This document shows positions 1-64,000 of a stretch of 64,000 nucleotides of DNA, one piece after another. The notes beneath the pieces were generated by a model. That model did not search any database. It was not told the DNA's origin and saw only the letters and a program-made list of their open reading frames with translations. Every line of letters starts with the position of its first letter. Position 1 is the first letter of the stretch. The translations under genes were made by a program, and so were the position numbers. Source of the stretch: Chitinophagaceae bacterium (lineage in GTDB: Bacteria; Bacteroidota; Bacteroidia; Chitinophagales; Chitinophagaceae); contig SEAC01000015.1 in NCBI GenBank assembly GCA_004173235.1, positions 310,001-374,000 of the forward strand. Reading direction: 5' to 3'.

Positions 1-1497
1 GCGGTAGCCGGGTACGGTGAAGATGCCCGCGGGAAGCACGATCTCGTTGTTGCTCGGGTTGTAGTAGGCATTGTAGGTCTGAGGGTTCATTTCCCATTCG
101 TCGCGGTCAACAGGCTTGCCCAGCTTGTTCACTTCGTAGTGATGCCACCAGCTGTTGGCTGCAAACACGTTGCGCACCAGCGGCTGACGCTCGATCTTCA
201 TTGCCGAAAAGTCTTTCCACTTGTCGGGGTAGCCCACTTTCTTCTTCATCGAAGCCAGTTTGGTGTACGCTTTCTGCTTGGTGCTGTCGCTCATCCAGTC
301 CAGCTTTTCGATGCGGTCCTTAAGCGCCGCGCGGATGTCTTCCACCATTCGGGAATAACGCTCCTTGGCTTCTTTGGGGAAGAATTCTTCCACGAACACC
401 TTGCCCAGCGCCTCGCCCATCAGGCCGTCCTGGAGGTCGAGCATGCGCTTCCAACGGGCCTTTGGAACCTTGGCGCCGCGAATGGTCTTTCCATAGAAAT
501 TAAAGTAGTTGCCGTAAGTGGTGCTATCGTGGTAGGGCGCAGTTGCACGAACAAGGTGAAAACGCACATAGTCTTGCAACACCGGCAGCGGCGTGCTGCG
601 AAGCGTTGCATCGAGCTCAACGTAGAACTCCGGCTGGCCAACGATCACAGAATCTACGCCGGTTACATCCTCCTTGCGGAGCAGCGCCGGCCAATCGATG
701 GCAGGACACAGCTTGCCCAGGTCGGCAACGGTCATCTTGTTGTAATTGCGATAGGGATCGCGCAGGTCTTCGAGCTTGCGCGACGATTTGGCGAGGCGTG
801 TTTCGAGTGCCACGTGCGTGGCCGCCTGCTGCATGGCCGTAAGCGAATCGCTGCCTAGTGCAGCAAACACGCTGCGCACATATTGCGTATAGGCATTGCG
901 GATGCCTGCCGTGCGCGCATCGTTGTTGAAGTAGTAGTCGCGGTTGGGAAGGCCCAGGCCACCCTGGTTCAGGTAGAGCGCCATCACGTCGGAATTCTTC
1001 GCATCCTGGTACACACCCGGGTTGAAGCCTGCGCCGATGCCTTTCACCTGCAGGTCGGCTACTACATCGAGCAGGCCCTTCAGGTCTTTCGAGGCTGCAA
1101 TGGCATTGAGTTCCGGTGCGATGGGCTGCAGGCCTTGTTGCTGGCTTCCTGCGGAGTCCATGGCGCTCCACCAGAAGTTGCCCACCTTTTCATCCACGCC
1201 GCTCGTTGCGCTCAGCGATTTTTCGTTGATGTCGCGCAGGCGCTTGTAGATGTCTTCCTGAATGGCGTGCCCAATGGTCCAGGCACTTTGATCGTCGGGG
1301 ATGGGGTTGCGCTTGATCCAGCCGCCGTTTGCATAGTCGAAGAAATCTTCGCGCGGGCTCACCGTCGTATCGCGGTCGGTATACAGGATGTCGCTCGAAG
1401 GATTGTCGCTGGTGGCACCGGCCACCGCTGCTTCGGGGTTGTTGCACGCGGACAGCAGGAGCGTGGCCGCAGCAATGGAAAGAACGTATGAACGCAT
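1..1497 (-). CDS. M13 family metallopeptidase lipoprotein (3' end outside window)
   Basis: A neprilysin/PepO-type zinc endopeptidase, probably attached to the envelope and acting on peptides. The first 499 residues are visible. A lipoprotein signal ends in LLLSAC with the lipid Cys at residue 18. The M13 N-terminal signature YANGGWIKRNPIP sits near residues 55-67. The visible part stops at NEIVLPAGIFTVPGYR, just before the place where the family's HExxH zinc site should lie, so the catalytic residues are beyond the window. The ATG at 1497 is chosen because it begins the signal peptide. A weak -7 element (TATTTTCA, 1525-1518) lies about 20 nt upstream. It is divergent from the beta-barrel gene. 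Confidence 0.93.
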   Translation of the reverse strand, partial: MRSYVLSIAAATLLLSACNNPEAAVAGATSDNPSSDILYTDRDTTVSPREDFFDYANGGWIKRNPIPDDQSAWTIGHAIQEDIYKRLRDINEKSLSATSGVDEKVGNFWWSAMDSAGSQQQGLQPIAPELNAIAASKDLKGLLDVVADLQVKGIGAGFNPGVYQDAKNSDVMALYLNQGGLGLPNRDYYFNNDARTAGIRNAYTQYVRSVFAALGSDSLTAMQQAATHVALETRLAKSSRKLEDLRDPYRNYNKMTVADLGKLCPAIDWPALLRKEDVTGVDSVIVGQPEFYVELDATLRSTPLPVLQDYVRFHLVRATAPYHDSTTYGNYFNFYGKTIRGAKVPKARWKRMLDLQDGLMGEALGKVFVEEFFPKEAKERYSRMVEDIRAALKDRIEKLDWMSDSTKQKAYTKLASMKKKVGYPDKWKDFSAMKIERQPLVRNVFAANSWWHHYEVNKLGKPVDRDEWEMNPQTYNAYYNPSNNEIVLPAGIFTVPGYR

Positions 1498-1601
1498 AGA
1501 ATTGAAGTGTTGTGCCGTGAAAATAGGCTAAAGGCATTGCTTTCCGGGTGCCATTGGGACGAGTGGCCCCAAATTTGCCTTGCTGGCGAAAACACCCTTT
1601 C

Positions 1602-2450
1602 ATGCGTTTCTTCCTTACCGCTCTCGGCATCGTAGCCACCACCATTTCTTTCGCGCAATCTCCCGTTCGCTTCGGTCTCTTTGGTGGCGTAAGCCAATAT
1701 CAGGGCGACCTTCAGAGCAGCATCTTCCAGGGCCGTTTTGCGCGGCCGGCCATCGGGCTTACGGCATCGTACGACCTCGGTCAGCGCCTCGCGCTCCGGG
1801 GCGGCATCACCTTTTCTTCGCTTGAGGCAAGCGATCGTTACAACAGCAAAGAAGAACTGCGCGCGCGCAACCTCAGTTTCGCGAGCAAGCTCACAGAGGG
1901 CAGCCTGGTAGCCCAATACACCTTTTTCAACCTGGACGAGATCCGTTGGTCGCCCTATGTGTTCGGCGGCGTTGCCTTGTTTCATTTCAACCCGTATACC
2001 TACGATACTTCAGGACAAAAATATTTCCTGAGCCCGCTGAGCACCGAAGGGCAGGGGCTGCAGCAATACCCCGACCGCAAAATGTATAGCCTCACGCAAT
2101 TTGCCATTCCCTTTGGCGCAGGCGTCACGTACGCGATCACCGATCGCTGGCAGCTGGGATTGGAAGTTGGCCTGCGCAAGACCTTCACCGATTACATCGA
2201 CGACGTGAGCGGCACCTACGCGGATGCGGCAGACCTGCAGGCAACGCGCGGGAGCAAGGCCGTTGAGCTGGCATTCCGTGGCAACGAGGTGGACCCGGCT
2301 GCCGGCTACCCGGCGAAGGGCGCAATGCGCGGCAATGCAAAGAACAAGGACCTTTATTACTTCGCAGGTCTGCACCTTCAGTTTCGCCTCGGTGGCGGCG
2401 GTGGTGGCGGCAGCACGCGTGGTTACGGCTGTCCGAAAGGAGTGCAATAA
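1602..2450 (+). CDS. DUF6089-like outer membrane beta-barrel protein
   Basis: A 282-residue secreted protein. The start at 1602 gives a clean signal peptide (MRFFLTALGIVATTISFAQ); a reading frame opens earlier but its extra residues do not look like protein. The mature N-terminus, RFGLFGGVSQYQGDL, is typical of the DUF6089 beta-barrels of Bacteroidota. Alternating hydrophobic strands follow, with a Gly-rich tail near the C-terminus (seven consecutive Gly). Location in the outer membrane is inferred from the fold type; no substrate can be named. It is likely monocistronic and divergent from the M13 peptidase gene. Confidence 0.8.
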   Translation: MRFFLTALGIVATTISFAQSPVRFGLFGGVSQYQGDLQSSIFQGRFARPAIGLTASYDLGQRLALRGGITFSSLEASDRYNSKEELRARNLSFASKLTEGSLVAQYTFFNLDEIRWSPYVFGGVALFHFNPYTYDTSGQKYFLSPLSTEGQGLQQYPDRKMYSLTQFAIPFGAGVTYAITDRWQLGLEVGLRKTFTDYIDDVSGTYADAADLQATRGSKAVELAFRGNEVDPAAGYPAKGAMRGNAKNKDLYYFAGLHLQFRLGGGGGGGSTRGYGCPKGVQ

Positions 2451-2490
2451 CCTTTACCGTTCTCTCAACTTTTTCGCCGCTGCCCGGTTT

Positions 2491-2498
2491 TACCTTTG
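2491..2498 (+). promoter_or_regulatory. -7 promoter element of the UbiD gene, leaderless spacing
   Basis: TACCTTTG matches the Bacteroidota -7 consensus TAnnTTTG exactly. Only 6 nt separate it from the ATG at 2505, so transcription should start at or next to the start codon. No Shine-Dalgarno sequence is possible in that space. Confidence 0.6.
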
Positions 2499-2504
2499 CA
2501 CACC

Positions 2505-4421
2505 ATGGCGTACAAGAACCTGCAGCAGTTTATCGAAGTATTGGAGAAAGAAGGCGAGTTGCTCCGGATTAAAACCTTTGTTGATCCGAAGCTCGAGATC
2601 GCCGAAATCACCGACCGCATGTCGAAAACAGCGGGCGGCGGCAAGGCGCTTCTTTTTGAAAATACAGGCTACGACTTTCCGGTGCTGATGAACGCCTACG
2701 GCTCGGAGCGCAGGATGTGCCTCGCGCTCGGCGTGCAAAAGCTCGACGACGTGGCCGGCGACATCGAAGGACTTTTCAAGATGCTGTCTTCGCCCAAAGA
2801 AGGGATACTTGACAAGCTGCGCATGCTCCCGCGCCTCGCCGAATTTTCGAGCTGGATGCCCAAGGTGCGCAGCGGCCGTGGCGAGTGCCAGCAAGTGGTG
2901 ATGACCGATCCCGACATCAGCAAGTTGCCGGTGATCACCTGCTGGCCCAAGGACGGCGGGCCTTTTGTAACGCTTCCCGTCATTCATACAAAGGACCCGA
3001 ACACGGGCATCCGCAACGTGGGTATGTACCGCATGCAGGTGTTTGAAAAAACGATGACGGGCATGCACTGGCACAAGCACAAAGTGTCGGCGCGCCACTA
3101 CAACGAATACAAAAAGCTGGGTAAGCGCATGCCCGTGGCCGTGGCCCTCGGCGGCGACCCTGCCTACGCCTATTCGGCTACCGCTCCGTTGCCCGACAAC
3201 GTGGATGAATACATGCTCGCGGGCTTTCTTCGCAAAAAGAAAGTGGAACTGGTTCGCTGCATCACACAACCCGATGTGGAAGTGCCTGCCGATGCTGACT
3301 TCATCATTGAAGGGTATGTGGATCCGTCGGAGGAGATGATCTGGGAAGGTCCCTTCGGCGATCACACCGGCTATTACTCGCTGCCCGATTGGTACCCGCG
3401 CTTTCACATCACCGCCATCACGCACCGCAAGGATGCTGTATACCCTGCTACCATCGTGGGCATACCGCCGCAGGAAGATGCCTGGCTCATCAAAGCATCC
3501 GAGCGGATCTTCCTGGCACCGATGAAGATGACGCTCATTCCGGAGATCGTGGATATGGACATGCCGGTGGAAGGCGTAGCGCACAACCTCGTGATCGCGC
3601 AGCTGAAAAAGGACTACGCAGGCCAGGGACAAAAAGTAATGAATGCCATGTGGGGCGCGGGCCAGATGATGTTCAATAAGATCCTCGTGCTGACTGATGA
3701 AGGCACTCCGATACAGGACTACAAAGCGCTCGCGCAATACGTGTTTCGCAATGTCAACCCCGCTACGGACATCTATTTTTCGCAGGGCCCGATGGACGTG
3801 CTCGATCACAGCTGCAGCAAGCTTGGTTATGGCGGCAAGATGTGCATCGACGGCACCGGAAAGCATGAAGAAGAAGTGGATGACCGCTACACCTTCGCCA
3901 ACGGCTCGCGCGACCTTTCTTTTCTCAGCAACGACTTCCCCGAAATCAAGTCTGTGAATACGTTGCTGCTGCAGCAGGACATTCCCGTAGTTATACTGTC
4001 CGTGGCCAAGGAGCGTCCCAACCACCTGCGCGAACTGCACCAGCAGATCGGCGGCCGGCCGGAGCTCGAAGGAGTGAAGCTGCTGCTCTACGTGGAGCAT
4101 AATGTGGATGCCAACGACCTTGGTGTGGCGCTCTGGCGCTTTTGCAACAACCTCGATCCACGCCGCGATTCCTTCCTCTACGAAGGAGCGGCGGCCTCCG
4201 ATCCCGCGCGCCGCACCGCCTGCCTCGGTATGGATGGCACGCGCAAGACTGCCGAGCACGACGGCTTCCGCCGCGACTGGCCCAACATCATCGTTGCCGA
4301 CGATGCTACCATCAGCGCCGTAGATGCCAAATGGGACAGCCTCGGCATGGGTGCGTTCCTTCCCTCACCGTCGCTGCGCTTCCGCGAACAGATGTATGGG
4401 GAGGAGGCGGTGGCGTCGTGA
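2505..4421 (+). CDS. UbiD family decarboxylase, long menaquinone-type
   Basis: A 638-residue prenylated-FMN-dependent decarboxylase of the UbiD superfamily. The long form found in Bacteroidota is usually assigned to menaquinone biosynthesis (established family annotation; substrate inferred). It begins AYKNLQQFIEVLEKEGEL, the usual UbiD start. The core motif WEGPFGDHTGYYSLPDWYP lies near residues 285-303, and the long C-terminal domain has DGTRKT and GFRRDWP near the end. The ATG at 2505 is preferred to an in-frame TTG at 2496, which would lie inside the -7 element. The cofactor-making partner UbiX is not in the window. Confidence 0.93.
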   Translation: MAYKNLQQFIEVLEKEGELLRIKTFVDPKLEIAEITDRMSKTAGGGKALLFENTGYDFPVLMNAYGSERRMCLALGVQKLDDVAGDIEGLFKMLSSPKEGILDKLRMLPRLAEFSSWMPKVRSGRGECQQVVMTDPDISKLPVITCWPKDGGPFVTLPVIHTKDPNTGIRNVGMYRMQVFEKTMTGMHWHKHKVSARHYNEYKKLGKRMPVAVALGGDPAYAYSATAPLPDNVDEYMLAGFLRKKKVELVRCITQPDVEVPADADFIIEGYVDPSEEMIWEGPFGDHTGYYSLPDWYPRFHITAITHRKDAVYPATIVGIPPQEDAWLIKASERIFLAPMKMTLIPEIVDMDMPVEGVAHNLVIAQLKKDYAGQGQKVMNAMWGAGQMMFNKILVLTDEGTPIQDYKALAQYVFRNVNPATDIYFSQGPMDVLDHSCSKLGYGGKMCIDGTGKHEEEVDDRYTFANGSRDLSFLSNDFPEIKSVNTLLLQQDIPVVILSVAKERPNHLRELHQQIGGRPELEGVKLLLYVEHNVDANDLGVALWRFCNNLDPRRDSFLYEGAAASDPARRTACLGMDGTRKTAEHDGFRRDWPNIIVADDATISAVDAKWDSLGMGAFLPSPSLRFREQMYGEEAVAS

Positions 4422-4547
4422 GCCGTGAGCCGTCAGCGCGAACTCCCTGGGGTGGGGCGGCCACTGAGCGCCGGTTCCTTATTTCATTCGTTGGGTTTGG
4501 AGCTTACCTGCGTCGGCCCTGACGGCTGACGGCTCACGATTCACGAC
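4415..4547. repeat. Inverted 'gtgagccgtcag' word repeats around a GC-rich spacer
   Basis: The left arm (4415-4436) contains gtgagccgtgagccgtcag and overlaps the UbiD stop codon. The right arm (4519-4547) contains ctgacggctgacggctcac and a second cacgattcacgac. They are near reverse complements about 80 bp apart. The right arm runs straight into an ACTTTGG that could serve as a weak -7 element for the following gene. Related words recur at 11585-11613 at the start of folP. Confidence 0.7.
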
Positions 4548-4645
4548 TTTGGCACTCCCCTTGTCTTACCAGCACTATCAGCCGTTCGATACACTGGTGC
4601 CACCGCGCCGGCGCCCGGCGGCAAGCTAACCTCAACGACAAGGAA

Positions 4646-5563
4646 ATGAAAAACATCCTCATGGGCCTCCTGCTGCTGCTGGTGGCAGGAAGCGCCCCTG
4701 CGCAAACGCGCGACAACGCGGTGGACGGCAACACACTTCTGTGGCGCATTTCGGGCAAAGACCTGAAGCAGCCCTCTTATCTTTTTGGAACGATGCACAT
4801 GCTGTGCGCAACACAGATCGATTTGAGCGACAGCTTGCGCGACGCGATCAGGCGCTCCGATTACGTGTACCTCGAGCTCGACATGGAGAACATGCAGGAG
4901 CTGATGGGCGTGATGAGCAAAATGAAAATGACCGGCGACACCACACTCGCCGACCTGCTTCCCCGGTCTGCCTACGATTCGGTGCGCACCTTTTTCTCCG
5001 ACAAGCCGGGCATGATCCCTTTTGCGATGCTGGAGAAATTCAAACCGATGCTTGCGGCTTCGGCCGTGATGGAATCGGACGTATCCTGCCAGAACCCTGT
5101 GGGCATGGAACAGCTGATCATGGTGGAGGCGCGGCAGCAGCACCGCAGCATTCGCGGGCTCGAAACAATGGCGTTTCAAATGAGCATCTTCGACTCCATT
5201 CCCTATCGCCTGCAGGCGCAGCAGCTGCTGGATTACGTGAAGAACTACGGAAAGAATGACAGCCGCAAAACCTTCGATGAGATGATGGCCGCCTATGTAA
5301 ACCAGCGCCTCGACCGCCTCGAAGAGATCACGCTCCAGGAAAACGGGGGCATGGAACCTTATATGGACGTGCTCCTGTATCGCCGCAACATCGACTGGGT
5401 GGCGAAAATGAGCAGACTGATGCCCGCCAATGCGGTAGTGGTGGCCGTGGGCGCAGGGCATCTTCCCGGCGACAAAGGCGTCATCAACTTATTACGCAAG
5501 GCAGGTTACACCGTTGAGCCGGTTACCAACAACATGCTGAAAAAATTAGAGAAGAGCCTGTGA
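4646..5563 (+). CDS. TraB/GumN (TIKI-like) family protein
   Basis: A 305-residue exported protein with a signal peptide ending ...AGSAPAQ. Two family signatures are present: SYLFGTMHML near residues 45-54 (the GTxH motif) and VGAGHLPGDKGVINLLRKAGY near residues 270-290 (the GxxH motif). These motifs define the TraB/GumN family, which is structurally related to TIKI metalloproteases. The two conserved His residues are present, so activity is plausible, but the substrate is unknown. It is convergent with ndk. Confidence 0.87.
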   Translation: MKNILMGLLLLLVAGSAPAQTRDNAVDGNTLLWRISGKDLKQPSYLFGTMHMLCATQIDLSDSLRDAIRRSDYVYLELDMENMQELMGVMSKMKMTGDTTLADLLPRSAYDSVRTFFSDKPGMIPFAMLEKFKPMLAASAVMESDVSCQNPVGMEQLIMVEARQQHRSIRGLETMAFQMSIFDSIPYRLQAQQLLDYVKNYGKNDSRKTFDEMMAAYVNQRLDRLEEITLQENGGMEPYMDVLLYRRNIDWVAKMSRLMPANAVVVAVGAGHLPGDKGVINLLRKAGYTVEPVTNNMLKKLEKSL

Positions 5564-5584
5564 GCCGTTGAGGCGGTGAGATTG

Positions 5585-5707
5585 TTTCACCGCGAAGTCG
5601 CGAAGAATAAAAAGTCGCGCCAAGAGAAAATGAAACGTCCCGCATTTGCGGGACGTTTGTGTGAAAACTTAGCGTAGTCTTCTTTGACCTATTTCTTCGC
5701 GGTAACA
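5585..5707. repeat. Inverted 'cgcgaag' word repeats bracketing a terminator
   Basis: The left arm (about 5585-5630) reads caccgcgaagtcgcgaagaa and then aagtcgcgccaagagaaaa. The right arm (about 5664-5707) reads aaaacttagcgtagtcttc, then tttcttcgcggtaac. The two are imperfect reverse complements, with the terminator at 5633-5658 between them. Close relatives of the right arm occur at 30037-30094. Confidence 0.65.
5633..5658. terminator. Rho-independent terminator between convergent genes
   Basis: The hairpin is AAACGTCCCGC, loop ATTT, GCGGGACGTTT. The A-rich and T-rich flanks let it act in both directions, for the GumN-type gene on the plus strand and ndk on the minus strand. Confidence 0.8.
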
Positions 5708-5727
5708 AGCGAGAATTTAGAGGAGGC

Positions 5728-6144
5728 TTAGAATTGCTCCAGACCGGAGAAGAAGAAATCGCCTTCGATCTTTGCATTCTCGTCAGAGTCGGAGCCGTGA
5801 ACCGCGTTCTCACCAAGTGAAGTAGCGAATTTCTTGCGGATGGTGCCTTCCTCAGCCTGGGCAGGGTTGGTGGCGCCAATGAGCGTGCGGAAGTCGGCAA
5901 CCGCGTTTTCTTTTTCGAGGATGGCCGCGATGATGACGCCGCTGCTCATGAACTGGGTGAGCTCTCCGTAGAAAGGGCGCTCTTTGTGCACGGCGTAAAA
6001 CTCACCCGCCTTGTCGAGGCCGAGTTTGGTTTGCTTGAGGGCTACCACGCGGAAGCCAGCCTTAGTGATTTGATCCAGGATAGCGCCGGCGTGGCCATTA
6101 CGCATAGCGTCGGGCTTTATCATCGTAAACGTGCGGTTGCTCAT
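5728..6144 (-). CDS. ndk: Nucleoside diphosphate kinase
   Basis: A 138-residue enzyme that transfers the terminal phosphate between nucleoside tri- and diphosphates through a phospho-histidine. It begins [17 protein letters not shown], and the active-site block [12 protein letters not shown], with the catalytic His, lies near residues 113-124. Length matches the family. The ATG at 6144 is chosen because earlier in-frame codons encode non-conserved sequence and lie over the promoter. A consensus -7 element (TATCTTTG, 6171-6164) gives a leader of about 15 nt. Confidence 0.96.
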
Positions 6145-6163
6145 AATTGTGTTTTTGCGGCGG

Positions 6164-6191
6164 CAAAGATAGGGGCACCGCCTTATTTTTG
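6164..6191. promoter_or_regulatory. Divergent -7 elements of ndk and the M48 peptidase gene
   Basis: TATCTTTG on the minus strand (6171-6164) serves ndk. TATTTTTG on the plus strand (6184-6191) serves the M48 gene. The elements are 12 bp apart, so the -33 region of each promoter overlaps the other promoter's start region, and polymerases are likely to compete. Confidence 0.6.
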
Positions 6192-6233
6192 GCAAGGCTC
6201 AGTTTTTGAAAGGAATTGCTCAATGACCCCATT

Positions 6234-7685
6234 ATGAAACGAATCCTCCTTTTCGGCTCCCTAGCCGCAGCGGTGGCGCTGGCCAACTCCTGCGCCCGCA
6301 ACCCCGTAACAGGCAAAAAGCAAGTTGTATTTACCTCCGAAGCCCAGGAGATCCAGCAGGGCGCCGAGGCCGACCCGCAGATCGTGGCGCAGTTCGGGCT
6401 TTACCCCGATAGTGCGCTGCAGCGCTATATCCGCGAACGCGGAAATGCCGTTGCTGCCGTCAGTCATCGCCCCGGCCTGCAATGGAGCTACAAGATCCTC
6501 GACTCCGACGTGATCAACGCCTTCGCCACGCCCGGCGGCTACGTGTATTTCACGCGTGGCATCATGGCCCATTTCAACGATGAAGCACAGATGGAAGGCG
6601 TGCTCGGCCACGAAACCGGCCACGTTACGGCCCGCCACTCGGTGATCCAGCAGCGCAACCAGATGCTGGGCCAGGTAGGGCTTATCGCAGGCGTCATCAT
6701 CAATCCCAACCTCGGCCAGTTTGCCGACCAGGTGTCGCAGGGATTGGGGCTGCTCCTCCTCAAATTTGGCCGCGACGACGAACGCCAGGCCGACGAGCTG
6801 GGCGTGGAATATTCTACCAAGCTGGGCTACAACGCCCACCGGATGGCGGAATTCTTCAACACGCTGAAGCGCCAGAGCCAGGCCGCGGGCGGACAAACCC
6901 TGCCCCCGTTCCTCAGCACGCACCCCGACCCGGGCGACCGCTTCGTGACCGTCAACCAGCTCGCTACCGAATGGCAGCAAAAGACCGGCAACACTGCCAA
7001 CCTTAAAGTGAACCGCGATACGTACCTCCGCCGCCTCGAAGGCCTGGTGTACGGCGCCGACCCGCGCCAGGGCTTTGTGGAAAACGGTGCGTTCTACCAT
7101 CCCGAGCTGCGCTTCCAGTTCCCGGTTCCGCAGGGCTGGCAGTCACAAAATTCACCCACGCAGTTCCAGATGGCGCCCCAGGACGGAAAAGCGCTGATGA
7201 TCCTGACACTCGCCGAAGGAAATAACCTGCAGACCGCCGCCACGGCTCAATTGCAGAAATACGGTCTTACCGCCCGATCGCAGCGCAGCGGCACCGTAAA
7301 CGGCATCCCGGCCTACATCGTTGTGGCCGACCAGCAGCCGCAGCAGCAGGGCGCTGCGCCATTGCGCACGCTGAACTACTTCCTGCAGTACAACAACGCG
7401 ATCTATCACATGATCGGTGTAACGTCTGCAACAGATTACCCCGCATACGAAAACCAGTTTGCAAGCGTAATGGAAGGCTTCCGCAGCCTGACTGAAGCCG
7501 ACAAGCTGAACCGCAAGCCCGAGCGCGTACACATCCGCACGGTAGCCACGGGCGGCACGCTTCGCCAGGTGCTTACCAGCTACAATGTTCCGGAGCGCCG
7601 GCTCGACGAGCTGTCGATCCTCAACGGGATGCAGCTGACCGACAACGTAGCGAAGGGAACGCTGATCAAAACGGTAGGACCGTAA
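6234..7685 (+). CDS. M48 family metalloprotease with C-terminal LysM-like domain
   Basis: A 483-residue BepA/Ste24-like zinc protease. It has a lipoprotein-type signal (VALANSCARNPVTGKKQ; Cys about residue 20). The zinc motif HETGH lies in GVLGHETGHVTARHS near residues 125-139, and the third ligand Glu lies in RQADELGVEY near 185. The C-terminal ~50 residues (GTLRQVLTSYNVPERRLDELSILN) look like a LysM domain, suggesting peptidoglycan contact. BepA-type enzymes act in outer membrane protein quality control (family knowledge; role here inferred). The ATG at 6234 begins the signal peptide. Confidence 0.92.
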   Translation: MKRILLFGSLAAAVALANSCARNPVTGKKQVVFTSEAQEIQQGAEADPQIVAQFGLYPDSALQRYIRERGNAVAAVSHRPGLQWSYKILDSDVINAFATPGGYVYFTRGIMAHFNDEAQMEGVLGHETGHVTARHSVIQQRNQMLGQVGLIAGVIINPNLGQFADQVSQGLGLLLLKFGRDDERQADELGVEYSTKLGYNAHRMAEFFNTLKRQSQAAGGQTLPPFLSTHPDPGDRFVTVNQLATEWQQKTGNTANLKVNRDTYLRRLEGLVYGADPRQGFVENGAFYHPELRFQFPVPQGWQSQNSPTQFQMAPQDGKALMILTLAEGNNLQTAATAQLQKYGLTARSQRSGTVNGIPAYIVVADQQPQQQGAAPLRTLNYFLQYNNAIYHMIGVTSATDYPAYENQFASVMEGFRSLTEADKLNRKPERVHIRTVATGGTLRQVLTSYNVPERRLDELSILNGMQLTDNVAKGTLIKTVGP

Positions 7686-7705
7686 ACAGTAGAACTACAA
7701 TAGGA

Positions 7706-7742
7706 GCGAGGGCAGTGTCTGGTTGGCGCTGCCCTCGTTTTC
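7706..7742 (+). terminator. Rho-independent terminator after the M48 gene
   Basis: The stem is CGAGGGCAG (7707-7715) with CTGCCCTCG (7729-7737), followed by TTTTCTTT. Confidence 0.8.
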
Positions 7743-7820
7743 TTTGTGGTGTTCCATTTCGTTGTTGTTGCGATGCATCCCGTTGCGAGGGTTACTTTTG
7801 TGTGCACCCAACCCGCTGTG

Positions 7821-8621
7821 ATGAAAAGTCTCCTATACATTTGCTCTCTTCTTGGCGCGCTATCCGGCGCCGCGCAGCCTGCTGCCAAAGCGTTTACCGA
7901 ACGCACCGACTCGGGCTTCGCCCTTTACGCCAACAACCCCGAATGGTATCCCGTGACGATGCTCTTCACGCTCGATAATACCAACCTGCGCTTCTCCGAA
8001 GGCAACAAGCTACAGTTCGTTGTTCCGCCAAAAAGCGAGCGCTTCCGCATCGGCAGTTTTGTACCTGCTCGCACCGATGCCGCATTCCGCGTGAAGTATA
8101 ATTACCGCACCTGCATGGGCGACGTGCGCGCGCGCCCGAAAGACACGGTGTACTTGCTCCCGTTTACGAAGGGCGAATCGTTCCTGCTGTACCAGGGTTA
8201 CAATGGCACGTTCTCGCACGGCGGCGAGCAGTCGATCGACTTTACCATGCCGGAGGGAACGGTGGTTCGTGCCATCCGCGGCGGAACCGTGGTGGAAGTG
8301 GTGCAGCAGAACAACAGGCAATGCAGCGAACCGGATTGCAAGAAATACAACAACTACGTCATCATCCTGCACAGCGACGGAACCTTCGCGTATTATGCGC
8401 ACATCCGCCAGAGCGGGGCGCAGGTGAAGCCCGGAGACTCCGTGCAGGCAGGAGATGCCATCGCATACAGCGGCAACGTCGGCTACACCAACGGCCCGCA
8501 CCTGCATTTTTCCGTGCTCAGCGGCGGTTTCGATAAATGGACCACGTGGCCCACGAAGTTCAAGACGGAGAAAGGCGTGCAATTGCTCAGGGAAGGCGAG
8601 CAATACACCCGCAACTACTGA
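7821..8621 (+). CDS. M23 family peptidoglycan endopeptidase
   Basis: A 266-residue exported LytM-type zinc endopeptidase. A signal peptide (MKSLLYICSLLGALSGAAQ) is followed by a beta-rich N-terminal domain and the M23 domain from about residue 135. The first zinc ligands lie in FSHGGEQSIDF (H and D), the HxH motif in GPHLHFSVL near residue 235. All catalytic residues are present, so it is probably an active cell-wall hydrolase. The start at 7821 begins the signal peptide. A consensus -7 element (TACTTTTG, 7793-7800) lies 20 nt upstream. Confidence 0.92.
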   Translation: MKSLLYICSLLGALSGAAQPAAKAFTERTDSGFALYANNPEWYPVTMLFTLDNTNLRFSEGNKLQFVVPPKSERFRIGSFVPARTDAAFRVKYNYRTCMGDVRARPKDTVYLLPFTKGESFLLYQGYNGTFSHGGEQSIDFTMPEGTVVRAIRGGTVVEVVQQNNRQCSEPDCKKYNNYVIILHSDGTFAYYAHIRQSGAQVKPGDSVQAGDAIAYSGNVGYTNGPHLHFSVLSGGFDKWTTWPTKFKTEKGVQLLREGEQYTRNY

Positions 8622-8662
8622 GCGCACCCCAACAGCACTGCCGCGCCTACGCGAATTTCCCG

Positions 8663-8670
8663 TAGGTTTG
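8663..8670 (+). promoter_or_regulatory. -7 promoter element of the DHH phosphoesterase gene
   Basis: TAGGTTTG matches TAnnTTTG. Ten pyrimidine-rich bases separate it from the ATG at 8681, which gives a very short leader. Confidence 0.55.
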
Positions 8671-8680
8671 CCCCCTCTTT

Positions 8681-9691
8681 ATGCAGCCTGTTTCCGAAAT
8701 ATACGCCTTGCTTTCCGGGCCCGCCCGCCGCGTAGCCATCACGATGCACCAGAAGCCCGACGCCGACGCGATGGGCTCAACGCTCGGACTTTACCACTTC
8801 CTCGTGCAGTTTGGCCACGATGTAAAGGTGATCTCGCCCACTAACTGGGCACGCTGGGTAGACTGGATGCCGGGCACCGCCAACGTGGTGGATTACGAGT
8901 TGAACCGTAAGTCTGCCGACGAATGGCTGGATGGCGCCGAATGGCTTTTTTGCCTCGACTTCAACCACATGGGCCGCACCAAGTCGATGGCCCCCAAGCT
9001 GTCTGCGCTTAACTGTGTAAAGATCCTCATTGACCACCACCAGGAGCCCGATGAGCAGATGTTCCAGTACGGTGTTTCCGATACGTCGAAGAGCTCTACC
9101 TGCGAGATGGTTTACGACTTCATCGCCGGCTCCGGTCATGGCGATAAAGTAAACGTCAAGGTGGCGGAGTGCCTGTACGCCGGTGTGGTTGCCGACACGG
9201 GTTCGTTCCGTTTTTCTTCCACCCATGCGGCCACGCACCATATGGTGGCCTTCCTCAAAGAAAAAGGACTGGACCATACAAAGGTGCACGAGCAGTTGTA
9301 CGACAACTACCTCGAGAACCGACTCCGCTTTTTGGGCCACGTGCTCAGCAACCGGATGGAAGTGATCTACGAACTCAACACCGCACTCATCTCCATATCC
9401 AAAGCGGATCTCCAGAAGTTCGATATCAAGACCGGCGACACCGAAGGCCTCGTCAACTACCCGCTGTCCATCCAGGGCATCAAGCTGGTAGGGCTTTGCA
9501 TCGACCGCGACGAAGAGCGCAAGTGGTCGTTCCGAAGCAAGGGAACCTTTGATTGCAATACCTTTGCGCGCACGTGGTTTGAGGGTGGCGGCCACTTCAA
9601 CGCCGCCGGCGGCCGCGACAGTGCATCGCTCGCCGACACCGTACGCCGCTTCCGCGATGCCATCCAGCAAAACAGTTCGATTTTACAATAA
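8681..9691 (+). CDS. DHH/DHHA1 phosphoesterase, NrnA-like (oligoribonuclease / pAp phosphatase)
   Basis: A 336-residue cytoplasmic enzyme of the bifunctional oligoribonuclease and 3'-phosphoadenosine-5'-phosphate phosphatase family. The DHH domain holds TMHQKPDADAMGST near residues 21-34, CLDFNHMGRT near 90, and the IDHHQEP motif near 115. The DHHA1 substrate-binding motif FEGGGHFNAAGGR is near residues 300-312. All metal-binding His and Asp residues are present. It precedes the FKBP lipoprotein gene by 12 bp and may be co-transcribed with it. Confidence 0.92.
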   Translation: MQPVSEIYALLSGPARRVAITMHQKPDADAMGSTLGLYHFLVQFGHDVKVISPTNWARWVDWMPGTANVVDYELNRKSADEWLDGAEWLFCLDFNHMGRTKSMAPKLSALNCVKILIDHHQEPDEQMFQYGVSDTSKSSTCEMVYDFIAGSGHGDKVNVKVAECLYAGVVADTGSFRFSSTHAATHHMVAFLKEKGLDHTKVHEQLYDNYLENRLRFLGHVLSNRMEVIYELNTALISISKADLQKFDIKTGDTEGLVNYPLSIQGIKLVGLCIDRDEERKWSFRSKGTFDCNTFARTWFEGGGHFNAAGGRDSASLADTVRRFRDAIQQNSSILQ

Positions 9692-9703
9692 ACAATCCCA
9701 TAC

Positions 9704-10678
9704 ATGTATTTCAAAACGCTTTTTCCCGCTGCCATCCTCGGCCTGCTGCTCGTAGGCTGCAAGGAGCAGGGTTTCAAAAAGACCAAAGGCGGAATGCCTT
9801 ACAAGCTGATCACCAAGAGCGGTGCCGCCAAGGTGAAGTCCAACGAATGGCTAAAGATCAACTACGTCGTCTCCATCAAGGTGAATGGCAAGGACAGCGT
9901 GCTGCAGTCAACCTACGCGCAGGGCGCGCCGTACTACATGCCCGCCACGAGCCAGACGCAGCCCTATGATATTTCCGAGATCATCCCGATGCTTCACAAG
10001 GGCGACAGCGTGATCGCCGTGCAATCGATGGACACCTTCATCAAGCGCTCGCCGCAGATGGTTCCGCCTTTCTTCAAGAAAGGAGGTACGCTCACCACAA
10101 CGCTGCGTGTGCTCGACGTATTCCCGACGCAGGAAGCTGCCCGCGAAGACGATATGAAAACCCGCGACGCTGCTTTCAAAGGAAACACGAAAGTGCAGAC
10201 CAGGATCAAGGAAGACCAGCAAAAGATCCGCGACTTCCTCGGCGCTTCTGCCGCCAGCGCGCAGCAAACGCCTTCCGGCACCTACGTGGTTGTCACGTCG
10301 CAGGGCTCGGGTGCTAAGGCTGAAAAAGGAAACTACGTGGAAGTATTTTATACCGGCCGCACGCTGCAGGGCACGATGTTCGATTCCAATATCGACACGA
10401 GCTTTCACCACACCGATCCGCTGGCATTTCAGCTGGGCAAGGGCCAGATGCTTCAGGGTTTCGACGAGGCCATCCAGCTGCTGAAGCAGGGCGACAAGGC
10501 CCGCGTGCTTATCCCTTCGCCGCTTGCCTATGGCGAAAATGCGCCTCCGGGTGGCAAGATCGGTCCTAACGAGATCCTCCTGTTCGACGTGGAGCTGCGC
10601 GCCGTGAGCGCCGACGATCCGCGTGCGAAAATGGTTCCTCCCGGTGCCGCCGGTGGTGCCGATCCGCACGGACATTGA
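9704..10678 (+). CDS. FKBP-type peptidyl-prolyl isomerase lipoprotein
   Basis: A 324-residue envelope lipoprotein (LLLVGC, Cys about residue 19). It has two FKBP-like halves. The N-terminal half (about 35-145) is divergent. The C-terminal half (about 205-300) carries the canonical blocks VEVFYTGRTLQGTMFDSN, GKGQMLQGFDEAIQLLKQGD and LIPSPLAYGENAPPGGKIGP. Catalysis of proline isomerisation is expected from the second half only. A Gly/His-rich tail ends the protein. The gene is followed directly by a terminator. Confidence 0.9.
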   Translation: MYFKTLFPAAILGLLLVGCKEQGFKKTKGGMPYKLITKSGAAKVKSNEWLKINYVVSIKVNGKDSVLQSTYAQGAPYYMPATSQTQPYDISEIIPMLHKGDSVIAVQSMDTFIKRSPQMVPPFFKKGGTLTTTLRVLDVFPTQEAAREDDMKTRDAAFKGNTKVQTRIKEDQQKIRDFLGASAASAQQTPSGTYVVVTSQGSGAKAEKGNYVEVFYTGRTLQGTMFDSNIDTSFHHTDPLAFQLGKGQMLQGFDEAIQLLKQGDKARVLIPSPLAYGENAPPGGKIGPNEILLFDVELRAVSADDPRAKMVPPGAAGGADPHGH

Positions 10679-10693
10679 TCCATAATTTTTATG

Positions 10694-10723
10694 AAAAAGC
10701 CGCCTTCACCGGGCGGCTTTTTT
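10694..10723. terminator. Bidirectional terminator between the FKBP gene and folP
   Basis: The stem is AAAAAGCCGCC and GGCGGCTTTTTT. It has A and T tracts on both sides and touches the folP stop codon, so it serves both convergent genes. Confidence 0.85.
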
Positions 10724-11613
10724 CATTGGGCTGAATCAACGGCTGCACACAGGCGGATGGCTTCGCGCGCTTCGCGCACATCGTGCACACGGAGCAGCTG
10801 CGCGCCTTTTTGCAACGCGATGGTATGCAACACGGTGCTTCCGTTGAGCGCCTCCGCAGCACTGACGCCGAGCGTTCGGTATACCGTTGCCTTGCGCGAA
10901 AGGCCCACCAGCAGCGGGCTTCGCAGCTGATGGAAAAGCGAAAGGTGCCGGAGCAGTTGAAAGTTGTGTTCGGCGGTCTTTGCAAATCCAAACCCGGGAT
11001 CGATAATGACGTCGTGGATGCCCGCCGCGTGCAGTTCCACCTTGCGGCGCGCGAGGTCGTCGAACACTTCGGTTAGCACGTCGTCGTATTGGGCCAGCGA
11101 CTGCATCGTTTGCGGGTTGCCGCGGCGATGCATCAGCACATAGGGCACGCGCAGGCCCGCAACCGTGGAAATGAGTTCCTCGTCGATGCTCCCCGCGCTC
11201 ACATCGTTTACAAGCACCGCACCCGCTTCCACTGCGGCCTGCGCCACCTTCGCATAAAAAGTATCAATGGAAATCAGCGCCTCCGGAAATGCGCTCCGGA
11301 TGGATGCAATGGCCGGCATTACACGTTCCAGTTCCTCCTCGGCCGAAACGCGTTCGCTTCCGGGGCGCGTGCTCTGCCCGCCCACGTCGAGCATCCATGC
11401 GCCGGCTTCAAGCATCGCGCCCGCGCGTTCCAGCAGGGTCGATTGCTGCTGCACGCGGCTGCCCGGATAGAACGAATCGGGCGTTACGTTGAGGATGCCC
11501 AGCACCTTGGGTTCGTTGATGAGAAGCAGCCTGCCACGCGCATTGAGGCTGAATTGCGGGCGATCGCTTGCAGAAACACTTTCCAGAGCTGACGGTTCAA
11601 GGCTCACGTTCAC
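10723..11613 (-). CDS. folP: Dihydropteroate synthase
   Basis: A 296-residue enzyme that joins p-aminobenzoate to the pterin diphosphate in folate synthesis. Signatures: LGILNVTPDSFYPGS (~38-52), DVGGQSTRPGSERVS (~76-90), NDVSAG (~138), DPGFGFAKTAEHN (~207-219) and GLSRK (~239). The start is a GTG at 11613; no other in-frame start lies before the conserved region. The first ~15 codons are read from the same gtgagcc/ccgtcagc words found in intergenic DNA at 4415-4547, so the N-terminus is partly repeat-derived. A -7 element (TACTTTAG, 11632-11625) lies 11 nt upstream. Confidence 0.94.
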   Translation of the reverse strand: MNVSLEPSALESVSASDRPQFSLNARGRLLLINEPKVLGILNVTPDSFYPGSRVQQQSTLLERAGAMLEAGAWMLDVGGQSTRPGSERVSAEEELERVMPAIASIRSAFPEALISIDTFYAKVAQAAVEAGAVLVNDVSAGSIDEELISTVAGLRVPYVLMHRRGNPQTMQSLAQYDDVLTEVFDDLARRKVELHAAGIHDVIIDPGFGFAKTAEHNFQLLRHLSLFHQLRSPLLVGLSRKATVYRTLGVSAAEALNGSTVLHTIALQKGAQLLRVHDVREAREAIRLCAAVDSAQ

Positions 11614-11632
11614 TACTTTTGGAGCTAAAGTA
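11614..11632. promoter_or_regulatory. Back-to-back -7 elements of folP and the DUF1599 gene
   Basis: TACTTTTG on the plus strand (11614-11621) and TACTTTAG on the minus strand (11632-11625) are only 3 bp apart. The whole intergenic gap is 33 bp, so each promoter's upstream element must lie inside the other gene's leader or coding DNA. Confidence 0.6.
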
Positions 11633-11646
11633 ATTATTCGCCATTG

Positions 11647-12213
11647 ATGAATACATCGGAAGGAGTGGAGCGCACGACGGCGCAGTACGATTCGGTGACC
11701 GGCGCCTGCCGCGAGCTATTCGGCAAAAAGACAAAAGACTATGGAACGGCCTGGCGCGTGCTGCGGCCGATCTCCATCGTGGACCAGATCTATATCAAGG
11801 CGCAACGCATCCGCACTATACAGGAGAAGGGTGTGCAGCGGGTGGACGATGATATCCGCGGCGAGTTCGTGGGTATCGCCAATTACGCCATCATCGGGCT
11901 CATCCAACTAAGCCTTCCGGATGACGCGGCGGAAGAACTCCCGGTGGAACGCACGCTCGCCTGCTACGACAAAGCGTTGCAAGCCGCACGGGCGCTCATG
12001 CTCGACAAGAACCACGACTACGGCGAGGCCTGGCGCGGCATGTCGCAGGAAAGCTTCGTCGACCTGATACTAATGAAGCTTGCGCGCATGCGCCAGATTC
12101 TTGCCAACAAAGGGCAAACGCTCGTGAGCGAAGGCATCGACGCCAATTACAACGACATCCTCAACTACGCGGTATTTGCACTCATCCTGATGGACGAGGC
12201 CGCCGCACAATAA
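11647..12213 (+). CDS. DUF1599 domain protein
   Basis: A 188-residue cytoplasmic protein made of two similar halves. Each half has the pattern LFGKKTKDYGTAWRVLRP...DQIYIKAQRIRTIQ or MLDKNHDYGEAWRGMSQ...DLILMKLARMRQI, then a NYAIIGL/NYAVFAL helix. This duplication is typical of DUF1599. The function is not known. The gene starts at the ATG at 11647 and is followed after 6 bp by the BT_3928-type gene, so the two form an operon, an arrangement I recall as common in Bacteroidota. Confidence 0.85.
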   Translation: MNTSEGVERTTAQYDSVTGACRELFGKKTKDYGTAWRVLRPISIVDQIYIKAQRIRTIQEKGVQRVDDDIRGEFVGIANYAIIGLIQLSLPDDAAEELPVERTLACYDKALQAARALMLDKNHDYGEAWRGMSQESFVDLILMKLARMRQILANKGQTLVSEGIDANYNDILNYAVFALILMDEAAAQ

Positions 12214-12219
12214 GCAAGC

Positions 12220-13368
12220 ATGAGAACAGCCACCAACACTATCCGCGTCATCGTCGGAGTGCTCTTCATCATCTCGGGATTGGTAAAAGCCAACGATCCG
12301 CTTGGTCTCGCCTACAAGATGGAAGAGTTCTTCGAGGTATGGAATACATCGCTGCAGGCAGGCAGCTTCTTTGCGAAAGAAGGGCTCATTTCCTTTTTCC
12401 AATACCTTCATGGTCATGCGCTTGCGCTCTCGGTAATCATGATCGCACTGGAGATCATTGCGGGTGTTGCACTGCTGCTCGGCATCTGGCGCCGCTGGGT
12501 GCTCAATGGATTGCTGCTGCTGATCATCTTCTTTACGTTCCTTACTGCATACGCATTCCTTTCCGGCAAGTTTCGCAGCTGCGGCTGCTTTGGCGACTGC
12601 CTTCCTATCACGCCACTGGCGTCGTTCCTGAAAGACGTTGCTCTCGTGGTGATGATCGTATGGCTCCTGGTGTACCAACGCTACATTACTCCGCTGTTCT
12701 CGTCGCGTGCCGGCCGCCTGGCACTGGTGTTGAGCGTGGTGTTTGGCTTCGGCTTTCAGTGGCTGATGCTCAAGCGCCTGCCTGCCGTGGATTGCCTGCC
12801 TTACAAAGTAGGCAAGAGCATTCCGGAAGGAATGAAGATCCCCGCCGACGCCGTCCCCGATTCGTTTGCCATGAAATTCATCTACGAAAAAGATGGGCAG
12901 CGCCACGCGTTCGACATCAGCGAGCTGCCCGCCGACCTCGCAAGCTATAAGTTCATCGACCGCGAGCAGACGCTTGTGCGCAAGGGCAACGCCGAAGCGC
13001 CCATCAAGGGGTTCTCGCTCACGCAGGACGGCAACGACGTAACCACACAGGTGCTTTCGGAGCCCCGCGCGCTGCTCGTGTTCGCGCTCGACTTTAAAGA
13101 TTTTGCCGACTGGATGCCGGCATTCAAATCGTGGTACGCAACGGCGCGCAGTAAGAACGTTCCGCTCTTCGTGGTCACCGCACAAGTGTCGCAGGGCAAA
13201 GTGCTCTTCAACAGCGCAGGCCTTTCCGAAGTAGTCTTCCTCAGCTGCGACAACACCGCTGTGAAAACCGCTGCCCGCGCCAACCCCACCGTCTACCTCA
13301 TCGAAAGAGGCATCATCAAAGACAAGGCCGCCGCCCCTCAAGCCCAACGCATCACCGAACGCCTCTAA
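12220..13368 (+). CDS. BT_3928 family protein: DoxX membrane domain plus thioredoxin-like domain
   Basis: A 382-residue protein. The N-terminal ~165 residues form four membrane helices of the DoxX/MauE type, with a CGCFGDC cysteine cluster near residue 122. A fifth helix near 170-185 is followed by a soluble C-terminal part (about 190-380) that resembles a thioredoxin fold without an obvious CxxC. The arrangement matches the Bacteroidota BT_3928 family, probably a redox-linked membrane protein; the exact function is unknown. It lies in an operon with DUF1599. Confidence 0.82.
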   Translation: MRTATNTIRVIVGVLFIISGLVKANDPLGLAYKMEEFFEVWNTSLQAGSFFAKEGLISFFQYLHGHALALSVIMIALEIIAGVALLLGIWRRWVLNGLLLLIIFFTFLTAYAFLSGKFRSCGCFGDCLPITPLASFLKDVALVVMIVWLLVYQRYITPLFSSRAGRLALVLSVVFGFGFQWLMLKRLPAVDCLPYKVGKSIPEGMKIPADAVPDSFAMKFIYEKDGQRHAFDISELPADLASYKFIDREQTLVRKGNAEAPIKGFSLTQDGNDVTTQVLSEPRALLVFALDFKDFADWMPAFKSWYATARSKNVPLFVVTAQVSQGKVLFNSAGLSEVVFLSCDNTAVKTAARANPTVYLIERGIIKDKAAAPQAQRITERL

Positions 13369-13390
13369 CCCATCACCTTCTCGATCACTC

Positions 13391-13462
13391 GTTCTCTCGT
13401 TCTGTTGCTCTCATGTTCTCTCGTTCTCATGTTCTCTCGTTCTCATGTTCTCTCGTTCTCAT
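13391..13462 (+). repeat. Tandem 16-bp word array ahead of the ABC permease gene
   Basis: Three perfect copies of gttctctcgttctcat occupy 13415-13430, 13431-13446 and 13447-13462. Degraded copies precede them from about 13377. The array is open in the permease frame and adds a false N-terminus rich in Ser, Leu and Val. It ends 10 bp before the real ATG, and the following ataccttctccc may act as a weak -7 element. Confidence 0.85.
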
Positions 13463-13472
13463 ACCTTCTCCC

Positions 13473-14519
13473 ATGCTTCCCTACCTCCTCAAGAAGCTCT
13501 TCTACGGTCTGCTCGTCATCCTCGGGGTCGTGCTGCTCGTGTTCGTGCTTTTCCAGGGCTTCGGCGACCCGGCGCGCCTGGTGCTGGGGCAAACGGGCAA
13601 TAAGGCAACGGAGGCGGCCATCCGCAAAGAGCTGTACCTCGATCAGCCCAAGAGCAAGCAATTCCTGCACTACCTGAACGACATATCGCCGGTCAGTATT
13701 TATACAAGAAGCGATTGGCAGGAACGCGCGGTGGGTGGCGTCGCCATTGGGGGCGAGCGCTGCCTCGTATTGAAAGCGCCGTACCTGCGGCGTTCATATC
13801 AAAGCAAACGGCCGGTGGGAGAGATGCTTCTCGAAGCCTTGCCGGGAACGCTGATGCTTGCCTTTGCGGCGATGTTGCTCGCGATTGTATTGGGCGTGCC
13901 ACTCGGCATGCTCGCGGCAGTGCGCAAGGGCAGTTGGGCCGATAGCGCGGCCATCGGGGGAAGCATTCTAGGGATATCGGCGCCTTCGTTTTTTATGGGC
14001 ATCATCATCGCCTATGTCTTCGGCTTTGTGCTCAGCGATTGGACCGGACTTTCGCTCACCGGCAGTTGGTTCACTACCGACATGAACGGGCAACGCCGGC
14101 TCACCCTGCAAAACCTGGTGCTGCCAGCGCTTACACTGGGCATTCGGCCACTCGCCATCATCACGCAACTTACGCGCAGCGCAATGCTCGATGTGCTGCA
14201 GCAAGACTATATCCGCACTGCGTATGCGAAAGGTTTGTCGCAACGGGCCGTGCTTTGGCGCCATGCACTTCCCAATGCGCTCAACCCTGTTATCACAGCG
14301 GTCACGGGCTGGTTTGCCGAGCTGCTCGCCGGTGCATTTTTTATCGAGTATATCTTCGGCTGGCAGGGCATCGGCAAGCTTACGGTGGATGCACTGGAGA
14401 AGCTCGACTTCCCAGTGGTGATGGGTTCGGTACTCCTGTCGGCAACGTTCTTCATCCTCGTCAATGTGCTCGCCGACCTGCTTTACGGCATCGTGGATCC
14501 GAGGGTGCGCATCCGCTGA
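13473..14519 (+). CDS. DppB/OppB-type ABC transporter permease
   Basis: A 348-residue inner membrane permease of the peptide/nickel importer class. It starts MLPYLLKKLFYGLLVILGVV, the normal N-terminus with the first membrane helix. The binding-protein-dependent transport domain spans about residues 125-345, with the EAA-like loop RTAYAKGLSQRAVLWRHALPNA near residues 245-266. No second permease, ATPase or substrate-binding protein lies within the window, so its partners are elsewhere. Upstream in-frame codons are translated repeat and are excluded. Confidence 0.92.
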   Translation: MLPYLLKKLFYGLLVILGVVLLVFVLFQGFGDPARLVLGQTGNKATEAAIRKELYLDQPKSKQFLHYLNDISPVSIYTRSDWQERAVGGVAIGGERCLVLKAPYLRRSYQSKRPVGEMLLEALPGTLMLAFAAMLLAIVLGVPLGMLAAVRKGSWADSAAIGGSILGISAPSFFMGIIIAYVFGFVLSDWTGLSLTGSWFTTDMNGQRRLTLQNLVLPALTLGIRPLAIITQLTRSAMLDVLQQDYIRTAYAKGLSQRAVLWRHALPNALNPVITAVTGWFAELLAGAFFIEYIFGWQGIGKLTVDALEKLDFPVVMGSVLLSATFFILVNVLADLLYGIVDPRVRIR

Positions 14520-14548
14520 ATTTGCGTGTCTTTGGTACACAAACGAAT

Positions 14549-14564
14549 TTTCGTATGAACGAAA
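14549..14564. promoter_or_regulatory. Dyad TTTCGT-ATGA-ACGAAA upstream of the CBS gene
   Basis: Perfect 6-bp arms around a 4-bp centre lie in the 116-bp gap before the CBS gene. A second overlapping dyad, ACGAA-TT-TTCGT, occupies 14543-14554. The half-site resembles the candidate BlaI operator at 41984-41994. The site may bind a regulator; its position, about 70 bp before the ATG, suits a promoter region. Confidence 0.35.
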
Positions 14565-14635
14565 GTTTTAATTTTACCCGTACCCAACCAGCACTTCGTT
14601 TCACCTCAGAAGCGTTGGTTTAAAAACCCTTAACC

Positions 14636-15076
14636 ATGGAAAAGATTGCAGACATCCTGCGCAACAAGCATCCCCAGTTCAACACAACCAGTTCGCGGCG
14701 GAAGATCACGGAAGCGCTGCACCAGATGCATTGCGAAAACGTCGATTACCTGATCGTTCTTGACGACGAGCGCTTCATGGGAATTCTCACGGAACACGAC
14801 ATTGCGGAGAAGGTTTTGTATCGCTCGGCGGAACTGGAAAAGGCAACCGTCAAAGACTTCATGAGCACCTACCTCCCGGTGGCTACTCTTAACGATTCGC
14901 TGGAGTATTGCATGCAACTGATGGAGCGTTATAACGTGCGCCACGTGGCCATTTACGATCGTTTCAACTTCAACGGCATTGTGTCGTCGCACGAGCTGAT
15001 GCGCCAGGCGCTTTCGAAGAGGCAAAGTTTCTTTGAAGAGAAAGGGGCTGCCGAGTCTTATGGCTGGGCCTATTGA
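14636..15076 (+). CDS. CBS-pair domain protein
   Basis: A 146-residue soluble protein made almost entirely of two CBS motifs (about residues 8-65 and 72-130). Conserved strands include YLIVLDDERFMGILTEHDIAEK and HVAIYDRFNFNGIVSSHELMRQ. CBS pairs bind adenine nucleotides and sense energy charge (family knowledge). No catalytic domain is attached, so the target is unknown. It converges with the DUF721 gene with only 2 bp between stop codons. Confidence 0.88.
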   Translation: MEKIADILRNKHPQFNTTSSRRKITEALHQMHCENVDYLIVLDDERFMGILTEHDIAEKVLYRSAELEKATVKDFMSTYLPVATLNDSLEYCMQLMERYNVRHVAIYDRFNFNGIVSSHELMRQALSKRQSFFEEKGAAESYGWAY

Positions 15077-15078
15077 GC

Positions 15079-15360
15079 TTATTGAATCACCACGTCTTTC
15101 ACGACGTTCTCTCCTAAAGCTTCGTTTACGCGAAGCTTTATTTTTTCCTTTTGATATGAGAGCTCCTGCTTTAGCGGGGCCACGTGCGTGGTGATGAACA
15201 ACGTACCATTGATGATGGCGATCCGCTCCGTATACTTCGCGATCGTCTTGCCCATTAATTCCGCCCACACGTCGCCTATCTGCAAAGCCTGTATCTCGCC
15301 CTTGAGGCGGCTTCCTTGCAGAAACTTTTGAATGGCATCGCCGAGGGAGTATTGGGCCAT
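15079..15360 (-). CDS. DUF721 (DciA-like) protein
   Basis: A 93-residue protein with the DUF721 core: AIQKFLQGSRLKGEIQALQIGDVWAELMG, then TLFITTHVAPLKQELSYQKEKI. DUF721 includes DciA, which helps load the replicative helicase in bacteria that lack DnaC/DnaI-type loaders; this assignment is by family only. Its neighbour upstream on the same strand is recF, another DNA metabolism gene. A consensus -7 element (TATCTTTG, 15427-15420) gives a leader of about 55 nt that contains one arm of an inverted repeat. Confidence 0.85.
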   Translation of the reverse strand: MAQYSLGDAIQKFLQGSRLKGEIQALQIGDVWAELMGKTIAKYTERIAIINGTLFITTHVAPLKQELSYQKEKIKLRVNEALGENVVKDVVIQ

Positions 15361-15367
15361 GGGGAGT

Positions 15368-15486
15368 GTTTACAGTTTAGAAGTTTTCCAGTTCATAGTT
15401 CCGCGATGCACAGTAGAGGCAAAGATACAGTTCCCATCAACCCTGGTTTTAGCCAACTTCAAACTGTAAACTTCTAAACTGTAAAC
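15368..15486. repeat. 19-bp inverted repeat bracketing the DUF721 promoter
   Basis: gtttacagtttagaagttt (15368-15386) is the exact reverse complement of 15468-15486. The arms are 81 bp apart. The DUF721 -7 element (15427-15420) sits between them. Extra partial copies of the word (aaactgtaaac, agttttccagttcatag) flank the arms. Confidence 0.85.
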
Positions 15487-15489
15487 TTT

Positions 15490-16575
15490 TTATAATTCAA
15501 TAATCTGAAAAGGCATCTTCAACAGCTCCAGCTGGCCGGTAAGCCGCTCGCAGCTCGTGTCGGTGATGAAGATCTGCGCTTCCTCGTCGGCGGAAACGCG
15601 CTTGAGGAGGTTCCCGATGCGCTCTTCGTCGAGCTTTTCAAACACATCGTCGAGGAGCAGGAGCGGGGTGACGCGCTTTTCGGCCTTCAGCACCCCGAGC
15701 TCTGCCAACTTTAATGCGAAGAGCAGGCTTTTGCGCTGGCCTTGCGATGCGATGGTCTTGAAAGGCTGCGCGCCCATCTGCAACTGCAGGTCGTCGCGGT
15801 GAATGCCGCCACTGCTCCGCTGGATCAGCAGATCCTTTTGTCGATTGAAGCGTAGCAGCTCCGCGAAATCGGTGTTGATCAGCTCGCTGTCGTAAAGCAG
15901 CTGCAGCGGTTCGTAGTTCTGGGCGATCTCGTTGTAAAGATGTTTGACGTCCGCCAAAAAACCCATCAGGAAGCGTTCGCGTTTTTCGAAGAGCGGCACG
16001 CCTTCCCGCAGCAGCTGCTGGTCGAGAATGTCGAGCACGGAGAGGTCCCGGCTGGGGCCGTCGCCGTAATTCTTCAAAAAAGAATTGCGCTGCTGGAGGA
16101 TCCTGGTATATGCGATGAGGTGTTGGAGGTATGCAGGGTCGAGCTGGGAGAGGAGCGTGTCGAGGAACTTACGCCGGTCTTCGGAGCCCCCGATGATCAG
16201 CTGGACGTCGTCGGGCGCAATGACCACGCAGGGGTAGCGGCCTATATGCTGCGAAAAGCGGGTGTAGGGCTGGTCGTTGACGGAAAATTCCTTACGGCCG
16301 GTCTCGCGGAGCACGCACACTGCTTTTTCGGGACGATCCTGCAATTTGAAATTTCCTTCCAGCCGAAAGCCCTGCTGTCCGTGCTGTGGCACGTTCTGGT
16401 CGTGGCGGGTGAAGTAGCTGCGCGTGAAGCACAGGTAGTGGATGGCATCCAGCAGGTTGGTCTTTCCGCGTCCGTTGCGCCCGCAAATGCCCACGATGCG
16501 TTCGGTGAACCGGAACTCCTGTTGCGAGTAGTTTTTGAACTGGAACAGCGATATGTCGGTGAGAGAAAGGCTCAA
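15490..16575 (-). CDS. recF: DNA replication and repair protein RecF (TTG start)
   Basis: A 361-residue SMC-like ATPase that loads RecA at gaps through RecOR. The Walker A GRNGRGKTNLLDAI lies near residue 35; the ABC signature region ASQGQRKSLLFALKLAELG and Walker B LLLLDDVFEKLDEER are near residues 280-325. RecF proteins begin with a strand like LSLTDISLFQFKNY, which fits a TTG at 16575. Upstream in-frame codons cross the -7 element TACCTTAG (16588-16581) and a repeat, so the longer frame is rejected. Five nt separate the -7 element and the TTG. Confidence 0.92.
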   Translation of the reverse strand: MSLSLTDISLFQFKNYSQQEFRFTERIVGICGRNGRGKTNLLDAIHYLCFTRSYFTRHDQNVPQHGQQGFRLEGNFKLQDRPEKAVCVLRETGRKEFSVNDQPYTRFSQHIGRYPCVVIAPDDVQLIIGGSEDRRKFLDTLLSQLDPAYLQHLIAYTRILQQRNSFLKNYGDGPSRDLSVLDILDQQLLREGVPLFEKRERFLMGFLADVKHLYNEIAQNYEPLQLLYDSELINTDFAELLRFNRQKDLLIQRSSGGIHRDDLQLQMGAQPFKTIASQGQRKSLLFALKLAELGVLKAEKRVTPLLLLDDVFEKLDEERIGNLLKRVSADEEAQIFITDTSCERLTGQLELLKMPFQIIEL

Positions 16576-16618
16576 GGCGGCTAAGGTAAGAGCGGATGGG
16601 TAATTGGGTTGAGGAGAA

Positions 16619-16733
16619 GGTTCCGGAGGATTCCTGATGGTTCCTGAAGGTTTCTGCCGCTTCCGGGCCAGATTGCGCGGAGATTGGCGGGTAACCAATT
16701 ACCAATAAACCAATAGACCAATAAACCAATAAC
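16619..16733. repeat. Two word arrays between recF and pdhA
   Basis: The first (16619-16656) repeats variants of ggttcctgaagg and ggttccggagg. The second (16692-16733) repeats accaataaacc with variants such as accaatagacc. The second ends 16 bp before the pdhA -7 element. The accaataaacc family recurs at 24463, 28440 and 39843. Confidence 0.75.
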
Positions 16734-16748
16734 TTCCTCCAAAAGCCT

Positions 16749-16756
16749 TATTTTCG
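16749..16756 (+). promoter_or_regulatory. -7 promoter element of pdhA
   Basis: TATTTTCG fits the TAnnTTnG pattern seen at other genes here. It lies 18 nt before the GTG at 16775 and directly follows the accaataaacc array. Confidence 0.45.
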
Positions 16757-16774
16757 CGCTTCAAAATTGGACCC

Positions 16775-17770
16775 GTGTCGACGAAATACACGAAAGAAAC
16801 ATACCTGTACTGGTACGAGCTGATGCAACTGATCCGTCAGTTTGAGCTGATGGCTGAGGAAAAGTATAAGATGGAAGGCAAGATCCGCGGCTTTTTCCAT
16901 GCCTACGTGGGCCAGGAGGCGATCGCCGCCGGCTGTATGACGGCTACGCGTCCCGAGGATCCCTTCATCACCGCTTACCGCGACCACGGTCTTGCCATCG
17001 CAAAAGGCATTTCGGTAAACTCGTGCATGGCCGAGCTCTATGGCAAAGCCACGGGCAACGCCAAGGGCAAGGGTGGATCGATGCACTTCTTCGGCAAGGA
17101 GCAGGCTTTCTACGGCGGCCACGGCATCGTGGGCGCACAGATCGGCACCGGGGCAGGCCTGGCATTCGCTGAAAAGTACCGCGGCACCGACAACGTGTGC
17201 CTCGCCTACTTCGGTGATGGTGCCGCCCGCCAGGGTATGCTCCACGAAACCTTCAACCTCGCCATGACCTGGAAGTTGCCGGTGATCTTTATCTGCGAAA
17301 ACAACAACTACGCGATGGGCACTTCCATCCAGCGTACTTCCAACATCGTCGACATCTACAAGCTTGCCGACGCCTACGAAATGCCGAGCGATGTGATCGA
17401 CGGCATGAGCGCCGAGGCAGTGCACGAAGGTGTAAGCCGCGCCGTCAAGCGTGCCCGCGAAGGCGACGGTCCGACGCTGCTCGAGATCAAGACCTACCGC
17501 TACAAAGGCCACTCCATCTCCGACCCGCAGAAATACCGCACGAAGGAAGAAGTGGAAGAATACAAGAGCAAGGACCCCATCGCGATGCTGCTTTCTACCA
17601 TCAAAGAAGGCAATCTTGCAACCGACGAAGAGATCCAGGCGATCAACGAACGCGTGGATGCCGCCGTTGGCGAAAGCGTGAAATTCGCGGAAGAATCGCC
17701 CTGGCCCGATGACAGCGAAGTGTACAAAGACATTTACGTAGACCAGAACTATCCTTTCATAACCGACTAA
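16775..17770 (+). CDS. pdhA: Pyruvate dehydrogenase E1 component, alpha subunit
   Basis: A 331-residue thiamine-diphosphate enzyme subunit that decarboxylates pyruvate for acetyl-CoA synthesis, working with E1 beta and E2, neither of which is in the window. The ThDP motif runs from YFGDGAARQGMLHETFNLA through FICENN near residues 147-180. HAYVGQEAI near residue 43 and the phosphorylation-loop-like YRYKGHSISDPQKYR near 240 are typical. The start is GTG at 16775 (STKYTKETYLYWYELM), as no ATG lies nearby and this matches family length. Confidence 0.96.
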   Translation: MSTKYTKETYLYWYELMQLIRQFELMAEEKYKMEGKIRGFFHAYVGQEAIAAGCMTATRPEDPFITAYRDHGLAIAKGISVNSCMAELYGKATGNAKGKGGSMHFFGKEQAFYGGHGIVGAQIGTGAGLAFAEKYRGTDNVCLAYFGDGAARQGMLHETFNLAMTWKLPVIFICENNNYAMGTSIQRTSNIVDIYKLADAYEMPSDVIDGMSAEAVHEGVSRAVKRAREGDGPTLLEIKTYRYKGHSISDPQKYRTKEEVEEYKSKDPIAMLLSTIKEGNLATDEEIQAINERVDAAVGESVKFAEESPWPDDSEVYKDIYVDQNYPFITD

Positions 17771-17789
17771 CACAAATAGAGTACTCTAA

Positions 17790-18311
17790 GTGAAAGCTTC
17801 CGATGCCGCTTTCCGCGCAGAAGAATACTTCCGCATGGACTCGCTTCGCCTCGCCCTCAATGGCGACGGTGTGAACCCGGGCTTCGCGAAGATCGCCGAC
17901 AAGTACAGCGGCACCAGGGCAGGCGAGCTCGCCAGCTACTACGCCGGTGTGATCTCCCTCCAGCTCAACGACCCGACAAAGGCCGCTAAATATCTTTCCG
18001 ACTTCTCTACCGATGCGCCCCAGGTGCAGGCACGCGCCTACAAGCTTCTGGCCGATGCACAGGCAGAGCAAGGCAAGAATGCCGATGCGTTCACGAACTA
18101 TAAGAAAGCTGCACACCATTTTGAGCAGGACGAAGCAAATGCTTCCGAATACCTGTTCACTGCAGCCTATTTCGCACACCGCATTCTCAACGACAGCAAG
18201 GGTGCAACCGACCTGTATCGCGAGCTGAAAACGAAATTCCCCCGCACGCAGCGCGGCATCGAAGCCGACAAGTACCTTGCGCAGCTGGGTGTTTATTCCA
18301 ACGATAAGTAA
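17790..18311 (+). CDS. TPR-repeat protein lacking its expected N-terminal membrane anchor
   Basis: A 173-residue tetratricopeptide repeat protein starting at GTG 17790; the codon before it is an in-frame TAA. The sequence begins at AAFRAEEYFRMDSLRLALNG, and from memory Bacteroidota relatives carry about 60 further residues with one membrane helix before this block. Here the space is taken by the pdhA stop and a 19-bp gap, so the anchor appears lost. TPR helices cover about residues 30-165. Function is unknown; without the anchor it should be cytoplasmic. It may be co-transcribed with pdhA and ribH. Confidence 0.75.
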   Translation: MKASDAAFRAEEYFRMDSLRLALNGDGVNPGFAKIADKYSGTRAGELASYYAGVISLQLNDPTKAAKYLSDFSTDAPQVQARAYKLLADAQAEQGKNADAFTNYKKAAHHFEQDEANASEYLFTAAYFAHRILNDSKGATDLYRELKTKFPRTQRGIEADKYLAQLGVYSNDK

Positions 18312-18320
18312 GCAATTTTC

Positions 18321-18827
18321 ATGGCCGATATCAACGACAGCCGTTTGATGAATTGGAACGAGGGCATCCCTGAACTTCAGGATGCCCTTGTTGTTTTGGT
18401 GAAGACCGAATGGAACGCGCACACGGTAGATGCCCTGGAAGAAGGCGCGCTCCGTGTGCTCGCGGCAAGCGGCGTGCGCAGCGAAACGCTGCTCGTGCCC
18501 GGGGCCGTAGAAATACCGTTCGCCATCCGCCACTACTGGAAGCAACGCAAGAAGAAGGACCGTCCCGCTGCGTTCATTGCACTGGGTTGCGTGCTCCGCG
18601 GCGATACACCGCACTTCGAATACGTTTGCCAGGCAGTGACCAGCGGCGTAATGCAACTCAACCTGATGCTGCCCGTTCCCAGCATCTTCGGTGTGCTTAC
18701 CGTCAACAGCCAGCAGCAGGCCGACGAGCGCATTGGCGGCCGCCACGGCCATAAAGGCGAAGAAGCGGCGGTCACCGCACTCAAGATGATCCGCTTCAGC
18801 CAGCGGCTCAAAAAGAAAGACGAATGA
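18321..18827 (+). CDS. ribH: 6,7-dimethyl-8-ribityllumazine synthase
   Basis: A 168-residue enzyme for the penultimate step of riboflavin synthesis, condensing 3,4-dihydroxy-2-butanone 4-phosphate with the ribitylaminouracil. Key blocks: LVPGAVEIPFAI (~58-69), ALGCVLRGDTPHFEYVCQ (~86-103, catalytic His in TPHFEYV), FGVLT (~123) and RIGGRHGHKGEEAA (~136-149). It starts 9 bp after the TPR gene and overlaps the next gene by 4 bp (ATGA), so translation is probably coupled. Confidence 0.95.
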   Translation: MADINDSRLMNWNEGIPELQDALVVLVKTEWNAHTVDALEEGALRVLAASGVRSETLLVPGAVEIPFAIRHYWKQRKKKDRPAAFIALGCVLRGDTPHFEYVCQAVTSGVMQLNLMLPVPSIFGVLTVNSQQQADERIGGRHGHKGEEAAVTALKMIRFSQRLKKKDE

Positions 18828-19543
18828 CGGTTCAACTCTTTGTTCCCTGCTTCGTAGACCAGCTTTACCCAGACACTGCCTTCAATATGATCAAGGTGCT
18901 GGAGAAGGCGGGCTGCACCGTTCGCTATAATCCCGAGCAAACCTGCTGCGGGCAGCCGGCATTCAATGCAGGCTTCCTCGACGACGCGCGCACGGTATGC
19001 AGCAAGTTCCTCGCAGATTTCGATCCCGAGTATCCCATCGTTGCGCCCAGTGCATCTTGCGTGGGCTTTGTGCGCAACTATTATGGCAAGCTGTTCGACA
19101 ACTCGTCGCAGCACCACCGCGTGCAGGCGATCCGCAATAATATCTTCGAGCTCAGCGAATTTCTCGTGCAAAAGCTTGGTGTCACCAACTTCGGGGCAAA
19201 GCTCCCGGGCAAGGCCACCTACCACGACTCCTGCGCAGGCCTCCGCGAATGCCGCATCAAAGAAGAGCCGCGCCAATTGCTCATGAACGTTGAAGGCCTC
19301 GAGCTGACCGAGCTTGCCGATGTGGAGACCTGCTGCGGCTTCGGCGGAACGTTCGCGGTAAAGTTTGAATCCATCTCTGTGGGCATGGGTGAACAGAAAG
19401 TAGACAATGCCCTCGCCACCGGCGCCGAATACCTCATCTCTACCGACCTTTCGTGCCTCATGCACCTCCAGGGTTATATCACCAGGCACAACTCGCCGAT
19501 CAAGACGATGCACCTTGCCGATGTGCTCGCGAGCGGCTGGTAG
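18824..19543 (+). CDS. CCG-domain (Fe-S) protein, LutA/YkgE-like
   Basis: A 239-residue protein with two cysteine-rich CCG domains. The first has PCFVDQLYP and TCCGQPAFNAG (~7-55); the second has YHDSCAGLRECRI and ETCCGFGGTF (~132-190). LutA/YkgE proteins belong to the LutABC lactate-oxidation complex and to heterodisulfide reductase-like complexes (family knowledge). LutB and LutC are absent nearby, so the partner is unknown. It overlaps ribH by 4 bp. Confidence 0.88.
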   Translation: MTVQLFVPCFVDQLYPDTAFNMIKVLEKAGCTVRYNPEQTCCGQPAFNAGFLDDARTVCSKFLADFDPEYPIVAPSASCVGFVRNYYGKLFDNSSQHHRVQAIRNNIFELSEFLVQKLGVTNFGAKLPGKATYHDSCAGLRECRIKEEPRQLLMNVEGLELTELADVETCCGFGGTFAVKFESISVGMGEQKVDNALATGAEYLISTDLSCLMHLQGYITRHNSPIKTMHLADVLASGW

Positions 19544-19561
19544 AATCCTCCCGGGCTTCAC

Positions 19562-19569
19562 TATTTTAG
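19562..19569 (+). promoter_or_regulatory. -7 promoter element of the EVE gene
   Basis: TATTTTAG lies 18 nt before the ATG at 19588 and fits the local TAnnTTnG pattern. Confidence 0.4.
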
Positions 19570-19587
19570 CGCGCAAGCAAATCACCT

Positions 19588-20007
19588 ATGGCATATTGGC
19601 TCATCAAATCCGAACCTTTCAAATACAGCTGGGAACAATTCGAAAAGGATGGACGCACGTTTTGGGACGGTGTGCGCAACTATGCTGCACGCAATAATCT
19701 GCGCGCAATGAAGAAGGGTGACCAGCTCTTTTTTTATCATAGCAACGAAGGACTCGAGATCGTAGGCATCGCCAAAGTGGTGAAGGAAGCCTACCAGGAT
19801 CCAACCACCGACGAAGAAGCATGGGTAGTAGTGGATGTGGCGCCCGTAAAACGGCTGAAAAAGCCGGTGTCGCTTAAAACCATTAAAGAAGACCCGAGGC
19901 TGAAAGACATGGCCCTGCTGCGTTTGAGCCGGCTGTCGGTGCAACCGGTTACCGACGAAGAATTTGCGATCGTGCTCGAATATGCAGGCACGAAGGCTTC
20001 GAAGTAG
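19588..20007 (+). CDS. EVE domain protein
   Basis: A 139-residue single-domain EVE protein. It begins AYWLIKSEPFKYSWEQFEKDG and contains WDGVRNYAARNNLRAMKKGDQLFFYHS, both typical of EVE domains of the YTH/PUA-like group, which bind modified bases in RNA or DNA. No restriction or toxin gene is adjacent, so a housekeeping nucleic-acid-binding role is more likely than a modification-dependent defence role. It is monocistronic. Confidence 0.92.
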   Translation: MAYWLIKSEPFKYSWEQFEKDGRTFWDGVRNYAARNNLRAMKKGDQLFFYHSNEGLEIVGIAKVVKEAYQDPTTDEEAWVVVDVAPVKRLKKPVSLKTIKEDPRLKDMALLRLSRLSVQPVTDEEFAIVLEYAGTKASK

Positions 20008-20091
20008 CAACGCCTTTGCACTTGTTTAGGGTTGCGTTCTGCGCCGCGGGATATAGCGCACGGGCGACAGGGCGCGAATGTAATTCACGCG

Positions 20092-20988
20092 TCAATAAAA
20101 AAGTTCTGGCCGGAGCTGGTGGCCCAGTGCGCCACCCAGCTCCATTAGCCAGGCGATGCCGAGGTGCACCATCAGGCCACCCCAGATGCTGCGCGTGTGC
20201 AGCGTAACCGCGCCCAGCAGCAATCCCCCGAAAAACGAAGAGATACACTCGCCGAGCGGCTTGCCAAAATGTATGGTGCAATAGAACACCGCCATGGGCA
20301 GCACGGCCGCTGCGCCAACATAACGGGCAAAGGCGATGATGAGAAATCCGCGGAAGAAAAGTTCGATCGTAATGAAATCGGAACCGTACGAAAGCTCGTA
20401 CAGCAGTTGGCCATTGGGGCCGGATGCGCGCACCGCGTCGATGTGCTGCCACTTCGGATACATGGCAAGAAAGTCTTTTTGCGCGGATGCCAGCGCGATG
20501 AGCGGAAGCATGAACAGCAGCATCCCGATGTAGGGCTTCATTCCGAATGAGCTGCGCCCGGTGCCGTAAAAGGGCTCATCGCTATGATAACGCTTCCAAA
20601 CGAGGTACAACAGCGTTGCCACCAGCAACAGCTTGTAGGGGTAATAAACGATTGTATGCCAGTAGTCCGATTCGATCACCGGAAGGGGCAACGCGATCTT
20701 GAGTGCGAAGAAGGCCGGCGCAACGAGCAGCAGGACGCCGAGCGCAGGCGTAAGTGGAATTTTTCTAATCCCCAATCCGCTCAGCCCATATGCCGTCCAG
20801 AAAGCGAAGGCGTACACACCGAACCAGGCCAGCAGCCTCCAGCCCACATGCAGCGAAGTGATCCGCGGCTCCACGCGAAAGTGGTAGTTGATGAACACGA
20901 GCAGTGCGGTGAAAAGGGCGCCTGCAACGAGCGCCGGCGCGGAAGCGGCTGTCTGGTAGCTGCGCAGGGCTCCGAAAAGGCTTTTCAA
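20092..20988 (-). CDS. CPBP (Abi-like) family membrane protein with altered motif 1
   Basis: A 298-residue protein with about eight membrane helices. The C-terminal CPBP/Abi domain has motif 1 as ITIELFFRGFLIIAF near residue 205, motif 2 FYCTIHFGKPLGE near 233 and motif 3 HLGIAWLMELGG near 273. Motif 1 in CPBP proteases is EExxxR; here the first Glu is Ile, leaving IE..FR, so glutamyl-type protease activity is uncertain. The start is TTG at 20988, as no ATG or GTG precedes the first helix. It is divergent from the small periplasmic protein gene. Confidence 0.85.
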   Translation of the reverse strand: MKSLFGALRSYQTAASAPALVAGALFTALLVFINYHFRVEPRITSLHVGWRLLAWFGVYAFAFWTAYGLSGLGIRKIPLTPALGVLLLVAPAFFALKIALPLPVIESDYWHTIVYYPYKLLLVATLLYLVWKRYHSDEPFYGTGRSSFGMKPYIGMLLFMLPLIALASAQKDFLAMYPKWQHIDAVRASGPNGQLLYELSYGSDFITIELFFRGFLIIAFARYVGAAAVLPMAVFYCTIHFGKPLGECISSFFGGLLLGAVTLHTRSIWGGLMVHLGIAWLMELGGALGHQLRPELFY

Positions 20989-21057
20989 GGGATGGGTAAA
21001 TTTTTAACCTCCGTTAACGGCAGGGCCACTAACTTACAGCTTCAAACAGTTACTGCC

Positions 21058-21447
21058 ATGAAAAAGCTTTTCTTCCTCCTCGCCATCGCCGTTGGCGTTT
21101 CCACCACCTCCCTCTATGCCCAGGAGCAGCGCGACCCCGCGCAGCAGGCCCAGCGCATGAGAGAACGCATGAAACCCGAACTGATGGAGCGGACCCATAT
21201 CACCGACCCACAGGCCAACCAGGTGCTTGACCTGTACCAGACGATGCGCCAGGAAATGCGCGCGGCCAGCACCCTTTCTGCCGACGACCGCCAGTCGAAA
21301 ATGAACGAAGCCAATGGCAAGTTCGAGAAGGCCCTTTTCCACATGGGCCTCACCGACCAGCAGCGTACCGATGTTGTAAACTATTTCGTGGAGCAACGCG
21401 AGCGCATGCGCAATCGCCAGCAAAACGGCCGCGCAGGCGGTAAATGA
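21058..21447 (+). CDS. Small helical periplasmic protein, unknown function
   Basis: A 129-residue exported protein: a signal peptide ends ...TTSLYAQ, then a charged, Met- and Gln-rich helical region (residues 25-125) with MRERMKPELMERTHITDPQANQ. The general look resembles Spy/CpxP-type or RNA-polymerase-unrelated helical periplasmic proteins, but I do not recognise a family with certainty. The C-terminus is basic (RNRQQNGRAGGK). A terminator follows at once, so it is monocistronic. Confidence 0.75.
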   Translation: MKKLFFLLAIAVGVSTTSLYAQEQRDPAQQAQRMRERMKPELMERTHITDPQANQVLDLYQTMRQEMRAASTLSADDRQSKMNEANGKFEKALFHMGLTDQQRTDVVNYFVEQRERMRNRQQNGRAGGK

Positions 21448-21468
21448 TCCACTGCGATAAACTATGTT

Positions 21469-21498
21469 GAAGCCGTCCCCTGGGGCGGCTTTTCTGTT
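21469..21498 (+). terminator. Terminator after the small periplasmic protein gene
   Basis: An imperfect hairpin, GAAGCCGTCCCC with GGGGCGGCTTTTC, is followed by a T-rich run. Confidence 0.7.
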
Positions 21499-21526
21499 TT
21501 AACTTGCGCTCCAATTCCTACACAAT

Positions 21527-21997
21527 ATGGCTGAAGACCTACAGATCGCACAAGGCACGCGCACCGAGCAATACGAAGCGCTCATACCGCAGATCAAAGG
21601 ATTGCTGCAAGGCGAGCCCGACCTAGTGGCCAACCTCGCAAATGTATCCGCGGCGCTGAAAGAGCAGTTCGGGTGGCTTTGGATCGGCTTTTACCTGGTG
21701 AAAGGCGATGAACTGGTGCTGGGACCCTTCCAGGGCCCAGTTGCCTGCACGCGCATCCGCAAGGGCAGGGGTGTGTGCGGCGCTGCATGGGAGCAGGCGC
21801 AAACGCTGGTGGTGCCCGATGTGGAGCGGTTTCCGGGCCATATTGCCTGCAGCTCGCTTTCGCGGTCGGAGATTGTTGTTCCGATGACCAAAGATGGAAT
21901 CGTGTGGGCCGTGCTGGACGTGGACAGCGCAGACCTCGCCACCTTCAACGACACCGATAAAAAATACCTGGAGCAGATCGTGGCGCTCATTCCCTGA
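21527..21997 (+). CDS. GAF-domain free methionine-(R)-sulfoxide reductase
   Basis: A 156-residue fRMsr-type enzyme that reduces free methionine-R-sulfoxide. It consists of one GAF domain. The three redox cysteines of the family are present in ACTRIRKGRGVCGAAW (~residues 75-90) and HIACSSLSRSEIVVP (~105-119). The usual Asp after HIAC is Ser here. The C-terminal VLDVDSADLATFNDTDKKYLE is also characteristic. A -7-like TAACTTGC (21500-21507) directly follows the upstream terminator. Confidence 0.92.
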   Translation: MAEDLQIAQGTRTEQYEALIPQIKGLLQGEPDLVANLANVSAALKEQFGWLWIGFYLVKGDELVLGPFQGPVACTRIRKGRGVCGAAWEQAQTLVVPDVERFPGHIACSSLSRSEIVVPMTKDGIVWAVLDVDSADLATFNDTDKKYLEQIVALIP

Positions 21998-22154
21998 TCT
22001 CCTTTTTTGGGAGCTTGCACGTGATTGTTGCCCGCTGATGGCACTGTATTTCGACTTCGCTGCGCACAGTCCTAACGACGACCTCGACGAAGGCGAAACG
22101 GCCCGCCTTGGTGAAGACATCTCGGGCATCATCTGATTGCGCGAACTTCGCGGC

Positions 22155-22958
22155 ATGTCCACCGCTTCGGCCTATAAAGGCAACATCCCGCAGAACTACG
22201 AGCAATACCTCGGCCCGATCCTCTTCGAGCCGTTCGCTGCCGATCTTGCGGCACGCGTTCCGGAAGGAGCCCGCTCCGTGCTTGAAATCGCCTGCGGAAC
22301 CGGTCGCGTTACCCATCACCTCGATAAGCGTTTGGCAGTGGATGCGCGCCTTATCGCTTCGGATCTCAACCCCGACATGCTCGGTGTGGCGCGCAGCGTC
22401 GTTTTTAGTCCGCGCATAGAGTGGGTGGAAGCAGATGCGCAAAAGCTGCCTTTTGCAGATGCTTCGTTCGATGCAGTGCTCTGCCAGTTCGGGGTGATGT
22501 TCTTCCCGGATAAGCTGCAGGCCTTTCGCGAGGTATACCGCGTGCTGCAGCGGGGCGGCACTTTCCTTTTCAACACATGGGACGGCTATTCGGTAAACCC
22601 GCGCGCTGCGCTCGTGGCACAGGTGATGCGCGAAGAGCTTGGCGATGCGACGCCGGATTTCCTGAGCGTCGGGCCTTACAGCTTTCACAACGAGGCGCGG
22701 ATTGCTTTGTTGATGGAGGAAGCCGAATTTGGATCGGTATGCATTCGGAAAGTGGCACGCACGGCGTCGTTTCAGCATCCCAACGAGTTGGTAGATGGTT
22801 TCGTGGATGGCTCACCGTTAGGAGCGTACCTCGACAAGCTGGGAGGAGCGATGCGTTTGCGGATCAAGACGCGACTGCATACGGCGCTGGGAGTGCAGCA
22901 GAACCACTATGGCAATAGTGTGCCCATGCAGGCGATCGTAGTGGAAGCGATCAAGTGA
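22155..22958 (+). CDS. Class I SAM-dependent methyltransferase
   Basis: A 267-residue soluble methyltransferase. Motif I is VLEIACGTGRVTHHL (~residues 41-55), the acidic end of strand 2 is ASDLNPDML (~67), and the post-motif block LPFADASFDAVLCQFGVMFFPD (~90-112) is of the UbiE/BioC-like methyltransf_11 type. The substrate cannot be told from sequence. The ATG at 22155 is preferred to a TTG at 22137. The 157 bp before it contain no other supported gene. Confidence 0.88.
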   Translation: MSTASAYKGNIPQNYEQYLGPILFEPFAADLAARVPEGARSVLEIACGTGRVTHHLDKRLAVDARLIASDLNPDMLGVARSVVFSPRIEWVEADAQKLPFADASFDAVLCQFGVMFFPDKLQAFREVYRVLQRGGTFLFNTWDGYSVNPRAALVAQVMREELGDATPDFLSVGPYSFHNEARIALLMEEAEFGSVCIRKVARTASFQHPNELVDGFVDGSPLGAYLDKLGGAMRLRIKTRLHTALGVQQNHYGNSVPMQAIVVEAIK

Positions 22959-22960
22959 GG

Positions 22961-23110
22961 TTAATCTGAAAGAAGCTGATCGAGTAATTCTTCGTTGTAT
23001 TGCTGAAGCTCGAGCTTACGGAACTGCTGGTAAAACCAGGCACATACGCCGAGCGACAGTACGAAGCTGATCTCGTTGACGCGTTCTGCAATGAAGTTCC
23101 CAATCGCCAT
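22961..23110 (-). CDS. 49-residue single-helix membrane protein
   Basis: A short open frame, MAIGNFIAERVNEISFVLSL..., with one membrane helix near residues 13-30 and a charged C-terminal helix rich in Gln, Glu and Leu. Upstream on the minus strand an AGGGCTTTTGCAC sequence may be its -7 element. It converges with the methyltransferase gene (2 bp between stop codons) and is divergent from prfB. Coding status rests on the helix pattern and on tidy packing between neighbours; function unknown. Confidence 0.55.
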   Translation of the reverse strand: MAIGNFIAERVNEISFVLSLGVCAWFYQQFRKLELQQYNEELLDQLLSD

Positions 23111-23182
23111 GGTAAGGGTGTTTGGGGAAAAAGTGCAAAAGCCCTGCCAGTCTCCGGCGGCGTTCCAACGAACAACGTGAAT

Positions 23183-23270
23183 GGTCAATCGTCAATCTCT
23201 TCTCAAAACTCAAAACTCATTACTCATTACCACATTACCACATTCCCCATTACCCCATTATCACACCCAT
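23183..23270. repeat. Word array upstream of prfB
   Basis: Successive words: gtcaatcgtcaatc, tcaaaactcaaaactc, attactcattaccac, attaccacattcccc, attaccccattatc. The actcattactcatt word is the reverse complement of the gagtaatgagt array at 43556-43620. The gtcaatcgtcaatc word resembles 57409-57450. Confidence 0.75.
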
Positions 23271-23279
23271 TCCTCCCCT

Positions 23280-23287
23280 TATCTTTG
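23280..23287 (+). promoter_or_regulatory. -7 promoter element of prfB, leaderless spacing
   Basis: TATCTTTG matches the consensus. Six nt separate it from the ATG at 23294, predicting a leaderless or nearly leaderless mRNA. Confidence 0.6.
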
Positions 23288-23293
23288 CGCCCT

Positions 23294-24386
23294 ATGACAC
23301 AAGAAGCGATTAAAGATATGAGGGACCGCGTTGTTGTCCTGAGGAGGTTTCTTTGACGTCGAGAACCGACGCCATAAGATAACCCAGGATAAACAAATGT
23401 CCCTGTCGCCCGGTTTTTGGGACGACAATGCCCGCGCAACGGGTATGCTCAAGGAAATCAAGGTAAACGAATACTGGACCGGCCTTTACGAATCGGTAGA
23501 GGGCGCCGTGGAAGATTTCGCCGTGCTCTTCGAATTCTGGAAGGAAGGAGAGGGGTCGGAAGACGACGTGCGCGTGGCCTACGACAAGGCCCTTGCCGCC
23601 ATCGAAGACGCGGAGTTCAAAAGCACGCTCAACCAACCCGAAGACGAGCTGCCTGCCGTGCTGCAGATCAACTCGGGCGCGGGCGGCACCGAAAGCCAGG
23701 ACTGGGCCGAAATGCTGGCACGGATGTACCGGATGTATGGCGAGCGCCAGGGCTGGAGCGTTACCGAGCTCGATTGGACCGATGGCGATGGTGCGGGCAT
23801 TAAAACCGCCACCTACCAGTTCGACGGACCATTTGCGTACGGCTTCCTCAAGGCCGAAAGCGGTGTTCACCGCCTCGTGCGCATCTCGCCCTTCGACTCG
23901 AACGCCCGCCGTCACACTTCGTTCGTATCCGTGTTCGTATACCCGCTGGTCGACAACTCCATCGAGATCGAGATCAAGCCTGCCGACATCAAGATGGAAA
24001 CATCGCGAAGCGGCGGCGCCGGCGGACAGAACGTGAACAAGGTCGAAACGAAGGTGCAGCTCACGCACATTCCCACGGGCATCGTTGTGGTTTGCCAGCA
24101 GGATCGTTCGCAGCTGGGCAACCGCGAGCGCGCGATGGAAATGCTCCGTAGCCGTCTGTACGAGATCGAGCTGCGCAAGCGCAATGAAGCGAAGGATGCC
24201 GTGAATGCCAACAAGAAAAAGATCGAGTGGGGCTCGCAGATCCGCAGCTACGTGTTTCACCCTTACAAGATGATCAAAGACCACCGCACCGATTACGAAG
24301 TAGGCAACATCGGCCCCGTGATGGACGGCGAACTCGATGGTTTCATCAAGGCCTACCTGATGTCGCAAAAAGACGAAGAATCGTAG
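23294..24386 (+). CDS. prfB: Peptide chain release factor 2 (programmed +1 frameshift)
   Basis: RF2 recognises UGA and UAA stop codons. Frame 1 codes 20 residues from ATG 23294 to an in-frame TGA at 23354-23356; translation must shift +1 there and continue from GAC 23355 for 343 residues, giving 363 in total, the normal RF2 length. The stop-codon-recognition SPF motif ([11 protein letters not shown], ~199) and the catalytic GGQ motif ([17 protein letters not shown], ~240) are intact. Without the shift only a 20-residue peptide would be made. The ATG at 23397, inside the second frame, should not be used as the start. Confidence 0.96.
23342..23357 (+). promoter_or_regulatory. prfB autoregulatory frameshift site
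   Basis: AGGAGG, a 3-nt spacer TTT, the slippery CTT and the UGA-C stop context reproduce the classic RF2 recoding site. Low RF2 lets ribosomes pause at UGA and slip +1. The internal Shine-Dalgarno AGGAGG is notable because gene starts in this window lack such sequences. Confidence 0.93.
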
Positions 24387-24462
24387 AAACGCGCTATGCG
24401 CGTCTCCCGAATGTGGTAATGTGAGACAGCCGTTTGATGGTATCAACCTGGTATGTCCAACG

Positions 24463-24506
24463 TTACCAATAAACCAGTAAACCGATCAACTAATAACCCA
24501 ATAAAC
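24463..24506 (+). repeat. 'accaataaac' word array ahead of pruA
   Basis: Words: taccaataaaccagtaa, accgatcaactaataa, cccaataaacgc. The array is open in the pruA frame and would add an Asn/Pro-rich false N-terminus. It belongs to the family at 16692, 28440 and 39843. Confidence 0.75.
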
Positions 24507-24515
24507 GCTTTCTCC

Positions 24516-26165
24516 ATGAGCCTAGGATATTTTTCATACCCCACACCGGCCAACGAGCCCGTGTTGAATTATGCGCCGGGAAGCGCCGAGCGCGCCGCGC
24601 TGAAGAAGACCCTGTCTGAACTGAAAGCGGAGCAGATCGATGTGCCGATGTATATCGGGGGCGAAGAAGTGCGCAGCGGCAAACTGGTGCCGATGCGTCC
24701 GCCGCACGAACACAAGCACGTGCTCGGTCACTTCCATGCAGGCGACGCCTCGCATGTAAAGCAGGCCATCGACGCGGCGCTTGCTGCACGCGAAAGCTGG
24801 CAGGCGCTTCCGTGGGAAGACCGCGCCGGCATCTTCCTCCGCGCCGCCGATCTCATTGCAACGAAGTATCGCTACCATATGAATGGCACCACGATGCTGG
24901 GCCAGAGTAAGAATGCGTTCCAGGCCGAGATCGATGCTGCCTGCGAACTGATCGATTTCCTGCGTTACAACGTGCACTTCCTGGGCGAGATCTACAAGCA
25001 GCAACCCGTGAGCGGTCCCGGTATGCATAACCGCCTCGAGTGGCGCCCGCTCGAAGGTTTCGTGCTGGCCGTAACGCCTTTCAACTTCACCGCCATCGGT
25101 GGCAACCTTCCCACATCGGCGGCGCTTTGCGGCAACGTGGTGGTTTGGAAGCCCGCCAATACGCAGGTTTATTCCGCGCAGATGTTCATGCGCATCCTGA
25201 TGGAAGCTGGCCTCCCCGGCGGCGTCATCAACCTCGTTTATGCCGACGGACCAACGATCGGCGAGGTTTGCTTCGCCCACCGCGAGTTTGCGGGCGTGCA
25301 CTTTACCGGCTCCACCGGCGTGTTCAACGGCATGTGGAAGACCATCGGAGGCAACGTAGCCAACTACCGCAGCTACCCGCGCATTGTAGGCGAAACGGGG
25401 GGCAAGGATTTCGTGCTCGCACATAAAACGGCCAGCCCCGGAGTGGTGGCGACCGCCCTGCTGCGCGGAGCCTTCGAATACCAGGGACAAAAATGTTCAG
25501 CGGCTTCGCGAGCGTATATCCCTTCCAACATCGCTGCCGAAGTGAAGCGCCTGCTCGTACAGGGTGTCAATTCGTTCAGGATGGGAACGGTAGAGGAGTT
25601 CGGAAACTTCGTGAATGCCGTGATCGATGAGAAAAGCTTCGACCGGATCGCACGCTACATCGACGACGTGAAGGCTAACGGCGGCGCGCAGGCGAAGATT
25701 CTCGTGGGCGGAACCTACGACAAGTCCGTTGGCTGGTTCATTGAGCCTACGATCATCGAGGCTTCCGATCCGACATACGTGACCATGTGCGAAGAGATCT
25801 TCGGTCCCGTGCTGACGATCCATGTATACGACGCCGAACGATTCGAAGAAACGCTCGAACTGGTGGATAACACTTCGCCCTATGCGCTCACCGGATCGAT
25901 CATCGCGCAGGACCGTGCTGCCGTTGCGCTTGCAACGGAAAAGCTGCGCCACGCGGCCGGCAATTTCTATATCAACGACAAGCCTACCGGTGCGGTGGTG
26001 GGGCAGCAACCCTTTGGCGGCGCCCGCGCTTCCGGCACTAACGACAAGGCAGGATCGCAACTCAACTTGTACCGCTGGCTGAGTGCCCGCACCATCAAAG
26101 AGACGTTTGTGCCGCCAACCGACTATCGTTATCCCTTCCTTCGCGGCGAAAGCGAAGGCATCTAA
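24516..26165 (+). CDS. pruA: L-glutamate gamma-semialdehyde dehydrogenase (1-pyrroline-5-carboxylate dehydrogenase)
   Basis: A 549-residue NAD-dependent aldehyde dehydrogenase that oxidises glutamate semialdehyde, from proline catabolism, to glutamate. Conserved parts: VTPFNFTAIGGNLP (~188), the catalytic Glu in VGETGGKDFVLAH (~294), the catalytic Cys in YQGQKCSAASRAY (~328) and EEIFGPVL (~425). This is the stand-alone type without a proline dehydrogenase domain, and no putA-like partner lies in the window. The ATG at 24516 is chosen, as codons upstream are translated repeat. Confidence 0.95.
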   Translation: MSLGYFSYPTPANEPVLNYAPGSAERAALKKTLSELKAEQIDVPMYIGGEEVRSGKLVPMRPPHEHKHVLGHFHAGDASHVKQAIDAALAARESWQALPWEDRAGIFLRAADLIATKYRYHMNGTTMLGQSKNAFQAEIDAACELIDFLRYNVHFLGEIYKQQPVSGPGMHNRLEWRPLEGFVLAVTPFNFTAIGGNLPTSAALCGNVVVWKPANTQVYSAQMFMRILMEAGLPGGVINLVYADGPTIGEVCFAHREFAGVHFTGSTGVFNGMWKTIGGNVANYRSYPRIVGETGGKDFVLAHKTASPGVVATALLRGAFEYQGQKCSAASRAYIPSNIAAEVKRLLVQGVNSFRMGTVEEFGNFVNAVIDEKSFDRIARYIDDVKANGGAQAKILVGGTYDKSVGWFIEPTIIEASDPTYVTMCEEIFGPVLTIHVYDAERFEETLELVDNTSPYALTGSIIAQDRAAVALATEKLRHAAGNFYINDKPTGAVVGQQPFGGARASGTNDKAGSQLNLYRWLSARTIKETFVPPTDYRYPFLRGESEGI

Positions 26166-26196
26166 AATGTGGAAAACGGCCGGTTTTCCGGTGTTG

Positions 26197-26243
26197 AAAG
26201 CCCATAGAAGTACCTTGAACAGGGTATTTTTATGGGTTTTTCT
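26197..26243 (+). terminator. Terminator after pruA
   Basis: Arms CCCATA (from 26201) and TATGGG (from 26231) are flanked by AAAG and TTTTTC. The loop contains a smaller hairpin (taccttgaacagggta). Confidence 0.6.
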
Positions 26244-26329
26244 TAAAATCATACCGTAAGGTTTGTCTAACTCATGCGTAATTATTTTCTTTACGGAAAG
26301 TTTCATTACTCAACACAAACAACTGTATT

Positions 26330-26842
26330 ATGAAAAAACTGGTACTCTCCCTCGCAGTAGCGGCCCTGGCTCTCGGTGCAAATGCACAGTCCAGCGAAGG
26401 CAAGCAACTTTCTTTTGGCATCGGCGCGCGCATTGCCCTGCCCATCGGATCTTTTGGTGATGGTTACAGCATCGGTATCGGTGGTGAAGCCCAGGCCGAG
26501 TACATGTTCAGCAACACTGCCAGCGCAGTAGGTTCCATCGGCTACACAACTTACGCAGGTAAGGAAATCGATCTCGGAGCCTTCGGTAAGTTCAAGAACC
26601 CTTCCGCAGCATTCATTCCGATCATGGTTGGTGCTCGCTACTATCCCGCCCAGCAGTTCTTCGTAGGTGCAAAGGTTGGTTACGCAGTTAGCGCCCAGTC
26701 GGGTGGTACCGGCGGTTTCAGCTATGAGCCCCAGGTTGGTTTCAACGCCAGCCACTTCCAGGCTTCCCTCGGATACAACGGCATCTCCGCCAGCGGTTCC
26801 AGCCTCGGCAGCATCGGCGCTTCGCTGATCTACAAGTTCTAA
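26330..26842 (+). CDS. Outer membrane beta-barrel protein
   Basis: A 170-residue exported protein. The signal peptide ends ALALGANAQ, then amphipathic beta strands rich in Gly and Tyr end in SLIYKF, the terminal aromatic residue favoured by barrel assembly. It belongs to the OMP_b-brl-like group; no substrate can be named. It starts a run of three similar genes, each with its own terminator, so they are regulated separately. The upstream 160 bp are more AT-rich than usual. Confidence 0.82.
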   Translation: MKKLVLSLAVAALALGANAQSSEGKQLSFGIGARIALPIGSFGDGYSIGIGGEAQAEYMFSNTASAVGSIGYTTYAGKEIDLGAFGKFKNPSAAFIPIMVGARYYPAQQFFVGAKVGYAVSAQSGGTGGFSYEPQVGFNASHFQASLGYNGISASGSSLGSIGASLIYKF

Positions 26843-26863
26843 GTCGAATTTGTTTCGAATAAG

Positions 26864-26890
26864 AAAAGTCCCGCTCCGGCGGGACTTTTT
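26864..26890 (+). terminator. Terminator after the first barrel gene
   Basis: The hairpin is AAAAGTCCCGC, loop TCC, GGCGGGACTTTTT. Confidence 0.88.
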
Positions 26891-26940
26891 CGTTCCTTCC
26901 GGCCCCCTTTTTGCTAGGATGCGCGCAAACAAGCAAACAA

Positions 26941-27540
26941 ATGAAAAAAGTAATCGTGCTTCTCTTCGCGGCAGGCATCGCTGGAACTGCCAGTGCGCAA
27001 CTGCCCAAGCTGGGGCTCAAGGGTGGATTAAACCTCGCAACGGTAGCCGGCTCCACTTCATCGCCCAGCATGCGTCTCAGTGGCCATGGCGGCGTGCTCG
27101 TGCACATTCACCTCGCACCACAGATCGCATTGCAACCAGAGGTGCTTTATTCCGGCCAGGGTTTCAAAGCAACGAGCCCGCTGAACAACAAAGAATATAC
27201 CTTCGCGCTCAACTACGTGAACGTGCCGTTCATGGTGCAGTATATGTTCGATAACGGCTTCCGTGTGGAAGCAGGGCCGCAGGTAGGGGTATTGCTTAGT
27301 GCAAAAGTGAAGGACGATGCGGGCAGCAGCGATATCAAGCCAAGCTTCAAGCAGGCCGATTTCGGACTGGGACTCGGCGTCAACTACCTGTCGTATTCGG
27401 GCTTCGGCATCGGTGCACGCTACAACTTCGGCCTTTCTACCATCACGAAAACAGCGGGCGACGACCCCTTGAAGAACCGCGTGGGCCAGATCTCGCTGTT
27501 CTACCTGCTCGACCGCCAGCATAAGGCGAAGTCGCGCTAA
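26941..27540 (+). CDS. PorT-family-like outer membrane beta-barrel protein
   Basis: A 199-residue exported barrel. The signal peptide ends AGTASAQ. The pattern LGLKGGLNLATV, PQIALQPEVLYSGQGF, YVNVPFMVQYMF and RVEAGPQVGVLLSAKVKDD is the standard PorT/OMP_b-brl_2 arrangement. The general family includes the T9SS-associated PorT, but this copy is more likely one of many paralogous barrels. The ATG at 26941 begins the signal peptide. Confidence 0.84.
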   Translation: MKKVIVLLFAAGIAGTASAQLPKLGLKGGLNLATVAGSTSSPSMRLSGHGGVLVHIHLAPQIALQPEVLYSGQGFKATSPLNNKEYTFALNYVNVPFMVQYMFDNGFRVEAGPQVGVLLSAKVKDDAGSSDIKPSFKQADFGLGLGVNYLSYSGFGIGARYNFGLSTITKTAGDDPLKNRVGQISLFYLLDRQHKAKSR

Positions 27541-27566
27541 GCTCCGCTGTATTCCCCATTTACAAC

Positions 27567-27594
27567 AGAGGCCGCAGGTGCGGCCTTTTTTTTG
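27567..27594 (+). terminator. Terminator after the second barrel gene
   Basis: The stem GGCCGC/GCGGCC is followed by eight T residues. Confidence 0.85.
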
Positions 27595-27625
27595 CATAGT
27601 GCGAAGCACGAAAAACTCTACGAAT

Positions 27626-28339
27626 ATGAAAAAGATCAGTTTAGTTGTACTGGCTTGTATGGCTGTAGGCTCAGCAATGGCACAGGATGGTTCGTCAACC
27701 GATATGAACCAGAGTCATAAGCCGCTGCGCACGGAGATGTCGCGTGCCACCCGCTTCGGTCTCGCCGCGGGTGTGAACCTCGCGAAGTTCCATTTCAGTG
27801 ATGAACCCGCTGGTACCACCTGGTCGCCTACGATGAAGACTTCGATGTATGGCGGCGCCTTCGTAAACATTCCCATCGGTGGCATCTTCCGCCTCCAGCC
27901 GGGCGTGTTCTATAACGGCCTCGGAAGCAAGATCTCCACCACGACTACTGCAGGCGGCACTACCATCAAGACAACCGGCGAGCAGGACCTGCACTACCTG
28001 ACCGTTCCCCTGACGCTGCAGATCGTTCCGGGTCACAACGGCTTCTTCCTCGAGGTAGGACCGCAGATCGGCTACCTGTTTACAGGCAAGCGTGAAGTGA
28101 CCAGCGGCAGCACTACAACCACGCAGGAGTTCAACAAGTCGGACTACGACCGCACGGACTTCGGTGTGCATGGCGGCATCGGTTACATCACCCGCATCGG
28201 CTTTGGCTTTGAAGCGAAGTACTACAGCGGTTTCACCAACGTGTACAAAGACAACGGCGCCCTCTCCAACAGCGGTGCCGAAGCCCGCAACCGCGCATGG
28301 CAGTTCGGTCTCTTCTACCACTTTGGCGCAGCCAAATAA
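27626..28339 (+). CDS. PorT-family-like outer membrane beta-barrel protein
   Basis: A 237-residue exported barrel related in pattern to the gene before it: FGLAAGVNLAKFHF, FRLQPGVFYNGLG, YLTVPLTLQIV and FFLEVGPQIGYLFTGKRE. The signal peptide ends VGSAMAQ. A Thr-rich stretch (STTTTAGGTTIKTTGE, ~110-125) is probably a surface loop. The ATG at 27626 is set by the signal peptide. Confidence 0.84.
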   Translation: MKKISLVVLACMAVGSAMAQDGSSTDMNQSHKPLRTEMSRATRFGLAAGVNLAKFHFSDEPAGTTWSPTMKTSMYGGAFVNIPIGGIFRLQPGVFYNGLGSKISTTTTAGGTTIKTTGEQDLHYLTVPLTLQIVPGHNGFFLEVGPQIGYLFTGKREVTSGSTTTTQEFNKSDYDRTDFGVHGGIGYITRIGFGFEAKYYSGFTNVYKDNGALSNSGAEARNRAWQFGLFYHFGAAK

Positions 28340-28354
28340 AACTGAGAGAAAGGC

Positions 28355-28472
28355 AATTAGTTGATTAGTTCATTGGTTTATTGGTAAAGAGGCCGCTCCT
28401 GCGGCCTCTTTTACATTTTGTACTGTTGGCAGCGAATGGCCAATAAACCAATGAACCACTAAACCAATAAAC
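28355..28472. repeat. Inverted 'ccaataaac' word arrays bracketing a terminator
   Basis: The left array occupies 28355-28386, the right 28440-28472. The 17-mer ccaataaaccaatgaac at 28440-28456 is the exact reverse complement of 28368-28384. A perfect terminator hairpin (28387-28412) lies between the arms, and the right array runs directly into the pyrR -7 element. Confidence 0.85.
28387..28412 (+). terminator. Terminator between the third barrel gene and pyrR
   Basis: The hairpin is AAGAGGCCGC, loop TCCT, GCGGCCTCTTTT. It lies upstream of the predicted pyrR transcription start, so it belongs to the barrel gene rather than to a pyr attenuator. Confidence 0.85.
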
Positions 28473-28480
28473 TATTTTCG
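28473..28480 (+). promoter_or_regulatory. -7 promoter element of pyrR, leaderless spacing
   Basis: TATTTTCG lies 4 nt before the ATG at 28485. A transcript starting here has no room for a PyrR-binding leader. Confidence 0.5.
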
Positions 28481-28484
28481 CGGA

Positions 28485-29009
28485 ATGAAGTCGATCCTTC
28501 CCGCCAGCCAGATGACCCTCACCATCCGCCGCCTCGCGCAGCAGCTGCTTGAAGAGCCGGGACAGCTGGAAAACAGCGCGCTCATCGGCATCCAGCCGCG
28601 CGGCGTGTTCCTCAGCGACAGGCTCGTGCAGGAACTGCGGAGGGAGCCGGGCGCACCTCCGTTTGACTACGGGAAACTCGACATCACTTTTTACCGCGAC
28701 GACATCCGCCAGGGATTGCACATGCCCGCCCATACCGACATCGGCTTTTCGATCGAAGGCAAGCGCGTAGTGCTCATCGACGATGTGCTGTATACCGGTC
28801 GCACCATCCGTTCCGCGCTCGATGCGTTGATGGACTTCGGCCGGCCCTCGAAAGTGGAATTACTGGTGCTCATCAACCGGCGCTACAGCCGCGAGCTTCC
28901 CGTGCAGCCCGACTACACCGGCCGCTCCATCGATTCCATTGTTTCGCAAAAGGTAAAAGTGCTCTGGAGCGAACGCGATGGCGTAGATGAAGTGCAGCTG
29001 CTGGATTGA
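28485..29009 (+). CDS. pyrR: PyrR family uracil phosphoribosyltransferase / pyrimidine regulator
   Basis: A 174-residue PyrR-type protein. The PRPP-binding loop is RVVLIDDVLYTGRTI (residues 94-108), and SALIGIQPRGVFLSDRL (~31-47) is also typical. In Gram-positive bacteria PyrR binds pyr mRNA and attenuates it. Here the gene looks leaderless and pyrB is 83 bp downstream with no hairpin I can see, so in this organism it may act mainly as a uracil phosphoribosyltransferase (inference). Confidence 0.93.
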   Translation: MKSILPASQMTLTIRRLAQQLLEEPGQLENSALIGIQPRGVFLSDRLVQELRREPGAPPFDYGKLDITFYRDDIRQGLHMPAHTDIGFSIEGKRVVLIDDVLYTGRTIRSALDALMDFGRPSKVELLVLINRRYSRELPVQPDYTGRSIDSIVSQKVKVLWSERDGVDEVQLLD

Positions 29010-29035
29010 TTGATGGGGGTGATGGGATCAATATC

Positions 29036-29081
29036 ATACATTTCACATCTCACATTTCCCATCTCGCATCTAACCTCTAAC
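29036..29081 (+). repeat. 'cacatctcac' word array ahead of pyrB
   Basis: Words: catttcacatctcac, atttcccatctcgc, atctaacctctaac. The same word family forms the arrays at 50161-50206 and 50748-50799. It ends 11 bp before the pyrB ATG, so it is either promoter or leader. Confidence 0.75.
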
Positions 29082-29092
29082 TTCACCGCTCA

Positions 29093-30019
29093 ATGGCCCT
29101 CTCCACCCGACATCTGTTAGGCATCAAAGAGCTCTCGGCGGCGGATATTGAAACCATCTTACAAACGGCGGAGCAGTTCAAGGAAGTATTACAGCGCCCG
29201 ATCAAGAAAGTGCCGTCCCTGCGCGACATCACCATCGTCAACCTCTTTTACGAAAATTCAACACGAACACGCATATCCTTCGAGCTTGCCGAAAAGCGGT
29301 TGTCCGCCGACGTGATCAACTTCAGTGCGTCGGGCTCGTCGGTGTCGAAGGGTGAGACGCTGCTGGATACCGTCAACAACATCCTTTCGATGAAGGTGGA
29401 TATGGTGGTGATGCGGCATGGGGCAAGCGGTGCGCCGCACTTCCTGGCCAAACACATTCCCGCTGCCATCATCAACGCGGGAGATGGGATCAATGAGCAT
29501 CCCACACAGGCGCTGCTCGACGCTTTCTCCATCCGCGAAAAACTGGGCACGCTGCAGGGCGTGCGCGTAGCGCTTATCGGCGACATCCTCCACAGCCGCG
29601 TGGCGCAAAGCAACATCCACCTGCTTCAGAAGATGGGAGCGGAGGTGATCGTTTGCGGCCCGCCGACGCTGATCCCCAAATACCTTACGGAAGCATTCTG
29701 CGTACGCGTGGAATACAACCTGCGGCGCGCACTGGAGTGGTGCGACGTGGCCAACGTGCTGCGCATCCAGCTGGAGCGGCAGAACCAGGTGCTCTTCTCG
29801 TCGCTCCGCGAATACAACCTCTCGTACGGCATCAGCCGCCGCCTCCTCGAAAGCCTTCCGAAATCCATAACAGTGATGCATCCCGGCCCCATCAACCGCG
29901 GCGTAGAGCTCGACTCCGACGTTGCGGATGGCGACCAGTCCATCATCCTCCAACAGGTGGAGAACGGCGTTGCGGTGCGCATGGCCGTATTGTACCTGCT
30001 TTCCAACAAAGCAGGATAG
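29093..30019 (+). CDS. pyrB: Aspartate carbamoyltransferase, catalytic chain
   Basis: A 308-residue enzyme for the committed step of pyrimidine synthesis, joining carbamoyl phosphate to aspartate. Motifs: the carbamoyl-phosphate loop FYENSTRTRISFE (~52-64), INAGDGINEHPTQALLD (~126-142), VALIGDILHSRVAQSN (~162-177) and MHPGPINRGVE (~262-272). No pyrI regulatory chain follows, so this is probably the unregulated trimeric type. It lies downstream of pyrR on the same strand. Confidence 0.96.
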   Translation: MALSTRHLLGIKELSAADIETILQTAEQFKEVLQRPIKKVPSLRDITIVNLFYENSTRTRISFELAEKRLSADVINFSASGSSVSKGETLLDTVNNILSMKVDMVVMRHGASGAPHFLAKHIPAAIINAGDGINEHPTQALLDAFSIREKLGTLQGVRVALIGDILHSRVAQSNIHLLQKMGAEVIVCGPPTLIPKYLTEAFCVRVEYNLRRALEWCDVANVLRIQLERQNQVLFSSLREYNLSYGISRRLLESLPKSITVMHPGPINRGVELDSDVADGDQSIILQQVENGVAVRMAVLYLLSNKAG

Positions 30020-30036
30020 GAACTATTCGCGGCTCC

Positions 30037-30094
30037 TTTTGGGTAAAAACTTCGCGTAGCAGCTTTTTTTCTTCTTCTCTTCGCGGTAAACCGC
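30037..30094. repeat. 'cttcgcggtaa' word repeat between pyrB and coaD
   Basis: It contains gtaaaaacttcgcgtagcag and ctcttcgcggtaaaccgcg. These match the right arm at 5664-5707 (aaaacttagcgtag, tttcttcgcggtaac) closely enough to be the same dispersed family. Confidence 0.65.
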
Positions 30095-30112
30095 GCTGGT
30101 TGCCTTTCTCGT

Positions 30113-30120
30113 TACCTTCG
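30113..30120 (+). promoter_or_regulatory. -7 promoter element of coaD, leaderless spacing
   Basis: TACCTTCG lies 4 nt before the ATG at 30125. The same arrangement, TACCTTCG then 4 nt then ATG, occurs at pyrE. Confidence 0.55.
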
Positions 30121-30124
30121 CCCT

Positions 30125-30604
30125 ATGCGCATTGGCTTTTTTCCCGGCACGTTCGACCCAGTTACCCTCGGTCACATCGACATCGTGCAACGCTCGCTCC
30201 CGCTGTTCGACAAGCTGTACATCGGCATCGGCGTCAATGCCAACAAGCAGCCGATGTTCCCGGCCGAGCAGCGGAGGGGTTGGTTTCGCGAAATCTTTGC
30301 CAACGATGAACGCGTAGAAGCGGTGGTGTATGAAGGCCTCACCGTTGATTGCTGCAAGCTGGTGGGAGCCAACTACATCCTCCGAGGCATCCGCTACGTT
30401 TCGGATTTTGAATACGAAAAAGCTATCGCCGATATGAACCGCAGCATCGATGGCGGAATCGAAACGATCTTCCTGACCTGCCTTCCGCAGTACACTTCCG
30501 TGGCATCTACCCTGGTGCGCGATGTACTGCGCTATGGGGGCGACATCAGCCAGTTCGTGCCCGATGTTGTGCTCGATAGCATCCGCAACGGATCAGGCGC
30601 TTAA
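30125..30604 (+). CDS. coaD: Pantetheine-phosphate adenylyltransferase
   Basis: A 159-residue nucleotidyltransferase for the fourth step of CoA synthesis, adding AMP to 4'-phosphopantetheine. Motifs: [15 protein letters not shown] (~5-19, with the HxGH-type TLGH), [21 protein letters not shown] (~86-106) and [16 protein letters not shown] (~125-140). Its 3' end overlaps the convergent NUDIX gene by 12 nt. Confidence 0.96.
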
Positions 30605-31171
30605 CGCGGCCGCCAGCACGTCCTGCACGGCGCGGTACATGCCGTCCCACCGTTCCCTGAGCTCGCTTTCGGTTGCCCAGATGGCCTCCGTGATGTCTTC
30701 TTCCGCCTGCGCCTTCAGCCTCCCTGCATAGCTGGTATCCATCAGGTACCAATGATTTTCTTTGAGGATGCGCATGCCCCGTTCTTCGTAGCTGTGATAG
30801 GTGATGAGCAGCGGCTTTACGATGCTCAGGTCTTCCACACCTGTTTCCTCGCGCACTTCGCGCACTGCACATTCTTCCAACGACTCACCCGGATCAAGTT
30901 TGCCTTTAGGCAGATCCCACCAGCCCAGGCGGCGGATCAGCAGGTATTTGCCTTCTTCATTCCGCACCGCGCCACCGCCGGTAGGCCAAACCGTGAATGC
31001 GGCTTTCCAGTTCAGGTTGCCGGCAATGGCGATGCTTTGGTGCTGCTCGTTGGAAGCACCGAAGCGGGCGATGGCTGCTCTCAGCGTTTGCAGGTTGTCT
31101 ATCTTATCGCCGGAATCATGACTGCTTTCCATGAGATCGAGGCGGCGCTCGTTGAACGTGATGAGGGGCAT
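30593..31171 (-). CDS. NUDIX hydrolase
   Basis: A 192-residue protein with a NUDIX domain at about residues 65-165. The NUDIX box is [20 protein letters not shown] followed by TGV, with all metal-binding Glu residues. About 60 N-terminal residues precede the domain. The substrate is unknown; such Bacteroidota proteins are often annotated as NDP-hydrolysing NUDIX enzymes. The ATG at 31171 is preferred to the GTG at 31189, because a -7 element (TACATTCG, 31183-31176) lies between them, exactly 4 nt before the ATG. Confidence 0.9.
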
Positions 31172-31175
31172 CGGG

Positions 31176-31208
31176 CGAATGTACGGCACTGCCTTTCCGC
31201 TACCTTCG
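31176..31208. promoter_or_regulatory. Divergent leaderless promoters of the NUDIX gene and pyrE
   Basis: TACATTCG on the minus strand (31183-31176) and TACCTTCG on the plus strand (31201-31208) each end 4 nt before their ATG. The intergenic gap is 41 bp, which holds little more than the two core promoters. Confidence 0.6.
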
Positions 31209-31212
31209 CGCT

Positions 31213-31848
31213 ATGACCGATGCGCACGTTACGGCCGAAAAACTGCTCCAGTCGGGGGCAGTGCGGCTAAGCCCGGGAGCACCCTTTACCTGGGCCTCCG
31301 GATGGAAAAGCCCGATCTACTGCGATAATCGCCGCGTGCTGTCGCAGCCTTTCATCCGCGATTACATCAAGAGCGAATTGTGCAACCTCGTGTTCGAGCG
31401 CTTTCCCGATGCGCAGGCCATTGCGGGCGTCGCTACTGCCGGCATCGCCTGGGGCGCGCTCGTTGCCGACCAGCTCAAGCTTCCGTTTCTGTACGTGCGT
31501 CCGAAACCCAAAGAGCACGGCCTGGGCAACCAGATTGAAGGAAGCTACACCGAAGGGCAGCAGGTGGTGGTGCTGGAAGACCTCGTGTCGACCGGCAAGA
31601 GCAGCCTGCAGGTGGTGGAAGTGCTACGTGCGGCGGGCATAGTGGTGCAGGGAATGGCGGCCATTTTTCAATATGGTTTTCCGCAAGCGAGTGCACAGTT
31701 TGAAGATGCAGGCGTACCATTGTTCACGCTTACCGATTATGCGCACCTTGTAGCATTGGCCGAAGAAAAGGGCCAGGTAGGAGCGGAAGAGCGGGCCGTT
31801 TTGTTAAAATGGCGCGAGGACCCGGCCAACTGGAACGGAGTTTCCTAA
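31213..31848 (+). CDS. pyrE: Orotate phosphoribosyltransferase
   Basis: A 211-residue enzyme that converts orotate and PRPP to OMP in pyrimidine synthesis. Motifs: FTWASGWKSPIYCDNR (~25-40), IAGVATAGIAWGALVAD (~69-85), VRPKPKEHGLGNQIEG (~94-109) and the PRPP loop VVVLEDLVSTGKSSLQVVE (~117-135). It is the third pyrimidine gene here, separated from pyrB by coaD and the NUDIX gene. Confidence 0.96.
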   Translation: MTDAHVTAEKLLQSGAVRLSPGAPFTWASGWKSPIYCDNRRVLSQPFIRDYIKSELCNLVFERFPDAQAIAGVATAGIAWGALVADQLKLPFLYVRPKPKEHGLGNQIEGSYTEGQQVVVLEDLVSTGKSSLQVVEVLRAAGIVVQGMAAIFQYGFPQASAQFEDAGVPLFTLTDYAHLVALAEEKGQVGAEERAVLLKWREDPANWNGVS

Positions 31849-31872
31849 ATTGAGACAAATTCAGCCCGTACA

Positions 31873-32244
31873 ATGAAAAAAGTCTTCTTCCTCGTTCTTC
31901 TTGCCGTGGGTTGTGCAACAGCTGCTTCGGCCCAGGCCAAGGCGCAGCAAACGCTCAAATTGAGCCTGCCTACGGTGCAGAATTGTGAAATATGCAAGGA
32001 GAAGATCGAGACCTACCTGAAGCGATTTGATGGCGTTACATTCATCAGCGTAAACCTGAAACGCAAGGAGGCCACAGTGAAATATCTGACCGACCGCATC
32101 AGCGACGAAGATATCAAAGCAGCCATCGCTACGGCCGGTTTCGACGCCAATGAGGTAAAGGCCGAGCCCGATGCCTATAACCGGCTTCCGAAATGCTGCA
32201 AGCAACCCGAGGTGAAGGCTGGCGTGCCTAAGCCAGGACGATAA
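31873..32244 (+). CDS. Exported heavy-metal-associated (HMA) domain protein
   Basis: A 123-residue exported protein. After a signal peptide (VGCATAASAQA; a lipoprotein site at VGC is also possible) comes one HMA-type ferredoxin fold. The metal motif is NCEICKEKIETYLKR (~38-52, CxxC), followed by GVTFISVNLKRKEATVKY. The tail has a CCKQP cysteine pair near residue 110. It may bind Cu or Zn in the periplasm; no P-type ATPase is nearby. Confidence 0.85.
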   Translation: MKKVFFLVLLAVGCATAASAQAKAQQTLKLSLPTVQNCEICKEKIETYLKRFDGVTFISVNLKRKEATVKYLTDRISDEDIKAAIATAGFDANEVKAEPDAYNRLPKCCKQPEVKAGVPKPGR

Positions 32245-32264
32245 AGTAAATATTTGGAATCAGA

Positions 32265-32741
32265 TCATAACCCAGCTCCGGCTGGGTTTTTTATTAGGTC
32301 GGCAGAAATGGTCTGCCGGCCTTCGTAGTGAATGGGCTTCGTAACAAACACGCCCGCCTTTCCCACCTTCACGGTCCCGTCTGCCTTGAGCGTCACCGTC
32401 CTGCCCAGCAACCGCGGCAGATCAAACTGCAGGGCTTTTTGCAGCCCGATCGTTCCCTCGAGGGGAATGGAAAATTCAGAAATCTTATTGACGGTCACCA
32501 CCGTTGGTTGGTGAAACTGCCCCAGCTTGACCGAATCGACCCATACGTCGATCACTGCCTCTTTGACAGTGACCCCGAAATTATTGGGATTGAAGTAGGT
32601 GGCCGAGAAGCCTACGGTGCTCTCTTCGAAGCCGAGTTTCCGGACGCCTAAATTATCAACACGCCGGAATTCCGGATCCTTAAGGCGTGCGCAAGAGGAG
32701 AGGACCAAAAGAGCGGCAACGGAGGTGAGCAGTTTTCCCAT
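32265..32741 (-). CDS. LEA2-like (LEA type 2) lipoprotein
   Basis: A 158-residue lipoprotein (LLVLSSC, Cys about residue 17). The mature part shows the LEA14/WHy pattern: ESTVGFSATYFNPNNFGVTVKEAVIDVWVDSVKLG, then a second strand set ending DLPRLLGRTVTLKADGTVKVG. LEA2 domains are small beta sandwiches of uncertain function. Its last codons cover the terminator of the convergent HMA gene. Confidence 0.85.
   Translation of the reverse strand: MGKLLTSVAALLVLSSCARLKDPEFRRVDNLGVRKLGFEESTVGFSATYFNPNNFGVTVKEAVIDVWVDSVKLGQFHQPTVVTVNKISEFSIPLEGTIGLQKALQFDLPRLLGRTVTLKADGTVKVGKAGVFVTKPIHYEGRQTISADLIKNPAGAGL
32269..32292 (+). terminator. Terminator of the HMA gene, inside the LEA2 coding region
   Basis: The hairpin is AACCCAGC, loop TCC, GGCTGGGTTTTTT. 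It lies wholly within the last eight codons of the convergent LEA2 gene. Confidence 0.82.
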
Positions 32742-33503
32742 TATCCAAATCTAGTGCAAAAACGGTGCGGGTTTGATTTGAGGCTGCGGTATGCACAACT
32801 AAAAAATGTAGCAAGTGGACTCTGACTTGAAGGGTTGACAAATCTAAATTCATTAGTAAATTAAAAAACTACATCTAATTGTTTTTAATGATTTTATGCT
32901 TACTCACTCAATAAAAGATCGCAGAAAAAATGAGCGTAGATTTCAAAAATCGGTTTCGTTGTTAATGATATAAACACAATATTTCTAAGTAACATAATGT
33001 GCTCGTTTGCAGTGTAATATGAAATTTATTGATTAAATAAAGTAAGTTTAGACGTAAATTGATGCCTTTGCACTTTCAGCTTTATTCACAATGCGTTTTT
33101 TTGGACGATCTCCTCCAGATCAAGCCAAAGCCAAGGCCTGATTGCCGCAGTCCGGAATGGGCTTCTGAGTGGCTTTGCTGGCCATCGCTTGTTTCGGAGT
33201 GCAGGAAAACGATCATAGCAATTGGCGCATAAAGGAGCGGATGTACGAATGAGAACAAACCCAAACGTCCAATTTCCCGAATGTCGCTTTGGTGACAAAA
33301 TGTCTTGAATGGCTTCTTGGCCAAGGGTAGCAAACGGAAAGAAAAATCTGCGCTTCGGTTAAACGACTGGAGCCGCGCACAATCCCATATCCTGTCAAGG
33401 CGTTTACTAGACCCGTAGCAGGGCATTTTTTGGGCTGAGCGGTCGCCTGCGCCTACGGGTTTTTCGTAACTTGGGCCCTTATTCGAATCCACGCGTAGGA
33501 TAA
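32742..33503. other. AT-rich intergenic island without a supported gene
   Basis: Roughly the first 350 bp are strongly AT-rich, unlike the rest of the window, with runs such as attaaaaaactacatctaa. The right half returns to average composition. Open frames here lack protein character; one short frame from ATG 33091 (MRFFGRSPPDQAKAKA) follows a -7-like TGCCTTTG. Two weak -7 candidates (TAACTTGG, TTATTCGA) precede the large cargo gene. The island may be a long regulatory region or decayed foreign DNA. Confidence 0.6.
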
Positions 33504-36500
33504 ATGAAACAACTAATTGCTGCCTTCACCTTGCTCTTCCTCGTATTGTTGAGCGGGAACACCTCTGCCCAAGACTTTTCCAACAAGGGAAAAGAGTTTT
33601 GGCTTTCTTACAGTTACCACGTCGGAATGTCGGGCGGCGGTAACCCCACCATGACCCTTTACCTCACGTCCGACGTTACCACGAACTACACCGTGGAGAT
33701 CTACGGAACAGGCACCCTCGCCACCGGGCAGATCGCCGGCGGGCAGGTGGTGGCGGTCAATGTGCCCATCACCTACGCCATCAACGACGAAGGACCGTTT
33801 TCCGGAAAAGCCATCCATGTGACCGGCGATAAACCGATGGTCGTTTATTCCTACATCACGCGCTCGGCCGCTTCAGCCGCCACTCTTTGCCTGCCCGTAA
33901 CGGTATTGGGTAAGGAATACATTTCATCCTCCTACCGCCAGGTTTCCAACGAGGCGGCCTCGAATTCATTCGTCACCATCGTGGCGGTTGAAGACAACAC
34001 CACCGTGGAGATCAAGCCTGCCACCACTACCAAGAACAACTGGCTGGCCGGCCAAACCTATCAGGTGACGCTCAACAAAGGCGAGATCTACCAGATTTTA
34101 GGCTTTGCTTCCGCATCGGGAGGCGGCGGCGGCAACTTCACCGGCAACGACCTGAGCGGCACTTGGGTGCGCTCCGTCTCCACCGGCACCAACGGCTGTA
34201 AGCGCATCGCCGTCTTCTCCGGTTCGGGCAAGATCCGCATCCCGGCCTCCGGTTGCGGCAACAGCTCCGACAACCTGTACCAGCAGCTGTACCCTACCGG
34301 CACCTGGGGAAAGAAATACCTGAGCGTGCCGAGCCGCAACAATCCCAACAACTATTACCGCGTATATCGAAAAGATCCAAACACCCAGTTGAGGGTCAAC
34401 GGCATTCTTGTTCCTGCGTCGGCCTGGGTCAACGACTATTACGAGCCCGTAGATGCGTCGAACAACCCGATCCCGAATGCCACGCCCAACCTTTTCGAGG
34501 CCGATCAGCCGATCAGCGTAGCCCAGTATTTTACTACGCAGGGATGCGCGAACAATCCGAATAACAATCCTTACGACCCGGATATGATCATGCTGAACCC
34601 TGTGGAGCAGAACATCAGCAAGGTGACCCTGGTGAGTTCCAACCTGGCCGCAGCATCCACGGCGCAGTACCCGCACCAGCACCATATCCACGTCATCATG
34701 AAGAACACCGGCACGGGCATTTCCTCGTTCCGCTTCGATGGCAACGCAGTGGCGGCCGCCGACTGGACCGTGCACCCACGCGACCCAAGTTATTCGTATA
34801 CCTACCTGCAGGACGGCCGCGCAACGAATGGCGTGCTGCAAGGCTATCACACACTTACATCCGATTCCGGCTTCCTGGCGCTCGCCTACGGCTATGCCAA
34901 CGCGGAAAGCTATGGCTACTCGGCCGGCGCCAACGTGAAGGACCTGTACCAGTTCGCGTCCATCCGAAACGACAACGCGACGGTCAACTTCCCGGCTACC
35001 TGCCGCAACACGCCGTTCCACTTTGCGATGACCTTCCCGTACCAGCCCACGCAGATCGTATGGCAGTTCAATGGGCTGTTCACCAACGTAACGATCAACA
35101 ACCCCGTGGCCGACTCGGTGTACCAGATAGGAGGGAAAACGGTGTACCGCTACATGCTGCCCGGCACTTATGCCGCCACCACACCCGGAACTTTCCCCAT
35201 CCGCATCCTTGCGAGCGGAGGCTCCACCGATGGTTGCGGTGGCGAGCAGGAGATCAATTACGACCTGCAGGTGCTTGAAAAACCGAGCGCTTCGTTCACT
35301 TTCAGTTCTTCCGGGTGCGTGTCCGATCCTGTGCAGTTCACCGACGCGAGCAATGGGCAGGGACGACCGTTTGCCTCCTTCAACTGGACCTTTGGCAGCC
35401 CGGGCGCTACATCTACGCAGCAAAATCCGCAGCATACTTTCCCGGCCGCCGGCAACTATGTGGTGAATCACTGGGCCGTGACCGACATCGGTTGCGTGAC
35501 CGACACCGTGCCGCAAACGATCGCCGTGAGCCAGCCGCCGGTTGCCAATTTTGGGGTGGCGGCGCCTTATTGCGTGGGCAGAAGCGTCAGCTTTACCGAT
35601 ACGTCTACCGTGAGCGGCGGCACCCTCACCAACTGGAGCTGGAACTTCGGCGACGGCTCGCCGGTGGTAAACGCCTCCACGGCGGCAGCGCAAACGCATA
35701 GCTACGCTACGGCCGGAAGTTTCACCGCAACCCTGCAGGTGACGTCCAGCGGCGGTTGCCGGAGCGCGGTCTTTCCGCGAACCTTTACGGTAAACCCCAA
35801 TCCTTCGGCAGCCTTCACTTTCAGCAGCGCCTGCCTGCCCGCGGCAGCGATCGCATTCACCAATACGTCGTCGGTTGCAGGTGGCGGCACGCTGGGCTAC
35901 CAGTGGGCGTTTGGCCCGGCCGGAGCCACCAGCACTGTTACCAGCCCATCTTATACTTACACTACGGCCGGTCCGCACAACGTGCGCCTGGTGGCCACTG
36001 GCCCCGGTGGTTGCACCGACACTTCTTTGCAGGTGTTGAATACCGTATATGCGCAACCCACTTCGGCTTTCACCGTATCGACGGCGCCGGTGCCGCTGAA
36101 ATACTGCCGCAACGCGCCGATAACCTTCACCAGCAACGGTGCAGCAACAGGCAGCACGGTAAGCGAATACCATTGGGACTTTGGCGACAGCAACCAGTCG
36201 ACGCAACAGGCGCCGGTGAAGACTTTCGCCACCGCGGGTACGTATGTCGTAAAACACTGGATCAAGTCGGCGATCGGCTGCGAATCCGACACGACGCGTC
36301 AAACGATCACCATTGTAGCGTTGCCGAAAGCATCCTTTACGGTTAGCGCACACCGCTGTGAAGGCGATCCGATCACGCTTCAATCCAACTCCGATGCGGT
36401 TGCGTCCGGCAGCAGCATTACTAGCTACAACTGGACGGTGAACACAGTGCCGATGACCGGCCCGCAAGCGGCAACAATGAACTTTGTTCCTGCCACTGCC

Positions 36501-38669
36501 ACCAGCCAAAGCATCGTGCTGACCGTGCAAACCGAAGCAGGTTGTACGGACGACAGCACCATCAGCATCAACGTCAACCCGAAACCGGCTCCGAACTTCG
36601 ACCTTCCGAACGTGTGCCTGCCTTCCGGCGCGGCCACGTTCAACAATACCTCGACGATCTCGGACGGCAGCATCGGCAGCGTAACCTATCAGTGGAACTT
36701 CGGCGATGGCGGTGCGGGCTCCACGCAAACTTCACCCACGCACACCTATAGCAACGCCGGTCCGTTTAATGTGCAACTTACTGCCACGAGCAACCAGGGA
36801 TGTGTGAAAGACGCGACCCGCCAGCTCGCTACCGTTTACGCGCAACCGCAGGCCGCCTTCACCGCGAGCAGCCCCGAGGTGTGCACCGGCGCCGCGTTCA
36901 CTTTCACCGACGGCAGCAGTGCGCCCGGAAGCACCGTTACCGGCTGGAGCTGGAACTTTGGCGATGGCAACATTGACAACACGCAAAATCCTACCCACAG
37001 CTATGCTGCCCCAGGCACTTACCAGGTGACCCTCACCGTGACATCCGCCGTGGGCTGCGTTTCGGCCGCGACACCGCTTTCCGTTACCGTAAACCGCCTT
37101 CCAACAGCACGGTTCACCATCGGCAACCCAATGTGCGCTACCAGCGCGATCACTTTTACGGATGCTTCGATCGCCAACTCCGGCTCGTTGCAGTCGTGGA
37201 TCTGGGACTTTGGCGATGGCAGTGCCACCGTTTCGGGGCAGGGTCCGAAAACCCACACGTATGCCAACGTAGGAAATTATGGCGTGAAGCTCACGGTATC
37301 TACCGACAAAGGCTGCACGGCCAATATAACCGATACCGCACGCGTGCACCCGCTGCCGCTTGCCGGTTTTGTGATCCCCCAAAACTGTCTCAACGATCCA
37401 TTCTCGCAGTTTACGGACACCAGCCGGGTGGATGCACCCGATGCCGTCAGCTCGTGGAGCTGGAATTTCGGCGACAACCTTGCCACGCCGGCCAACAACG
37501 TTTCGACGCTGCAAAACCCGCAGCACCGCTATACTGCCGTGGGCCCGTATATGGTCTCGCTCACGGCCACCACCAACAATGGCTGCTCTTCATCGGTCAG
37601 CCAGCAGGTTGTGATCGCGGGAACGGCGCCGGTACCCGAGCTTACCATTTTACAGGGCAGTGTGTGCAGCAACGACAGCGTGCGCATCAAGGACAGCTCC
37701 TGGGTAAACATCGGTACCATCGTTCGGATCGATATATGGTGGGACGCATCCGATCCTTCGAGTGTGCAAACGGTGCTGAACCCCGTGGCAGCAACGATCT
37801 ATGCGCACAAATACGCGGAGTTCTTCAACCCCGCTTCCGCTCCCCGCAACATCAAGCTGGTGGCCTACTCGGGCACTACATGCGCCACAGATATCCAACG
37901 GCCGCTTACGCTGCTAGCAACTCCAGATGTGCGCTTTGCGCCCGTTGCGGGCATTTGCGCCGACGAGCCTGCATTCACGCTGAGTCAGGCGAGTAGCGCC
38001 AACGTTGCGAGCGTGCCGGGGCTGGCAACGTATTCCGGAAATGGTGTTACTGCGGCAGGTTTGTTCAATCCGGCGGCTGCTGGTCCCGGACTTCACACCA
38101 TCACCTATTCGTTTGAAGGCACGAACGGCTGTACGAACGACACGGCAATGGCCATAGCGGTCTACGGCGTTCCAACGGTGAGCGCTGGTGCAGACAAATT
38201 CATTCTCGAAGGCGGCGTGGACACGCTCAATGGCAGCGGCACGGGCAACAGTCTTGTATATGTGTGGACGCCGGTGCGCTGGCTCGACAACCCTTCGATT
38301 CCGCGCCCGGCCGTGCGGCCGCAAGGCGATGAAACGTACACGCTTACCGTAACAACCGCCGATGGCTGCGAGGCAAGCGATGCAGTGGTAGTGAAAATGC
38401 TGAAGGCGCCCATCATTCCGAACGTCTTTACCCCGAACGGCGATGGCGTGAACGACCGCTGGGTGATCGAATACCTCGAAAGCTACCCGGGCGCCACCAT
38501 CGAGATCTTCAACCGCTACGGGCAGCCGGTGTTCCGCTCCGTCAATTATCCATCCGCCTGGGACGGCACGCTCAACGGCAAGCCACTGCCCACCGGAACC
38601 TATTACTACATCATTAACCCGAAAAACGGCCGCAAGCAGATGTCCGGTTTCGTTGATCTTATTCGCTAA
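33504..38669 (+). CDS. Giant PKD-repeat cell-surface protein with type B T9SS C-terminal signal
   Basis: A 1721-residue exported protein. A signal peptide (ending SGNTSAQ) is followed by an IgGFc-binding-like N-terminal region (about 25-480; EFWLSYSYHVG at 30, DKPMVVYSYITRS near 110). Nine PKD-like domains then run from about 590 to 1400, each with a W.FG motif: near 625, 711, 799, 890, 975 (degenerate), 1062, 1149, 1232 and 1318. The C-terminus has IPNVFTPNGDGVNDRW near 1638 and ends GRKQMSGFVDLIR, the gliding-motility-associated type B sorting domain. It is probably an adhesin secreted by the type IX system. The partner PorP/SprF gene follows after 5 bp. Confidence 0.93.
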   Translation: MKQLIAAFTLLFLVLLSGNTSAQDFSNKGKEFWLSYSYHVGMSGGGNPTMTLYLTSDVTTNYTVEIYGTGTLATGQIAGGQVVAVNVPITYAINDEGPFSGKAIHVTGDKPMVVYSYITRSAASAATLCLPVTVLGKEYISSSYRQVSNEAASNSFVTIVAVEDNTTVEIKPATTTKNNWLAGQTYQVTLNKGEIYQILGFASASGGGGGNFTGNDLSGTWVRSVSTGTNGCKRIAVFSGSGKIRIPASGCGNSSDNLYQQLYPTGTWGKKYLSVPSRNNPNNYYRVYRKDPNTQLRVNGILVPASAWVNDYYEPVDASNNPIPNATPNLFEADQPISVAQYFTTQGCANNPNNNPYDPDMIMLNPVEQNISKVTLVSSNLAAASTAQYPHQHHIHVIMKNTGTGISSFRFDGNAVAAADWTVHPRDPSYSYTYLQDGRATNGVLQGYHTLTSDSGFLALAYGYANAESYGYSAGANVKDLYQFASIRNDNATVNFPATCRNTPFHFAMTFPYQPTQIVWQFNGLFTNVTINNPVADSVYQIGGKTVYRYMLPGTYAATTPGTFPIRILASGGSTDGCGGEQEINYDLQVLEKPSASFTFSSSGCVSDPVQFTDASNGQGRPFASFNWTFGSPGATSTQQNPQHTFPAAGNYVVNHWAVTDIGCVTDTVPQTIAVSQPPVANFGVAAPYCVGRSVSFTDTSTVSGGTLTNWSWNFGDGSPVVNASTAAAQTHSYATAGSFTATLQVTSSGGCRSAVFPRTFTVNPNPSAAFTFSSACLPAAAIAFTNTSSVAGGGTLGYQWAFGPAGATSTVTSPSYTYTTAGPHNVRLVATGPGGCTDTSLQVLNTVYAQPTSAFTVSTAPVPLKYCRNAPITFTSNGAATGSTVSEYHWDFGDSNQSTQQAPVKTFATAGTYVVKHWIKSAIGCESDTTRQTITIVALPKASFTVSAHRCEGDPITLQSNSDAVASGSSITSYNWTVNTVPMTGPQAATMNFVPATATSQSIVLTVQTEAGCTDDSTISINVNPKPAPNFDLPNVCLPSGAATFNNTSTISDGSIGSVTYQWNFGDGGAGSTQTSPTHTYSNAGPFNVQLTATSNQGCVKDATRQLATVYAQPQAAFTASSPEVCTGAAFTFTDGSSAPGSTVTGWSWNFGDGNIDNTQNPTHSYAAPGTYQVTLTVTSAVGCVSAATPLSVTVNRLPTARFTIGNPMCATSAITFTDASIANSGSLQSWIWDFGDGSATVSGQGPKTHTYANVGNYGVKLTVSTDKGCTANITDTARVHPLPLAGFVIPQNCLNDPFSQFTDTSRVDAPDAVSSWSWNFGDNLATPANNVSTLQNPQHRYTAVGPYMVSLTATTNNGCSSSVSQQVVIAGTAPVPELTILQGSVCSNDSVRIKDSSWVNIGTIVRIDIWWDASDPSSVQTVLNPVAATIYAHKYAEFFNPASAPRNIKLVAYSGTTCATDIQRPLTLLATPDVRFAPVAGICADEPAFTLSQASSANVASVPGLATYSGNGVTAAGLFNPAAAGPGLHTITYSFEGTNGCTNDTAMAIAVYGVPTVSAGADKFILEGGVDTLNGSGTGNSLVYVWTPVRWLDNPSIPRPAVRPQGDETYTLTVTTADGCEASDAVVVKMLKAPIIPNVFTPNGDGVNDRWVIEYLESYPGATIEIFNRYGQPVFRSVNYPSAWDGTLNGKPLPTGTYYYIINPKNGRKQMSGFVDLIR

Positions 38670-38674
38670 CCACC

Positions 38675-39697
38675 ATGAAGAAAAGCCTGTTGAGCATATT
38701 GGGAGCGGGGCTTGCCCTGGCCGCCGCCGGCCAGCAACGGCCGCACTACACCCAGTATATTCTGAATAATTACATTCTCAACCCGGCGCTGGCGGGCATC
38801 GAGAACTATGGGGACCTCAAGTTCAGCATCCGCGACCAGTGGGCCGGTCTCGACGGTGCGCCGCGAACGACATACCTCACGTACCACCAGCCGATCGGGA
38901 AGCAGGACTTCAAGCCGTCGCCCACCGGCTTTGGTGTGCCGGGCGAAAACCCGCGCGGCGAAAATTACTGGGGTGCTTATGAAGCGTCGGCACCGCACCA
39001 CGGCATCGGGTTCGTTGTGATGAACGATCGCACCGGCAACCTTAATCGCTTCACGGCAAACGTTGCCTATGCCTATCACCTCGGTCTTAGTTCGAAGCTT
39101 AACCTCGCGGCGGGTGTGTCGGCAGGCGTAAGCAAGATGGGTTACGACCGCTCGAAGGCAACGCCGGCAGTGGCGAACGATGTGGCGCTGGGCGATGTGA
39201 ACGTGTACCTGAGCAAGTTCCGGCCCGACCTGAACGTGGGGCTGTGGCTTTACGGAGCCGACTTCTTTGTCGGCCTTTCGGCGCAGCAGGTGATTCCTCA
39301 AAAGTTCGTGGTAGCCGATGATGCTTCGTTTAATAAAGGCAAACTAGTGCCGCACCTGTTTGGTACCGTAGGCTATCGCTTCCTCTTGTCGGAAGACGTC
39401 AACGCAACGCCCTCGATGCTGGTGAAATACGTGGCCGGCTCGCCCGTGCCGCTGCAGTACGACTTCAACGTAAAGCTGCAGTACCGCGACCTGCTCTGGC
39501 TGGGCGGAGGTTACCGTTTGAAGGAAGGTTATTCCGGCATGCTCGGTCTCAACGTTGGAAACACGTTCAACATCAGCTACGCATACGATTACACCACCAC
39601 CGCCATCAACACCGCCAGCAAGGGAACCCACGAACTAGTGATCGGCTTTCTGCTCGGCAACCGCTACGGCGATACCTGCCCGCGCAACGTCTGGTAA
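38675..39697 (+). CDS. PorP/SprF family outer membrane protein (type IX secretion partner)
   Basis: A 340-residue outer membrane protein. A signal peptide is followed by the family hallmark HYTQYILNNYILNPALAGIENYGDLKFSIRDQWAGL (in pieces, ~24-58). The C-terminal half (NVKLQYRDLLWLGGGYRLKEG, NISYAYDYTTTAINTASKGTHEL) is also typical. SprF-like proteins are needed for secretion or attachment of a neighbouring type B cargo such as SprB in Flavobacterium johnsoniae (family knowledge). The 5-bp gap to the giant PKD gene indicates an operon and a dedicated pair. Confidence 0.93.
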   Translation: MKKSLLSILGAGLALAAAGQQRPHYTQYILNNYILNPALAGIENYGDLKFSIRDQWAGLDGAPRTTYLTYHQPIGKQDFKPSPTGFGVPGENPRGENYWGAYEASAPHHGIGFVVMNDRTGNLNRFTANVAYAYHLGLSSKLNLAAGVSAGVSKMGYDRSKATPAVANDVALGDVNVYLSKFRPDLNVGLWLYGADFFVGLSAQQVIPQKFVVADDASFNKGKLVPHLFGTVGYRFLLSEDVNATPSMLVKYVAGSPVPLQYDFNVKLQYRDLLWLGGGYRLKEGYSGMLGLNVGNTFNISYAYDYTTTAINTASKGTHELVIGFLLGNRYGDTCPRNVW

Positions 39698-39707
39698 GCT
39701 ACAGGGT

Positions 39708-39875
39708 AATTGGTTTATTGGTTCATTCGTTTATTGGTACAGCCGCTGCAACGGGCGCGGTATAAAAAATGATAAAGCCGCTCCCGGAGCGGCTTTTATA
39801 ATGTGCGTTATCATTTCTGCGAAGCAACGGTCGGCGTAGCCTTACCAATAAACCACTAAACCCATCCACCAATCA
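39708..39875. repeat. Inverted 'ccaataaac' word arrays bracketing a terminator
   Basis: The left array (39708-39739) repeats ggtttattggttcattcg; the right (39843-39875) reads taccaataaaccactaaac. They are imperfect reverse complements around the terminator at 39774-39797, the same layout as at 28355-28472. Confidence 0.75.
39774..39797. terminator. Bidirectional terminator between the PorP/SprF and M56 genes
   Basis: The hairpin is AAAGCCGCTC, loop CCG, GAGCGGCTTT. A and T tracts on both sides fit the convergent genes. Confidence 0.85.
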
Positions 39876-39882
39876 GCTTCCC

Positions 39883-41559
39883 TTACAACTTCACCGCCGC
39901 TTTCTTATCCTTCCGTCCCTTCAGCTCGTCGATGGTTGCGATTTTTTGTTCCAGTTCCTGGCGCACACGGGCGAGTTCGGCAAGCGACACGTCGGGGAGC
40001 GGCGTGCGCGAAGCGTCGGAGTTGACCTTATTCAGCTGTGCGAGTGCGCTGCGGTAAACCGTTTGTACGCTGTCGAGGCGAGCGATGGCGATCTGCTGGT
40101 TCAGCTGACCGTTGATGCGCTCAAGGTCTACGTTGCCCTGGCCATAGCCATTCTGCAGGTTCGTTTCAAACCGCTGCCAGTTGATGGCATCCACCTGGCT
40201 CAGGTATTGACGACGCGCAGCTTCGCGCTCGGCGCCGGTTAGCCCGTCGGGGATGGTTTTTTCCACCTCCTGCCATTGCACTTCCAGTAAGTGGCGGGCG
40301 TTGCTAACGGCGGCACGAACCTCCGATTGTTGTTCGGCGGAAAGCTGCGCTGCGTCTGCATTATAGGCAACCGTTTTGAATGCCGGGTTGTCGGCAGCTA
40401 CAGGTTCTTCCTCGATCGCCGGCGGCGGCGGGGGAGGTGCTACGGCCACGGCTTCCATCGAAACGAGGGCAGCGGCACGCCTTGCGCTCAGAGCCTGCGG
40501 AAGCGGTGCGGACTGTTGCGGCTGCTGGTACGGGGCCAGGCTATGGTCGATCTGGAGGAACGCATAGGGCGCCATGCTGCCCGACTGGAAAGCATACCCA
40601 TCCTGGTCGCGCGTGGCGATGACGAGGGAGTTGAGCGTGAAGAGCAGCATCAGGGCTGCAAAAGCTCCCATCAGGTGCTGCACATTCAGCCGCGACTTGC
40701 GCTGAATGCCCACGATGCGCTCGATGCGCAGCAGTAAGTTGTTGCCTTTGGTGGCGCCCATGGCGAGTGCCGCGCTGCGGTGGTTGCTCTTTTCAAGCTC
40801 CAGCAATGCCGACGCATAAGCCACCTTGTCGTATTCAAATTGGAGCACCAGCTCGTCGCAGCAGTTTTCACGCTCGGCTTCAATGGCACGAATGAACAGG
40901 CGTACGAAAGGGTTGTAATAAAGCACTACGTTAAGTGCCGTAACGAACAGGTTGACGAGGTAATCGTAGCGGCGGATGTGCGACAATTCGTGGAGCAGCA
41001 CGGCTTCGAGCTGCGCGGGCGAAAGGTTGTTGAGCGCAGCAACCGGCACCAGAATAATCGGCTTTAGATAGCCGATGGTCATGGGGGAGGTGACGAGATG
41101 GGAAAGGTGCACACGCACCGGCTTGCGAATCCCGATATGGGCAGCGATCTTATCAACGAACATGCGCACTTTCACCGGCGCTTTGCCGAGACCGCGGTTG
41201 CGGATGGCAGTCAGGTAGCGCCAGTTGCGGTACACATTGACCGCAGGAACGCACAGCAGCATCAGGTAGGCAACAGACGCGGCCGTAAGGATGGAAGGGA
41301 GGTATTCAGCGCCGGGCAGCGGACGATCGAGGAAGTCCATCCCAGATCCGCCGTAGGCATAGTATGAGTAGAAGGTCCACGCGGACCATGCAGCGCCGGC
41401 GGCGAGGCTGTACACGGCGTGCAGGTATTTGCGGTTGCTGTTGGGAGCGGCGTAGTGCGTGGTAAGCTGGTACACGCACCACAACAGCCCAATTTGCCAG
41501 AAGCTGTTCAAGGTGGCCCAGCCAAGGGCCTGCAGGAAGATCGACTGGCTCCAGGCCAT
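39883..41559 (-). CDS. M56 (BlaR1/MecR1-like) membrane metallopeptidase
   Basis: A 558-residue sensor-protease. Four membrane helices lie in the N-terminal half and near 300. The zinc motif HELSHIRRYDY is at residues 190-200, with the downstream Glu in AIEAERENCCDELV (~220). The C-terminal ~230 residues are periplasmic, with a Pro-rich linker (APPPPPPAI, ~365) and a charged helical part; no penicillin-binding sensor domain is seen. It ends 1 bp after the BlaI stop region and should cleave BlaI to relieve repression (family model). Confidence 0.92.
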   Translation of the reverse strand: MAWSQSIFLQALGWATLNSFWQIGLLWCVYQLTTHYAAPNSNRKYLHAVYSLAAGAAWSAWTFYSYYAYGGSGMDFLDRPLPGAEYLPSILTAASVAYLMLLCVPAVNVYRNWRYLTAIRNRGLGKAPVKVRMFVDKIAAHIGIRKPVRVHLSHLVTSPMTIGYLKPIILVPVAALNNLSPAQLEAVLLHELSHIRRYDYLVNLFVTALNVVLYYNPFVRLFIRAIEAERENCCDELVLQFEYDKVAYASALLELEKSNHRSAALAMGATKGNNLLLRIERIVGIQRKSRLNVQHLMGAFAALMLLFTLNSLVIATRDQDGYAFQSGSMAPYAFLQIDHSLAPYQQPQQSAPLPQALSARRAAALVSMEAVAVAPPPPPPAIEEEPVAADNPAFKTVAYNADAAQLSAEQQSEVRAAVSNARHLLEVQWQEVEKTIPDGLTGAEREAARRQYLSQVDAINWQRFETNLQNGYGQGNVDLERINGQLNQQIAIARLDSVQTVYRSALAQLNKVNSDASRTPLPDVSLAELARVRQELEQKIATIDELKGRKDKKAAVKL

Positions 41560-41560
41560 G

Positions 41561-41947
41561 TTACTTTGTTTTGAGGTTATTCAGCAATTTCTGAATCTGC
41601 TCTAACTCCTCGGGGCTTGCATTATTCTGCTCGCCCAATGCCTGCAACACTAATTGCGTCGAAGATCCGCCAAAAAGCGAATCGATCATCTTGCCCAGTA
41701 AATGTTTCTGGGTCTTCTCCTTATTCACGGCCGGCTGATACACGTGCGTACGCATCGATTCGTCGCGCTTCACGATGCCTTTTTCGTGCATGATCTGCAT
41801 CAGCTTGAGGGTGGTTGTGTAGCCCACTTCCTTAGTTTTGGCAAGCTCCTCGTGCACTTCACGCACTGTCGCAACTCCTTTAGTCCAAAGGATTTGCAGG
41901 ATCTCGAGCTCGCTTTCTGTGGGTTTTATCGTTTTGGATGCCGCCAT
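41561..41947 (-). CDS. BlaI/MecI/CopY family transcriptional repressor
   Basis: A 128-residue winged-helix repressor. It starts KTIKPTESELEILQILWTKG, and the recognition helix region VGYTTTLKLMQIMHEKGIVKRDE (in pieces, ~42-64) is highly typical. The C-terminal half forms the dimerisation and cleavage region (KHLLGKMIDSLFGGSSTQLV). It precedes the M56 gene by one base pair. Candidate operators overlap its own promoter, consistent with autorepression. Confidence 0.94.
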   Translation of the reverse strand: MAASKTIKPTESELEILQILWTKGVATVREVHEELAKTKEVGYTTTLKLMQIMHEKGIVKRDESMRTHVYQPAVNKEKTQKHLLGKMIDSLFGGSSTQLVLQALGEQNNASPEELEQIQKLLNNLKTK

Positions 41948-41960
41948 AATGAAGTCTTGA

Positions 41961-41994
41961 TTTCGAATCGAATATACGACCTATTTCGTACGAA
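41961..41994. promoter_or_regulatory. Candidate BlaI operators over the blaI promoter
   Basis: TTTCGAATCGAA (41961-41972) and the palindrome-bearing TTTCGTACGAA (41984-41994) have centres about 23 bp apart, two helical turns. On the minus strand TATATTCG (41975-41968) is the likely -7 element; it overlaps the first site, and the second covers the -33 region. A third, weaker TTTCGATTCG lies at 42014-42023 in the upstream coding region. Confidence 0.6.
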
Positions 41995-42922
41995 CAACTC
42001 CGTGCATCACATTTTTCGATTCGTTAACACTTTTTAACGAACTGCGTTTTGGTGGTTCCTGCTCCCGCGCACGCAGCTGCTGCGTGGTGAGGCTGCTTCC
42101 GTCGGGGCTCCAGCCGGGTGGCCCGAAAAGATAGCCCGCGCGTTCAGGCCAGCTCCGTGCTTTGCCTACTCGGCTGAATAATTCGCCCCAGGTTTTGAGC
42201 GCTACGACAAAGGGGTTGAAGGAGCCGATGTTGCGGGTAAGTCCATACCGCGGCCGCTCTTGCTCCGGCTGGAACGACCCGAACAGGCGGTCCCAGATGA
42301 TGAGGATGCCGCCATGGTTCTTGTCGAGGTACTTCAGGTCGGAGCCATGGTGCACGCGGTGGTGCGCGGGCGTGTTGAAAATGTACTCGATGGGTGCGGG
42401 CAGCCGCCGGATCATTTCGGTGTGGATCCAGAACTGGTAGATGAGGCTTATCTGCTGCATGAACAGGATCCAGATGGGATGAAAGCCCACGAGCGGTAGC
42501 CAGGCCCAGAACAGGAATGTGCCGGTGGCGTTGCCCGTCCAGGTTTGCCGAAGCGCCGCCGCGAGGTTATACCGTTCCGACGAGTGGTGCACCACGTGCG
42601 AGGCCCAAAACCAGTTTACGTTGTGGGCGGTGCGGTGAAACCAGTAGTAGGAAAAATCATCGGCCAGGAACAGCAGCAGCCAATACCACCAGTTGCTTGC
42701 AGAAAGGTCGAACAGGCGCAATTGATACAGGAAGGTGAACAGGCCGAATACCAATGCCTTCGTAAAGAAACCGGTGATGACGTTGCCGATGCCCAGCGCC
42801 AGCGAGCTCCACGTATCGCGCGCTTCGTAAAGGTCGCGCTGCTCGCGCGCCGACAGCCATGCTTCGATGGAAAGCAGGAGCACGAAGAAGGGAATTGCGT
42901 AATACAGAAGGGCGGGCGCCAT
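41981..42922 (-). CDS. Sterol desaturase / fatty acid hydroxylase family protein
   Basis: A 313-residue integral membrane di-iron enzyme. Histidine boxes: HRTAHN (~95), HVVHHSSE (~108), and HRVHHG (~188), preceded by WIHTEM (~166). Four membrane helices surround them. It should hydroxylate or desaturate a lipid in the inner membrane; the substrate is not evident. The 3' end carries the upstream part of the BlaI control region, so it is not likely to be in the blaI operon. Confidence 0.9.
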   Translation of the reverse strand: MAPALLYYAIPFFVLLLSIEAWLSAREQRDLYEARDTWSSLALGIGNVITGFFTKALVFGLFTFLYQLRLFDLSASNWWYWLLLFLADDFSYYWFHRTAHNVNWFWASHVVHHSSERYNLAAALRQTWTGNATGTFLFWAWLPLVGFHPIWILFMQQISLIYQFWIHTEMIRRLPAPIEYIFNTPAHHRVHHGSDLKYLDKNHGGILIIWDRLFGSFQPEQERPRYGLTRNIGSFNPFVVALKTWGELFSRVGKARSWPERAGYLFGPPGWSPDGSSLTTQQLRAREQEPPKRSSLKSVNESKNVMHGVVRTK

Positions 42923-43024
42923 ACGCTAAAGATACTGTTCAAAAATAAACTTCCACCGCTGAGCAGGACGCGCACAGAATTTGCTTTGCCTTGAAATCCA
43001 TTCGTTTATAAAAAAATGACACGT

Positions 43025-43555
43025 ATGAAAAAAGGAAAGCTCCTGTTCTTTGCCTCCGCTCTCGCGCTCGGACTCACGGCCTGTGATAAAGACGAAGAGG
43101 CCAGCGGCACCACCGGCACCGAGGCCAGCAATACCCAGGACGTCAACTTTGCGCTCCAGGCCTCTTTTGCCAACCAATCGGAGATAGCTGCCGGAGGACT
43201 TGCCGCCCAGCGCGGTACTAATCTCGGCGTGCGCAGCTTCGGACAAATGATGGTGACCGATCACGGCAACGCACAGGCGCAGCTGCAAACGGCCGCCAAC
43301 AATGCGCGCCTTTCGGTTTCGGCCGACACCAGCGGCCTTGCCGTAATGCGCCAGCAACTGATGATGCTCACGGGCCGTGCATTCGACAGCACCTACATCA
43401 CGATGCAGGTAGCGGCACACCAGGCAACGCTTACGCAATTGCAGGCCGAGGCCAGCGGTGGCATTGCTCCATCTCTGAAAGCCTATGCCACTGCGCAGAT
43501 CCCGCATGTGCAGGAACACCTGCGTGTAGCGGACAGCATTCGCCTGCACCTGTGA
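43025..43555 (+). CDS. DUF4142 lipoprotein
   Basis: A 176-residue lipoprotein (LGLTAC, Cys about residue 20). The DUF4142 domain is a helical bundle: FALQASFANQSEIAAGGLAAQRGTN, VRSFGQMMVTDHGNAQAQL and the final HVQEHLRVADSIRL. These resemble ferritin-like putative outer membrane proteins of unknown function. An alternative ATG lies 9 bp upstream at 43016. It is divergent from the hydroxylase gene. Confidence 0.88.
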   Translation: MKKGKLLFFASALALGLTACDKDEEASGTTGTEASNTQDVNFALQASFANQSEIAAGGLAAQRGTNLGVRSFGQMMVTDHGNAQAQLQTAANNARLSVSADTSGLAVMRQQLMMLTGRAFDSTYITMQVAAHQATLTQLQAEASGGIAPSLKAYATAQIPHVQEHLRVADSIRLHL

Positions 43556-43656
43556 CAATGAGTAATGAGTAATCAGTGATGAGTAATCAGTGATGAGTAA
43601 TCGGTAATGAGTGATCAGTAGTGAAAAGGGAGGCCATCGGCTTCCCTTCTCCTTTA
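43556..43656 (+). repeat. 'gagtaatgagt' word array followed by a terminator
   Basis: The array (43556-43620) repeats atgagtaatgagtaatcagt with variants gatgagtaatcagt and gtaatgagtgatcag. It is followed by a hairpin at 43626-43656 (AAGGGAGGCC, ATC, GGCTTCCCTT, then a T-rich run) that should terminate the DUF4142 transcript. A matching reverse word, cgttattcattattc, lies at 43697-43711. Confidence 0.75.
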
Positions 43657-43723
43657 TTAAATGGCACCGAACTTCGTTATGCATCCTTCCTTGTTCGTTA
43701 TTCATTATTCTTTTGCCACCGGC

Positions 43724-43752
43724 AAAAAAAGGCCCCGCAGGAATGCGGGGCC
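43724..43752 (-). terminator. Terminator of hppA
   Basis: On the minus strand GGCCCCGCA, loop TTCC, TGCGGGGCC is followed by seven T residues. Confidence 0.88.
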
Positions 43753-43777
43753 ATCACAGTAAGCAGTATAAGACGTT

Positions 43778-46036
43778 TTATCGATAGGTAACCGAAGTTT
43801 CTTGCGGCGCAACGGCTGCGATCTGTTTTACAGACTGCGTAGTCGCGGGTTTCGCTGCACGGTCGCTGTTTTTATTTTTATGGATGCTGGCCAGTGTAGG
43901 CGCAACCACCAGCGATACGATCGACATCAGTTTGATGAGGATGTTCATCGAAGGGCCGGAAGTATCCTTGAACGGATCGCCAACGGTGTCGCCGGTAACC
44001 GAAGCCTTGTGCGGCTCGGAGCCTTTGAAGTATTTCTGGCCGTTGATGTCCACGCCTTTCTCAAAGCTCTTCTTGGCATTGTCCCAGGCGCCACCGGCGT
44101 TGTTCTGGAACATTCCCATCAGTACGCCGCTCACGGTAGCACCTGCGAGGAATCCACCCAGCGCTTCGGGCCCGAGGAGGAAGCCGATGATCAGCGGGGA
44201 GATGATGGCGATGGCACCGGGGAGCATCATCTTGCGGATGGAAGCCTCGGTGGAGATGGCCACGCACTTGTCGTACTCAGGCTGTGCCTTGCCTTCCATG
44301 ATGCCTTTGATCTCGCGGAACTGGCGGCGCACTTCTTCCACCATCGCCATCGCAGCCTCACCCACGGCACGGATGCAGAGCGAGGAAAAGATGAAGGGGA
44401 TCATGCCGCCGATGAACAGCGAAGCAAGCACATCTGCTTTATAAATGTTGATGCCGTCCATGTTGAAGCCGTTGGCATTCACCACGCCTACGTAGGCCGC
44501 AAACAGCGCCAGGGCAGTGAGGGCAGCCGAAGCGATGGCAAAGCCTTTACCCGTAGCGGCAGTGGTGTTGCCCACTGCATCGAGGGTATCCGTTTTTTCG
44601 CGCACTTCCTTGGGCAGGTCGCTCATTTCAGCAATACCGCCTGCGTTGTCGGCAATGGGGCCGAAGGCGTCGATGGCCAACTGCATGGCGGTTGTGGCCA
44701 TCATGCCGGCGGCGGCAATAGCAACACCGTACAGGCCGGCGAAGTAATAAGAACCATAGATGCCACCGGCAAGAACGAGGATGGGAAGGAAGGTGGATTC
44801 CATGCCTACCGCAAGGCCACCAATAACGTTGGTAGCGTGGCCGGTGCCGCTCTGGCGCACGATGCTGAGCACAGGGCGCTTGCCCATTGCAGTATAGTAT
44901 TCGGTAATGATGCTCATCAGCGTACCTACTACGAGGCCCACGATGATGGCGTAGAATACGTCCATGCGGTCGAACTGGAAGCCGCGGAGGTTCAGTTCGC
45001 CTTCGGGCAGGATGCCCACGCAAAGGAAGTAGGCGGCGATGGCCGTAAGAACCATGGAGCCCCAGTTGCCCATATTGAGCGCGCGCTGAACAACGGCAGT
45101 GGAAATACCAGCCGAATCGGAAATGCGCACGAAGAAGGTGCCGATGATGGAGAAGATGATGCCGATGCCCGCGATGAGCATAGGGAGGAGGATGGGCGAG
45201 AAGCCGTCGAAGCCGTCGCTCAGGTTGGTGCCGCCATTCCCGGTCACTTCGTGGCCGAGCACAATGGTGGAAAGTACGGTTGCTACATAGGAACCGAACA
45301 GGTCGGCACCCATGCCTGCAACGTCACCTACGTTGTCGCCTACGTTGTCGGCGATGGTAGCCGGGTTGCGCGGGTCATCTTCGGGGATGCCTGCTTCCAC
45401 CTTACCTACGAGGTCGGCGCCTACGTCGGCAGCCTTGGTGTAGATGCCGCCGCCTACGCGGGCGAAGAGGGCGATGGATTCGGCACCGAGCGAGAAGCCG
45501 GTGAGCACCTCGATGGCGCGGGTCACCTCGTGCGAGTTGGCCATAGCGTCGGGCGCAAATACTTTAAGGAGTACGATGAAAACGCCGCCCAGACCGAGCA
45601 CCGCCAGTCCGGCAACGCCCATTCCCATAACGGCACCGCCGGTGAACGACACCTGGAGTGCTTTTGAAAGGGAGGTGCGTGCGGCGTGTGCGGTGCGCAC
45701 GTTGGCTTTGGTGGCGGCGCGCATGCCGATGTAGCCTGCAAGGGCGCTGAAGAAGGCCCCGATGAGGAACGCTACCGCGATGCTCCAGTGGCTCTCGGCG
45801 CTGCGGCTGCCCATGTAGCCGAGGAGGATGGCCACGATGACACCGAAATAGGTGAGAAGTTTCCACTCGGCGCGGAGGAAGGCCATAGCTCCCTCGGCGA
45901 TGTAATTACCGATCTCACGCATGCGGTCGGTACCGTCTTCCTGCTTGGATACCCAGGCAAACTTCCAGAACGTGTACAACAAACCGATCAGGCCCAGCAC
46001 GGGCACCAGGTACAAGTACTTTTCGTACGAATTCAT
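43778..46036 (-). CDS. hppA: Membrane-bound ion-pumping pyrophosphatase
   Basis: A 752-residue inner membrane pump that couples pyrophosphate hydrolysis to export of Na+ or H+. About 16 membrane helices are predicted. The PPi-binding signature DVGADLVGKVE with EDDPRNPATIADNVGDNVGD lies near residues 215-250. The GNTTAATGKG segment near 490 has Ala, not Lys, at the K+-site, suggesting a K+-dependent enzyme; Na+-pumping forms are K+-dependent, but the ion is not proved here. A consensus -7 element (TATCTTTG, 46114-46107) gives a leader of about 65 nt. Confidence 0.96.
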   Translation of the reverse strand: MNSYEKYLYLVPVLGLIGLLYTFWKFAWVSKQEDGTDRMREIGNYIAEGAMAFLRAEWKLLTYFGVIVAILLGYMGSRSAESHWSIAVAFLIGAFFSALAGYIGMRAATKANVRTAHAARTSLSKALQVSFTGGAVMGMGVAGLAVLGLGGVFIVLLKVFAPDAMANSHEVTRAIEVLTGFSLGAESIALFARVGGGIYTKAADVGADLVGKVEAGIPEDDPRNPATIADNVGDNVGDVAGMGADLFGSYVATVLSTIVLGHEVTGNGGTNLSDGFDGFSPILLPMLIAGIGIIFSIIGTFFVRISDSAGISTAVVQRALNMGNWGSMVLTAIAAYFLCVGILPEGELNLRGFQFDRMDVFYAIIVGLVVGTLMSIITEYYTAMGKRPVLSIVRQSGTGHATNVIGGLAVGMESTFLPILVLAGGIYGSYYFAGLYGVAIAAAGMMATTAMQLAIDAFGPIADNAGGIAEMSDLPKEVREKTDTLDAVGNTTAATGKGFAIASAALTALALFAAYVGVVNANGFNMDGINIYKADVLASLFIGGMIPFIFSSLCIRAVGEAAMAMVEEVRRQFREIKGIMEGKAQPEYDKCVAISTEASIRKMMLPGAIAIISPLIIGFLLGPEALGGFLAGATVSGVLMGMFQNNAGGAWDNAKKSFEKGVDINGQKYFKGSEPHKASVTGDTVGDPFKDTSGPSMNILIKLMSIVSLVVAPTLASIHKNKNSDRAAKPATTQSVKQIAAVAPQETSVTYR

Positions 46037-46106
46037 GTGCTCTTTTGTTTTTGGTTTACGCCCCGTTTCCCGTTAATGAAATGTGAAGGCTCGGTTTGGC
46101 GGACGG

Positions 46107-46114
46107 CAAAGATA
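46107..46114 (-). promoter_or_regulatory. -7 promoter element of hppA
   Basis: TATCTTTG, identical to the element before ndk, DUF721 and prfB. Confidence 0.55.
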
Positions 46115-46224
46115 GGGGAGCAGGACAAAAAGGGTTTTGGTAATATCGAATCCCACCAGGCGCGACGGCCCATGGTGCATGCGGCCTCCGGATGCGCGAA
46201 CCGGTTTTTTCGCTAGGTTCGGGC

Positions 46225-46716
46225 ATGCGCATCCCATCCCTCATCGGTTTCGCCGTCCTGCTCGCTGCCTGCAACGGCTCCGAAAATAACCCGACACCTG
46301 CTGCCGACACGATCGCAGCCGAACCCGCCGACACGTTCAGCGTATCGAAACTGCCGCCACCACCACCGCCGCCGCCCGTTGAAGCGCAGCCGGTGCTCAC
46401 CAGCATAAAGCTCACCACGCCGCTACCCAACGACACGCTGCGCAGCCCCGCTACCATAAAAGGCGCAGCCGGCGGCGGATGGTATTTTGAAGGACAATTC
46501 GTGCTCCATCTTTACGACCGGGCAGACAATCTTTTGGCAAGTTCACCCGCAAAGGCTCAGGGAGAATGGATGAAAGAGGGCGATGTGCCCTTTGAAGGAA
46601 CGCTCAGGTGGAACGGGTACAGCGGTCCCGCCCTCCTCGTGCTGGAAGGCGACAACCCTTCGGGTGATAGGGAGCGCGAAAAGAAGGTGAGCGTTCCCGT
46701 TTGGCTCGAGCGTTGA
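46225..46716 (+). CDS. Gmad2-domain lipoprotein
   Basis: A 163-residue lipoprotein (VLLAAC, Cys about residue 14). A Pro-rich linker (eight Pro near residue 45) leads to a Gmad2 immunoglobulin-like domain: ITLTTPLPNDTLRSPATIKG-type start (here SIKLTTPLPNDTLRSP), GGGWYFEGQFVLHLYD and FEGTLRWNG. Gmad2 domains were described in spore-germination proteins but are widespread in envelope proteins. The ATG at 46225 lies 3 nt after a TAGGTTCG -7-like element. Function unknown. Confidence 0.8.
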   Translation: MRIPSLIGFAVLLAACNGSENNPTPAADTIAAEPADTFSVSKLPPPPPPPPVEAQPVLTSIKLTTPLPNDTLRSPATIKGAAGGGWYFEGQFVLHLYDRADNLLASSPAKAQGEWMKEGDVPFEGTLRWNGYSGPALLVLEGDNPSGDREREKKVSVPVWLER

Positions 46717-46737
46717 CCAGCCTTTAAAATGACTAAA

Positions 46738-47130
46738 TCAATCGACGCCGTTCGAGTAACCGGATACCCGCGTCAGCAATAAGGCGGTAGCCCGGATGCT
46801 GAATAGTTTTTCACCGCCGGAAAGGAAAATCAATTGCCGCTCGTGATTGCACTCTTCTAATACAATGCTGCCTTGCGCGAAGTTGCCAAGCGGCCCCGCA
46901 GCGTGGAGCGTTGCGCCTGTAAGCAGCAATTCGATCTGCACCGTGTTGACCTCCGCTTGTTGCCATTTCGCGGGCAGCGGGTGAGGGAGCCGGGTTGTAT
47001 CGAAGCGGAGCCTGCACTCACCGCCATGCAGCAGCGCAATCTCGATCAGCATAACGTCGTCCAGCGACGGCGGGGCGCCCCCGTAGATAGTTTCAAGCGC
47101 TTTCGTGTTTTCGACCAGCTGGTGCCACAT
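46738..47130 (-). CDS. Imm50-like immunity family protein
   Basis: A 130-residue soluble protein. LETIYGGAPPSLDDVMLIEIAL followed by RLRFDTTRLPHPLPAKW and NTVQIELLLTG follows the pattern of the Imm50 family of polymorphic-toxin immunity proteins (recognised from memory). No toxin gene is next to it, so it may be an orphan immunity gene. A TACCTTGC (47142-47135) sits 4 nt before the ATG. Confidence 0.6.
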   Translation of the reverse strand: MWHQLVENTKALETIYGGAPPSLDDVMLIEIALLHGGECRLRFDTTRLPHPLPAKWQQAEVNTVQIELLLTGATLHAAGPLGNFAQGSIVLEECNHERQLIFLSGGEKLFSIRATALLLTRVSGYSNGVD

Positions 47131-47279
47131 GGCTGCAAGGTATGAGCGGGACTAATGGGAGCGCATGAGCTATCGTTGCCGAAGCCAACTACGTTCCAAT
47201 AACCCTGGAAGTTTGAAGAAGTTTGTGCGTTGGAGCGCGCGGCAACGAACAGCACCAAAAGAAGCAAAGCAGTGCGCAT
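47046..47279 (-). pseudogene. Signal-peptide-bearing gene fragment overlapping the Imm50-like gene
   Basis: From ATG 47279 the frame encodes a good signal peptide (MRTALLLLVLFVAARSNAQ) and a short secreted-like stretch (SSNFQGYWNVVGFGND). It then runs into the first codons of the Imm50-like gene in a different frame, where the composition becomes basic and unprotein-like. I read it as the 5' remnant of a small exported protein gene cut by whatever placed the Imm50-like gene here. A functional 77-residue protein cannot be excluded. Confidence 0.35.
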
Positions 47280-47371
47280 GTACGTGGTTTTACAAGAAAA
47301 AAGGCAATTAGCAGGTTGGATGGGCAAATCCGGATCAGGAAGCCACCGCAGGACTTCCATAGATCAGCACA

Positions 47372-47659
47372 TTACGGGTGCGCCACGACGCGCTTGCGGC
47401 TGGACAGTAGATATACAAGTCCCGCGATGGTCGTGAAAAGAATCAGTGCCAACGTCCACATTACTTTCTCGCCTTTGGCGGTTGTGCGCGACGTACAAAC
47501 TTCGTAAGCCGCAATGAGGATAAATGGAACGAAGGCCAGGAGTGATACCATCAGCCAGGATTCCGAAGAGGGCGCGTGGAGGATCTTCTGCAGGGCGCCG
47601 AACAGCGAAAGTGCCATTCCGATTGCATAACTGGCCGGAAGCAATATGGATCTTTTCAT
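47372..47659 (-). CDS. Small three-helix membrane protein, PLDc_N/GldL-like
   Basis: A 95-residue protein with three membrane helices (about 5-22, 33-48 and 63-82). The N-terminal part (ASYAIGMALSLFGALQKILH) resembles the first helix of GldL-type proteins, and the C-terminal helix (VMWTLALILFTTIAGLVYLL) followed by SSRKR resembles PLDc_N domains. Function unknown. The ATG at 47659 is chosen over an upstream in-frame start because it begins the first helix. Confidence 0.7.
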   Translation of the reverse strand: MKRSILLPASYAIGMALSLFGALQKILHAPSSESWLMVSLLAFVPFILIAAYEVCTSRTTAKGEKVMWTLALILFTTIAGLVYLLSSRKRVVAHP

Positions 47660-47756
47660 CAGTTGGTTTGATACAATGAAGCTAACTGATTCGCAGGACA
47701 TCTCACAAGAAATTGGCGTACTGCCCGCAAGGCGATTGCCACACGCGTCATTCGCT

Positions 47757-48182
47757 TTACATACCCAGCAGGCCTATTGTCTTGTCGTCTTTCCTGCCGT
47801 TGAAATAGTGCAGCAACACCCGTTCAAACACGTCGTCGGCACCTTCCACGAGCGAGAACAAGGTCATGCAGGAGCGCAGCTTCAGGCTGTCTGTATGTCC
47901 CAATACGGCCTCGATGTTCATTGCTTGCAAGGAAAGTAGGGCACTGCTGATTTCCACCAGGCGCTTTCCGAGAACGGGGTGATGTAAGTAGGCGGCCGCT
48001 TCGTCGATGTTGCGGATGCCGTAATGGTGGGCCATGTCGCTCGCTCCGAGGCCTTTCACTTGCGGAAAGATGTACCACATCCAGTGACTCGTTTTGCGGC
48101 CGCGCTGCACCTCCGCAAGTGCCTGCGGGTATTGATGGTCCTGTGCGTTGATGAATCGCTCGAGGTTGTAGGGCTGTGCCAT
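47757..48182 (-). CDS. DUF1810 family protein
   Basis: A 141-residue soluble protein. YNLERFINAQDHQYPQALAEVQRGRKTSHWMWYIFPQ (in pieces, 5-41) and the later MTLFSLVEGADDVFERVLLHYFNGRKDDKT are diagnostic of DUF1810, which is structurally calpastatin-like in annotation but of unknown function. Its promoter (TATCTTTA, 48201-48194) is preceded by two 9-bp direct repeats. Confidence 0.92.
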   Translation of the reverse strand: MAQPYNLERFINAQDHQYPQALAEVQRGRKTSHWMWYIFPQVKGLGASDMAHHYGIRNIDEAAAYLHHPVLGKRLVEISSALLSLQAMNIEAVLGHTDSLKLRSCMTLFSLVEGADDVFERVLLHYFNGRKDDKTIGLLGM

Positions 48183-48193
48183 AACGGGTCGTT

Positions 48194-48239
48194 TAAAGAT
48201 AACCCCTTGTCGTGCGCATTTACAGGTTTATCGTGCGCA
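48194..48239 (-). promoter_or_regulatory. DUF1810 promoter with two 9-bp direct repeats
   Basis: On the minus strand TGCGCACGA occurs at 48239-48231 and 48218-48210, exactly 21 bp apart (two helical turns), just upstream of the -7 element TATCTTTA (48201-48194). Their place at the -33 region suggests a repressor or activator site. Confidence 0.5.
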
Positions 48240-48262
48240 AAAAGCCCCGTGGAAGGGGGCTT
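48239..48262 (-). terminator. Terminator of the YegP-like gene
   Basis: On the minus strand AAGCCCC, loop CTTCCAC, GGGGCTT is followed by T residues. It overlaps the outer edge of the direct repeat upstream of the DUF1810 gene. Confidence 0.7.
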
Positions 48263-48312
48263 GCAATGCAAGTGCTTTGCACTGCGTAGTAAAACAATAA
48301 GTGGCGATACCG

Positions 48313-48645
48313 CTACATAGCAGGCTCGGCGATAAGCGCATCCGGCGCGTTCTCCTTAACGGAAGCAATGCCGTTGTCGCGACCGCTTTCGCTCTCGTAC
48401 ATTTCACTGGTGCCGATGATCTGCCCGTTGCTAGCCTTCAGGTTGAAGTAAAACTTTCCGCTGGTGGAAGTCTTGCGGTCGTACCTGCTGTCATCCTGCG
48501 AGTTTTTTCGTACAGAATCCACCCCGTTGTCGCAACCAGCCCGCGAGGAATAGCCTTCGCTGCGTAAAATGGTCTGACCATTGCCGGCTTTCAGGTTGAA
48601 CTGGTATTCGCCGTTGCTTCGTTTCGAGATTTCAAACTTTCCCAT
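48313..48645 (-). CDS. YegP family protein (two DUF1508 repeats)
   Basis: A 110-residue protein of two tandem DUF1508 units: GEYQFNLKAGNGQTILRSEGY...CDNGVDSVRKNS and GKFYFNLKASNGQIIGTSEMY...RDNGIASVKENA. The duplicated short beta-beta-beta-alpha unit is the full YegP fold. The function is unknown. It is monocistronic, with its own terminator. Confidence 0.93.
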   Translation of the reverse strand: MGKFEISKRSNGEYQFNLKAGNGQTILRSEGYSSRAGCDNGVDSVRKNSQDDSRYDRKTSTSGKFYFNLKASNGQIIGTSEMYESESGRDNGIASVKENAPDALIAEPAM

Positions 48646-49008
48646 GGTAGTTTTCTTTTAAAGTTAGAAACACATTTTCAAACAGACAAGCTTCTCTGGC
48701 TGATTTTGATCATGGAGTTCCGGTCACTTACCCGCCACGCATACAAGAGCAAAAAGTGAAAGGAGGCGGATAGCGGGATGCATGGCGTAAATGGTTTGTT
48801 TCCGCTTCCTCCGAATGAACAACAGGCTGCCAGGTTTGGTTGATGATGTAGCTGGCGGACAATAGTTCTAAGTCCGCTACGAAGGGCCGCAGGCAGCCCG
48901 CCCGGGCGTGCTGAAGGCTGGCCGTCTATTGTGCTTGTGCATCTTGTGCTGATCGTTCCGGCAAAAGCTCACTCTCTCTACAGCGATCCACGAAGGGACA
49001 GGAAAGGT
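48646..49008. other. 363-bp intergenic region without a gene
   Basis: I find no protein-like frame. On the minus strand the part near the YegP-like gene is AT-rich and probably holds its promoter. The rest is of average composition with no clear terminator or repeat. Confidence 0.5.
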
Positions 49009-49350
49009 TCAATGCATCCGCAGTTGCTCCGCCAATTTCGGCGGGGCTACGTGGCAATAGGCCTTGGCGAGCGCTTCCTTCAACAACACGGCAGGAGTTT
49101 CGCGAAGCGAGAAGAGCGTCCATCCCTGCTTGCCCCATTTATTGGGAACGGGGTTGATGGCACCGGGTACGGCCGCGGAATAAGTGAATTGATCTGTTTC
49201 GGGCAACTTCAGGCAAACCCTTGCCTCGGCGGCGTTGTAGTTGGCAAAGATCTTCTTCCGCACGCGGAAAGACGTCTTGTCGAAGTGCGCGGCTTCGTCT
49301 GCTTCGGGGAAGGAAAGCGCCTGCTTGCGAAAGGTTGCGATCGTTGCCAT
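49009..49350 (-). CDS. MmcQ/YjbR family protein
   Basis: A 113-residue protein with the YjbR fold pattern: FRKQALSFPEADEAAHFDKTSFRVRKKIFA near the start and LLKEALAKAYCHVAPPKLAEQL at the end. Some members are annotated as DNA-binding, but function is uncertain. The start at ATG 49350 gives the normal length; longer in-frame codons are not protein-like. Confidence 0.88.
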   Translation of the reverse strand: MATIATFRKQALSFPEADEAAHFDKTSFRVRKKIFANYNAAEARVCLKLPETDQFTYSAAVPGAINPVPNKWGKQGWTLFSLRETPAVLLKEALAKAYCHVAPPKLAEQLRMH

Positions 49351-49382
49351 CGTTGTGGGGCCTGGGTCGAAGGCTGGGTCCG

Positions 49383-49544
49383 TTACTTGATCCAGCAGAA
49401 GTAAATGAGTGCCCACACCGCCGCAAACGCACATCCGGCCAGCAGGTTGTTGCGTTGCTGGCGCAGGTCTTTCTTCACCAGCAGGTGGTATCCGATCCAG
49501 CCGGCGAACAACAGTAGAAATACGAGGGGGAAGAGAACACGCAT
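49383..49544 (-). CDS. 53-residue membrane protein
   Basis: Two membrane helices (about residues 3-18 and 33-50) are separated by a basic loop (VKKDLRQQRNN). The frame fits neatly between the YjbR and GNAT genes, all on the minus strand. Family and function are not recognised. Confidence 0.6.
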   Translation of the reverse strand: MRVLFPLVFLLLFAGWIGYHLLVKKDLRQQRNNLLAGCAFAAVWALIYFCWIK

Positions 49545-49567
49545 ACGGTTTGATTTATGGGAAGTTA

Positions 49568-50158
49568 TTAAATCCCAGTGAGTGAGCAATCACCCCCTTG
49601 TACTGCTTCGTTGGTCGAAGTAGTTGCGAGCAGCGTGCGGGCAGCGTCGTCGGTGGCGAGGAGGGTATACACCGCAAGCGAAATGAAGCGACCATCCTTC
49701 CATTCGCAATCGCGGAGCATGCCTTCAAACGAAAAACCAAGCCGGTCCATCGCCCGCCTGCATGCCGCATTCTCGCTTTCCACAAGCCCTTCAATGCGGT
49801 GGAGATTCATCGTTTCAAATCCATAGCGGCAGATGGCGGGGATCGCTTCCTGCATGAAGCCCCGTCTCCAGTATTCGGGCAGCAGCCAGAAGCCGATCTC
49901 GGCCTTGCGGTGCTCCTTGTGCAAACCGTTGAGCCCGCCGGCACCATAAAATTCCTTGTTATCGGGCGAGCAAACTGCCCACCAGCGGCCGGTGCCCTCG
50001 CGTTCGAGCGTGGCAAAGAACTCCATCTGCGCCTTAGTAGCTTCGAGGCTGTCGTAGCGCACGCCGTAATACGGGATCACCTGCGGGTGCGAGAGGCCGC
50101 GGTACACGTTGGCCAGGTCGGAAGCGACGAAGGGACGGAGGTGGAGACGGGGGAGCAA
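49568..50158 (-). CDS. GNAT family acetyltransferase, RimJ/RimL type
   Basis: A 196-residue N-acetyltransferase. It starts LPRLHLRPFVASDLANVYRGL (strand 1) and carries EIGFWLLPEYWRRGFMQEA (~88-106, acetyl-CoA-binding) and NAACRRAMDRLGFSFEG (~132-148), all typical of RimJ/RimL enzymes. The substrate amine is unknown. A TTG at 50158 is used as start, as the first strand begins at once. A word-repeat array lies directly upstream. Confidence 0.9.
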   Translation of the reverse strand: MLPRLHLRPFVASDLANVYRGLSHPQVIPYYGVRYDSLEATKAQMEFFATLEREGTGRWWAVCSPDNKEFYGAGGLNGLHKEHRKAEIGFWLLPEYWRRGFMQEAIPAICRYGFETMNLHRIEGLVESENAACRRAMDRLGFSFEGMLRDCEWKDGRFISLAVYTLLATDDAARTLLATTSTNEAVQGGDCSLTGI

Positions 50159-50160
50159 GA

Positions 50161-50206
50161 GAGGATGTTAGATGTGAGATGTGAGATGTTAGATGTCGGA
50201 TGTCTG
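50161..50206. repeat. 'agatgtgagatg' word array between the DinB and GNAT genes
   Basis: Words: gatgttagatgtgag, atgtgagatgttag, atgtcggatgtctg. It is the reverse-complement partner of the array at 50748-50799 on the far side of the DinB gene. Confidence 0.78.
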
Positions 50207-50219
50207 TTGGGGCGGTAGG

Positions 50220-50690
50220 CTAAGACTTGTACTGCAGTTCTTTTTTCAGGAAAACGATCTGGCCGAGGTGGTAGTAGCTGTGTTCGATCATGCCGGCGAT
50301 GTTGCGGTAATAGGAGCCGTAGCGCTCGGCAACGAAGTGCTCGTCCAAACGCTCTTCGGGCAGGGCCTCTATGAGCGTTGCAAGCGCTTCGGCGTCTCCT
50401 TTTATATGCGTTTGAAGTGCCTGCCAGTCGGCTTCCCCGGCGAGGGGCGGCAGCGCGAATGCGTCGCGGTCACTGCTTTCGAGCGGACCACCTTCGAGCA
50501 CCTTGCGTTGTGCCGCAACGTAGAAGTGGATATGGTAGGTGAGCGCGGCAATGCTGTTGGCCGACAGTTTCCCTACGGCGGTTGCCAGTGCCCAGTCCAC
50601 ATCACTCAGCACGGCAAACAGGCTGGATTCGGTCCAGTTGCCGCCGAAATAGAATTCGCGTACCTGGCGGGCGAGTGCAGAAGCAATCAT
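50220..50690 (-). CDS. DinB family protein (DUF1572-like)
   Basis: A 156-residue four-helix protein. The predicted metal ligands are H in TYHIHFYVAAQRKVLEG (~52-56) and H in IEHSYYHLGQIVFLKKEL (~135-142), a common DinB arrangement. DinB proteins are often metal-dependent thiol transferases, but function here is unknown. The gene is bracketed by two arrays of the same word family in opposite orientation. Confidence 0.88.
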   Translation of the reverse strand: MIASALARQVREFYFGGNWTESSLFAVLSDVDWALATAVGKLSANSIAALTYHIHFYVAAQRKVLEGGPLESSDRDAFALPPLAGEADWQALQTHIKGDAEALATLIEALPEERLDEHFVAERYGSYYRNIAGMIEHSYYHLGQIVFLKKELQYKS

Positions 50691-50747
50691 AGAAAGGCGT
50701 TTTGATGAAGTATGGATTTTCTGAATAAAAAAACGTTGTCATCACCT

Positions 50748-50799
50748 CCAACATCTCACATTTCACATCTCACATCTGACATTTCACATCTTACATCAC
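50748..50799. repeat. 'cacatctcac' word array upstream of the DinB gene
   Basis: Words: aacatctcacatttcac, atctcacatctgac, atttcacatcttacatcac. It overlaps the stop codon of the following lipoprotein gene and matches the array before pyrB (29036-29081). Confidence 0.78.
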
Positions 50800-51398
50800 T
50801 GGTAGTTTTTCAGCTTGAGCTCTTTCTTCACGATCACCATACCCGTATCGTTGCTCTCCGTTGAATAGGTTAGCGCCCACCCGGGGCGGGAAGGGAGGGG
50901 GTGCACGGGTGGCCATTCCTTTTCCTCCCACTGGATGCAATGCGTGGAAAGCGTATCCAGTGCGGGTTTCCAGCTGCCGTTGTGGAGCGTCCAGCTGTAG
51001 TAGCCGCGCCAGCAGCTGGTAAACCAGGAGGGGAGGAGGCCCAGCACGTCGCGGCGGTCGCCGTAGAGCGGGCCGAGGTTGTCGGGTGTGCCTCCGATGC
51101 ACATCCGCACAGGAATCACCGGTATGGAGGGATCCGAGAATTTGATGGTTGCGGTGCAGCTGCTGTCGGCACAGGTCATCTCCTCACTGTCCACGCCCTG
51201 TGGGGCTTCGAGCCAGGCTTCTTCCTGCTTGCCGTCGCCGTTGAAGTCGCCCTTTACAAAGGTGCGTGTGGCTTCCGTCGGCTCCTGGGTGGGTGGTGGC
51301 GGCGGTGGCTGCTCGTTGTGGCTGTCGCCGCCATTGCAGGCGCCCAGCGCTCCACCAATGGCTACCAGCAGCAGAAACGGTATTCGGTTGTGCTTCAT
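50796..51398 (-). CDS. Lipoprotein of unknown function
   Basis: A 200-residue lipoprotein (GGALGAC, Cys about residue 20). After a Pro-rich linker (six Pro near residue 33) there is a FG-GAP-like FVKGDFNGDGKQEEAWLEAP (~47-66), then a Cys-containing beta-rich region with CADSSCTATIKFSD and WFTSCWRGYYSW. It may describe a small surface beta fold; I do not recognise a named family. It lies 19 bp after the NAD(P)HX repair gene and is probably co-transcribed. Confidence 0.75.
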   Translation of the reverse strand: MKHNRIPFLLLVAIGGALGACNGGDSHNEQPPPPPPTQEPTEATRTFVKGDFNGDGKQEEAWLEAPQGVDSEEMTCADSSCTATIKFSDPSIPVIPVRMCIGGTPDNLGPLYGDRRDVLGLLPSWFTSCWRGYYSWTLHNGSWKPALDTLSTHCIQWEEKEWPPVHPLPSRPGWALTYSTESNDTGMVIVKKELKLKNYQ

Positions 51399-51417
51399 CG
51401 CGGTGAAGTTCGGAAAA

Positions 51418-52914
51418 TTAATAAAGGCGGCGAAAGGCGGCGCCAAAATGCGCCACGATGTCGGTGGGAAGGAGGCTTTCGAGCGACTCCGTTTGCACCG
51501 CGCTATCCGCGGCCCGGCCGTGCAGCCACACGCCCAGCACGGCGGCGTCTTCGGCGCTGTATCCCTGTGCCAGCAACGCCGTAAGCAGGCCGGTCAATAC
51601 ATCGCCCGAGCCGCCCTTCGCCATGCCTGCATTGCCGGTGCTGTTGAAAAAACCGGTTCCGCCGGGCGTGGCAGTGAACGTATGATGCCCCTTCAATAAG
51701 ATCACGCAGTGCAGGCGCGCAGCTTCGCGCAAAGCGGTCGCTACGCGGTCAAAATCGGAGGGGTGCGCGCCGAACAGCCGGTCGAATTCTTTGGGATGCG
51801 GTGTTAGAATAGATCCGGCAGGCACCCGTTGGAGCAGGTGCGGGTTGCGCGAAAGAATATTGAGCGCATCGGCGTCGACCACGAAGGATGCTCTTGTTGC
51901 TGTAAAATAGGCCGACAGTAGTTCTACGGTCACGGCGTCAGCGCCGATACCCGGGCCGATGCCGATGGCATTGTAGCGTTCGATATCCGGTGGCAGTTTT
52001 CTGAGCAGCCGGTCTTCGTTGTCGGGCAGCAGCATTGCCTCGGGCACGGTGCTTTGCATAATGGCGTAGCCGCAACCGGGAACGTGGCAGGAGAGGAGGC
52101 CAGACCCGCCGCGGAGGCATGCCTGTGCGGCCATCACCGCTGCGCCCATCTTTCCGTAAGCGCCCGCCACGAGAAGTGCGTGGCCATAGGTGCCCTTGTG
52201 GGCGAAACGATTGCGCGGGCGAAAAAGGCTGCGTGCACGTGCTTCGTCAACATATTCGAACGCACTGCGGGTGGTCGTACTGTATTCCGGCGAAAGCCCG
52301 ATGTCGAGCAGCACGAGCTGGCCCACATATACGCCGTTCTCCTGCAGCAATTGCGCAAGTTTGGGCGCGCCGAAGGTAAGCGTGACGTCGGAGCTTACGA
52401 TGGGGCCGGTGGAGGGCTCATCTGCCAGCATCCCGCTCGGAAGGTCGATGCTGACCACCTGCTGCGCATTTGCGTTGATGTATGCAGCCAGCGCCGCCGC
52501 AGGTCCTTGCAGGGGCGCATTGAGGCCCGTTCCAAACAGGGAGTCGATCACCACCGCGTCGGCCGGCAGGTGGGGAAGTTGGTTGCCATCGAGCAGCTCG
52601 ATGCGGTCGGTCACCGTTTGCAGGCGCTGTAGATTTTGCAGGAAGTCGGGCGAGCCGCTCTTGCCGCTGTCCAGTATAAATACGGAGGCTGATCGTCCGT
52701 AGTCGATGAGCTGCCGCGCGATGGCGAGGCCGTCGCCGCCGTTGTTGCCGTTGCCGCAAAAGATGTAAAAGGGATGTACTCCCGCAAACCGCTCCAGTAG
52801 CCAGCGCGTGCAGGCCGCTGCTGCACGCTCCATCAATTCGATGGAAACGATGGGCTCGTGGGCGATGGTGTAGGCGTCCCAGGCGCGGGTTTGTTCGGCG
52901 GAGAAGATTTTCAC
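51418..52914 (-). CDS. nnr: Bifunctional NAD(P)H-hydrate epimerase / ADP-dependent dehydratase
   Basis: A 498-residue fused repair enzyme for hydrated NAD(P)H. The N-terminal YjeF_N epimerase domain (1-210) has FCGNGNNGGDGLAIARQLI (~52-70). The C-terminal ribokinase-like dehydratase domain (about 225-495) has PHPKEFDRLFG near 375 and AKGGSGDVLTGLLTALLAQG near 435. Length and order match the usual fusion. The lipoprotein gene follows on the same strand. Confidence 0.95.
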   Translation of the reverse strand: MKIFSAEQTRAWDAYTIAHEPIVSIELMERAAAACTRWLLERFAGVHPFYIFCGNGNNGGDGLAIARQLIDYGRSASVFILDSGKSGSPDFLQNLQRLQTVTDRIELLDGNQLPHLPADAVVIDSLFGTGLNAPLQGPAAALAAYINANAQQVVSIDLPSGMLADEPSTGPIVSSDVTLTFGAPKLAQLLQENGVYVGQLVLLDIGLSPEYSTTTRSAFEYVDEARARSLFRPRNRFAHKGTYGHALLVAGAYGKMGAAVMAAQACLRGGSGLLSCHVPGCGYAIMQSTVPEAMLLPDNEDRLLRKLPPDIERYNAIGIGPGIGADAVTVELLSAYFTATRASFVVDADALNILSRNPHLLQRVPAGSILTPHPKEFDRLFGAHPSDFDRVATALREAARLHCVILLKGHHTFTATPGGTGFFNSTGNAGMAKGGSGDVLTGLLTALLAQGYSAEDAAVLGVWLHGRAADSAVQTESLESLLPTDIVAHFGAAFRRLY

Positions 52915-52934
52915 GGTTTAAAGATAATTAAGTC

Positions 52935-53502
52935 ACCGTCCCTGCCACCCTTCGGCTGCGCTCAGGTGCATCCCTGCCACCCTTCGGCTGCGCTCAGGTG
53001 CATCCCTGCCACCCTTCGGCTGCGCTCAGGGTGACAGGGGGTGACCCTTCCTTCGGCTGCGCTCAGGGTGACAGGGGCTTAGCCTTCTTTCGGCTGCGCT
53101 CAGTCTGTGCCTGCCACCCTTCGGCTGCGCTCAGGGTGACAGGGGGCGACCCTTCTTTCGGCTGCGCTCAGTCCGTGCCTGCCACCCTTCGGCTGCGCTC
53201 AGTCCGTCCCTGCCACCCTTCGGCTGCGCTCAGGTGCATCCCTGTCACCCTTCGGCTGCGCTCAGGGTGACAGGGGGCGACCCTTCTTTCGGCTGCGCTC
53301 AGGGTGACAGGGGGCGACCCTTCCTTCGGCTGCGCTCAGGGTGACAGGGGGTGACCCTTCTTTCGGCTGCGCTCAGTCCGTGCCTGCCACCCTTCGGCTG
53401 CGCTCAGGGTGACAGGGAATTATTCTCCTGCTCCCGCTGTCATGGTGAGCGTAGCCGAACCAGACAGCGGCCTTTGGTGAGCGCAGCCGAACCATGACAG
53501 CC
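52935..53502. repeat. Palindromic repeat array, 14 copies of TTCGGCTGCGCTCAG plus an inverted tail
   Basis: Fourteen copies of TTCGGCTGCGCTCAG occur from 52951 to 53406 with spacing of 31-38 bp. Many copies form a hairpin CCCTGTCACCCT, core, AGGGTGACAGGG. Between copies only a few spacer types recur (gtgcatccctgccaccc, tccgtgcctgccaccc, ggtgacagggggcgaccc). From 53437 to 53502 the core appears twice in the opposite orientation (TGAGCGCAGCCGAA and one variant), framed by gctgtcatggt and accatgacagc. No transposase or cas gene is adjacent. It fills the whole gap between nnr and the serine hydrolase gene. Confidence 0.93.
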
Positions 53503-53504
53503 GC

Positions 53505-54677
53505 TCACTCTTCGCCTTCCTGCTGCTTCCCATCGTAATTGCCAAACGCATTGTACAGCGCGCGGGCGAAGGGATATACCGCCGGGTTGAACTTGTTGCT
53601 GAGGATGATGACCGTGCCCTGCTCGTGCGTGAGGCGCGCGAAGGCGGAGTTGAAGCCATGCCAATGGCCATTGTGGTAGATCACCTGCTTGTCTTTGGGT
53701 GCTTTCAGCAGCCGCCAGCCGAGGCCGTAATTGTGCATCGAAGGACGCTCGTTGCTGTTGGGTGTCGCTGCACTGTCGGCCATCGCCTTGCCCAGCACAA
53801 GCCCCTGATACCAGGCCTGGTCCCACTTGAGCAGGTCCTGAGGCGTGGAGTATACGTTCTTGTCGCCATAGGGTCCATCGCTGAAGTCGAGGATCCAGGG
53901 TGCATTTCCGCGGTTGTATGACTGGTTGAACGTAGCGTCGTTGACAGTTTTGACGTAGGTGTGGGTCATCCCGAACCGATCGAAGAAATTCTTCTTCATG
54001 TAAGCGGGGAACTTCTCGCCGGTAACTTTTTCCACGATCGAAGCCAGCAGCACGTAGTTGGTGTTGCAATAGCTGAAGTGCACATCGGGACGATAGGAGC
54101 GCGGCACGTTCCAGGTGAGGAGCGTGTTGACGATGTCTTCGTTGGTCGCCAGCTTTTTGCGGTCCCAGCGCTTGTCCTTGTCCATATAGTACAAGTAGTT
54201 GGGCAGCCCGCTGCGGTGGTTGAGCAGCATCCGCACCGTGACGGGGTAGGGGAAGCCTGGGAAGTATCTCGAAACGGAATCGTTGAGCCCCACCTTTCCT
54301 CTTTCCACCAGTTGCAGCACGGCCGCGGCGGTGAATGGCTTCGACGTAGAAGCGATCTGCAGTGGCGTTTCGGCGGTCAGCGAGTCGCGCGTTTTGAAGT
54401 CGCGGAAGCCCTGGTAGTGCTCATACACGGGCACGCCGTTCTTGGCGATGAGGATGCCGCCGCTGAAGTTGCGCAGGAAACCGGTGCGCTGAATGAAGGA
54501 CTCGATCGCGTCGTGGTAGCGTTTTTTCTCGGCCTCCGGAAGCTCGCCCGGCGGCTTGAGTGCGCGCATTTCGGTGCTGTCTACCGCTTCGATCTTAACG
54601 TTCGACCCCGAGCCATTGCATCCGCCCAACAGAGTGAGCAGGAGGCATGCGGCGGGTAAGGATTTATGTAGGTTCAT
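53505..54677 (-). CDS. Serine hydrolase, beta-lactamase/DD-peptidase family, lipoprotein
   Basis: A 390-residue lipoprotein (LLTLLGGC, Cys 20). The class C-like serine hydrolase fold carries the SxxK motif STSK at residues 110-113, the YxN motif YCN at 203-205 and the HNG motif (VIYHNGHWHGF, ~350) in place of KTG. This set is typical of penicillin-binding-protein-like esterases and D-aminopeptidases, so true beta-lactamase activity is not implied. The ATG at 54677 is the signal-peptide start; upstream in-frame codons are translated repeat. Confidence 0.92.
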   Translation of the reverse strand: MNLHKSLPAACLLLTLLGGCNGSGSNVKIEAVDSTEMRALKPPGELPEAEKKRYHDAIESFIQRTGFLRNFSGGILIAKNGVPVYEHYQGFRDFKTRDSLTAETPLQIASTSKPFTAAAVLQLVERGKVGLNDSVSRYFPGFPYPVTVRMLLNHRSGLPNYLYYMDKDKRWDRKKLATNEDIVNTLLTWNVPRSYRPDVHFSYCNTNYVLLASIVEKVTGEKFPAYMKKNFFDRFGMTHTYVKTVNDATFNQSYNRGNAPWILDFSDGPYGDKNVYSTPQDLLKWDQAWYQGLVLGKAMADSAATPNSNERPSMHNYGLGWRLLKAPKDKQVIYHNGHWHGFNSAFARLTHEQGTVIILSNKFNPAVYPFARALYNAFGNYDGKQQEGEE

Positions 54678-54714
54678 CAGGTTAAATAGGGGAAAGGGGG
54701 CGAAGTTAGGGTTC

Positions 54715-54834
54715 AGGAAGTTTAGGAGTTTAGGAGGTTTAGGAGTTGTTCGATACCGACGCATGGTGTTGCAAAGGCATGCTCCATACTGCGCACTGCG
54801 GCTGAACCGGCTAAACCTCTAAACTCCTAAACCC
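54715..54834. repeat. Inverted 'gtttaggag' word arrays around the divergent hydrolase/serA promoters
   Basis: The left arm (54715-54751) repeats gtttaggagtttaggagg; the right arm (54811-54834) reads ctaaacctctaaactcctaa. They are near reverse complements. Between them, on the minus strand, ATGCCTTTG (about 54779-54771) is a likely -7 element for the hydrolase gene. The layout copies that of 15368-15486. Confidence 0.75.
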
Positions 54835-54856
54835 TTTTAACCCTTTTATTTGCAAT

Positions 54857-56083
54857 ATGAATACCAGCTACCCGAAGGAGAAGATCAACATCCTGCTGCT
54901 CGAGAATGTGAGCGAGAAGGCAGCAGATAATTTCCGGAGGGCGGGCTATACACAAGTGCGCAAACTCACGCGCGCGCTGCCCGAAGAAGAACTGATGCAG
55001 GAGCTGCGCAATTGCCACCTCCTCGGCATCCGCTCCAAAACGCAGCTGACCGCGCGGGCGCTGGAAGCCGCCGAGCGCCTGCAGGCAGTGGGCTGTTTTT
55101 GCATCGGCGTCAACCAGGTAGACCTCGAAGCCGCAACGAAGAGCGGCGTAGCCGTATTCAATGCGCCCTACAGCAACACGCGTTCGGTGGCCGAGCTCGT
55201 CATCGGCGCAGCCATTATGCTGATCCGCCGCGTACCCGATAAGAACCGCGCTGCACACGAGGGTATCTGGAAAAAAGAAGCCTCCGGCGCCTATGAGCTC
55301 CGCGGCAAAACGCTCGGCATCATCGGTTACGGCAACATCGGCTCGCAGGTGAGCGTGCTGGCCGAAGCACTCGGTATGAAGGTGCTTTTTTACGACATCG
55401 AAACGAAGCTCCCGCTGGGCAACGCCTCCGATGCCCGTAGCCTGAAAGCCTTGCTGGGCGCGGCCGACGTGCTGACCATCCATGTGCCCGAAACGGAGCA
55501 GACGCGCAACCTCCTCAACAAGACCAACCTGAGGTGGCTGAAGAAAGGTGCCATCGTGATCAACTATGCGCGCGGCGAAGTGATCGAATTGGTCGCGCTG
55601 CGCAAGGCCCTCGAAAGCGGCCACGTGGGGGGCGCTGCCGTGGATGTATTTCCGATCGAGCCCGAGAAAAATGGCGACCGGTTTGAAACGCCGCTGCAGG
55701 GCTTGCCCAACGTTTTGCTCACGCCGCACATCGGCGGTTCCACCGAAGAGGCGCAGGTGAATATCGGCGAAGACGTCAGCAGCAAGCTGTTGCAATACCT
55801 CGAAAAGGGCTCCAGCCTTGGTTCGCACTCGATCCCAGCGCTTGCTTTGCCCCCGCAGGAAGGGGCGCACCGCATCCTGCACATCCACCGCAATGTTCCC
55901 GGCGTACTTTCGCAGATCAACGGACAACTCTCGCAGCACCGGATCAATATCGTGGGGCAATACCTGAAGACGAACGATGCCATCGGCTATGTAGTGGTAG
56001 ATGTGGACAAGCAGCTTTCGAAGCGGGCCCTGAGCCTGCTGAAGGAAGTTCCGGAGACCGTCAAGGTGCGATTATTGTATTGA
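54857..56083 (+). CDS. serA: D-3-phosphoglycerate dehydrogenase
   Basis: A 408-residue NAD-dependent dehydrogenase, first enzyme of serine synthesis. The NAD motif is GIIGYGNIGSQVSVLAEALG (~153-172). Catalytic residues are in NYARGEVIE (Arg, ~236), VDVFPIEPE (~260) and TPHIGGSTEEAQ (His, ~288). The C-terminal ACT domain (about 335-408) suggests feedback control by serine. Length matches the E. coli-type enzyme. A TTTATTTGC lies just before the ATG and may be a degenerate -7. Confidence 0.95.
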   Translation: MNTSYPKEKINILLLENVSEKAADNFRRAGYTQVRKLTRALPEEELMQELRNCHLLGIRSKTQLTARALEAAERLQAVGCFCIGVNQVDLEAATKSGVAVFNAPYSNTRSVAELVIGAAIMLIRRVPDKNRAAHEGIWKKEASGAYELRGKTLGIIGYGNIGSQVSVLAEALGMKVLFYDIETKLPLGNASDARSLKALLGAADVLTIHVPETEQTRNLLNKTNLRWLKKGAIVINYARGEVIELVALRKALESGHVGGAAVDVFPIEPEKNGDRFETPLQGLPNVLLTPHIGGSTEEAQVNIGEDVSSKLLQYLEKGSSLGSHSIPALALPPQEGAHRILHIHRNVPGVLSQINGQLSQHRINIVGQYLKTNDAIGYVVVDVDKQLSKRALSLLKEVPETVKVRLLY

Positions 56084-56111
56084 TCGGGTAGCGTTTGTAA
56101 ACGACCCATCT

Positions 56112-57410
56112 ATGAAAGTAGTCATCGTCGGAGCAGGCTTTGCCGGCCTCCGTCTAGCCCGGAAGCTGAATAACAAGGAAGGTTTTGAAGTACTGCTGAT
56201 CGACAAGTTCAACTACCACCAGTTCCAGCCGCTCTTCTACCAGGTGGCCACCGCCGCCCTCGACGCTTCCAACATTTCCTTTCCATTGCGCAAGGCTTTT
56301 CATAAGAGCCGCAACGTGCGCATCCGCGTGGAGGAACTGAAGCAGGTGCTCCCGGCCGAAAAGAAGATCATCACCGAGTCGGAGACGCTCGATTATGACG
56401 TGCTCGTGCTGGCGCTCGGAGCCGACACCAACTTCTTCGGCAATCAGAACGTGATGACCAACGCCTTCCCGATGAAGTCGACCGTGGAGGCGATCCAGCT
56501 GCGGCACCGGTTCATTCAGAATTTCGAAGATGCGGTGCGGGCCGACAATCCCGAAGACCGTGCGCGGCTGATGAATGTTGTGATCGCCGGCGGCGGACCA
56601 ACAGGAGTGGAGCTGGCAGGAGCGCTTGCGGAGATGAAGAAATACGTGCTTCCTTCGGACTACCCTGAGCTGGATTTCAACCAGATGAAGATCATGCTGC
56701 TTGATGGCGGCGACCGGCTGCTGGGCGCGATGGACCCGAAGTCGTCGGCGGATGCGCAGCATTACCTCGAAAAGCTCGGCGTCGAAGTACACCTTAAATC
56801 CATCGTCAAAGACTATGATGGACGCAGCGTGCAAATGGCCGACGGCGCGAACATTCCGTCGGAGCTTGTGATCTGGGCTGCCGGCATCCGTGGTAATGTT
56901 CCGGAAGGCATCGACAAAAGCCTCGTGGTGCGCGGCAACCGCATCAGCGTCGACCGTTACAACAAAGTGCAGGGCCTCGATAGCGTTTACGTGCTCGGCG
57001 ACCTGGCCGCGATGGTGACGCCGCAGTATGCCAATGGGCACCCGCAGGTGGCTTCGGTAGCCATTCAGCAGGCGGAGTTGCTGGGACGCAACCTTGCAGC
57101 GATGCAGCAGGGCGGTGCGCTCAAAGAATACGAATACAAAGACAAGGGCTCGATGGCTACGGTGGGACGCAACCTTGCCGTGGTGGACGTGCCGAAGCCG
57201 AAGCTCCATTTCCGGGGCCTTTTTGCCTGGCTGATCTGGATGGGGCTACACTTGTTTCTCATCCTCGGTGTGAAGAACAGGCTGTTCGTGTTCCTCAACT
57301 GGGTGTACAGCTATATTACCTACGACCAGAGCCTGCGGCTGATCTTCAAAGAATTTTACCGGCCGAAGCAGCCGACTGATCCGGTGAAGCAGGCGGAGGT
57401 GAATGCGTGA
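56112..57410 (+). CDS. Type II NADH dehydrogenase (NDH-2-like)
   Basis: A 432-residue FAD oxidoreductase. The FAD-binding GxGxxG is VVIVGAGFAGLRLARKL (3-19), the NADH-binding motif VVIAGGGPTGVELAGALAE (~155-173), and the second FAD motif YVLGDLAAM (~295). The C-terminal region (WLIWMGLHLFLILGVKNR, ~375-392) is the membrane-anchoring hydrophobic helix of NDH-2. It should pass electrons from NADH to menaquinone without proton pumping. Confidence 0.92.
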   Translation: MKVVIVGAGFAGLRLARKLNNKEGFEVLLIDKFNYHQFQPLFYQVATAALDASNISFPLRKAFHKSRNVRIRVEELKQVLPAEKKIITESETLDYDVLVLALGADTNFFGNQNVMTNAFPMKSTVEAIQLRHRFIQNFEDAVRADNPEDRARLMNVVIAGGGPTGVELAGALAEMKKYVLPSDYPELDFNQMKIMLLDGGDRLLGAMDPKSSADAQHYLEKLGVEVHLKSIVKDYDGRSVQMADGANIPSELVIWAAGIRGNVPEGIDKSLVVRGNRISVDRYNKVQGLDSVYVLGDLAAMVTPQYANGHPQVASVAIQQAELLGRNLAAMQQGGALKEYEYKDKGSMATVGRNLAVVDVPKPKLHFRGLFAWLIWMGLHLFLILGVKNRLFVFLNWVYSYITYDQSLRLIFKEFYRPKQPTDPVKQAEVNA

Positions 57411-57596
57411 GTCGGGAATCCTCAATCGTGAATCGTCGATCGGGAATCGGCAAGGCTGGCGCCGGTAGGGGGCGGCCTGCGGCCTTGGGGAAGGAAGACA
57501 CGACAACGCGACGAACGCGGATGCAATGATTCACAGTACTGCTCGTTGTCCTTTTTCTTTGCGCCGTCGCGTCTTTGCGGCTTTGCGTGATTTGTG
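57409..57596. repeat. Two word arrays after the NDH-2 gene
   Basis: The first (57409-57450) overlaps the stop codon and repeats gtcgggaatcctcaatcg, gaatcgtcgatcgggaatc. The second (57551-57596) reads ctttgcgccgtcgcgtc, tttgcggctttgcgtg. A looser reverse partner of the second (cgacaacgcgacgaacgcgg) lies at 57501-57520. No gene is seen between 57411 and 57666. Confidence 0.65.
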
Positions 57597-57618
57597 GACG
57601 AAGGCCACCCAATTTAAT

Positions 57619-57636
57619 TTTCAATATTTTTTGGAA
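57619..57636. promoter_or_regulatory. Candidate GbsR-type operator before the regulator's own gene
   Basis: TTTCAATATTTTTTGGAA agrees at 14 of 18 positions with the perfect dyad at 58190-58207. It overlaps the -33 region of the promoter whose -7 element is TACCTTAG (57655-57662), suggesting autorepression. Confidence 0.5.
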
Positions 57637-57654
57637 GTTTGAGAATTGCCAGCT

Positions 57655-57662
57655 TACCTTAG
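57655..57662 (+). promoter_or_regulatory. -7 promoter element of the GbsR-type gene, leaderless spacing
   Basis: TACCTTAG lies 4 nt before the ATG at 57667. A TTTG (57630-57633) about 21 bp upstream could be the -33 element. Confidence 0.55.
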
Positions 57663-57666
57663 CATC

Positions 57667-58170
57667 ATGAAACTAGTGGAAGCGAAAGCAGCGTTCATTC
57701 AAACCTGGGCTAGGCTCGGAACGGAGTGGGGTATCAGCCGGAGTATGGCGCAAGTGCACGCGCTGCTGCTCGTTTCGGATAAGGCCCTCAGCACCGAGGA
57801 TGTGATGCAGGAGCTGCAGATCTCGCGGGGAAACGCCAATATGAATCTGCGCGAGCTGGTTACCTGGAATCTTTTGTACCGGGAATTGGTGCCGGGTGAG
57901 CGACGCGAATTTTTCCGGGCGGAGAAGGATATCTGGGAAGTGGCCAAGCGCATTGCCCGCGAGCGGAAGCGCCGCGAGCTGGAGCCGCTGCTGCGCGAAT
58001 TGGATGTGCTGAAGCAGGTGGACGATCCGGCCGAACCGGGCGCACAAAGCTTCGTGCATACCGTGCAGGACATCCGGGGCTTCGTTGCAAAGGCAGACAA
58101 GGGCCTGGAAAGGATGCTGCAAGCCGATGAGAACTGGTTTTTCGGAACGATCCTGAAGCTACTCAAGTAG
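57667..58170 (+). CDS. GbsR/MarR family transcriptional regulator
   Basis: A 167-residue winged-helix protein. It begins MKLVEAKAAFIQTWARLGTE and has GISRSMAQVHALLLVSDKALSTEDVMQEL followed by the recognition helix ISRGNANMNLRELVTWNLL (~52-70), the GbsR-type pattern. A helical C-terminus follows. It is the first gene of a likely three-gene unit with the DCC protein and the epimerase. Two matching operator-like dyads lie before it and before the DCC gene. Confidence 0.92.
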   Translation: MKLVEAKAAFIQTWARLGTEWGISRSMAQVHALLLVSDKALSTEDVMQELQISRGNANMNLRELVTWNLLYRELVPGERREFFRAEKDIWEVAKRIARERKRRELEPLLRELDVLKQVDDPAEPGAQSFVHTVQDIRGFVAKADKGLERMLQADENWFFGTILKLLK

Positions 58171-58189
58171 CTTTTTATTTCATTACATG

Positions 58190-58207
58190 TTTCAATAAAT
58201 ATTGAAA
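58190..58207. promoter_or_regulatory. Perfect operator-like dyad before the DCC gene
   Basis: TTTCAATAAATATTGAAA has 8-bp perfect arms around AA and ends 2 bp before the ATG at 58210. Binding there would block transcription or translation start of the DCC gene. It is probably the target of the upstream GbsR-type regulator. Confidence 0.6.
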
Positions 58208-58209
58208 GT

Positions 58210-59025
58210 ATGAAAACATTGAAAGAACATACAATTCTGTACGACGCAGTTTGCCCGATGTGCACGCTGTACACGGGAGCTTTTGTAAAAGGGAAATTCC
58301 TGGATGAGCAGGGGCGTGCACCCTACCAAAGCCTTAGCCCGGGCAGCTGTCCGGCGCTCGACCGCGACCGTGCGGTGAATGAGATCGCGCTCTTGAACCG
58401 CCGCACCGGCGAGGTGACGTACGGTGTTGCCAGCCTCTTCAAGATCCTGGCGTACCGGTGGCCGGCACTCCGCCTGCTGTTTGATTGGCGGCCGTTTGCC
58501 TGGTTCATTCAGCGCCTCTATTCCCTCATTAGCTACAACCGGCGCGTAATCATGCCTGCTGCCGGCGAAGCCGCCGGGGCAGCGCCCGCGTTTCACCGCG
58601 GCTGGCGGGCCGCATGGATCGGGCTCTGCTGGCTGCTGACGGCGTTCGTGTTGCAAAACTATTCAGTTCGCATGCAGGGGCTGGTGCCCGGCGGAGCGCC
58701 TTGGCGCGAATACCTCGTGTGCGGGGGCCAGGTTCTGTGGCAGGGAGCGCTGGTCATGCGCCTCGCGCGGGAGCGCACGTGGGACTACCTCGGAACGATG
58801 ATGACCGTATCGCTTGCCGGTGCCATTGCGTTGGCGTTGCTCGCCCTGCTGCAAGACATAGTCGGACTGGCCGATCCGATGGTTGCGGCAAGTTGCTTTT
58901 GCGCCATCGCCGGGCTGATGCTGGCCGAACACGCACGCCGCTGCCGCCTCTTTGAACTGCCGTGGGGCGTAACCATCGGCTGGGTGTTGTACCGCCTTTG
59001 CATACTCTACCTGATTAGCAAGTAA
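58210..59025 (+). CDS. DCC family (DUF393) thiol oxidoreductase-like membrane protein
   Basis: A 271-residue protein. The N-terminal DCC domain has ILYDAVCPMCTLYTGAFVKG (8-27; CxxC at 15-18) and VNEIALLNRRTGEVTYGVAS. From about residue 137 there are four membrane helices that end the protein. DCC proteins are thioredoxin-like and commonly sit beside TIGR01777 epimerases and DoxX proteins. A dyad overlaps the start region, and the epimerase gene follows after 3 bp. Confidence 0.88.
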   Translation: MKTLKEHTILYDAVCPMCTLYTGAFVKGKFLDEQGRAPYQSLSPGSCPALDRDRAVNEIALLNRRTGEVTYGVASLFKILAYRWPALRLLFDWRPFAWFIQRLYSLISYNRRVIMPAAGEAAGAAPAFHRGWRAAWIGLCWLLTAFVLQNYSVRMQGLVPGGAPWREYLVCGGQVLWQGALVMRLARERTWDYLGTMMTVSLAGAIALALLALLQDIVGLADPMVAASCFCAIAGLMLAEHARRCRLFELPWGVTIGWVLYRLCILYLISK

Positions 59026-59028
59026 ACT

Positions 59029-59964
59029 ATGAATACCATTAAGTATCAAAAGATAGTAATTGCGGGTGGCACGGGTTACCTGGGTACAGTCTTAGCCCGT
59101 CCCTTCCGGTTTACCTGCCGCCGGCTGGTGATCCTGACGCGCGAAGCGCATGCCGATACGGACAACATACGGTTTGTGCAATGGGATGGCAAATCGCCGG
59201 GCGACTGGTGCCGCGAGCTGTACGATGCCGATGCCATTATCAACCTTTGCGGCAAGGAAGTCGATTGCCGCTACACGGCCGAAAACCGGGCCCGTTTGCA
59301 TGCTTCACGGCTGCTGCCAACGCGAGCCCTGGCGCAGGCGGTAGCAGATTGCAGCGTGCCGCCACGCGTATGGCTGAATGCTTCATCGGCCACCATTTAC
59401 CGGCATGCCGACGACGGGGCGCAGCAGGAAGACAACGGCGCTATCGGCACCGGGTTTTCCGTAGAGCTTTGTTGTGACTGGGAAGAAGCGTTTTTCCGCA
59501 CAGAGACCGCAGCCACACGAAAGATCGCGCTCCGCACCAGCTTTGTGCTCGGACGCGGCGATGGCGCATTTAAGAAACTCCGGGCACTGGTCACGGCCGG
59601 ACTGGGCGGGCGCCAGGGATCGGGCCGGCAGATGGTGAGCTGGATCCACGAGCAGGATTTTGCCTGGGCCGTGGAGTGGCTGATCGCAAACCCGCACGCC
59701 GAAGGTGCCTTCAACGTGACGGCCCCGAACCCGGTGCGCAACGCTGAAATGATGCGAACCATCCGGAACGCCTGCGGGATTCCGTTGGGCATTGCGGCAC
59801 CGGCCTGGCTGCTGCGATGGGCCGCACGGATCATCGGAACGGAGCCCGAACTGATGCTTAAGAGCCGGTGGGTGCTCCCGCAAAAGTTGACCTCCGGCGG
59901 CTTTCGTTTTTATTATGAAACGCTGGAGCATGCGGTGCAGGACCTCGTGGCGACACGGGTTTAA
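59029..59964 (+). CDS. TIGR01777 family NAD(P)-dependent epimerase/dehydratase
   Basis: A 311-residue short-chain dehydrogenase of the SDR39U1 type. The NAD(P) motif is VIAGGTGYLGTVLARPF (~10-26). IINLCGKEVDCRYTAENRARLHASR (~70-94) and the C-terminal DUF1731 region (LKSRWVLPQKLTSGGFRFYY) are diagnostic. The reaction is unknown; the family includes the cell-division inhibitor annotation YfcH, which is not proof of function. It is the last gene of the GbsR-DCC unit. Confidence 0.92.
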   Translation: MNTIKYQKIVIAGGTGYLGTVLARPFRFTCRRLVILTREAHADTDNIRFVQWDGKSPGDWCRELYDADAIINLCGKEVDCRYTAENRARLHASRLLPTRALAQAVADCSVPPRVWLNASSATIYRHADDGAQQEDNGAIGTGFSVELCCDWEEAFFRTETAATRKIALRTSFVLGRGDGAFKKLRALVTAGLGGRQGSGRQMVSWIHEQDFAWAVEWLIANPHAEGAFNVTAPNPVRNAEMMRTIRNACGIPLGIAAPAWLLRWAARIIGTEPELMLKSRWVLPQKLTSGGFRFYYETLEHAVQDLVATRV

Positions 59965-60118
59965 ATGCTCATTATAAACGAATTAGGACGAATTCCCGCT
60001 TTCCCAGGCGCCCATCGCAAATAATGCAAAACAGCCTATAATTTATATTATGTTAAACAGGTTCACGGGAGCTTTTCCTTTGGTTCATTTGCTCAATGCT
60101 CATCACCTCCTTCAAATG

Positions 60119-60154
60119 AAAATGCCGGTCCTCGCAGACCGGCATTCCTTTTTT
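60119..60154. terminator. Terminator between the epimerase and the TPR gene
   Basis: The stem is AATGCCGGTC (60121-60130) with GACCGGCATT (60137-60146), followed by CCTTTTTT. A and T tracts on both sides fit the convergent genes. The rest of the 203-bp gap (59965-60167) is AT-rich near 60030-60060 and holds no gene. Confidence 0.85.
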
Positions 60155-60167
60155 CATTTATTGAACG

Positions 60168-61412
60168 TTACTTGATCGCCTTGGACTTGTTGTCCCACTT
60201 CGTCGCCTCAGCATCGTTCTTCTTATATTGGTAAGCAGCCACGATGGAATTGATGACGAATTTGTAGTTGGCCTTGTCCGACGGAGTCATGTCCGTCTTT
60301 GCATCATAGAGCGCCGCGGTCTTGAGTGCCTGCGCCAGCATTGCCTCGTATGCGCTTGCAACAGCTTTGTTCGCATCTGCTTTACGCTTCACATCTTCGG
60401 GCTTCGTTCCTTTCACTGCTTTCGCGGCAGTTTCGAGGTCACCGGTGCGGTATGTGAGGTGTTGCGTGTAAATGTGGTTCCAACGAACATCCGACGGGTT
60501 GTTTCCCACAATGATGTCGAGCGCTGCCGTCAGCTCCTCCTGGCGTTTGGAAGCGTCGGCAGGAACATCCTTATACGTATAGTTGAACAGTTCTACCACG
60601 TACGTCTCGGCAACGTCCATGTTCCTGGGATCGCGCTGGAACATCTCCTTGTACGTAGCGATCTTGGTCGGCTTGTCGCCTTTCACGCTCTGCAGCTCCC
60701 AAGCATCCCACCAGGGATCTTTCGGAAACAGCTCTTTACCGATTTTGGTATACTTGTCTTTGTTGGCAATGTCCTTCTTGTCGCTGTAGTAACGCACCAG
60801 GTACTGATACACGCCAATCATCGTCGTGTCGGGCATGCGGCGGTCGGCAATCTGAACATAGTAGCGAACGGCGGCGTCTTTGTTATCATAGCTTTCTGCT
60901 GCATAGCCTGCATAAAGCGTAGCCGTCGTATCGAAGGTTTGCGAAATGATCTTGGCCTTCTTCAGGTAATCAAACGCCTCGAGCGCGTTTGCGAAATGAT
61001 ATTCGGCCAGCTGGAACTGCTTGCCCTGAAGATTCTTGATGCCTGCATTGAGGTAAGAGTTGTAAATGCCGGCAGCAGTCTGGTGGCTTTCCAGGATCGA
61101 CGACAGGTATTGACGGCTTTCATCCTTCACGCCTGCCTGGATGTTCACATACTGTTGCATTGCGATAAGCGCCTGGCGCGCGGCGGCGGTATCGGTGGCC
61201 TGCTTGCTGATGATCGCATAAATGCGGGCGCGGGTAAACCAATAATCGGCATTCCCGCCCGCTTTCGGGTCGGTGGAAGCCTTGTCGATCTCCGTACGGG
61301 CTTCATCAATCTTATCTTCCTTGAGGTAGCCCATCGCCTTGTCCACGGATTTCTGTGCAAACAGCGAGCTGCTGCCAACAAGCAAGAGGGCCATTACGAT
61401 CAATTTGCGCAT
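60168..61412 (-). CDS. Exported tetratricopeptide-repeat protein
   Basis: A 414-residue exported protein. The signal peptide is MRKLIVMALLLVGSSSLFAQ. Helical repeat pairs of TPR type fill the rest, for example AMGYLKEDKIDEARTEIDKA (~25-44), KNLQGKQFQLAEYHFANALEAF (~125-146) and NYTYKDVPADASKRQEELTAALD. Similar proteins are common in Bacteroidota and are probably periplasmic scaffolds; the partner is unknown. It lies 62 bp after gyrA on the same strand. Confidence 0.85.
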   Translation of the reverse strand: MRKLIVMALLLVGSSSLFAQKSVDKAMGYLKEDKIDEARTEIDKASTDPKAGGNADYWFTRARIYAIISKQATDTAAARQALIAMQQYVNIQAGVKDESRQYLSSILESHQTAAGIYNSYLNAGIKNLQGKQFQLAEYHFANALEAFDYLKKAKIISQTFDTTATLYAGYAAESYDNKDAAVRYYVQIADRRMPDTTMIGVYQYLVRYYSDKKDIANKDKYTKIGKELFPKDPWWDAWELQSVKGDKPTKIATYKEMFQRDPRNMDVAETYVVELFNYTYKDVPADASKRQEELTAALDIIVGNNPSDVRWNHIYTQHLTYRTGDLETAAKAVKGTKPEDVKRKADANKAVASAYEAMLAQALKTAALYDAKTDMTPSDKANYKFVINSIVAAYQYKKNDAEATKWDNKSKAIK

Positions 61413-61474
61413 TTGTCTGATTTTAATGTTCTGAGTGTTTAAGGGTCTCTGAGTTTCTTTTTCCATTTCCGTGT

Positions 61475-64000
61475 TTACGAAGTTGCCTCTTCATCAGATG
61501 CATTTTCGGCCGCATCCGTTGTATCGCCCGGAGGAACGTTGCCTTCCACAACCGCCGTTTCTGCACCTTCCGCTCCTTCCCCATCGGCTGTCAGGCCGAT
61601 CTCGTCCTGAACGTCGATGCGGGTGATGGCTGCGATCTCGTCGCCTTCGTCGATGCGGATCAGCTTGACGCCCTGCGTGGCGCGCCCCAACTCGCGGATG
61701 TCGGCCACCTTCATACGGATGGTGATGCCGCTCTTGCAGGTGATGATGAGGTCTTCGCTTTCCTTCACGTCGAGGATACCTACGAGCGCGCCGGTCTTGT
61801 CGGTGACGCTGATGGTCTTCACGCCTTTGCCACCGCGGTTGGTGATGCGGTATTCTTCCACAGATGTGCGTTTGCCGAAGCCTTTTTCGCTTACCACCAG
61901 CGTCGTGCGCTCCGGTGTTTGCGGGTTCACGCATACCATGCCTACAACTTCGTCCTTGCTGTCGTCTACTTCAATGCCCGTAACGCCGATGGCGCCGCGG
62001 CCGGTCGGACGAACTTTCGTTTCGGGGAAGCGGATCGCGCGGCCGCTCTTCACGGCCATCATGATATCGCACTTGCCGTCCGTCATGCGGGCTTCCAGAA
62101 GCTGGTCGCCTTCCACGATGGTGATGGCATTCACGCCGGTTGCGCGTGGACGGCTGAAATCTTCCAGCGCCGTCTTTTTGATCACGCCCTGCTTCGTGCA
62201 AAGAACGATGTAGTGGCCCGAAACGAAATCGAGATCACGCAGGTCTTTAACGTCAATAACGGCGCGGATCTTATCGTCCTGTGCCAGCTGTAGCAGGTTC
62301 TGGATGGCGCGGCCCTTGGTGCCCTTCTCCCCTTCCGGTATCTGGTATACATTGAGCCAGTAGCAACGTCCTTTCTCGGTAAAGAACAACATCGTATGGT
62401 GCGTGGACGCTACAAACAGGTGTTCGATAAAGTCTTCCTCGCGCGAGCGGCTGCCGATGGCGCCACGTCCGCCACGCTTCTGCGCGCGGAACTCGGTAGC
62501 GCTGGTGCGCTTGATGTAGCCCAGGTGCGAAATGGTGATGACGGCGTCTTCTTCCTTGATGAAATCCTTGATGTTCATCTCGTTCTCGAGGAAGGAGATC
62601 TCGCTGCTGCGCTCGTCGCCGAACTTGTCTTTCACTTCCTGCAGTTCGTCCCTGATCACCTGGAAGCGGAGGCCTTCGTCGGCCAGGATGGCTTCGAGGC
62701 GCGCGATGAGTTCCATCAACTCGTCGTATTCCTGCTTGATCTTGTCGCGCTCCATGCCGGTAAGGCGCTGGAGGCGCAGTTCCAGTATCGCCTTGGCCTG
62801 GATCTCGTCGAGTCCCCAGCCGGCGCTCACAAGGGCTTCCTTGGCTGTTTCGGGCGTGGAAGAAGAGCGGATGAGGGCGATCACTTCGTCGAGGTGATCG
62901 AGCGCAATGAGGTAGCCCTGGAGGATGTGGGCCTTCTTGCGGGCCTCGCGCAGCTCGTATTGCGTGCGGCGCACCACCACCTCGTGGCGGAATTCGATGA
63001 ACTCGGAAATGAGGTCTTTCAGGCTTAGCACCCTCGGACGTCCTTTCACGATGGCTACGTTGTTGATGCCATAGCTCGTTTGCAGTTCGGTGAACTTATA
63101 AAGCTGGTTGATGACAATATTGGCTACCGCGTCGCGCTTGAGGTCGAGTACGATACGGGTGCCTTCCTTGTTGTTCGATTCGTTGTTGATGTGGGCGATG
63201 CCTTCGATGGTCTTGTCGTTCACCAGCTGGCCCACGCGGTCGCAAAGGGCATCCCGGTTTACCTGGTACGGAACTTCCGTGATGATGATCTGCTCGCGGC
63301 CGGAGCTTTTCGTTTCCACGTGCAGCTTGCCGCGCAACACGCAGCGTCCGCGGCCCGTGAGGTACGCCTGCTTGATTCCTTCCATGCCGTAAATGAGGCC
63401 GCCGGTGGGGAAGTCGGGTGCCTTCACGTATTGCATCAGTTCTTCCACGGTGATGTCGCGGTTTTCGATATAGGCCACGCAGCCGTCGATCACTTCGTTG
63501 AGGTTGTGCGGAAGCATGTTGGTGGCCATACCCACGGCGATGCCGCTGGAGCCGTTGAGGAGCAACTGCGGGATGCGCGTTGGCAGCACGGTAGGCTCTT
63601 GGAGCGTATCGTCGAAGTTGAGCTGGAAGTCGACGGTTTCCTTGTCGATGTCCGCCAGCATATTTTCCGCAATGCGGTGCATGCGGGCTTCGGTATAACG
63701 CATCGCCGCCGGTCCGTCGCCGTCCTGCGATCCATAGTTACCCTGGCCGTCGATGAGCATGTAGCGCATGCTCCACTCCTGGGCCATACGCACCATCGCG
63801 TCGTACACGGAGGAGTCGCCGTGCGGGTGATACTTACCCAGCACTTCACCCACGATACGTGCAGATTTTTTATAGGGACGGCTATAGCCCATACCGAGCT
63901 CGTTCATCGCAAACAGGATGCGGCGGTGTACGGGCTTGAGTCCGTCGCGCACATCGGGCAGGGCACGCCCTACGATCACCGACATCGAGTAGTCGATGTA
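61475..64000 (-). CDS. gyrA: DNA gyrase subunit A (5' end outside window)
   Basis: The visible part is about 841 residues. The frame continues upstream past the Met at 63985 with YIDYS, so the true start lies beyond the window edge. It has [27 protein letters not shown] in pieces, the quinolone-resistance region [17 protein letters not shown] with the usual Ser and Asp, and the catalytic Tyr in [10 protein letters not shown]. Six C-terminal beta-propeller blades follow, with the GyrA box [10 protein letters not shown] near 525. The acidic tail (residues ~800-836) is Glu/Ala-rich. It introduces negative supercoils together with GyrB. Confidence 0.96.

Follow-up and report, generated by a model that had tools for sequence, protein, structure and literature searches.

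Results

The window, by which we mean the whole 64,000-nucleotide stretch analyzed (contig SEAC01000015.1 of a Chitinophagaceae bacterium, positions 310,001 to 374,000), includes a release-factor gene, an OTCase-like gene, a DUF4142 gene, a DinB-like gene and an ORF with a beta-lactamase fold, and the gaps between its genes hold arrays of short words (Table 1). The DinB-like gene sits between two GATGTGA arrays. The gene caller was custom-made and its start positions may be wrong; that of the beta-lactamase-fold ORF may have been called too far upstream. At the sites listed by the original prediction the words are present, except that those at 50161 and AATGAGT at 23183 occur as the reverse complement, and those at 11585 and 57551 only loosely.

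Table 1. Repeat arrays and words in the window (window positions)
Feature	Position	Strand	Evidence
CGTGAGC array across left gene's stop codon, left arm	4417..4437	+	score 11.5, period 7
GTGAGCC-family array, right arm opposite 4417-4437	4519..4546	-	score 13.5, period 7
Loose GTGAGCC-like array at stop codon	5554..5580	+	score 9.0, weak
GAGAACATGAGAAC-family array, fills gap ahead of right gene	13380..13460	-	score 28, period 8
GTTTACAGTTTAG, left arm	15368..15386	+	sequence; arms match 21.5
GTTTACAGTTTAG inverted, right arm	15460..15488	-	TRF row 15455-15488; arms match 21.5
GGTTCCTGAA array (period 10), left border	16621..16656	+	score 13.5
CCAATAAA array upstream of -7-like motif; word unlike left border's	16701..16732	-	score 19; sequence
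Three consecutive arrays: a weak GTCAATC array of ambiguous direction, then AATGAGT and TAATGGGG arrays pointing away from release-factor gene	23177..23260	-	scores 9.0, 17.0, 15.5
Short AATGTGGTAATGTGAG stretch past release-factor gene	24410..24425	+	sequence alone
Degenerate CCAATAAA array within first codons of ORF called at 24453	24465..24506	-	TRF score 49
ATTGGTTT array, left arm, ahead of GC hairpin with T run	28356..28385	+	score 14.5; arms match 21
ATTGGTTT array, right arm, immediately upstream of TATTTTCG and ATG	28440..28472	-	score 15
GATGTGA-family array ahead of OTCase-like gene, without partner	29038..29084	-	score 17.5
ATTGGTTT array, left arm, convergent gap	39709..39738	+	score 12
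ATTGGTTT inverted, right arm	39844..39873	-	TRF score 32; arms match 19
AATGAGT/AATCAGT array past DUF4142 gene	43557..43619	+	score 21
GATGTGA array	50164..50204	+	score 24
GATGTGA array	50751..50797	-	score 22.5
TTCGGCTGCGCTCAG hairpin-unit array	52936..53417	.	TRF score 653, period 236
AGTTTAGG array, left arm, inside called start of beta-lactamase-fold ORF	54702..54747	+	TRF score 64
TAAACTCC word, right arm, then AACCCTTTT pair	54811..54848	-	scores 9 and 10, weak
GTGAATC/GGGAATC array	57417..57453	+	score 10; 9 G, 9 C; weak, without skew
CTTTGCG words	57561..57587	.	score 9; 9 G, 10 C; weak

The word arrays between genes are real. The score threshold varies from 9 to 14 among our counts; at 12 or above, an array was found in 10 of the 44 called gaps of the window and in 93 of 483 gaps in a 788-kb sample of the source genome (G000). 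The first contig had such an array in 56 of its 277 gaps, whereas all five dinucleotide-shuffled versions had none and three coding controls had 2, 0 and 0; the density thus greatly exceeds chance. The periods in the sample are mostly 7 and 8; among pooled arrays scoring at least 14, period 7 accounts for 117, period 8 for 68, period 10 for nine, period 9 for six and period 6 for one. These periods fall within the 5-11 nt that define a known kind of repeat, the intergenic heptamer and octamer simple-sequence arrays (LSSR/STRR-like), with 7 nt the most frequent as expected of that kind; being also more abundant outside genes than chance allows, the arrays belong to it. Heptanucleotide repeats of the cyanobacterium Calothrix are cited in PMC4692102. 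These STRR repeats, 7-bp tandem words with several families per genome, are alike by description. The Rfam 15 covariance models gave no match to the window at the gathering threshold, and a search for AATGAGT arrays in plasmids gave none either.

The same limited set of words turns up at dozens of sites. Five linked groups take in 104 of 116 arrays, a lower bound, single linkage merging related words; CCAATAAACCAATAA had 30 matches, CGTSARYCGTSARYC 222 and a run of four GATGTNN units 107. Among the word families originally proposed, exact counts in the 788-kb sample (intergenic/shuffled mean/coding) exceeded the shuffles for CCAATAAAC (31/1.0/6), CACATCTCAC (17/0/0), GAGTAATGAGT (9/0/0), GTGAGCCGTCAG (14/0/0), GTTCTCTCGTTCTCAT (3/0/0) and TTCGGCTGCGCTCAG (21/0/0), while CTTCGCGG (18/4.4/91), CTAAACTCCTAAAC (1/0/1), CTTCTAAACTG (2/0/0) and GTCAATCGTCAATC (2/0/0) were weak. 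TTCGGCTGCGCTCAG, although recurrent, is a different kind of repeat: it is a separate REP-like element with 61 copies genome-wide, and not a 7-8-bp word array.

The direction rule that the arrays follow is unexpectedly strict. When mid-gap arrays (those whose distances from the flanking genes differ by no more than 15% of the gap) are omitted, the G-rich strand reads outward from the adjacent gene in a ratio of 113:19 in the source genome (start borders, 49:6; stop borders, 64:13). The polarity is the same at both kinds of border and in all three gap classes, and 79 of 138 clear-sided arrays sit at stop borders. The 73 arrays partnerless in their gap are the most strictly oriented of all (58:3 outward among such orphans). 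Retrained gene calls at 80 named loci gave 17:0 for start borders and 16:7 for stop borders, and same-word neighbors within 300 bp of each other were convergent in 43 cases and divergent in one. The strand read into the gene has a C content of 0.297 and a G content of 0.107. Both borders were G>C outward in 9 of 11 gaps whose borders scored as different words, so the polarity does not need pairing. Similarity in the same orientation is partly a matter of composition, since shuffled arrays gave 77:8 at the threshold that yields 458:44 for the real ones. In another genus (G328) the polarity was not significant (6:3 and 8:2).

Several simple causes of this polarity can be set aside. The stop borders of array-free gaps have no such skew (G 0.260-0.266, C 0.257), which rules out a local mutational strand bias. 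Avoidance of inward start codons cannot be the sole cause, because the polarity is equally strong in convergent gaps (33:4); in the small subset of arrays lacking any NTG, the ratios were 9:2 in the source genome and 6:4 and 6:0 in two relatives (G010 and G012, respectively). Avoidance of inward TTG was rejected as well, the polarity persisting in TTG-free arrays (52:9).

In 61 of 356 gaps, where 4.25 were expected, one word stands at both borders in the form of inverted arms; G328 has 15 such gaps out of 70, where 1.2 were expected. Such gaps make up 22 of 59 convergent, 35 of 216 co-directional and 4 of 81 divergent ones. Between the arms lies sequence peculiar to each gap and variable among copies, with cores that look unrelated by eye except for GGACGTACC next to several CCAATAA arms. 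Within a gap, the two arms are no closer to each other than to arms of the same family in other gaps (33/61, p = 0.076), leaving gap-specific copying or compensatory pairing unsupported; any local copying must therefore be old or blurred. Neither the polarity nor the inverted arms had figured in the original prediction.

Placement is weakly conserved between species: 15 array-bearing gaps are shared with G010, where 11.1 were expected (p = 0.050), and 10 with G012, where 7.2 were expected (p = 0.040). Array densities in G012 are overestimates, because five of the seven stretches taken from it were chosen for CCAATAA matches. Relatives can carry other words in the same gap. Where both species have arms in orthologous gaps, the words differ in 5 of 10 (G010) and 2 of 4 (G012), one gap of each set being a REP gap. 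By eye, the hairpin terminators between arms occupy equivalent positions in relatives whose arms are not alike, and the idea of telomere-like addition at breaks, with G-rich strands outward, was dropped on this ground.

The proposed proximity to terminators and promoters did not hold as an enrichment. Terminator-like hairpins, under a strict test, occur in 10 of 61 inverted-arm gaps versus 46 of 295 others, and a -7-like motif in 24 of the 59 start flanks that carry an array versus 124 of 378 others. In 22 of the 24 flanks having the motif (35 of the 59 lack it), the start-side array lies upstream of it and therefore outside that transcript, which leaves mRNA-end stabilization unsupported as a common role.

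Discussion

The best explanation in our judgment, at about an even chance, is that these are simple-sequence arrays generated by slippage and word copying, with gene borders acting as a filter on their direction. The arrays, whose words are of 7-8 bp and in some cases of 10, would expand through replication slippage, and words would spread by copying from gap to gap, without a transposase of their own. Arrays would persist almost solely where the G-rich strand leads away from the adjacent gene, wrong-way arrays being removed by purifying selection if their effect when read from the gap into the gene is harmful. In two-sided gaps, the one-way filter combined with local copying may produce inverted arms able to fold. 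Of the roles originally suggested, the best fit is self-copying simple sequence, given a lexicon recurring at dozens of places and words that differ at some orthologous gaps. Counting against slippage and copying is the slight excess of gaps shared with relatives, because selection for function would give the same. The lack of closer matching between arms within a gap, the compositional share of the same-orientation similarity and the non-significant polarity in G328 also weigh against this explanation.

Selected transcription insulators at gene borders are a possible but doubtful alternative. The inward RNA, which resembles a Rho loading site in being rich in C and poor in G, might halt stray transcription before it reaches the gene, or the outward G-rich strand might hinder a polymerase leaving the gene; in either form, words would be interchangeable, as only composition and direction count. 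The polarity, identical at start and stop borders and across the gap classes, is the best support for insulation, and the composition of the inward strand, the fact that start-side arrays mostly precede the -7-like motif where there is one, the richness of convergent gaps in inverted arms and the weakly conserved placement agree with it. However, the order of the gap classes is explained equally by tolerance, which in unconstrained gaps would give the same, 390 of the 483 sampled gaps have no array, and the polarity is weak in G328. To our knowledge, cyanobacteria lack Rho. A further point against insulation is that the available part of one report (PMC4692102) describes the same orientation preference in Nostoc, a cyanobacterium.

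It is unlikely that the arms serve to pair in RNA or DNA around a terminator, as 3'-end stabilizers, terminator helpers or cruciforms. The excess of matching arms in both genera favors such stem-loops, as does folding in 8 of the 14 best-matching gaps of the source genome (those of at most 260 bp; z -3.8 to -10.4). However, the partnerless arrays are the most strictly oriented, different words face one another in about half of 23 two-sided gaps, arms are not gap-specific and terminator-like hairpins are not in excess.

Related repeats are already in print for single words, including border orientation and inverted pairs (PMC4692102, PMC4679880, in the parts available), and the claim that no named element covers all the families was only partly right, heptamer simple-sequence arrays having been described there. 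In the available text of Rehm et al. (2015; PMC4692102), GGGAATC and GGGGA(T/C)T heptamers of Xanthomonas and Nostoc carry their G-rich strand in antisense ahead of ORFs and in sense past stop codons, and are fewer between divergent ORFs; convergent inverted pairs number 70-75 per Xanthomonas genome and only a few in Nostoc, the prominent repeats lie at different genes in two species, and G-quadruplexes were proposed for GGGAATC. Our arrays resemble these in being heptamers at ORF borders with an outward G-rich strand (at both borders in the source genome, not significantly in G328), few divergent cases and inverted pairs. Unlike that one word family per genome, as far as the same text goes, several unrelated words are found here, most without GGG, in Bacteroidota and also with periods of 8 and 10. 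In the accessible part of MacGregor (2015; PMC4679880), TAACTGA repeats of Beggiatoaceae, Cyanobacteria and five Bacteroidetes are intergenic, mostly in one orientation towards the start codon, and taken as translation sites beside it; ours are likewise intergenic heptamers with a preferred orientation. In Microcystis the orientation of the TAACTGA repeats is mixed (6 forward, 8 reverse and 8 between stop codons in 22 intergenic sets; PMC4679880), which argues against a universal rule. As far as these portions go, both reports leave the function of the arrays open. New relative to the published single-word arrays is the presence of several words in one genome under one direction rule.

Regulators specific to each word, acting through G-quadruplexes (GGGAATC) or translation sites (TAACTGA), would find support in the border orientation seen in the available parts of both reports (PMC4692102, PMC4679880), but are very improbable here as a general cause. 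Among clear-sided arrays, 104 of 138 lack GGG or CCC, and the polarity is kept without GGG/CCC (83:17 in the source genome) and without GG/CC (33:11; in small subsets, 5:2 in G010 and 5:1 in G012). The large share of arrays at stop borders and the differing words at orthologous gaps also stand against them.

Mobile elements of the REP/MITE kind, moved by a Y1_Tnp (RAYT) transposase, are highly improbable. REP/BIME elements with a RAYT are extragenic, often form inverted pairs and are few in divergent gaps; the inverted pairs and convergent-gap bias here resemble them, and Y1_Tnp genes are present in 14 of 18 congeners. However, the word arrays have no conserved palindrome, no link to Y1_Tnp loci and, by eye, no shared core, the sequence between arms varying from copy to copy. 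At the three Y1_Tnp loci of the source genome, the flanks hold other palindromic repeats, rather than the same repeat flanking the RAYT gene, and only one locus (L236) has a word array, of GTTTGT, in a neighboring gap.

Many words, one orientation rule and words that differ in the same gap of relatives separate word identity from direction, and therefore argue against a word-specific binding protein and G-quadruplexes as general causes. We suggest, very tentatively, that the arrays may constitute a direction-coded border mark, in which the orientation of interchangeable low-complexity words, and not their sequence, would shield genes from stray transcription on both sides; words could then turn over freely, provided that G remains scarce on the inward-reading strand. 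Insulation and mere tolerance thereby become distinguishable by comparing the two orientations of an array.

Results

The assembly (G000; 3.76 Mb in 41 contigs) holds the window at C22:310001-374000. Genes were called with a purpose-built hexamer-based caller trained on the data, and arrays were detected by a self-match scan over lags 6-12, at a score of at least 12, in C22:230001-683728. This score was reached in 56 of 277 C22 gaps and in none in each of five dinucleotide shuffles, with 2, 0 and 0 in three coding controls. Over C22 and contig C10 together (788,463 bp), 93 of 483 gaps bear arrays. Six of the exact words first listed stood far above shuffled gaps and were absent or rare in coding DNA, while CTTCGCGG, CTAAACTCCTAAAC, CTTCTAAACTG and GTCAATCGTCAATC were weak as exact strings. 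Genome-wide, CCAATAAACCAATAA has 30 matches, four GATGTNN units 107 and CGTSARYCGTSARYC 222, the reversed pattern giving 0 each time. Array periods (score at least 14, five sets pooled) were 7 (117 arrays), 8 (68), 10 (9), 9 (6) and 6 (1), and single linkage placed 104 of 116 G000 arrays in five groups. ARAGORN found no tRNA in the window, and no Rfam family matched there.

Features and individual gaps discussed in the text
Feature	Location	Particulars
Release-factor gene (PCRF and RF-1 domains)	window ~23292-24386	TGA in CTTTGAC context ends the first codons; long ORF follows
DinB-like gene and the arrays beside it	window 50164-50797	flanked by opposite-facing GATGTGA arrays, one per neighbouring gap
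TTCGGCTGCGCTCAG array	window 52936-53417	14 copies in 31-37-bp units; CCCTGCCACCC / GGGTGACAGGG flanks
Other inverted-repeat kinds, CCCCCTCTCCGGAAACCGGAGAGGGGG and AGAACGCAGAT elements	C22, at 301087, 106035, 362830 and -40777 from window start
Word change	97349 from window start	GTGAGCC vs GGTCAAT, direction kept
Word change	257547 from window start	GTTTACA vs AATGCGGT, direction kept
Word change	102611 from window start	GTTTTCA vs GATGTCT, direction kept
Gap scored as different-word	C22 431860	by eye, same AATGNGNT word at both borders
Pyrophosphatase gene region, Longitalea arenae	L109 9775-12537	flanked by opposite-facing GATGTGCT-type arrays, one gap each side

Read outward from the adjacent gene, the arrays are poor in C (T 0.336, G 0.297, A 0.26, C 0.107). 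Among 138 clear-sided G000 arrays, G exceeded C outward in 113 and C exceeded G in 19, with 6 ties; the ratio was 49:6 at starts and 64:13 at stops, 33:4 in convergent and 13:2 in divergent gaps. The 73 arrays that lack a complementary array in their gap gave 58:3 with 2 ties (63 clear-sided). The 59 partnered arrays comprised 3 ties and 56 others, 45 of which were G-rich as a left arm or C-rich as a right arm. Independently of gene calls, same-word neighbours at most 300 bp apart in six sequence sets were convergent in 43 cases, divergent in 1 and in the same direction in 30, 14 of these being the REP unit. When the first 100 of the 222 CGTSARYCGTSARYC places were merged into array places, neighbours were convergent in 12 cases and divergent in 0. 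TTGAATA, one AT-rich word, occurs in both directions.

Similar arrays of different G000 gaps agreed in orientation in 458 cases and disagreed in 44 (316:36 against the congener G012, 203:21 against G010). Composition accounts for part of this agreement, since shuffled arrays also agree (77:8 at the same threshold; 10:1 at the next, against 373:33 for real arrays). Polarity was 34:11 in G010 and 35:8 in G012. In 80 named Bacteroidota loci, arrays lay in 33 of 759 gaps, at 17:0 for start borders and 16:7 for stop borders (p = 0.09). G328, which belongs to another genus of the same family, gave 6:3 and 8:2, without significance, and its arrays similar to those of G000 agreed in orientation at 122:85, which we count against the polarity rule. 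From the same set of loci, from which records near G000 itself may have been left out, the closest match to the window's H+-pyrophosphatase was Flavisolibacter longurius (84% identity), with other Chitinophagaceae.

When the left flank was compared with the reverse-complemented right flank, 61 of 356 gaps of at least 80 bp had matching arms (score at least 12; 4.25 expected from other partners). The first test, on C22 alone, gave 31 of 192 against 2.3, and G328 gave 15 of 70 against 1.2. By class, arms occupied 22 of 59 convergent, 35 of 216 co-directional and 4 of 81 divergent gaps. Where arrays were called at both borders (23 gaps), 12 scored as same-word (expected fraction 0.09) and 11 as different, of which 9 had G>C outward at both borders, the exceptions being C10 75768 and 130111. 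With families matched, the two arms of a gap did not resemble each other more closely than arms taken from separate gaps (33 of 61, p = 0.076).

The proposed proximity to terminators found no support as an enrichment: terminator-like hairpins occurred in 10 of 61 arm gaps and 46 of 295 others. The Bacteroidota -7 consensus is TAnnTT[TC][GA]. Nor did promoters stand out: 24 of 59 flanks with arrays and 124 of 378 others had a -7-like motif at most 60 bp from the start, and shuffled sequence gave 4.0 for the former. The array was upstream of the motif in 22 of these 24 flanks, the other 35 having no motif. The early TGA of the release-factor gene presumably resembles the known prfB programmed frameshift.

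G010 and C22 share 226 syntenic gaps at a mean protein identity of 76%. In the 112 of these gaps with at least 60 bp on both sides, an element was present in both (15), in our genome only (25), in the relative only (14) or in neither (58). Stratified by class and length, shared placement was 15 against 11.1 expected in G010 (p = 0.050) and 10 against 7.2 in G012 (p = 0.040); an unstratified Fisher test for G010 gave an odds ratio of 2.8 (p = 0.049). Where both species had arms, the script labelled the words the same in 5 and different in 5 (G010, n=10), or 2 and 2 (G012, n=4), the 'different' label including the REP gap once in each relative; the label at 84624 is borderline between related words. 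The word changes listed in the table are clear ones. Array-bearing gaps numbered 27 of 96 in G012 (a biased sample), 4 of 38 in G010 and in G013, 4 of 23 in G003, 1 of 11 in G016 and 0 of 24 in G009, all congeners, and 35 of 251 over 400 kb of G010. CCAATAAACCAATAA was present in 5 of 38 genomes, ours included. Among 296 Bacteroidota genomes, 28 contained four GATGTNN units, representing 22 of 139 genera, and 6 were positive for the reversed control. A second array-rich genome, G326, of another class of the phylum, has 221 such matches in 3.8 Mb (reversed control, 8).

The TTCGGCTGCGCTCAG array is a REP-like hairpin array, distinct from the word arrays, with 61 exact copies of TTCGGCTGCGCTCAG in G000 and none in 400 kb of G010. 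Three Y1_Tnp (RAYT-like) loci (L235, L236, L237) lie amid other palindromic repeats, including GCGGCGC...GCGCCGC units. In CCAATAA arms (L004, L019, L024, L025, L026, L030), GGACGTACC or its complement is often seen by eye on the inner side; it is possibly the conserved head of that family alone.

Discussion

Rehm 2015 (PMC4692102) reports orientation and inverted pairs for GGGAATC, and MacGregor 2015 (PMC4679880) describes TAACTGA repeats, whose orientation is mixed in Microcystis. Long simple repeats were surveyed by Mrazek 2007, as a citing paper describes. Searches of open-licence full text, which takes in a minority of subscription journals, showed no published account of many words sharing this orientation rule in Bacteroidota.

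Among functional readings, a putative role in transcription insulation best fits the direction and position of the arrays. Paired arms may also act as stem-loops: of the 14 best arm gaps, the eight of at most 260 bp gave z of -3.8 to -10.4 in RNA folding. Such a role is possible though unneeded, because polarity is strictest in arrays without a partner. A word-specific protein is unlikely as the general cause, because words change at orthologous places. The evidence favours arrays of simple sequence that form and spread on their own and are subject to a filter on direction at gene borders.
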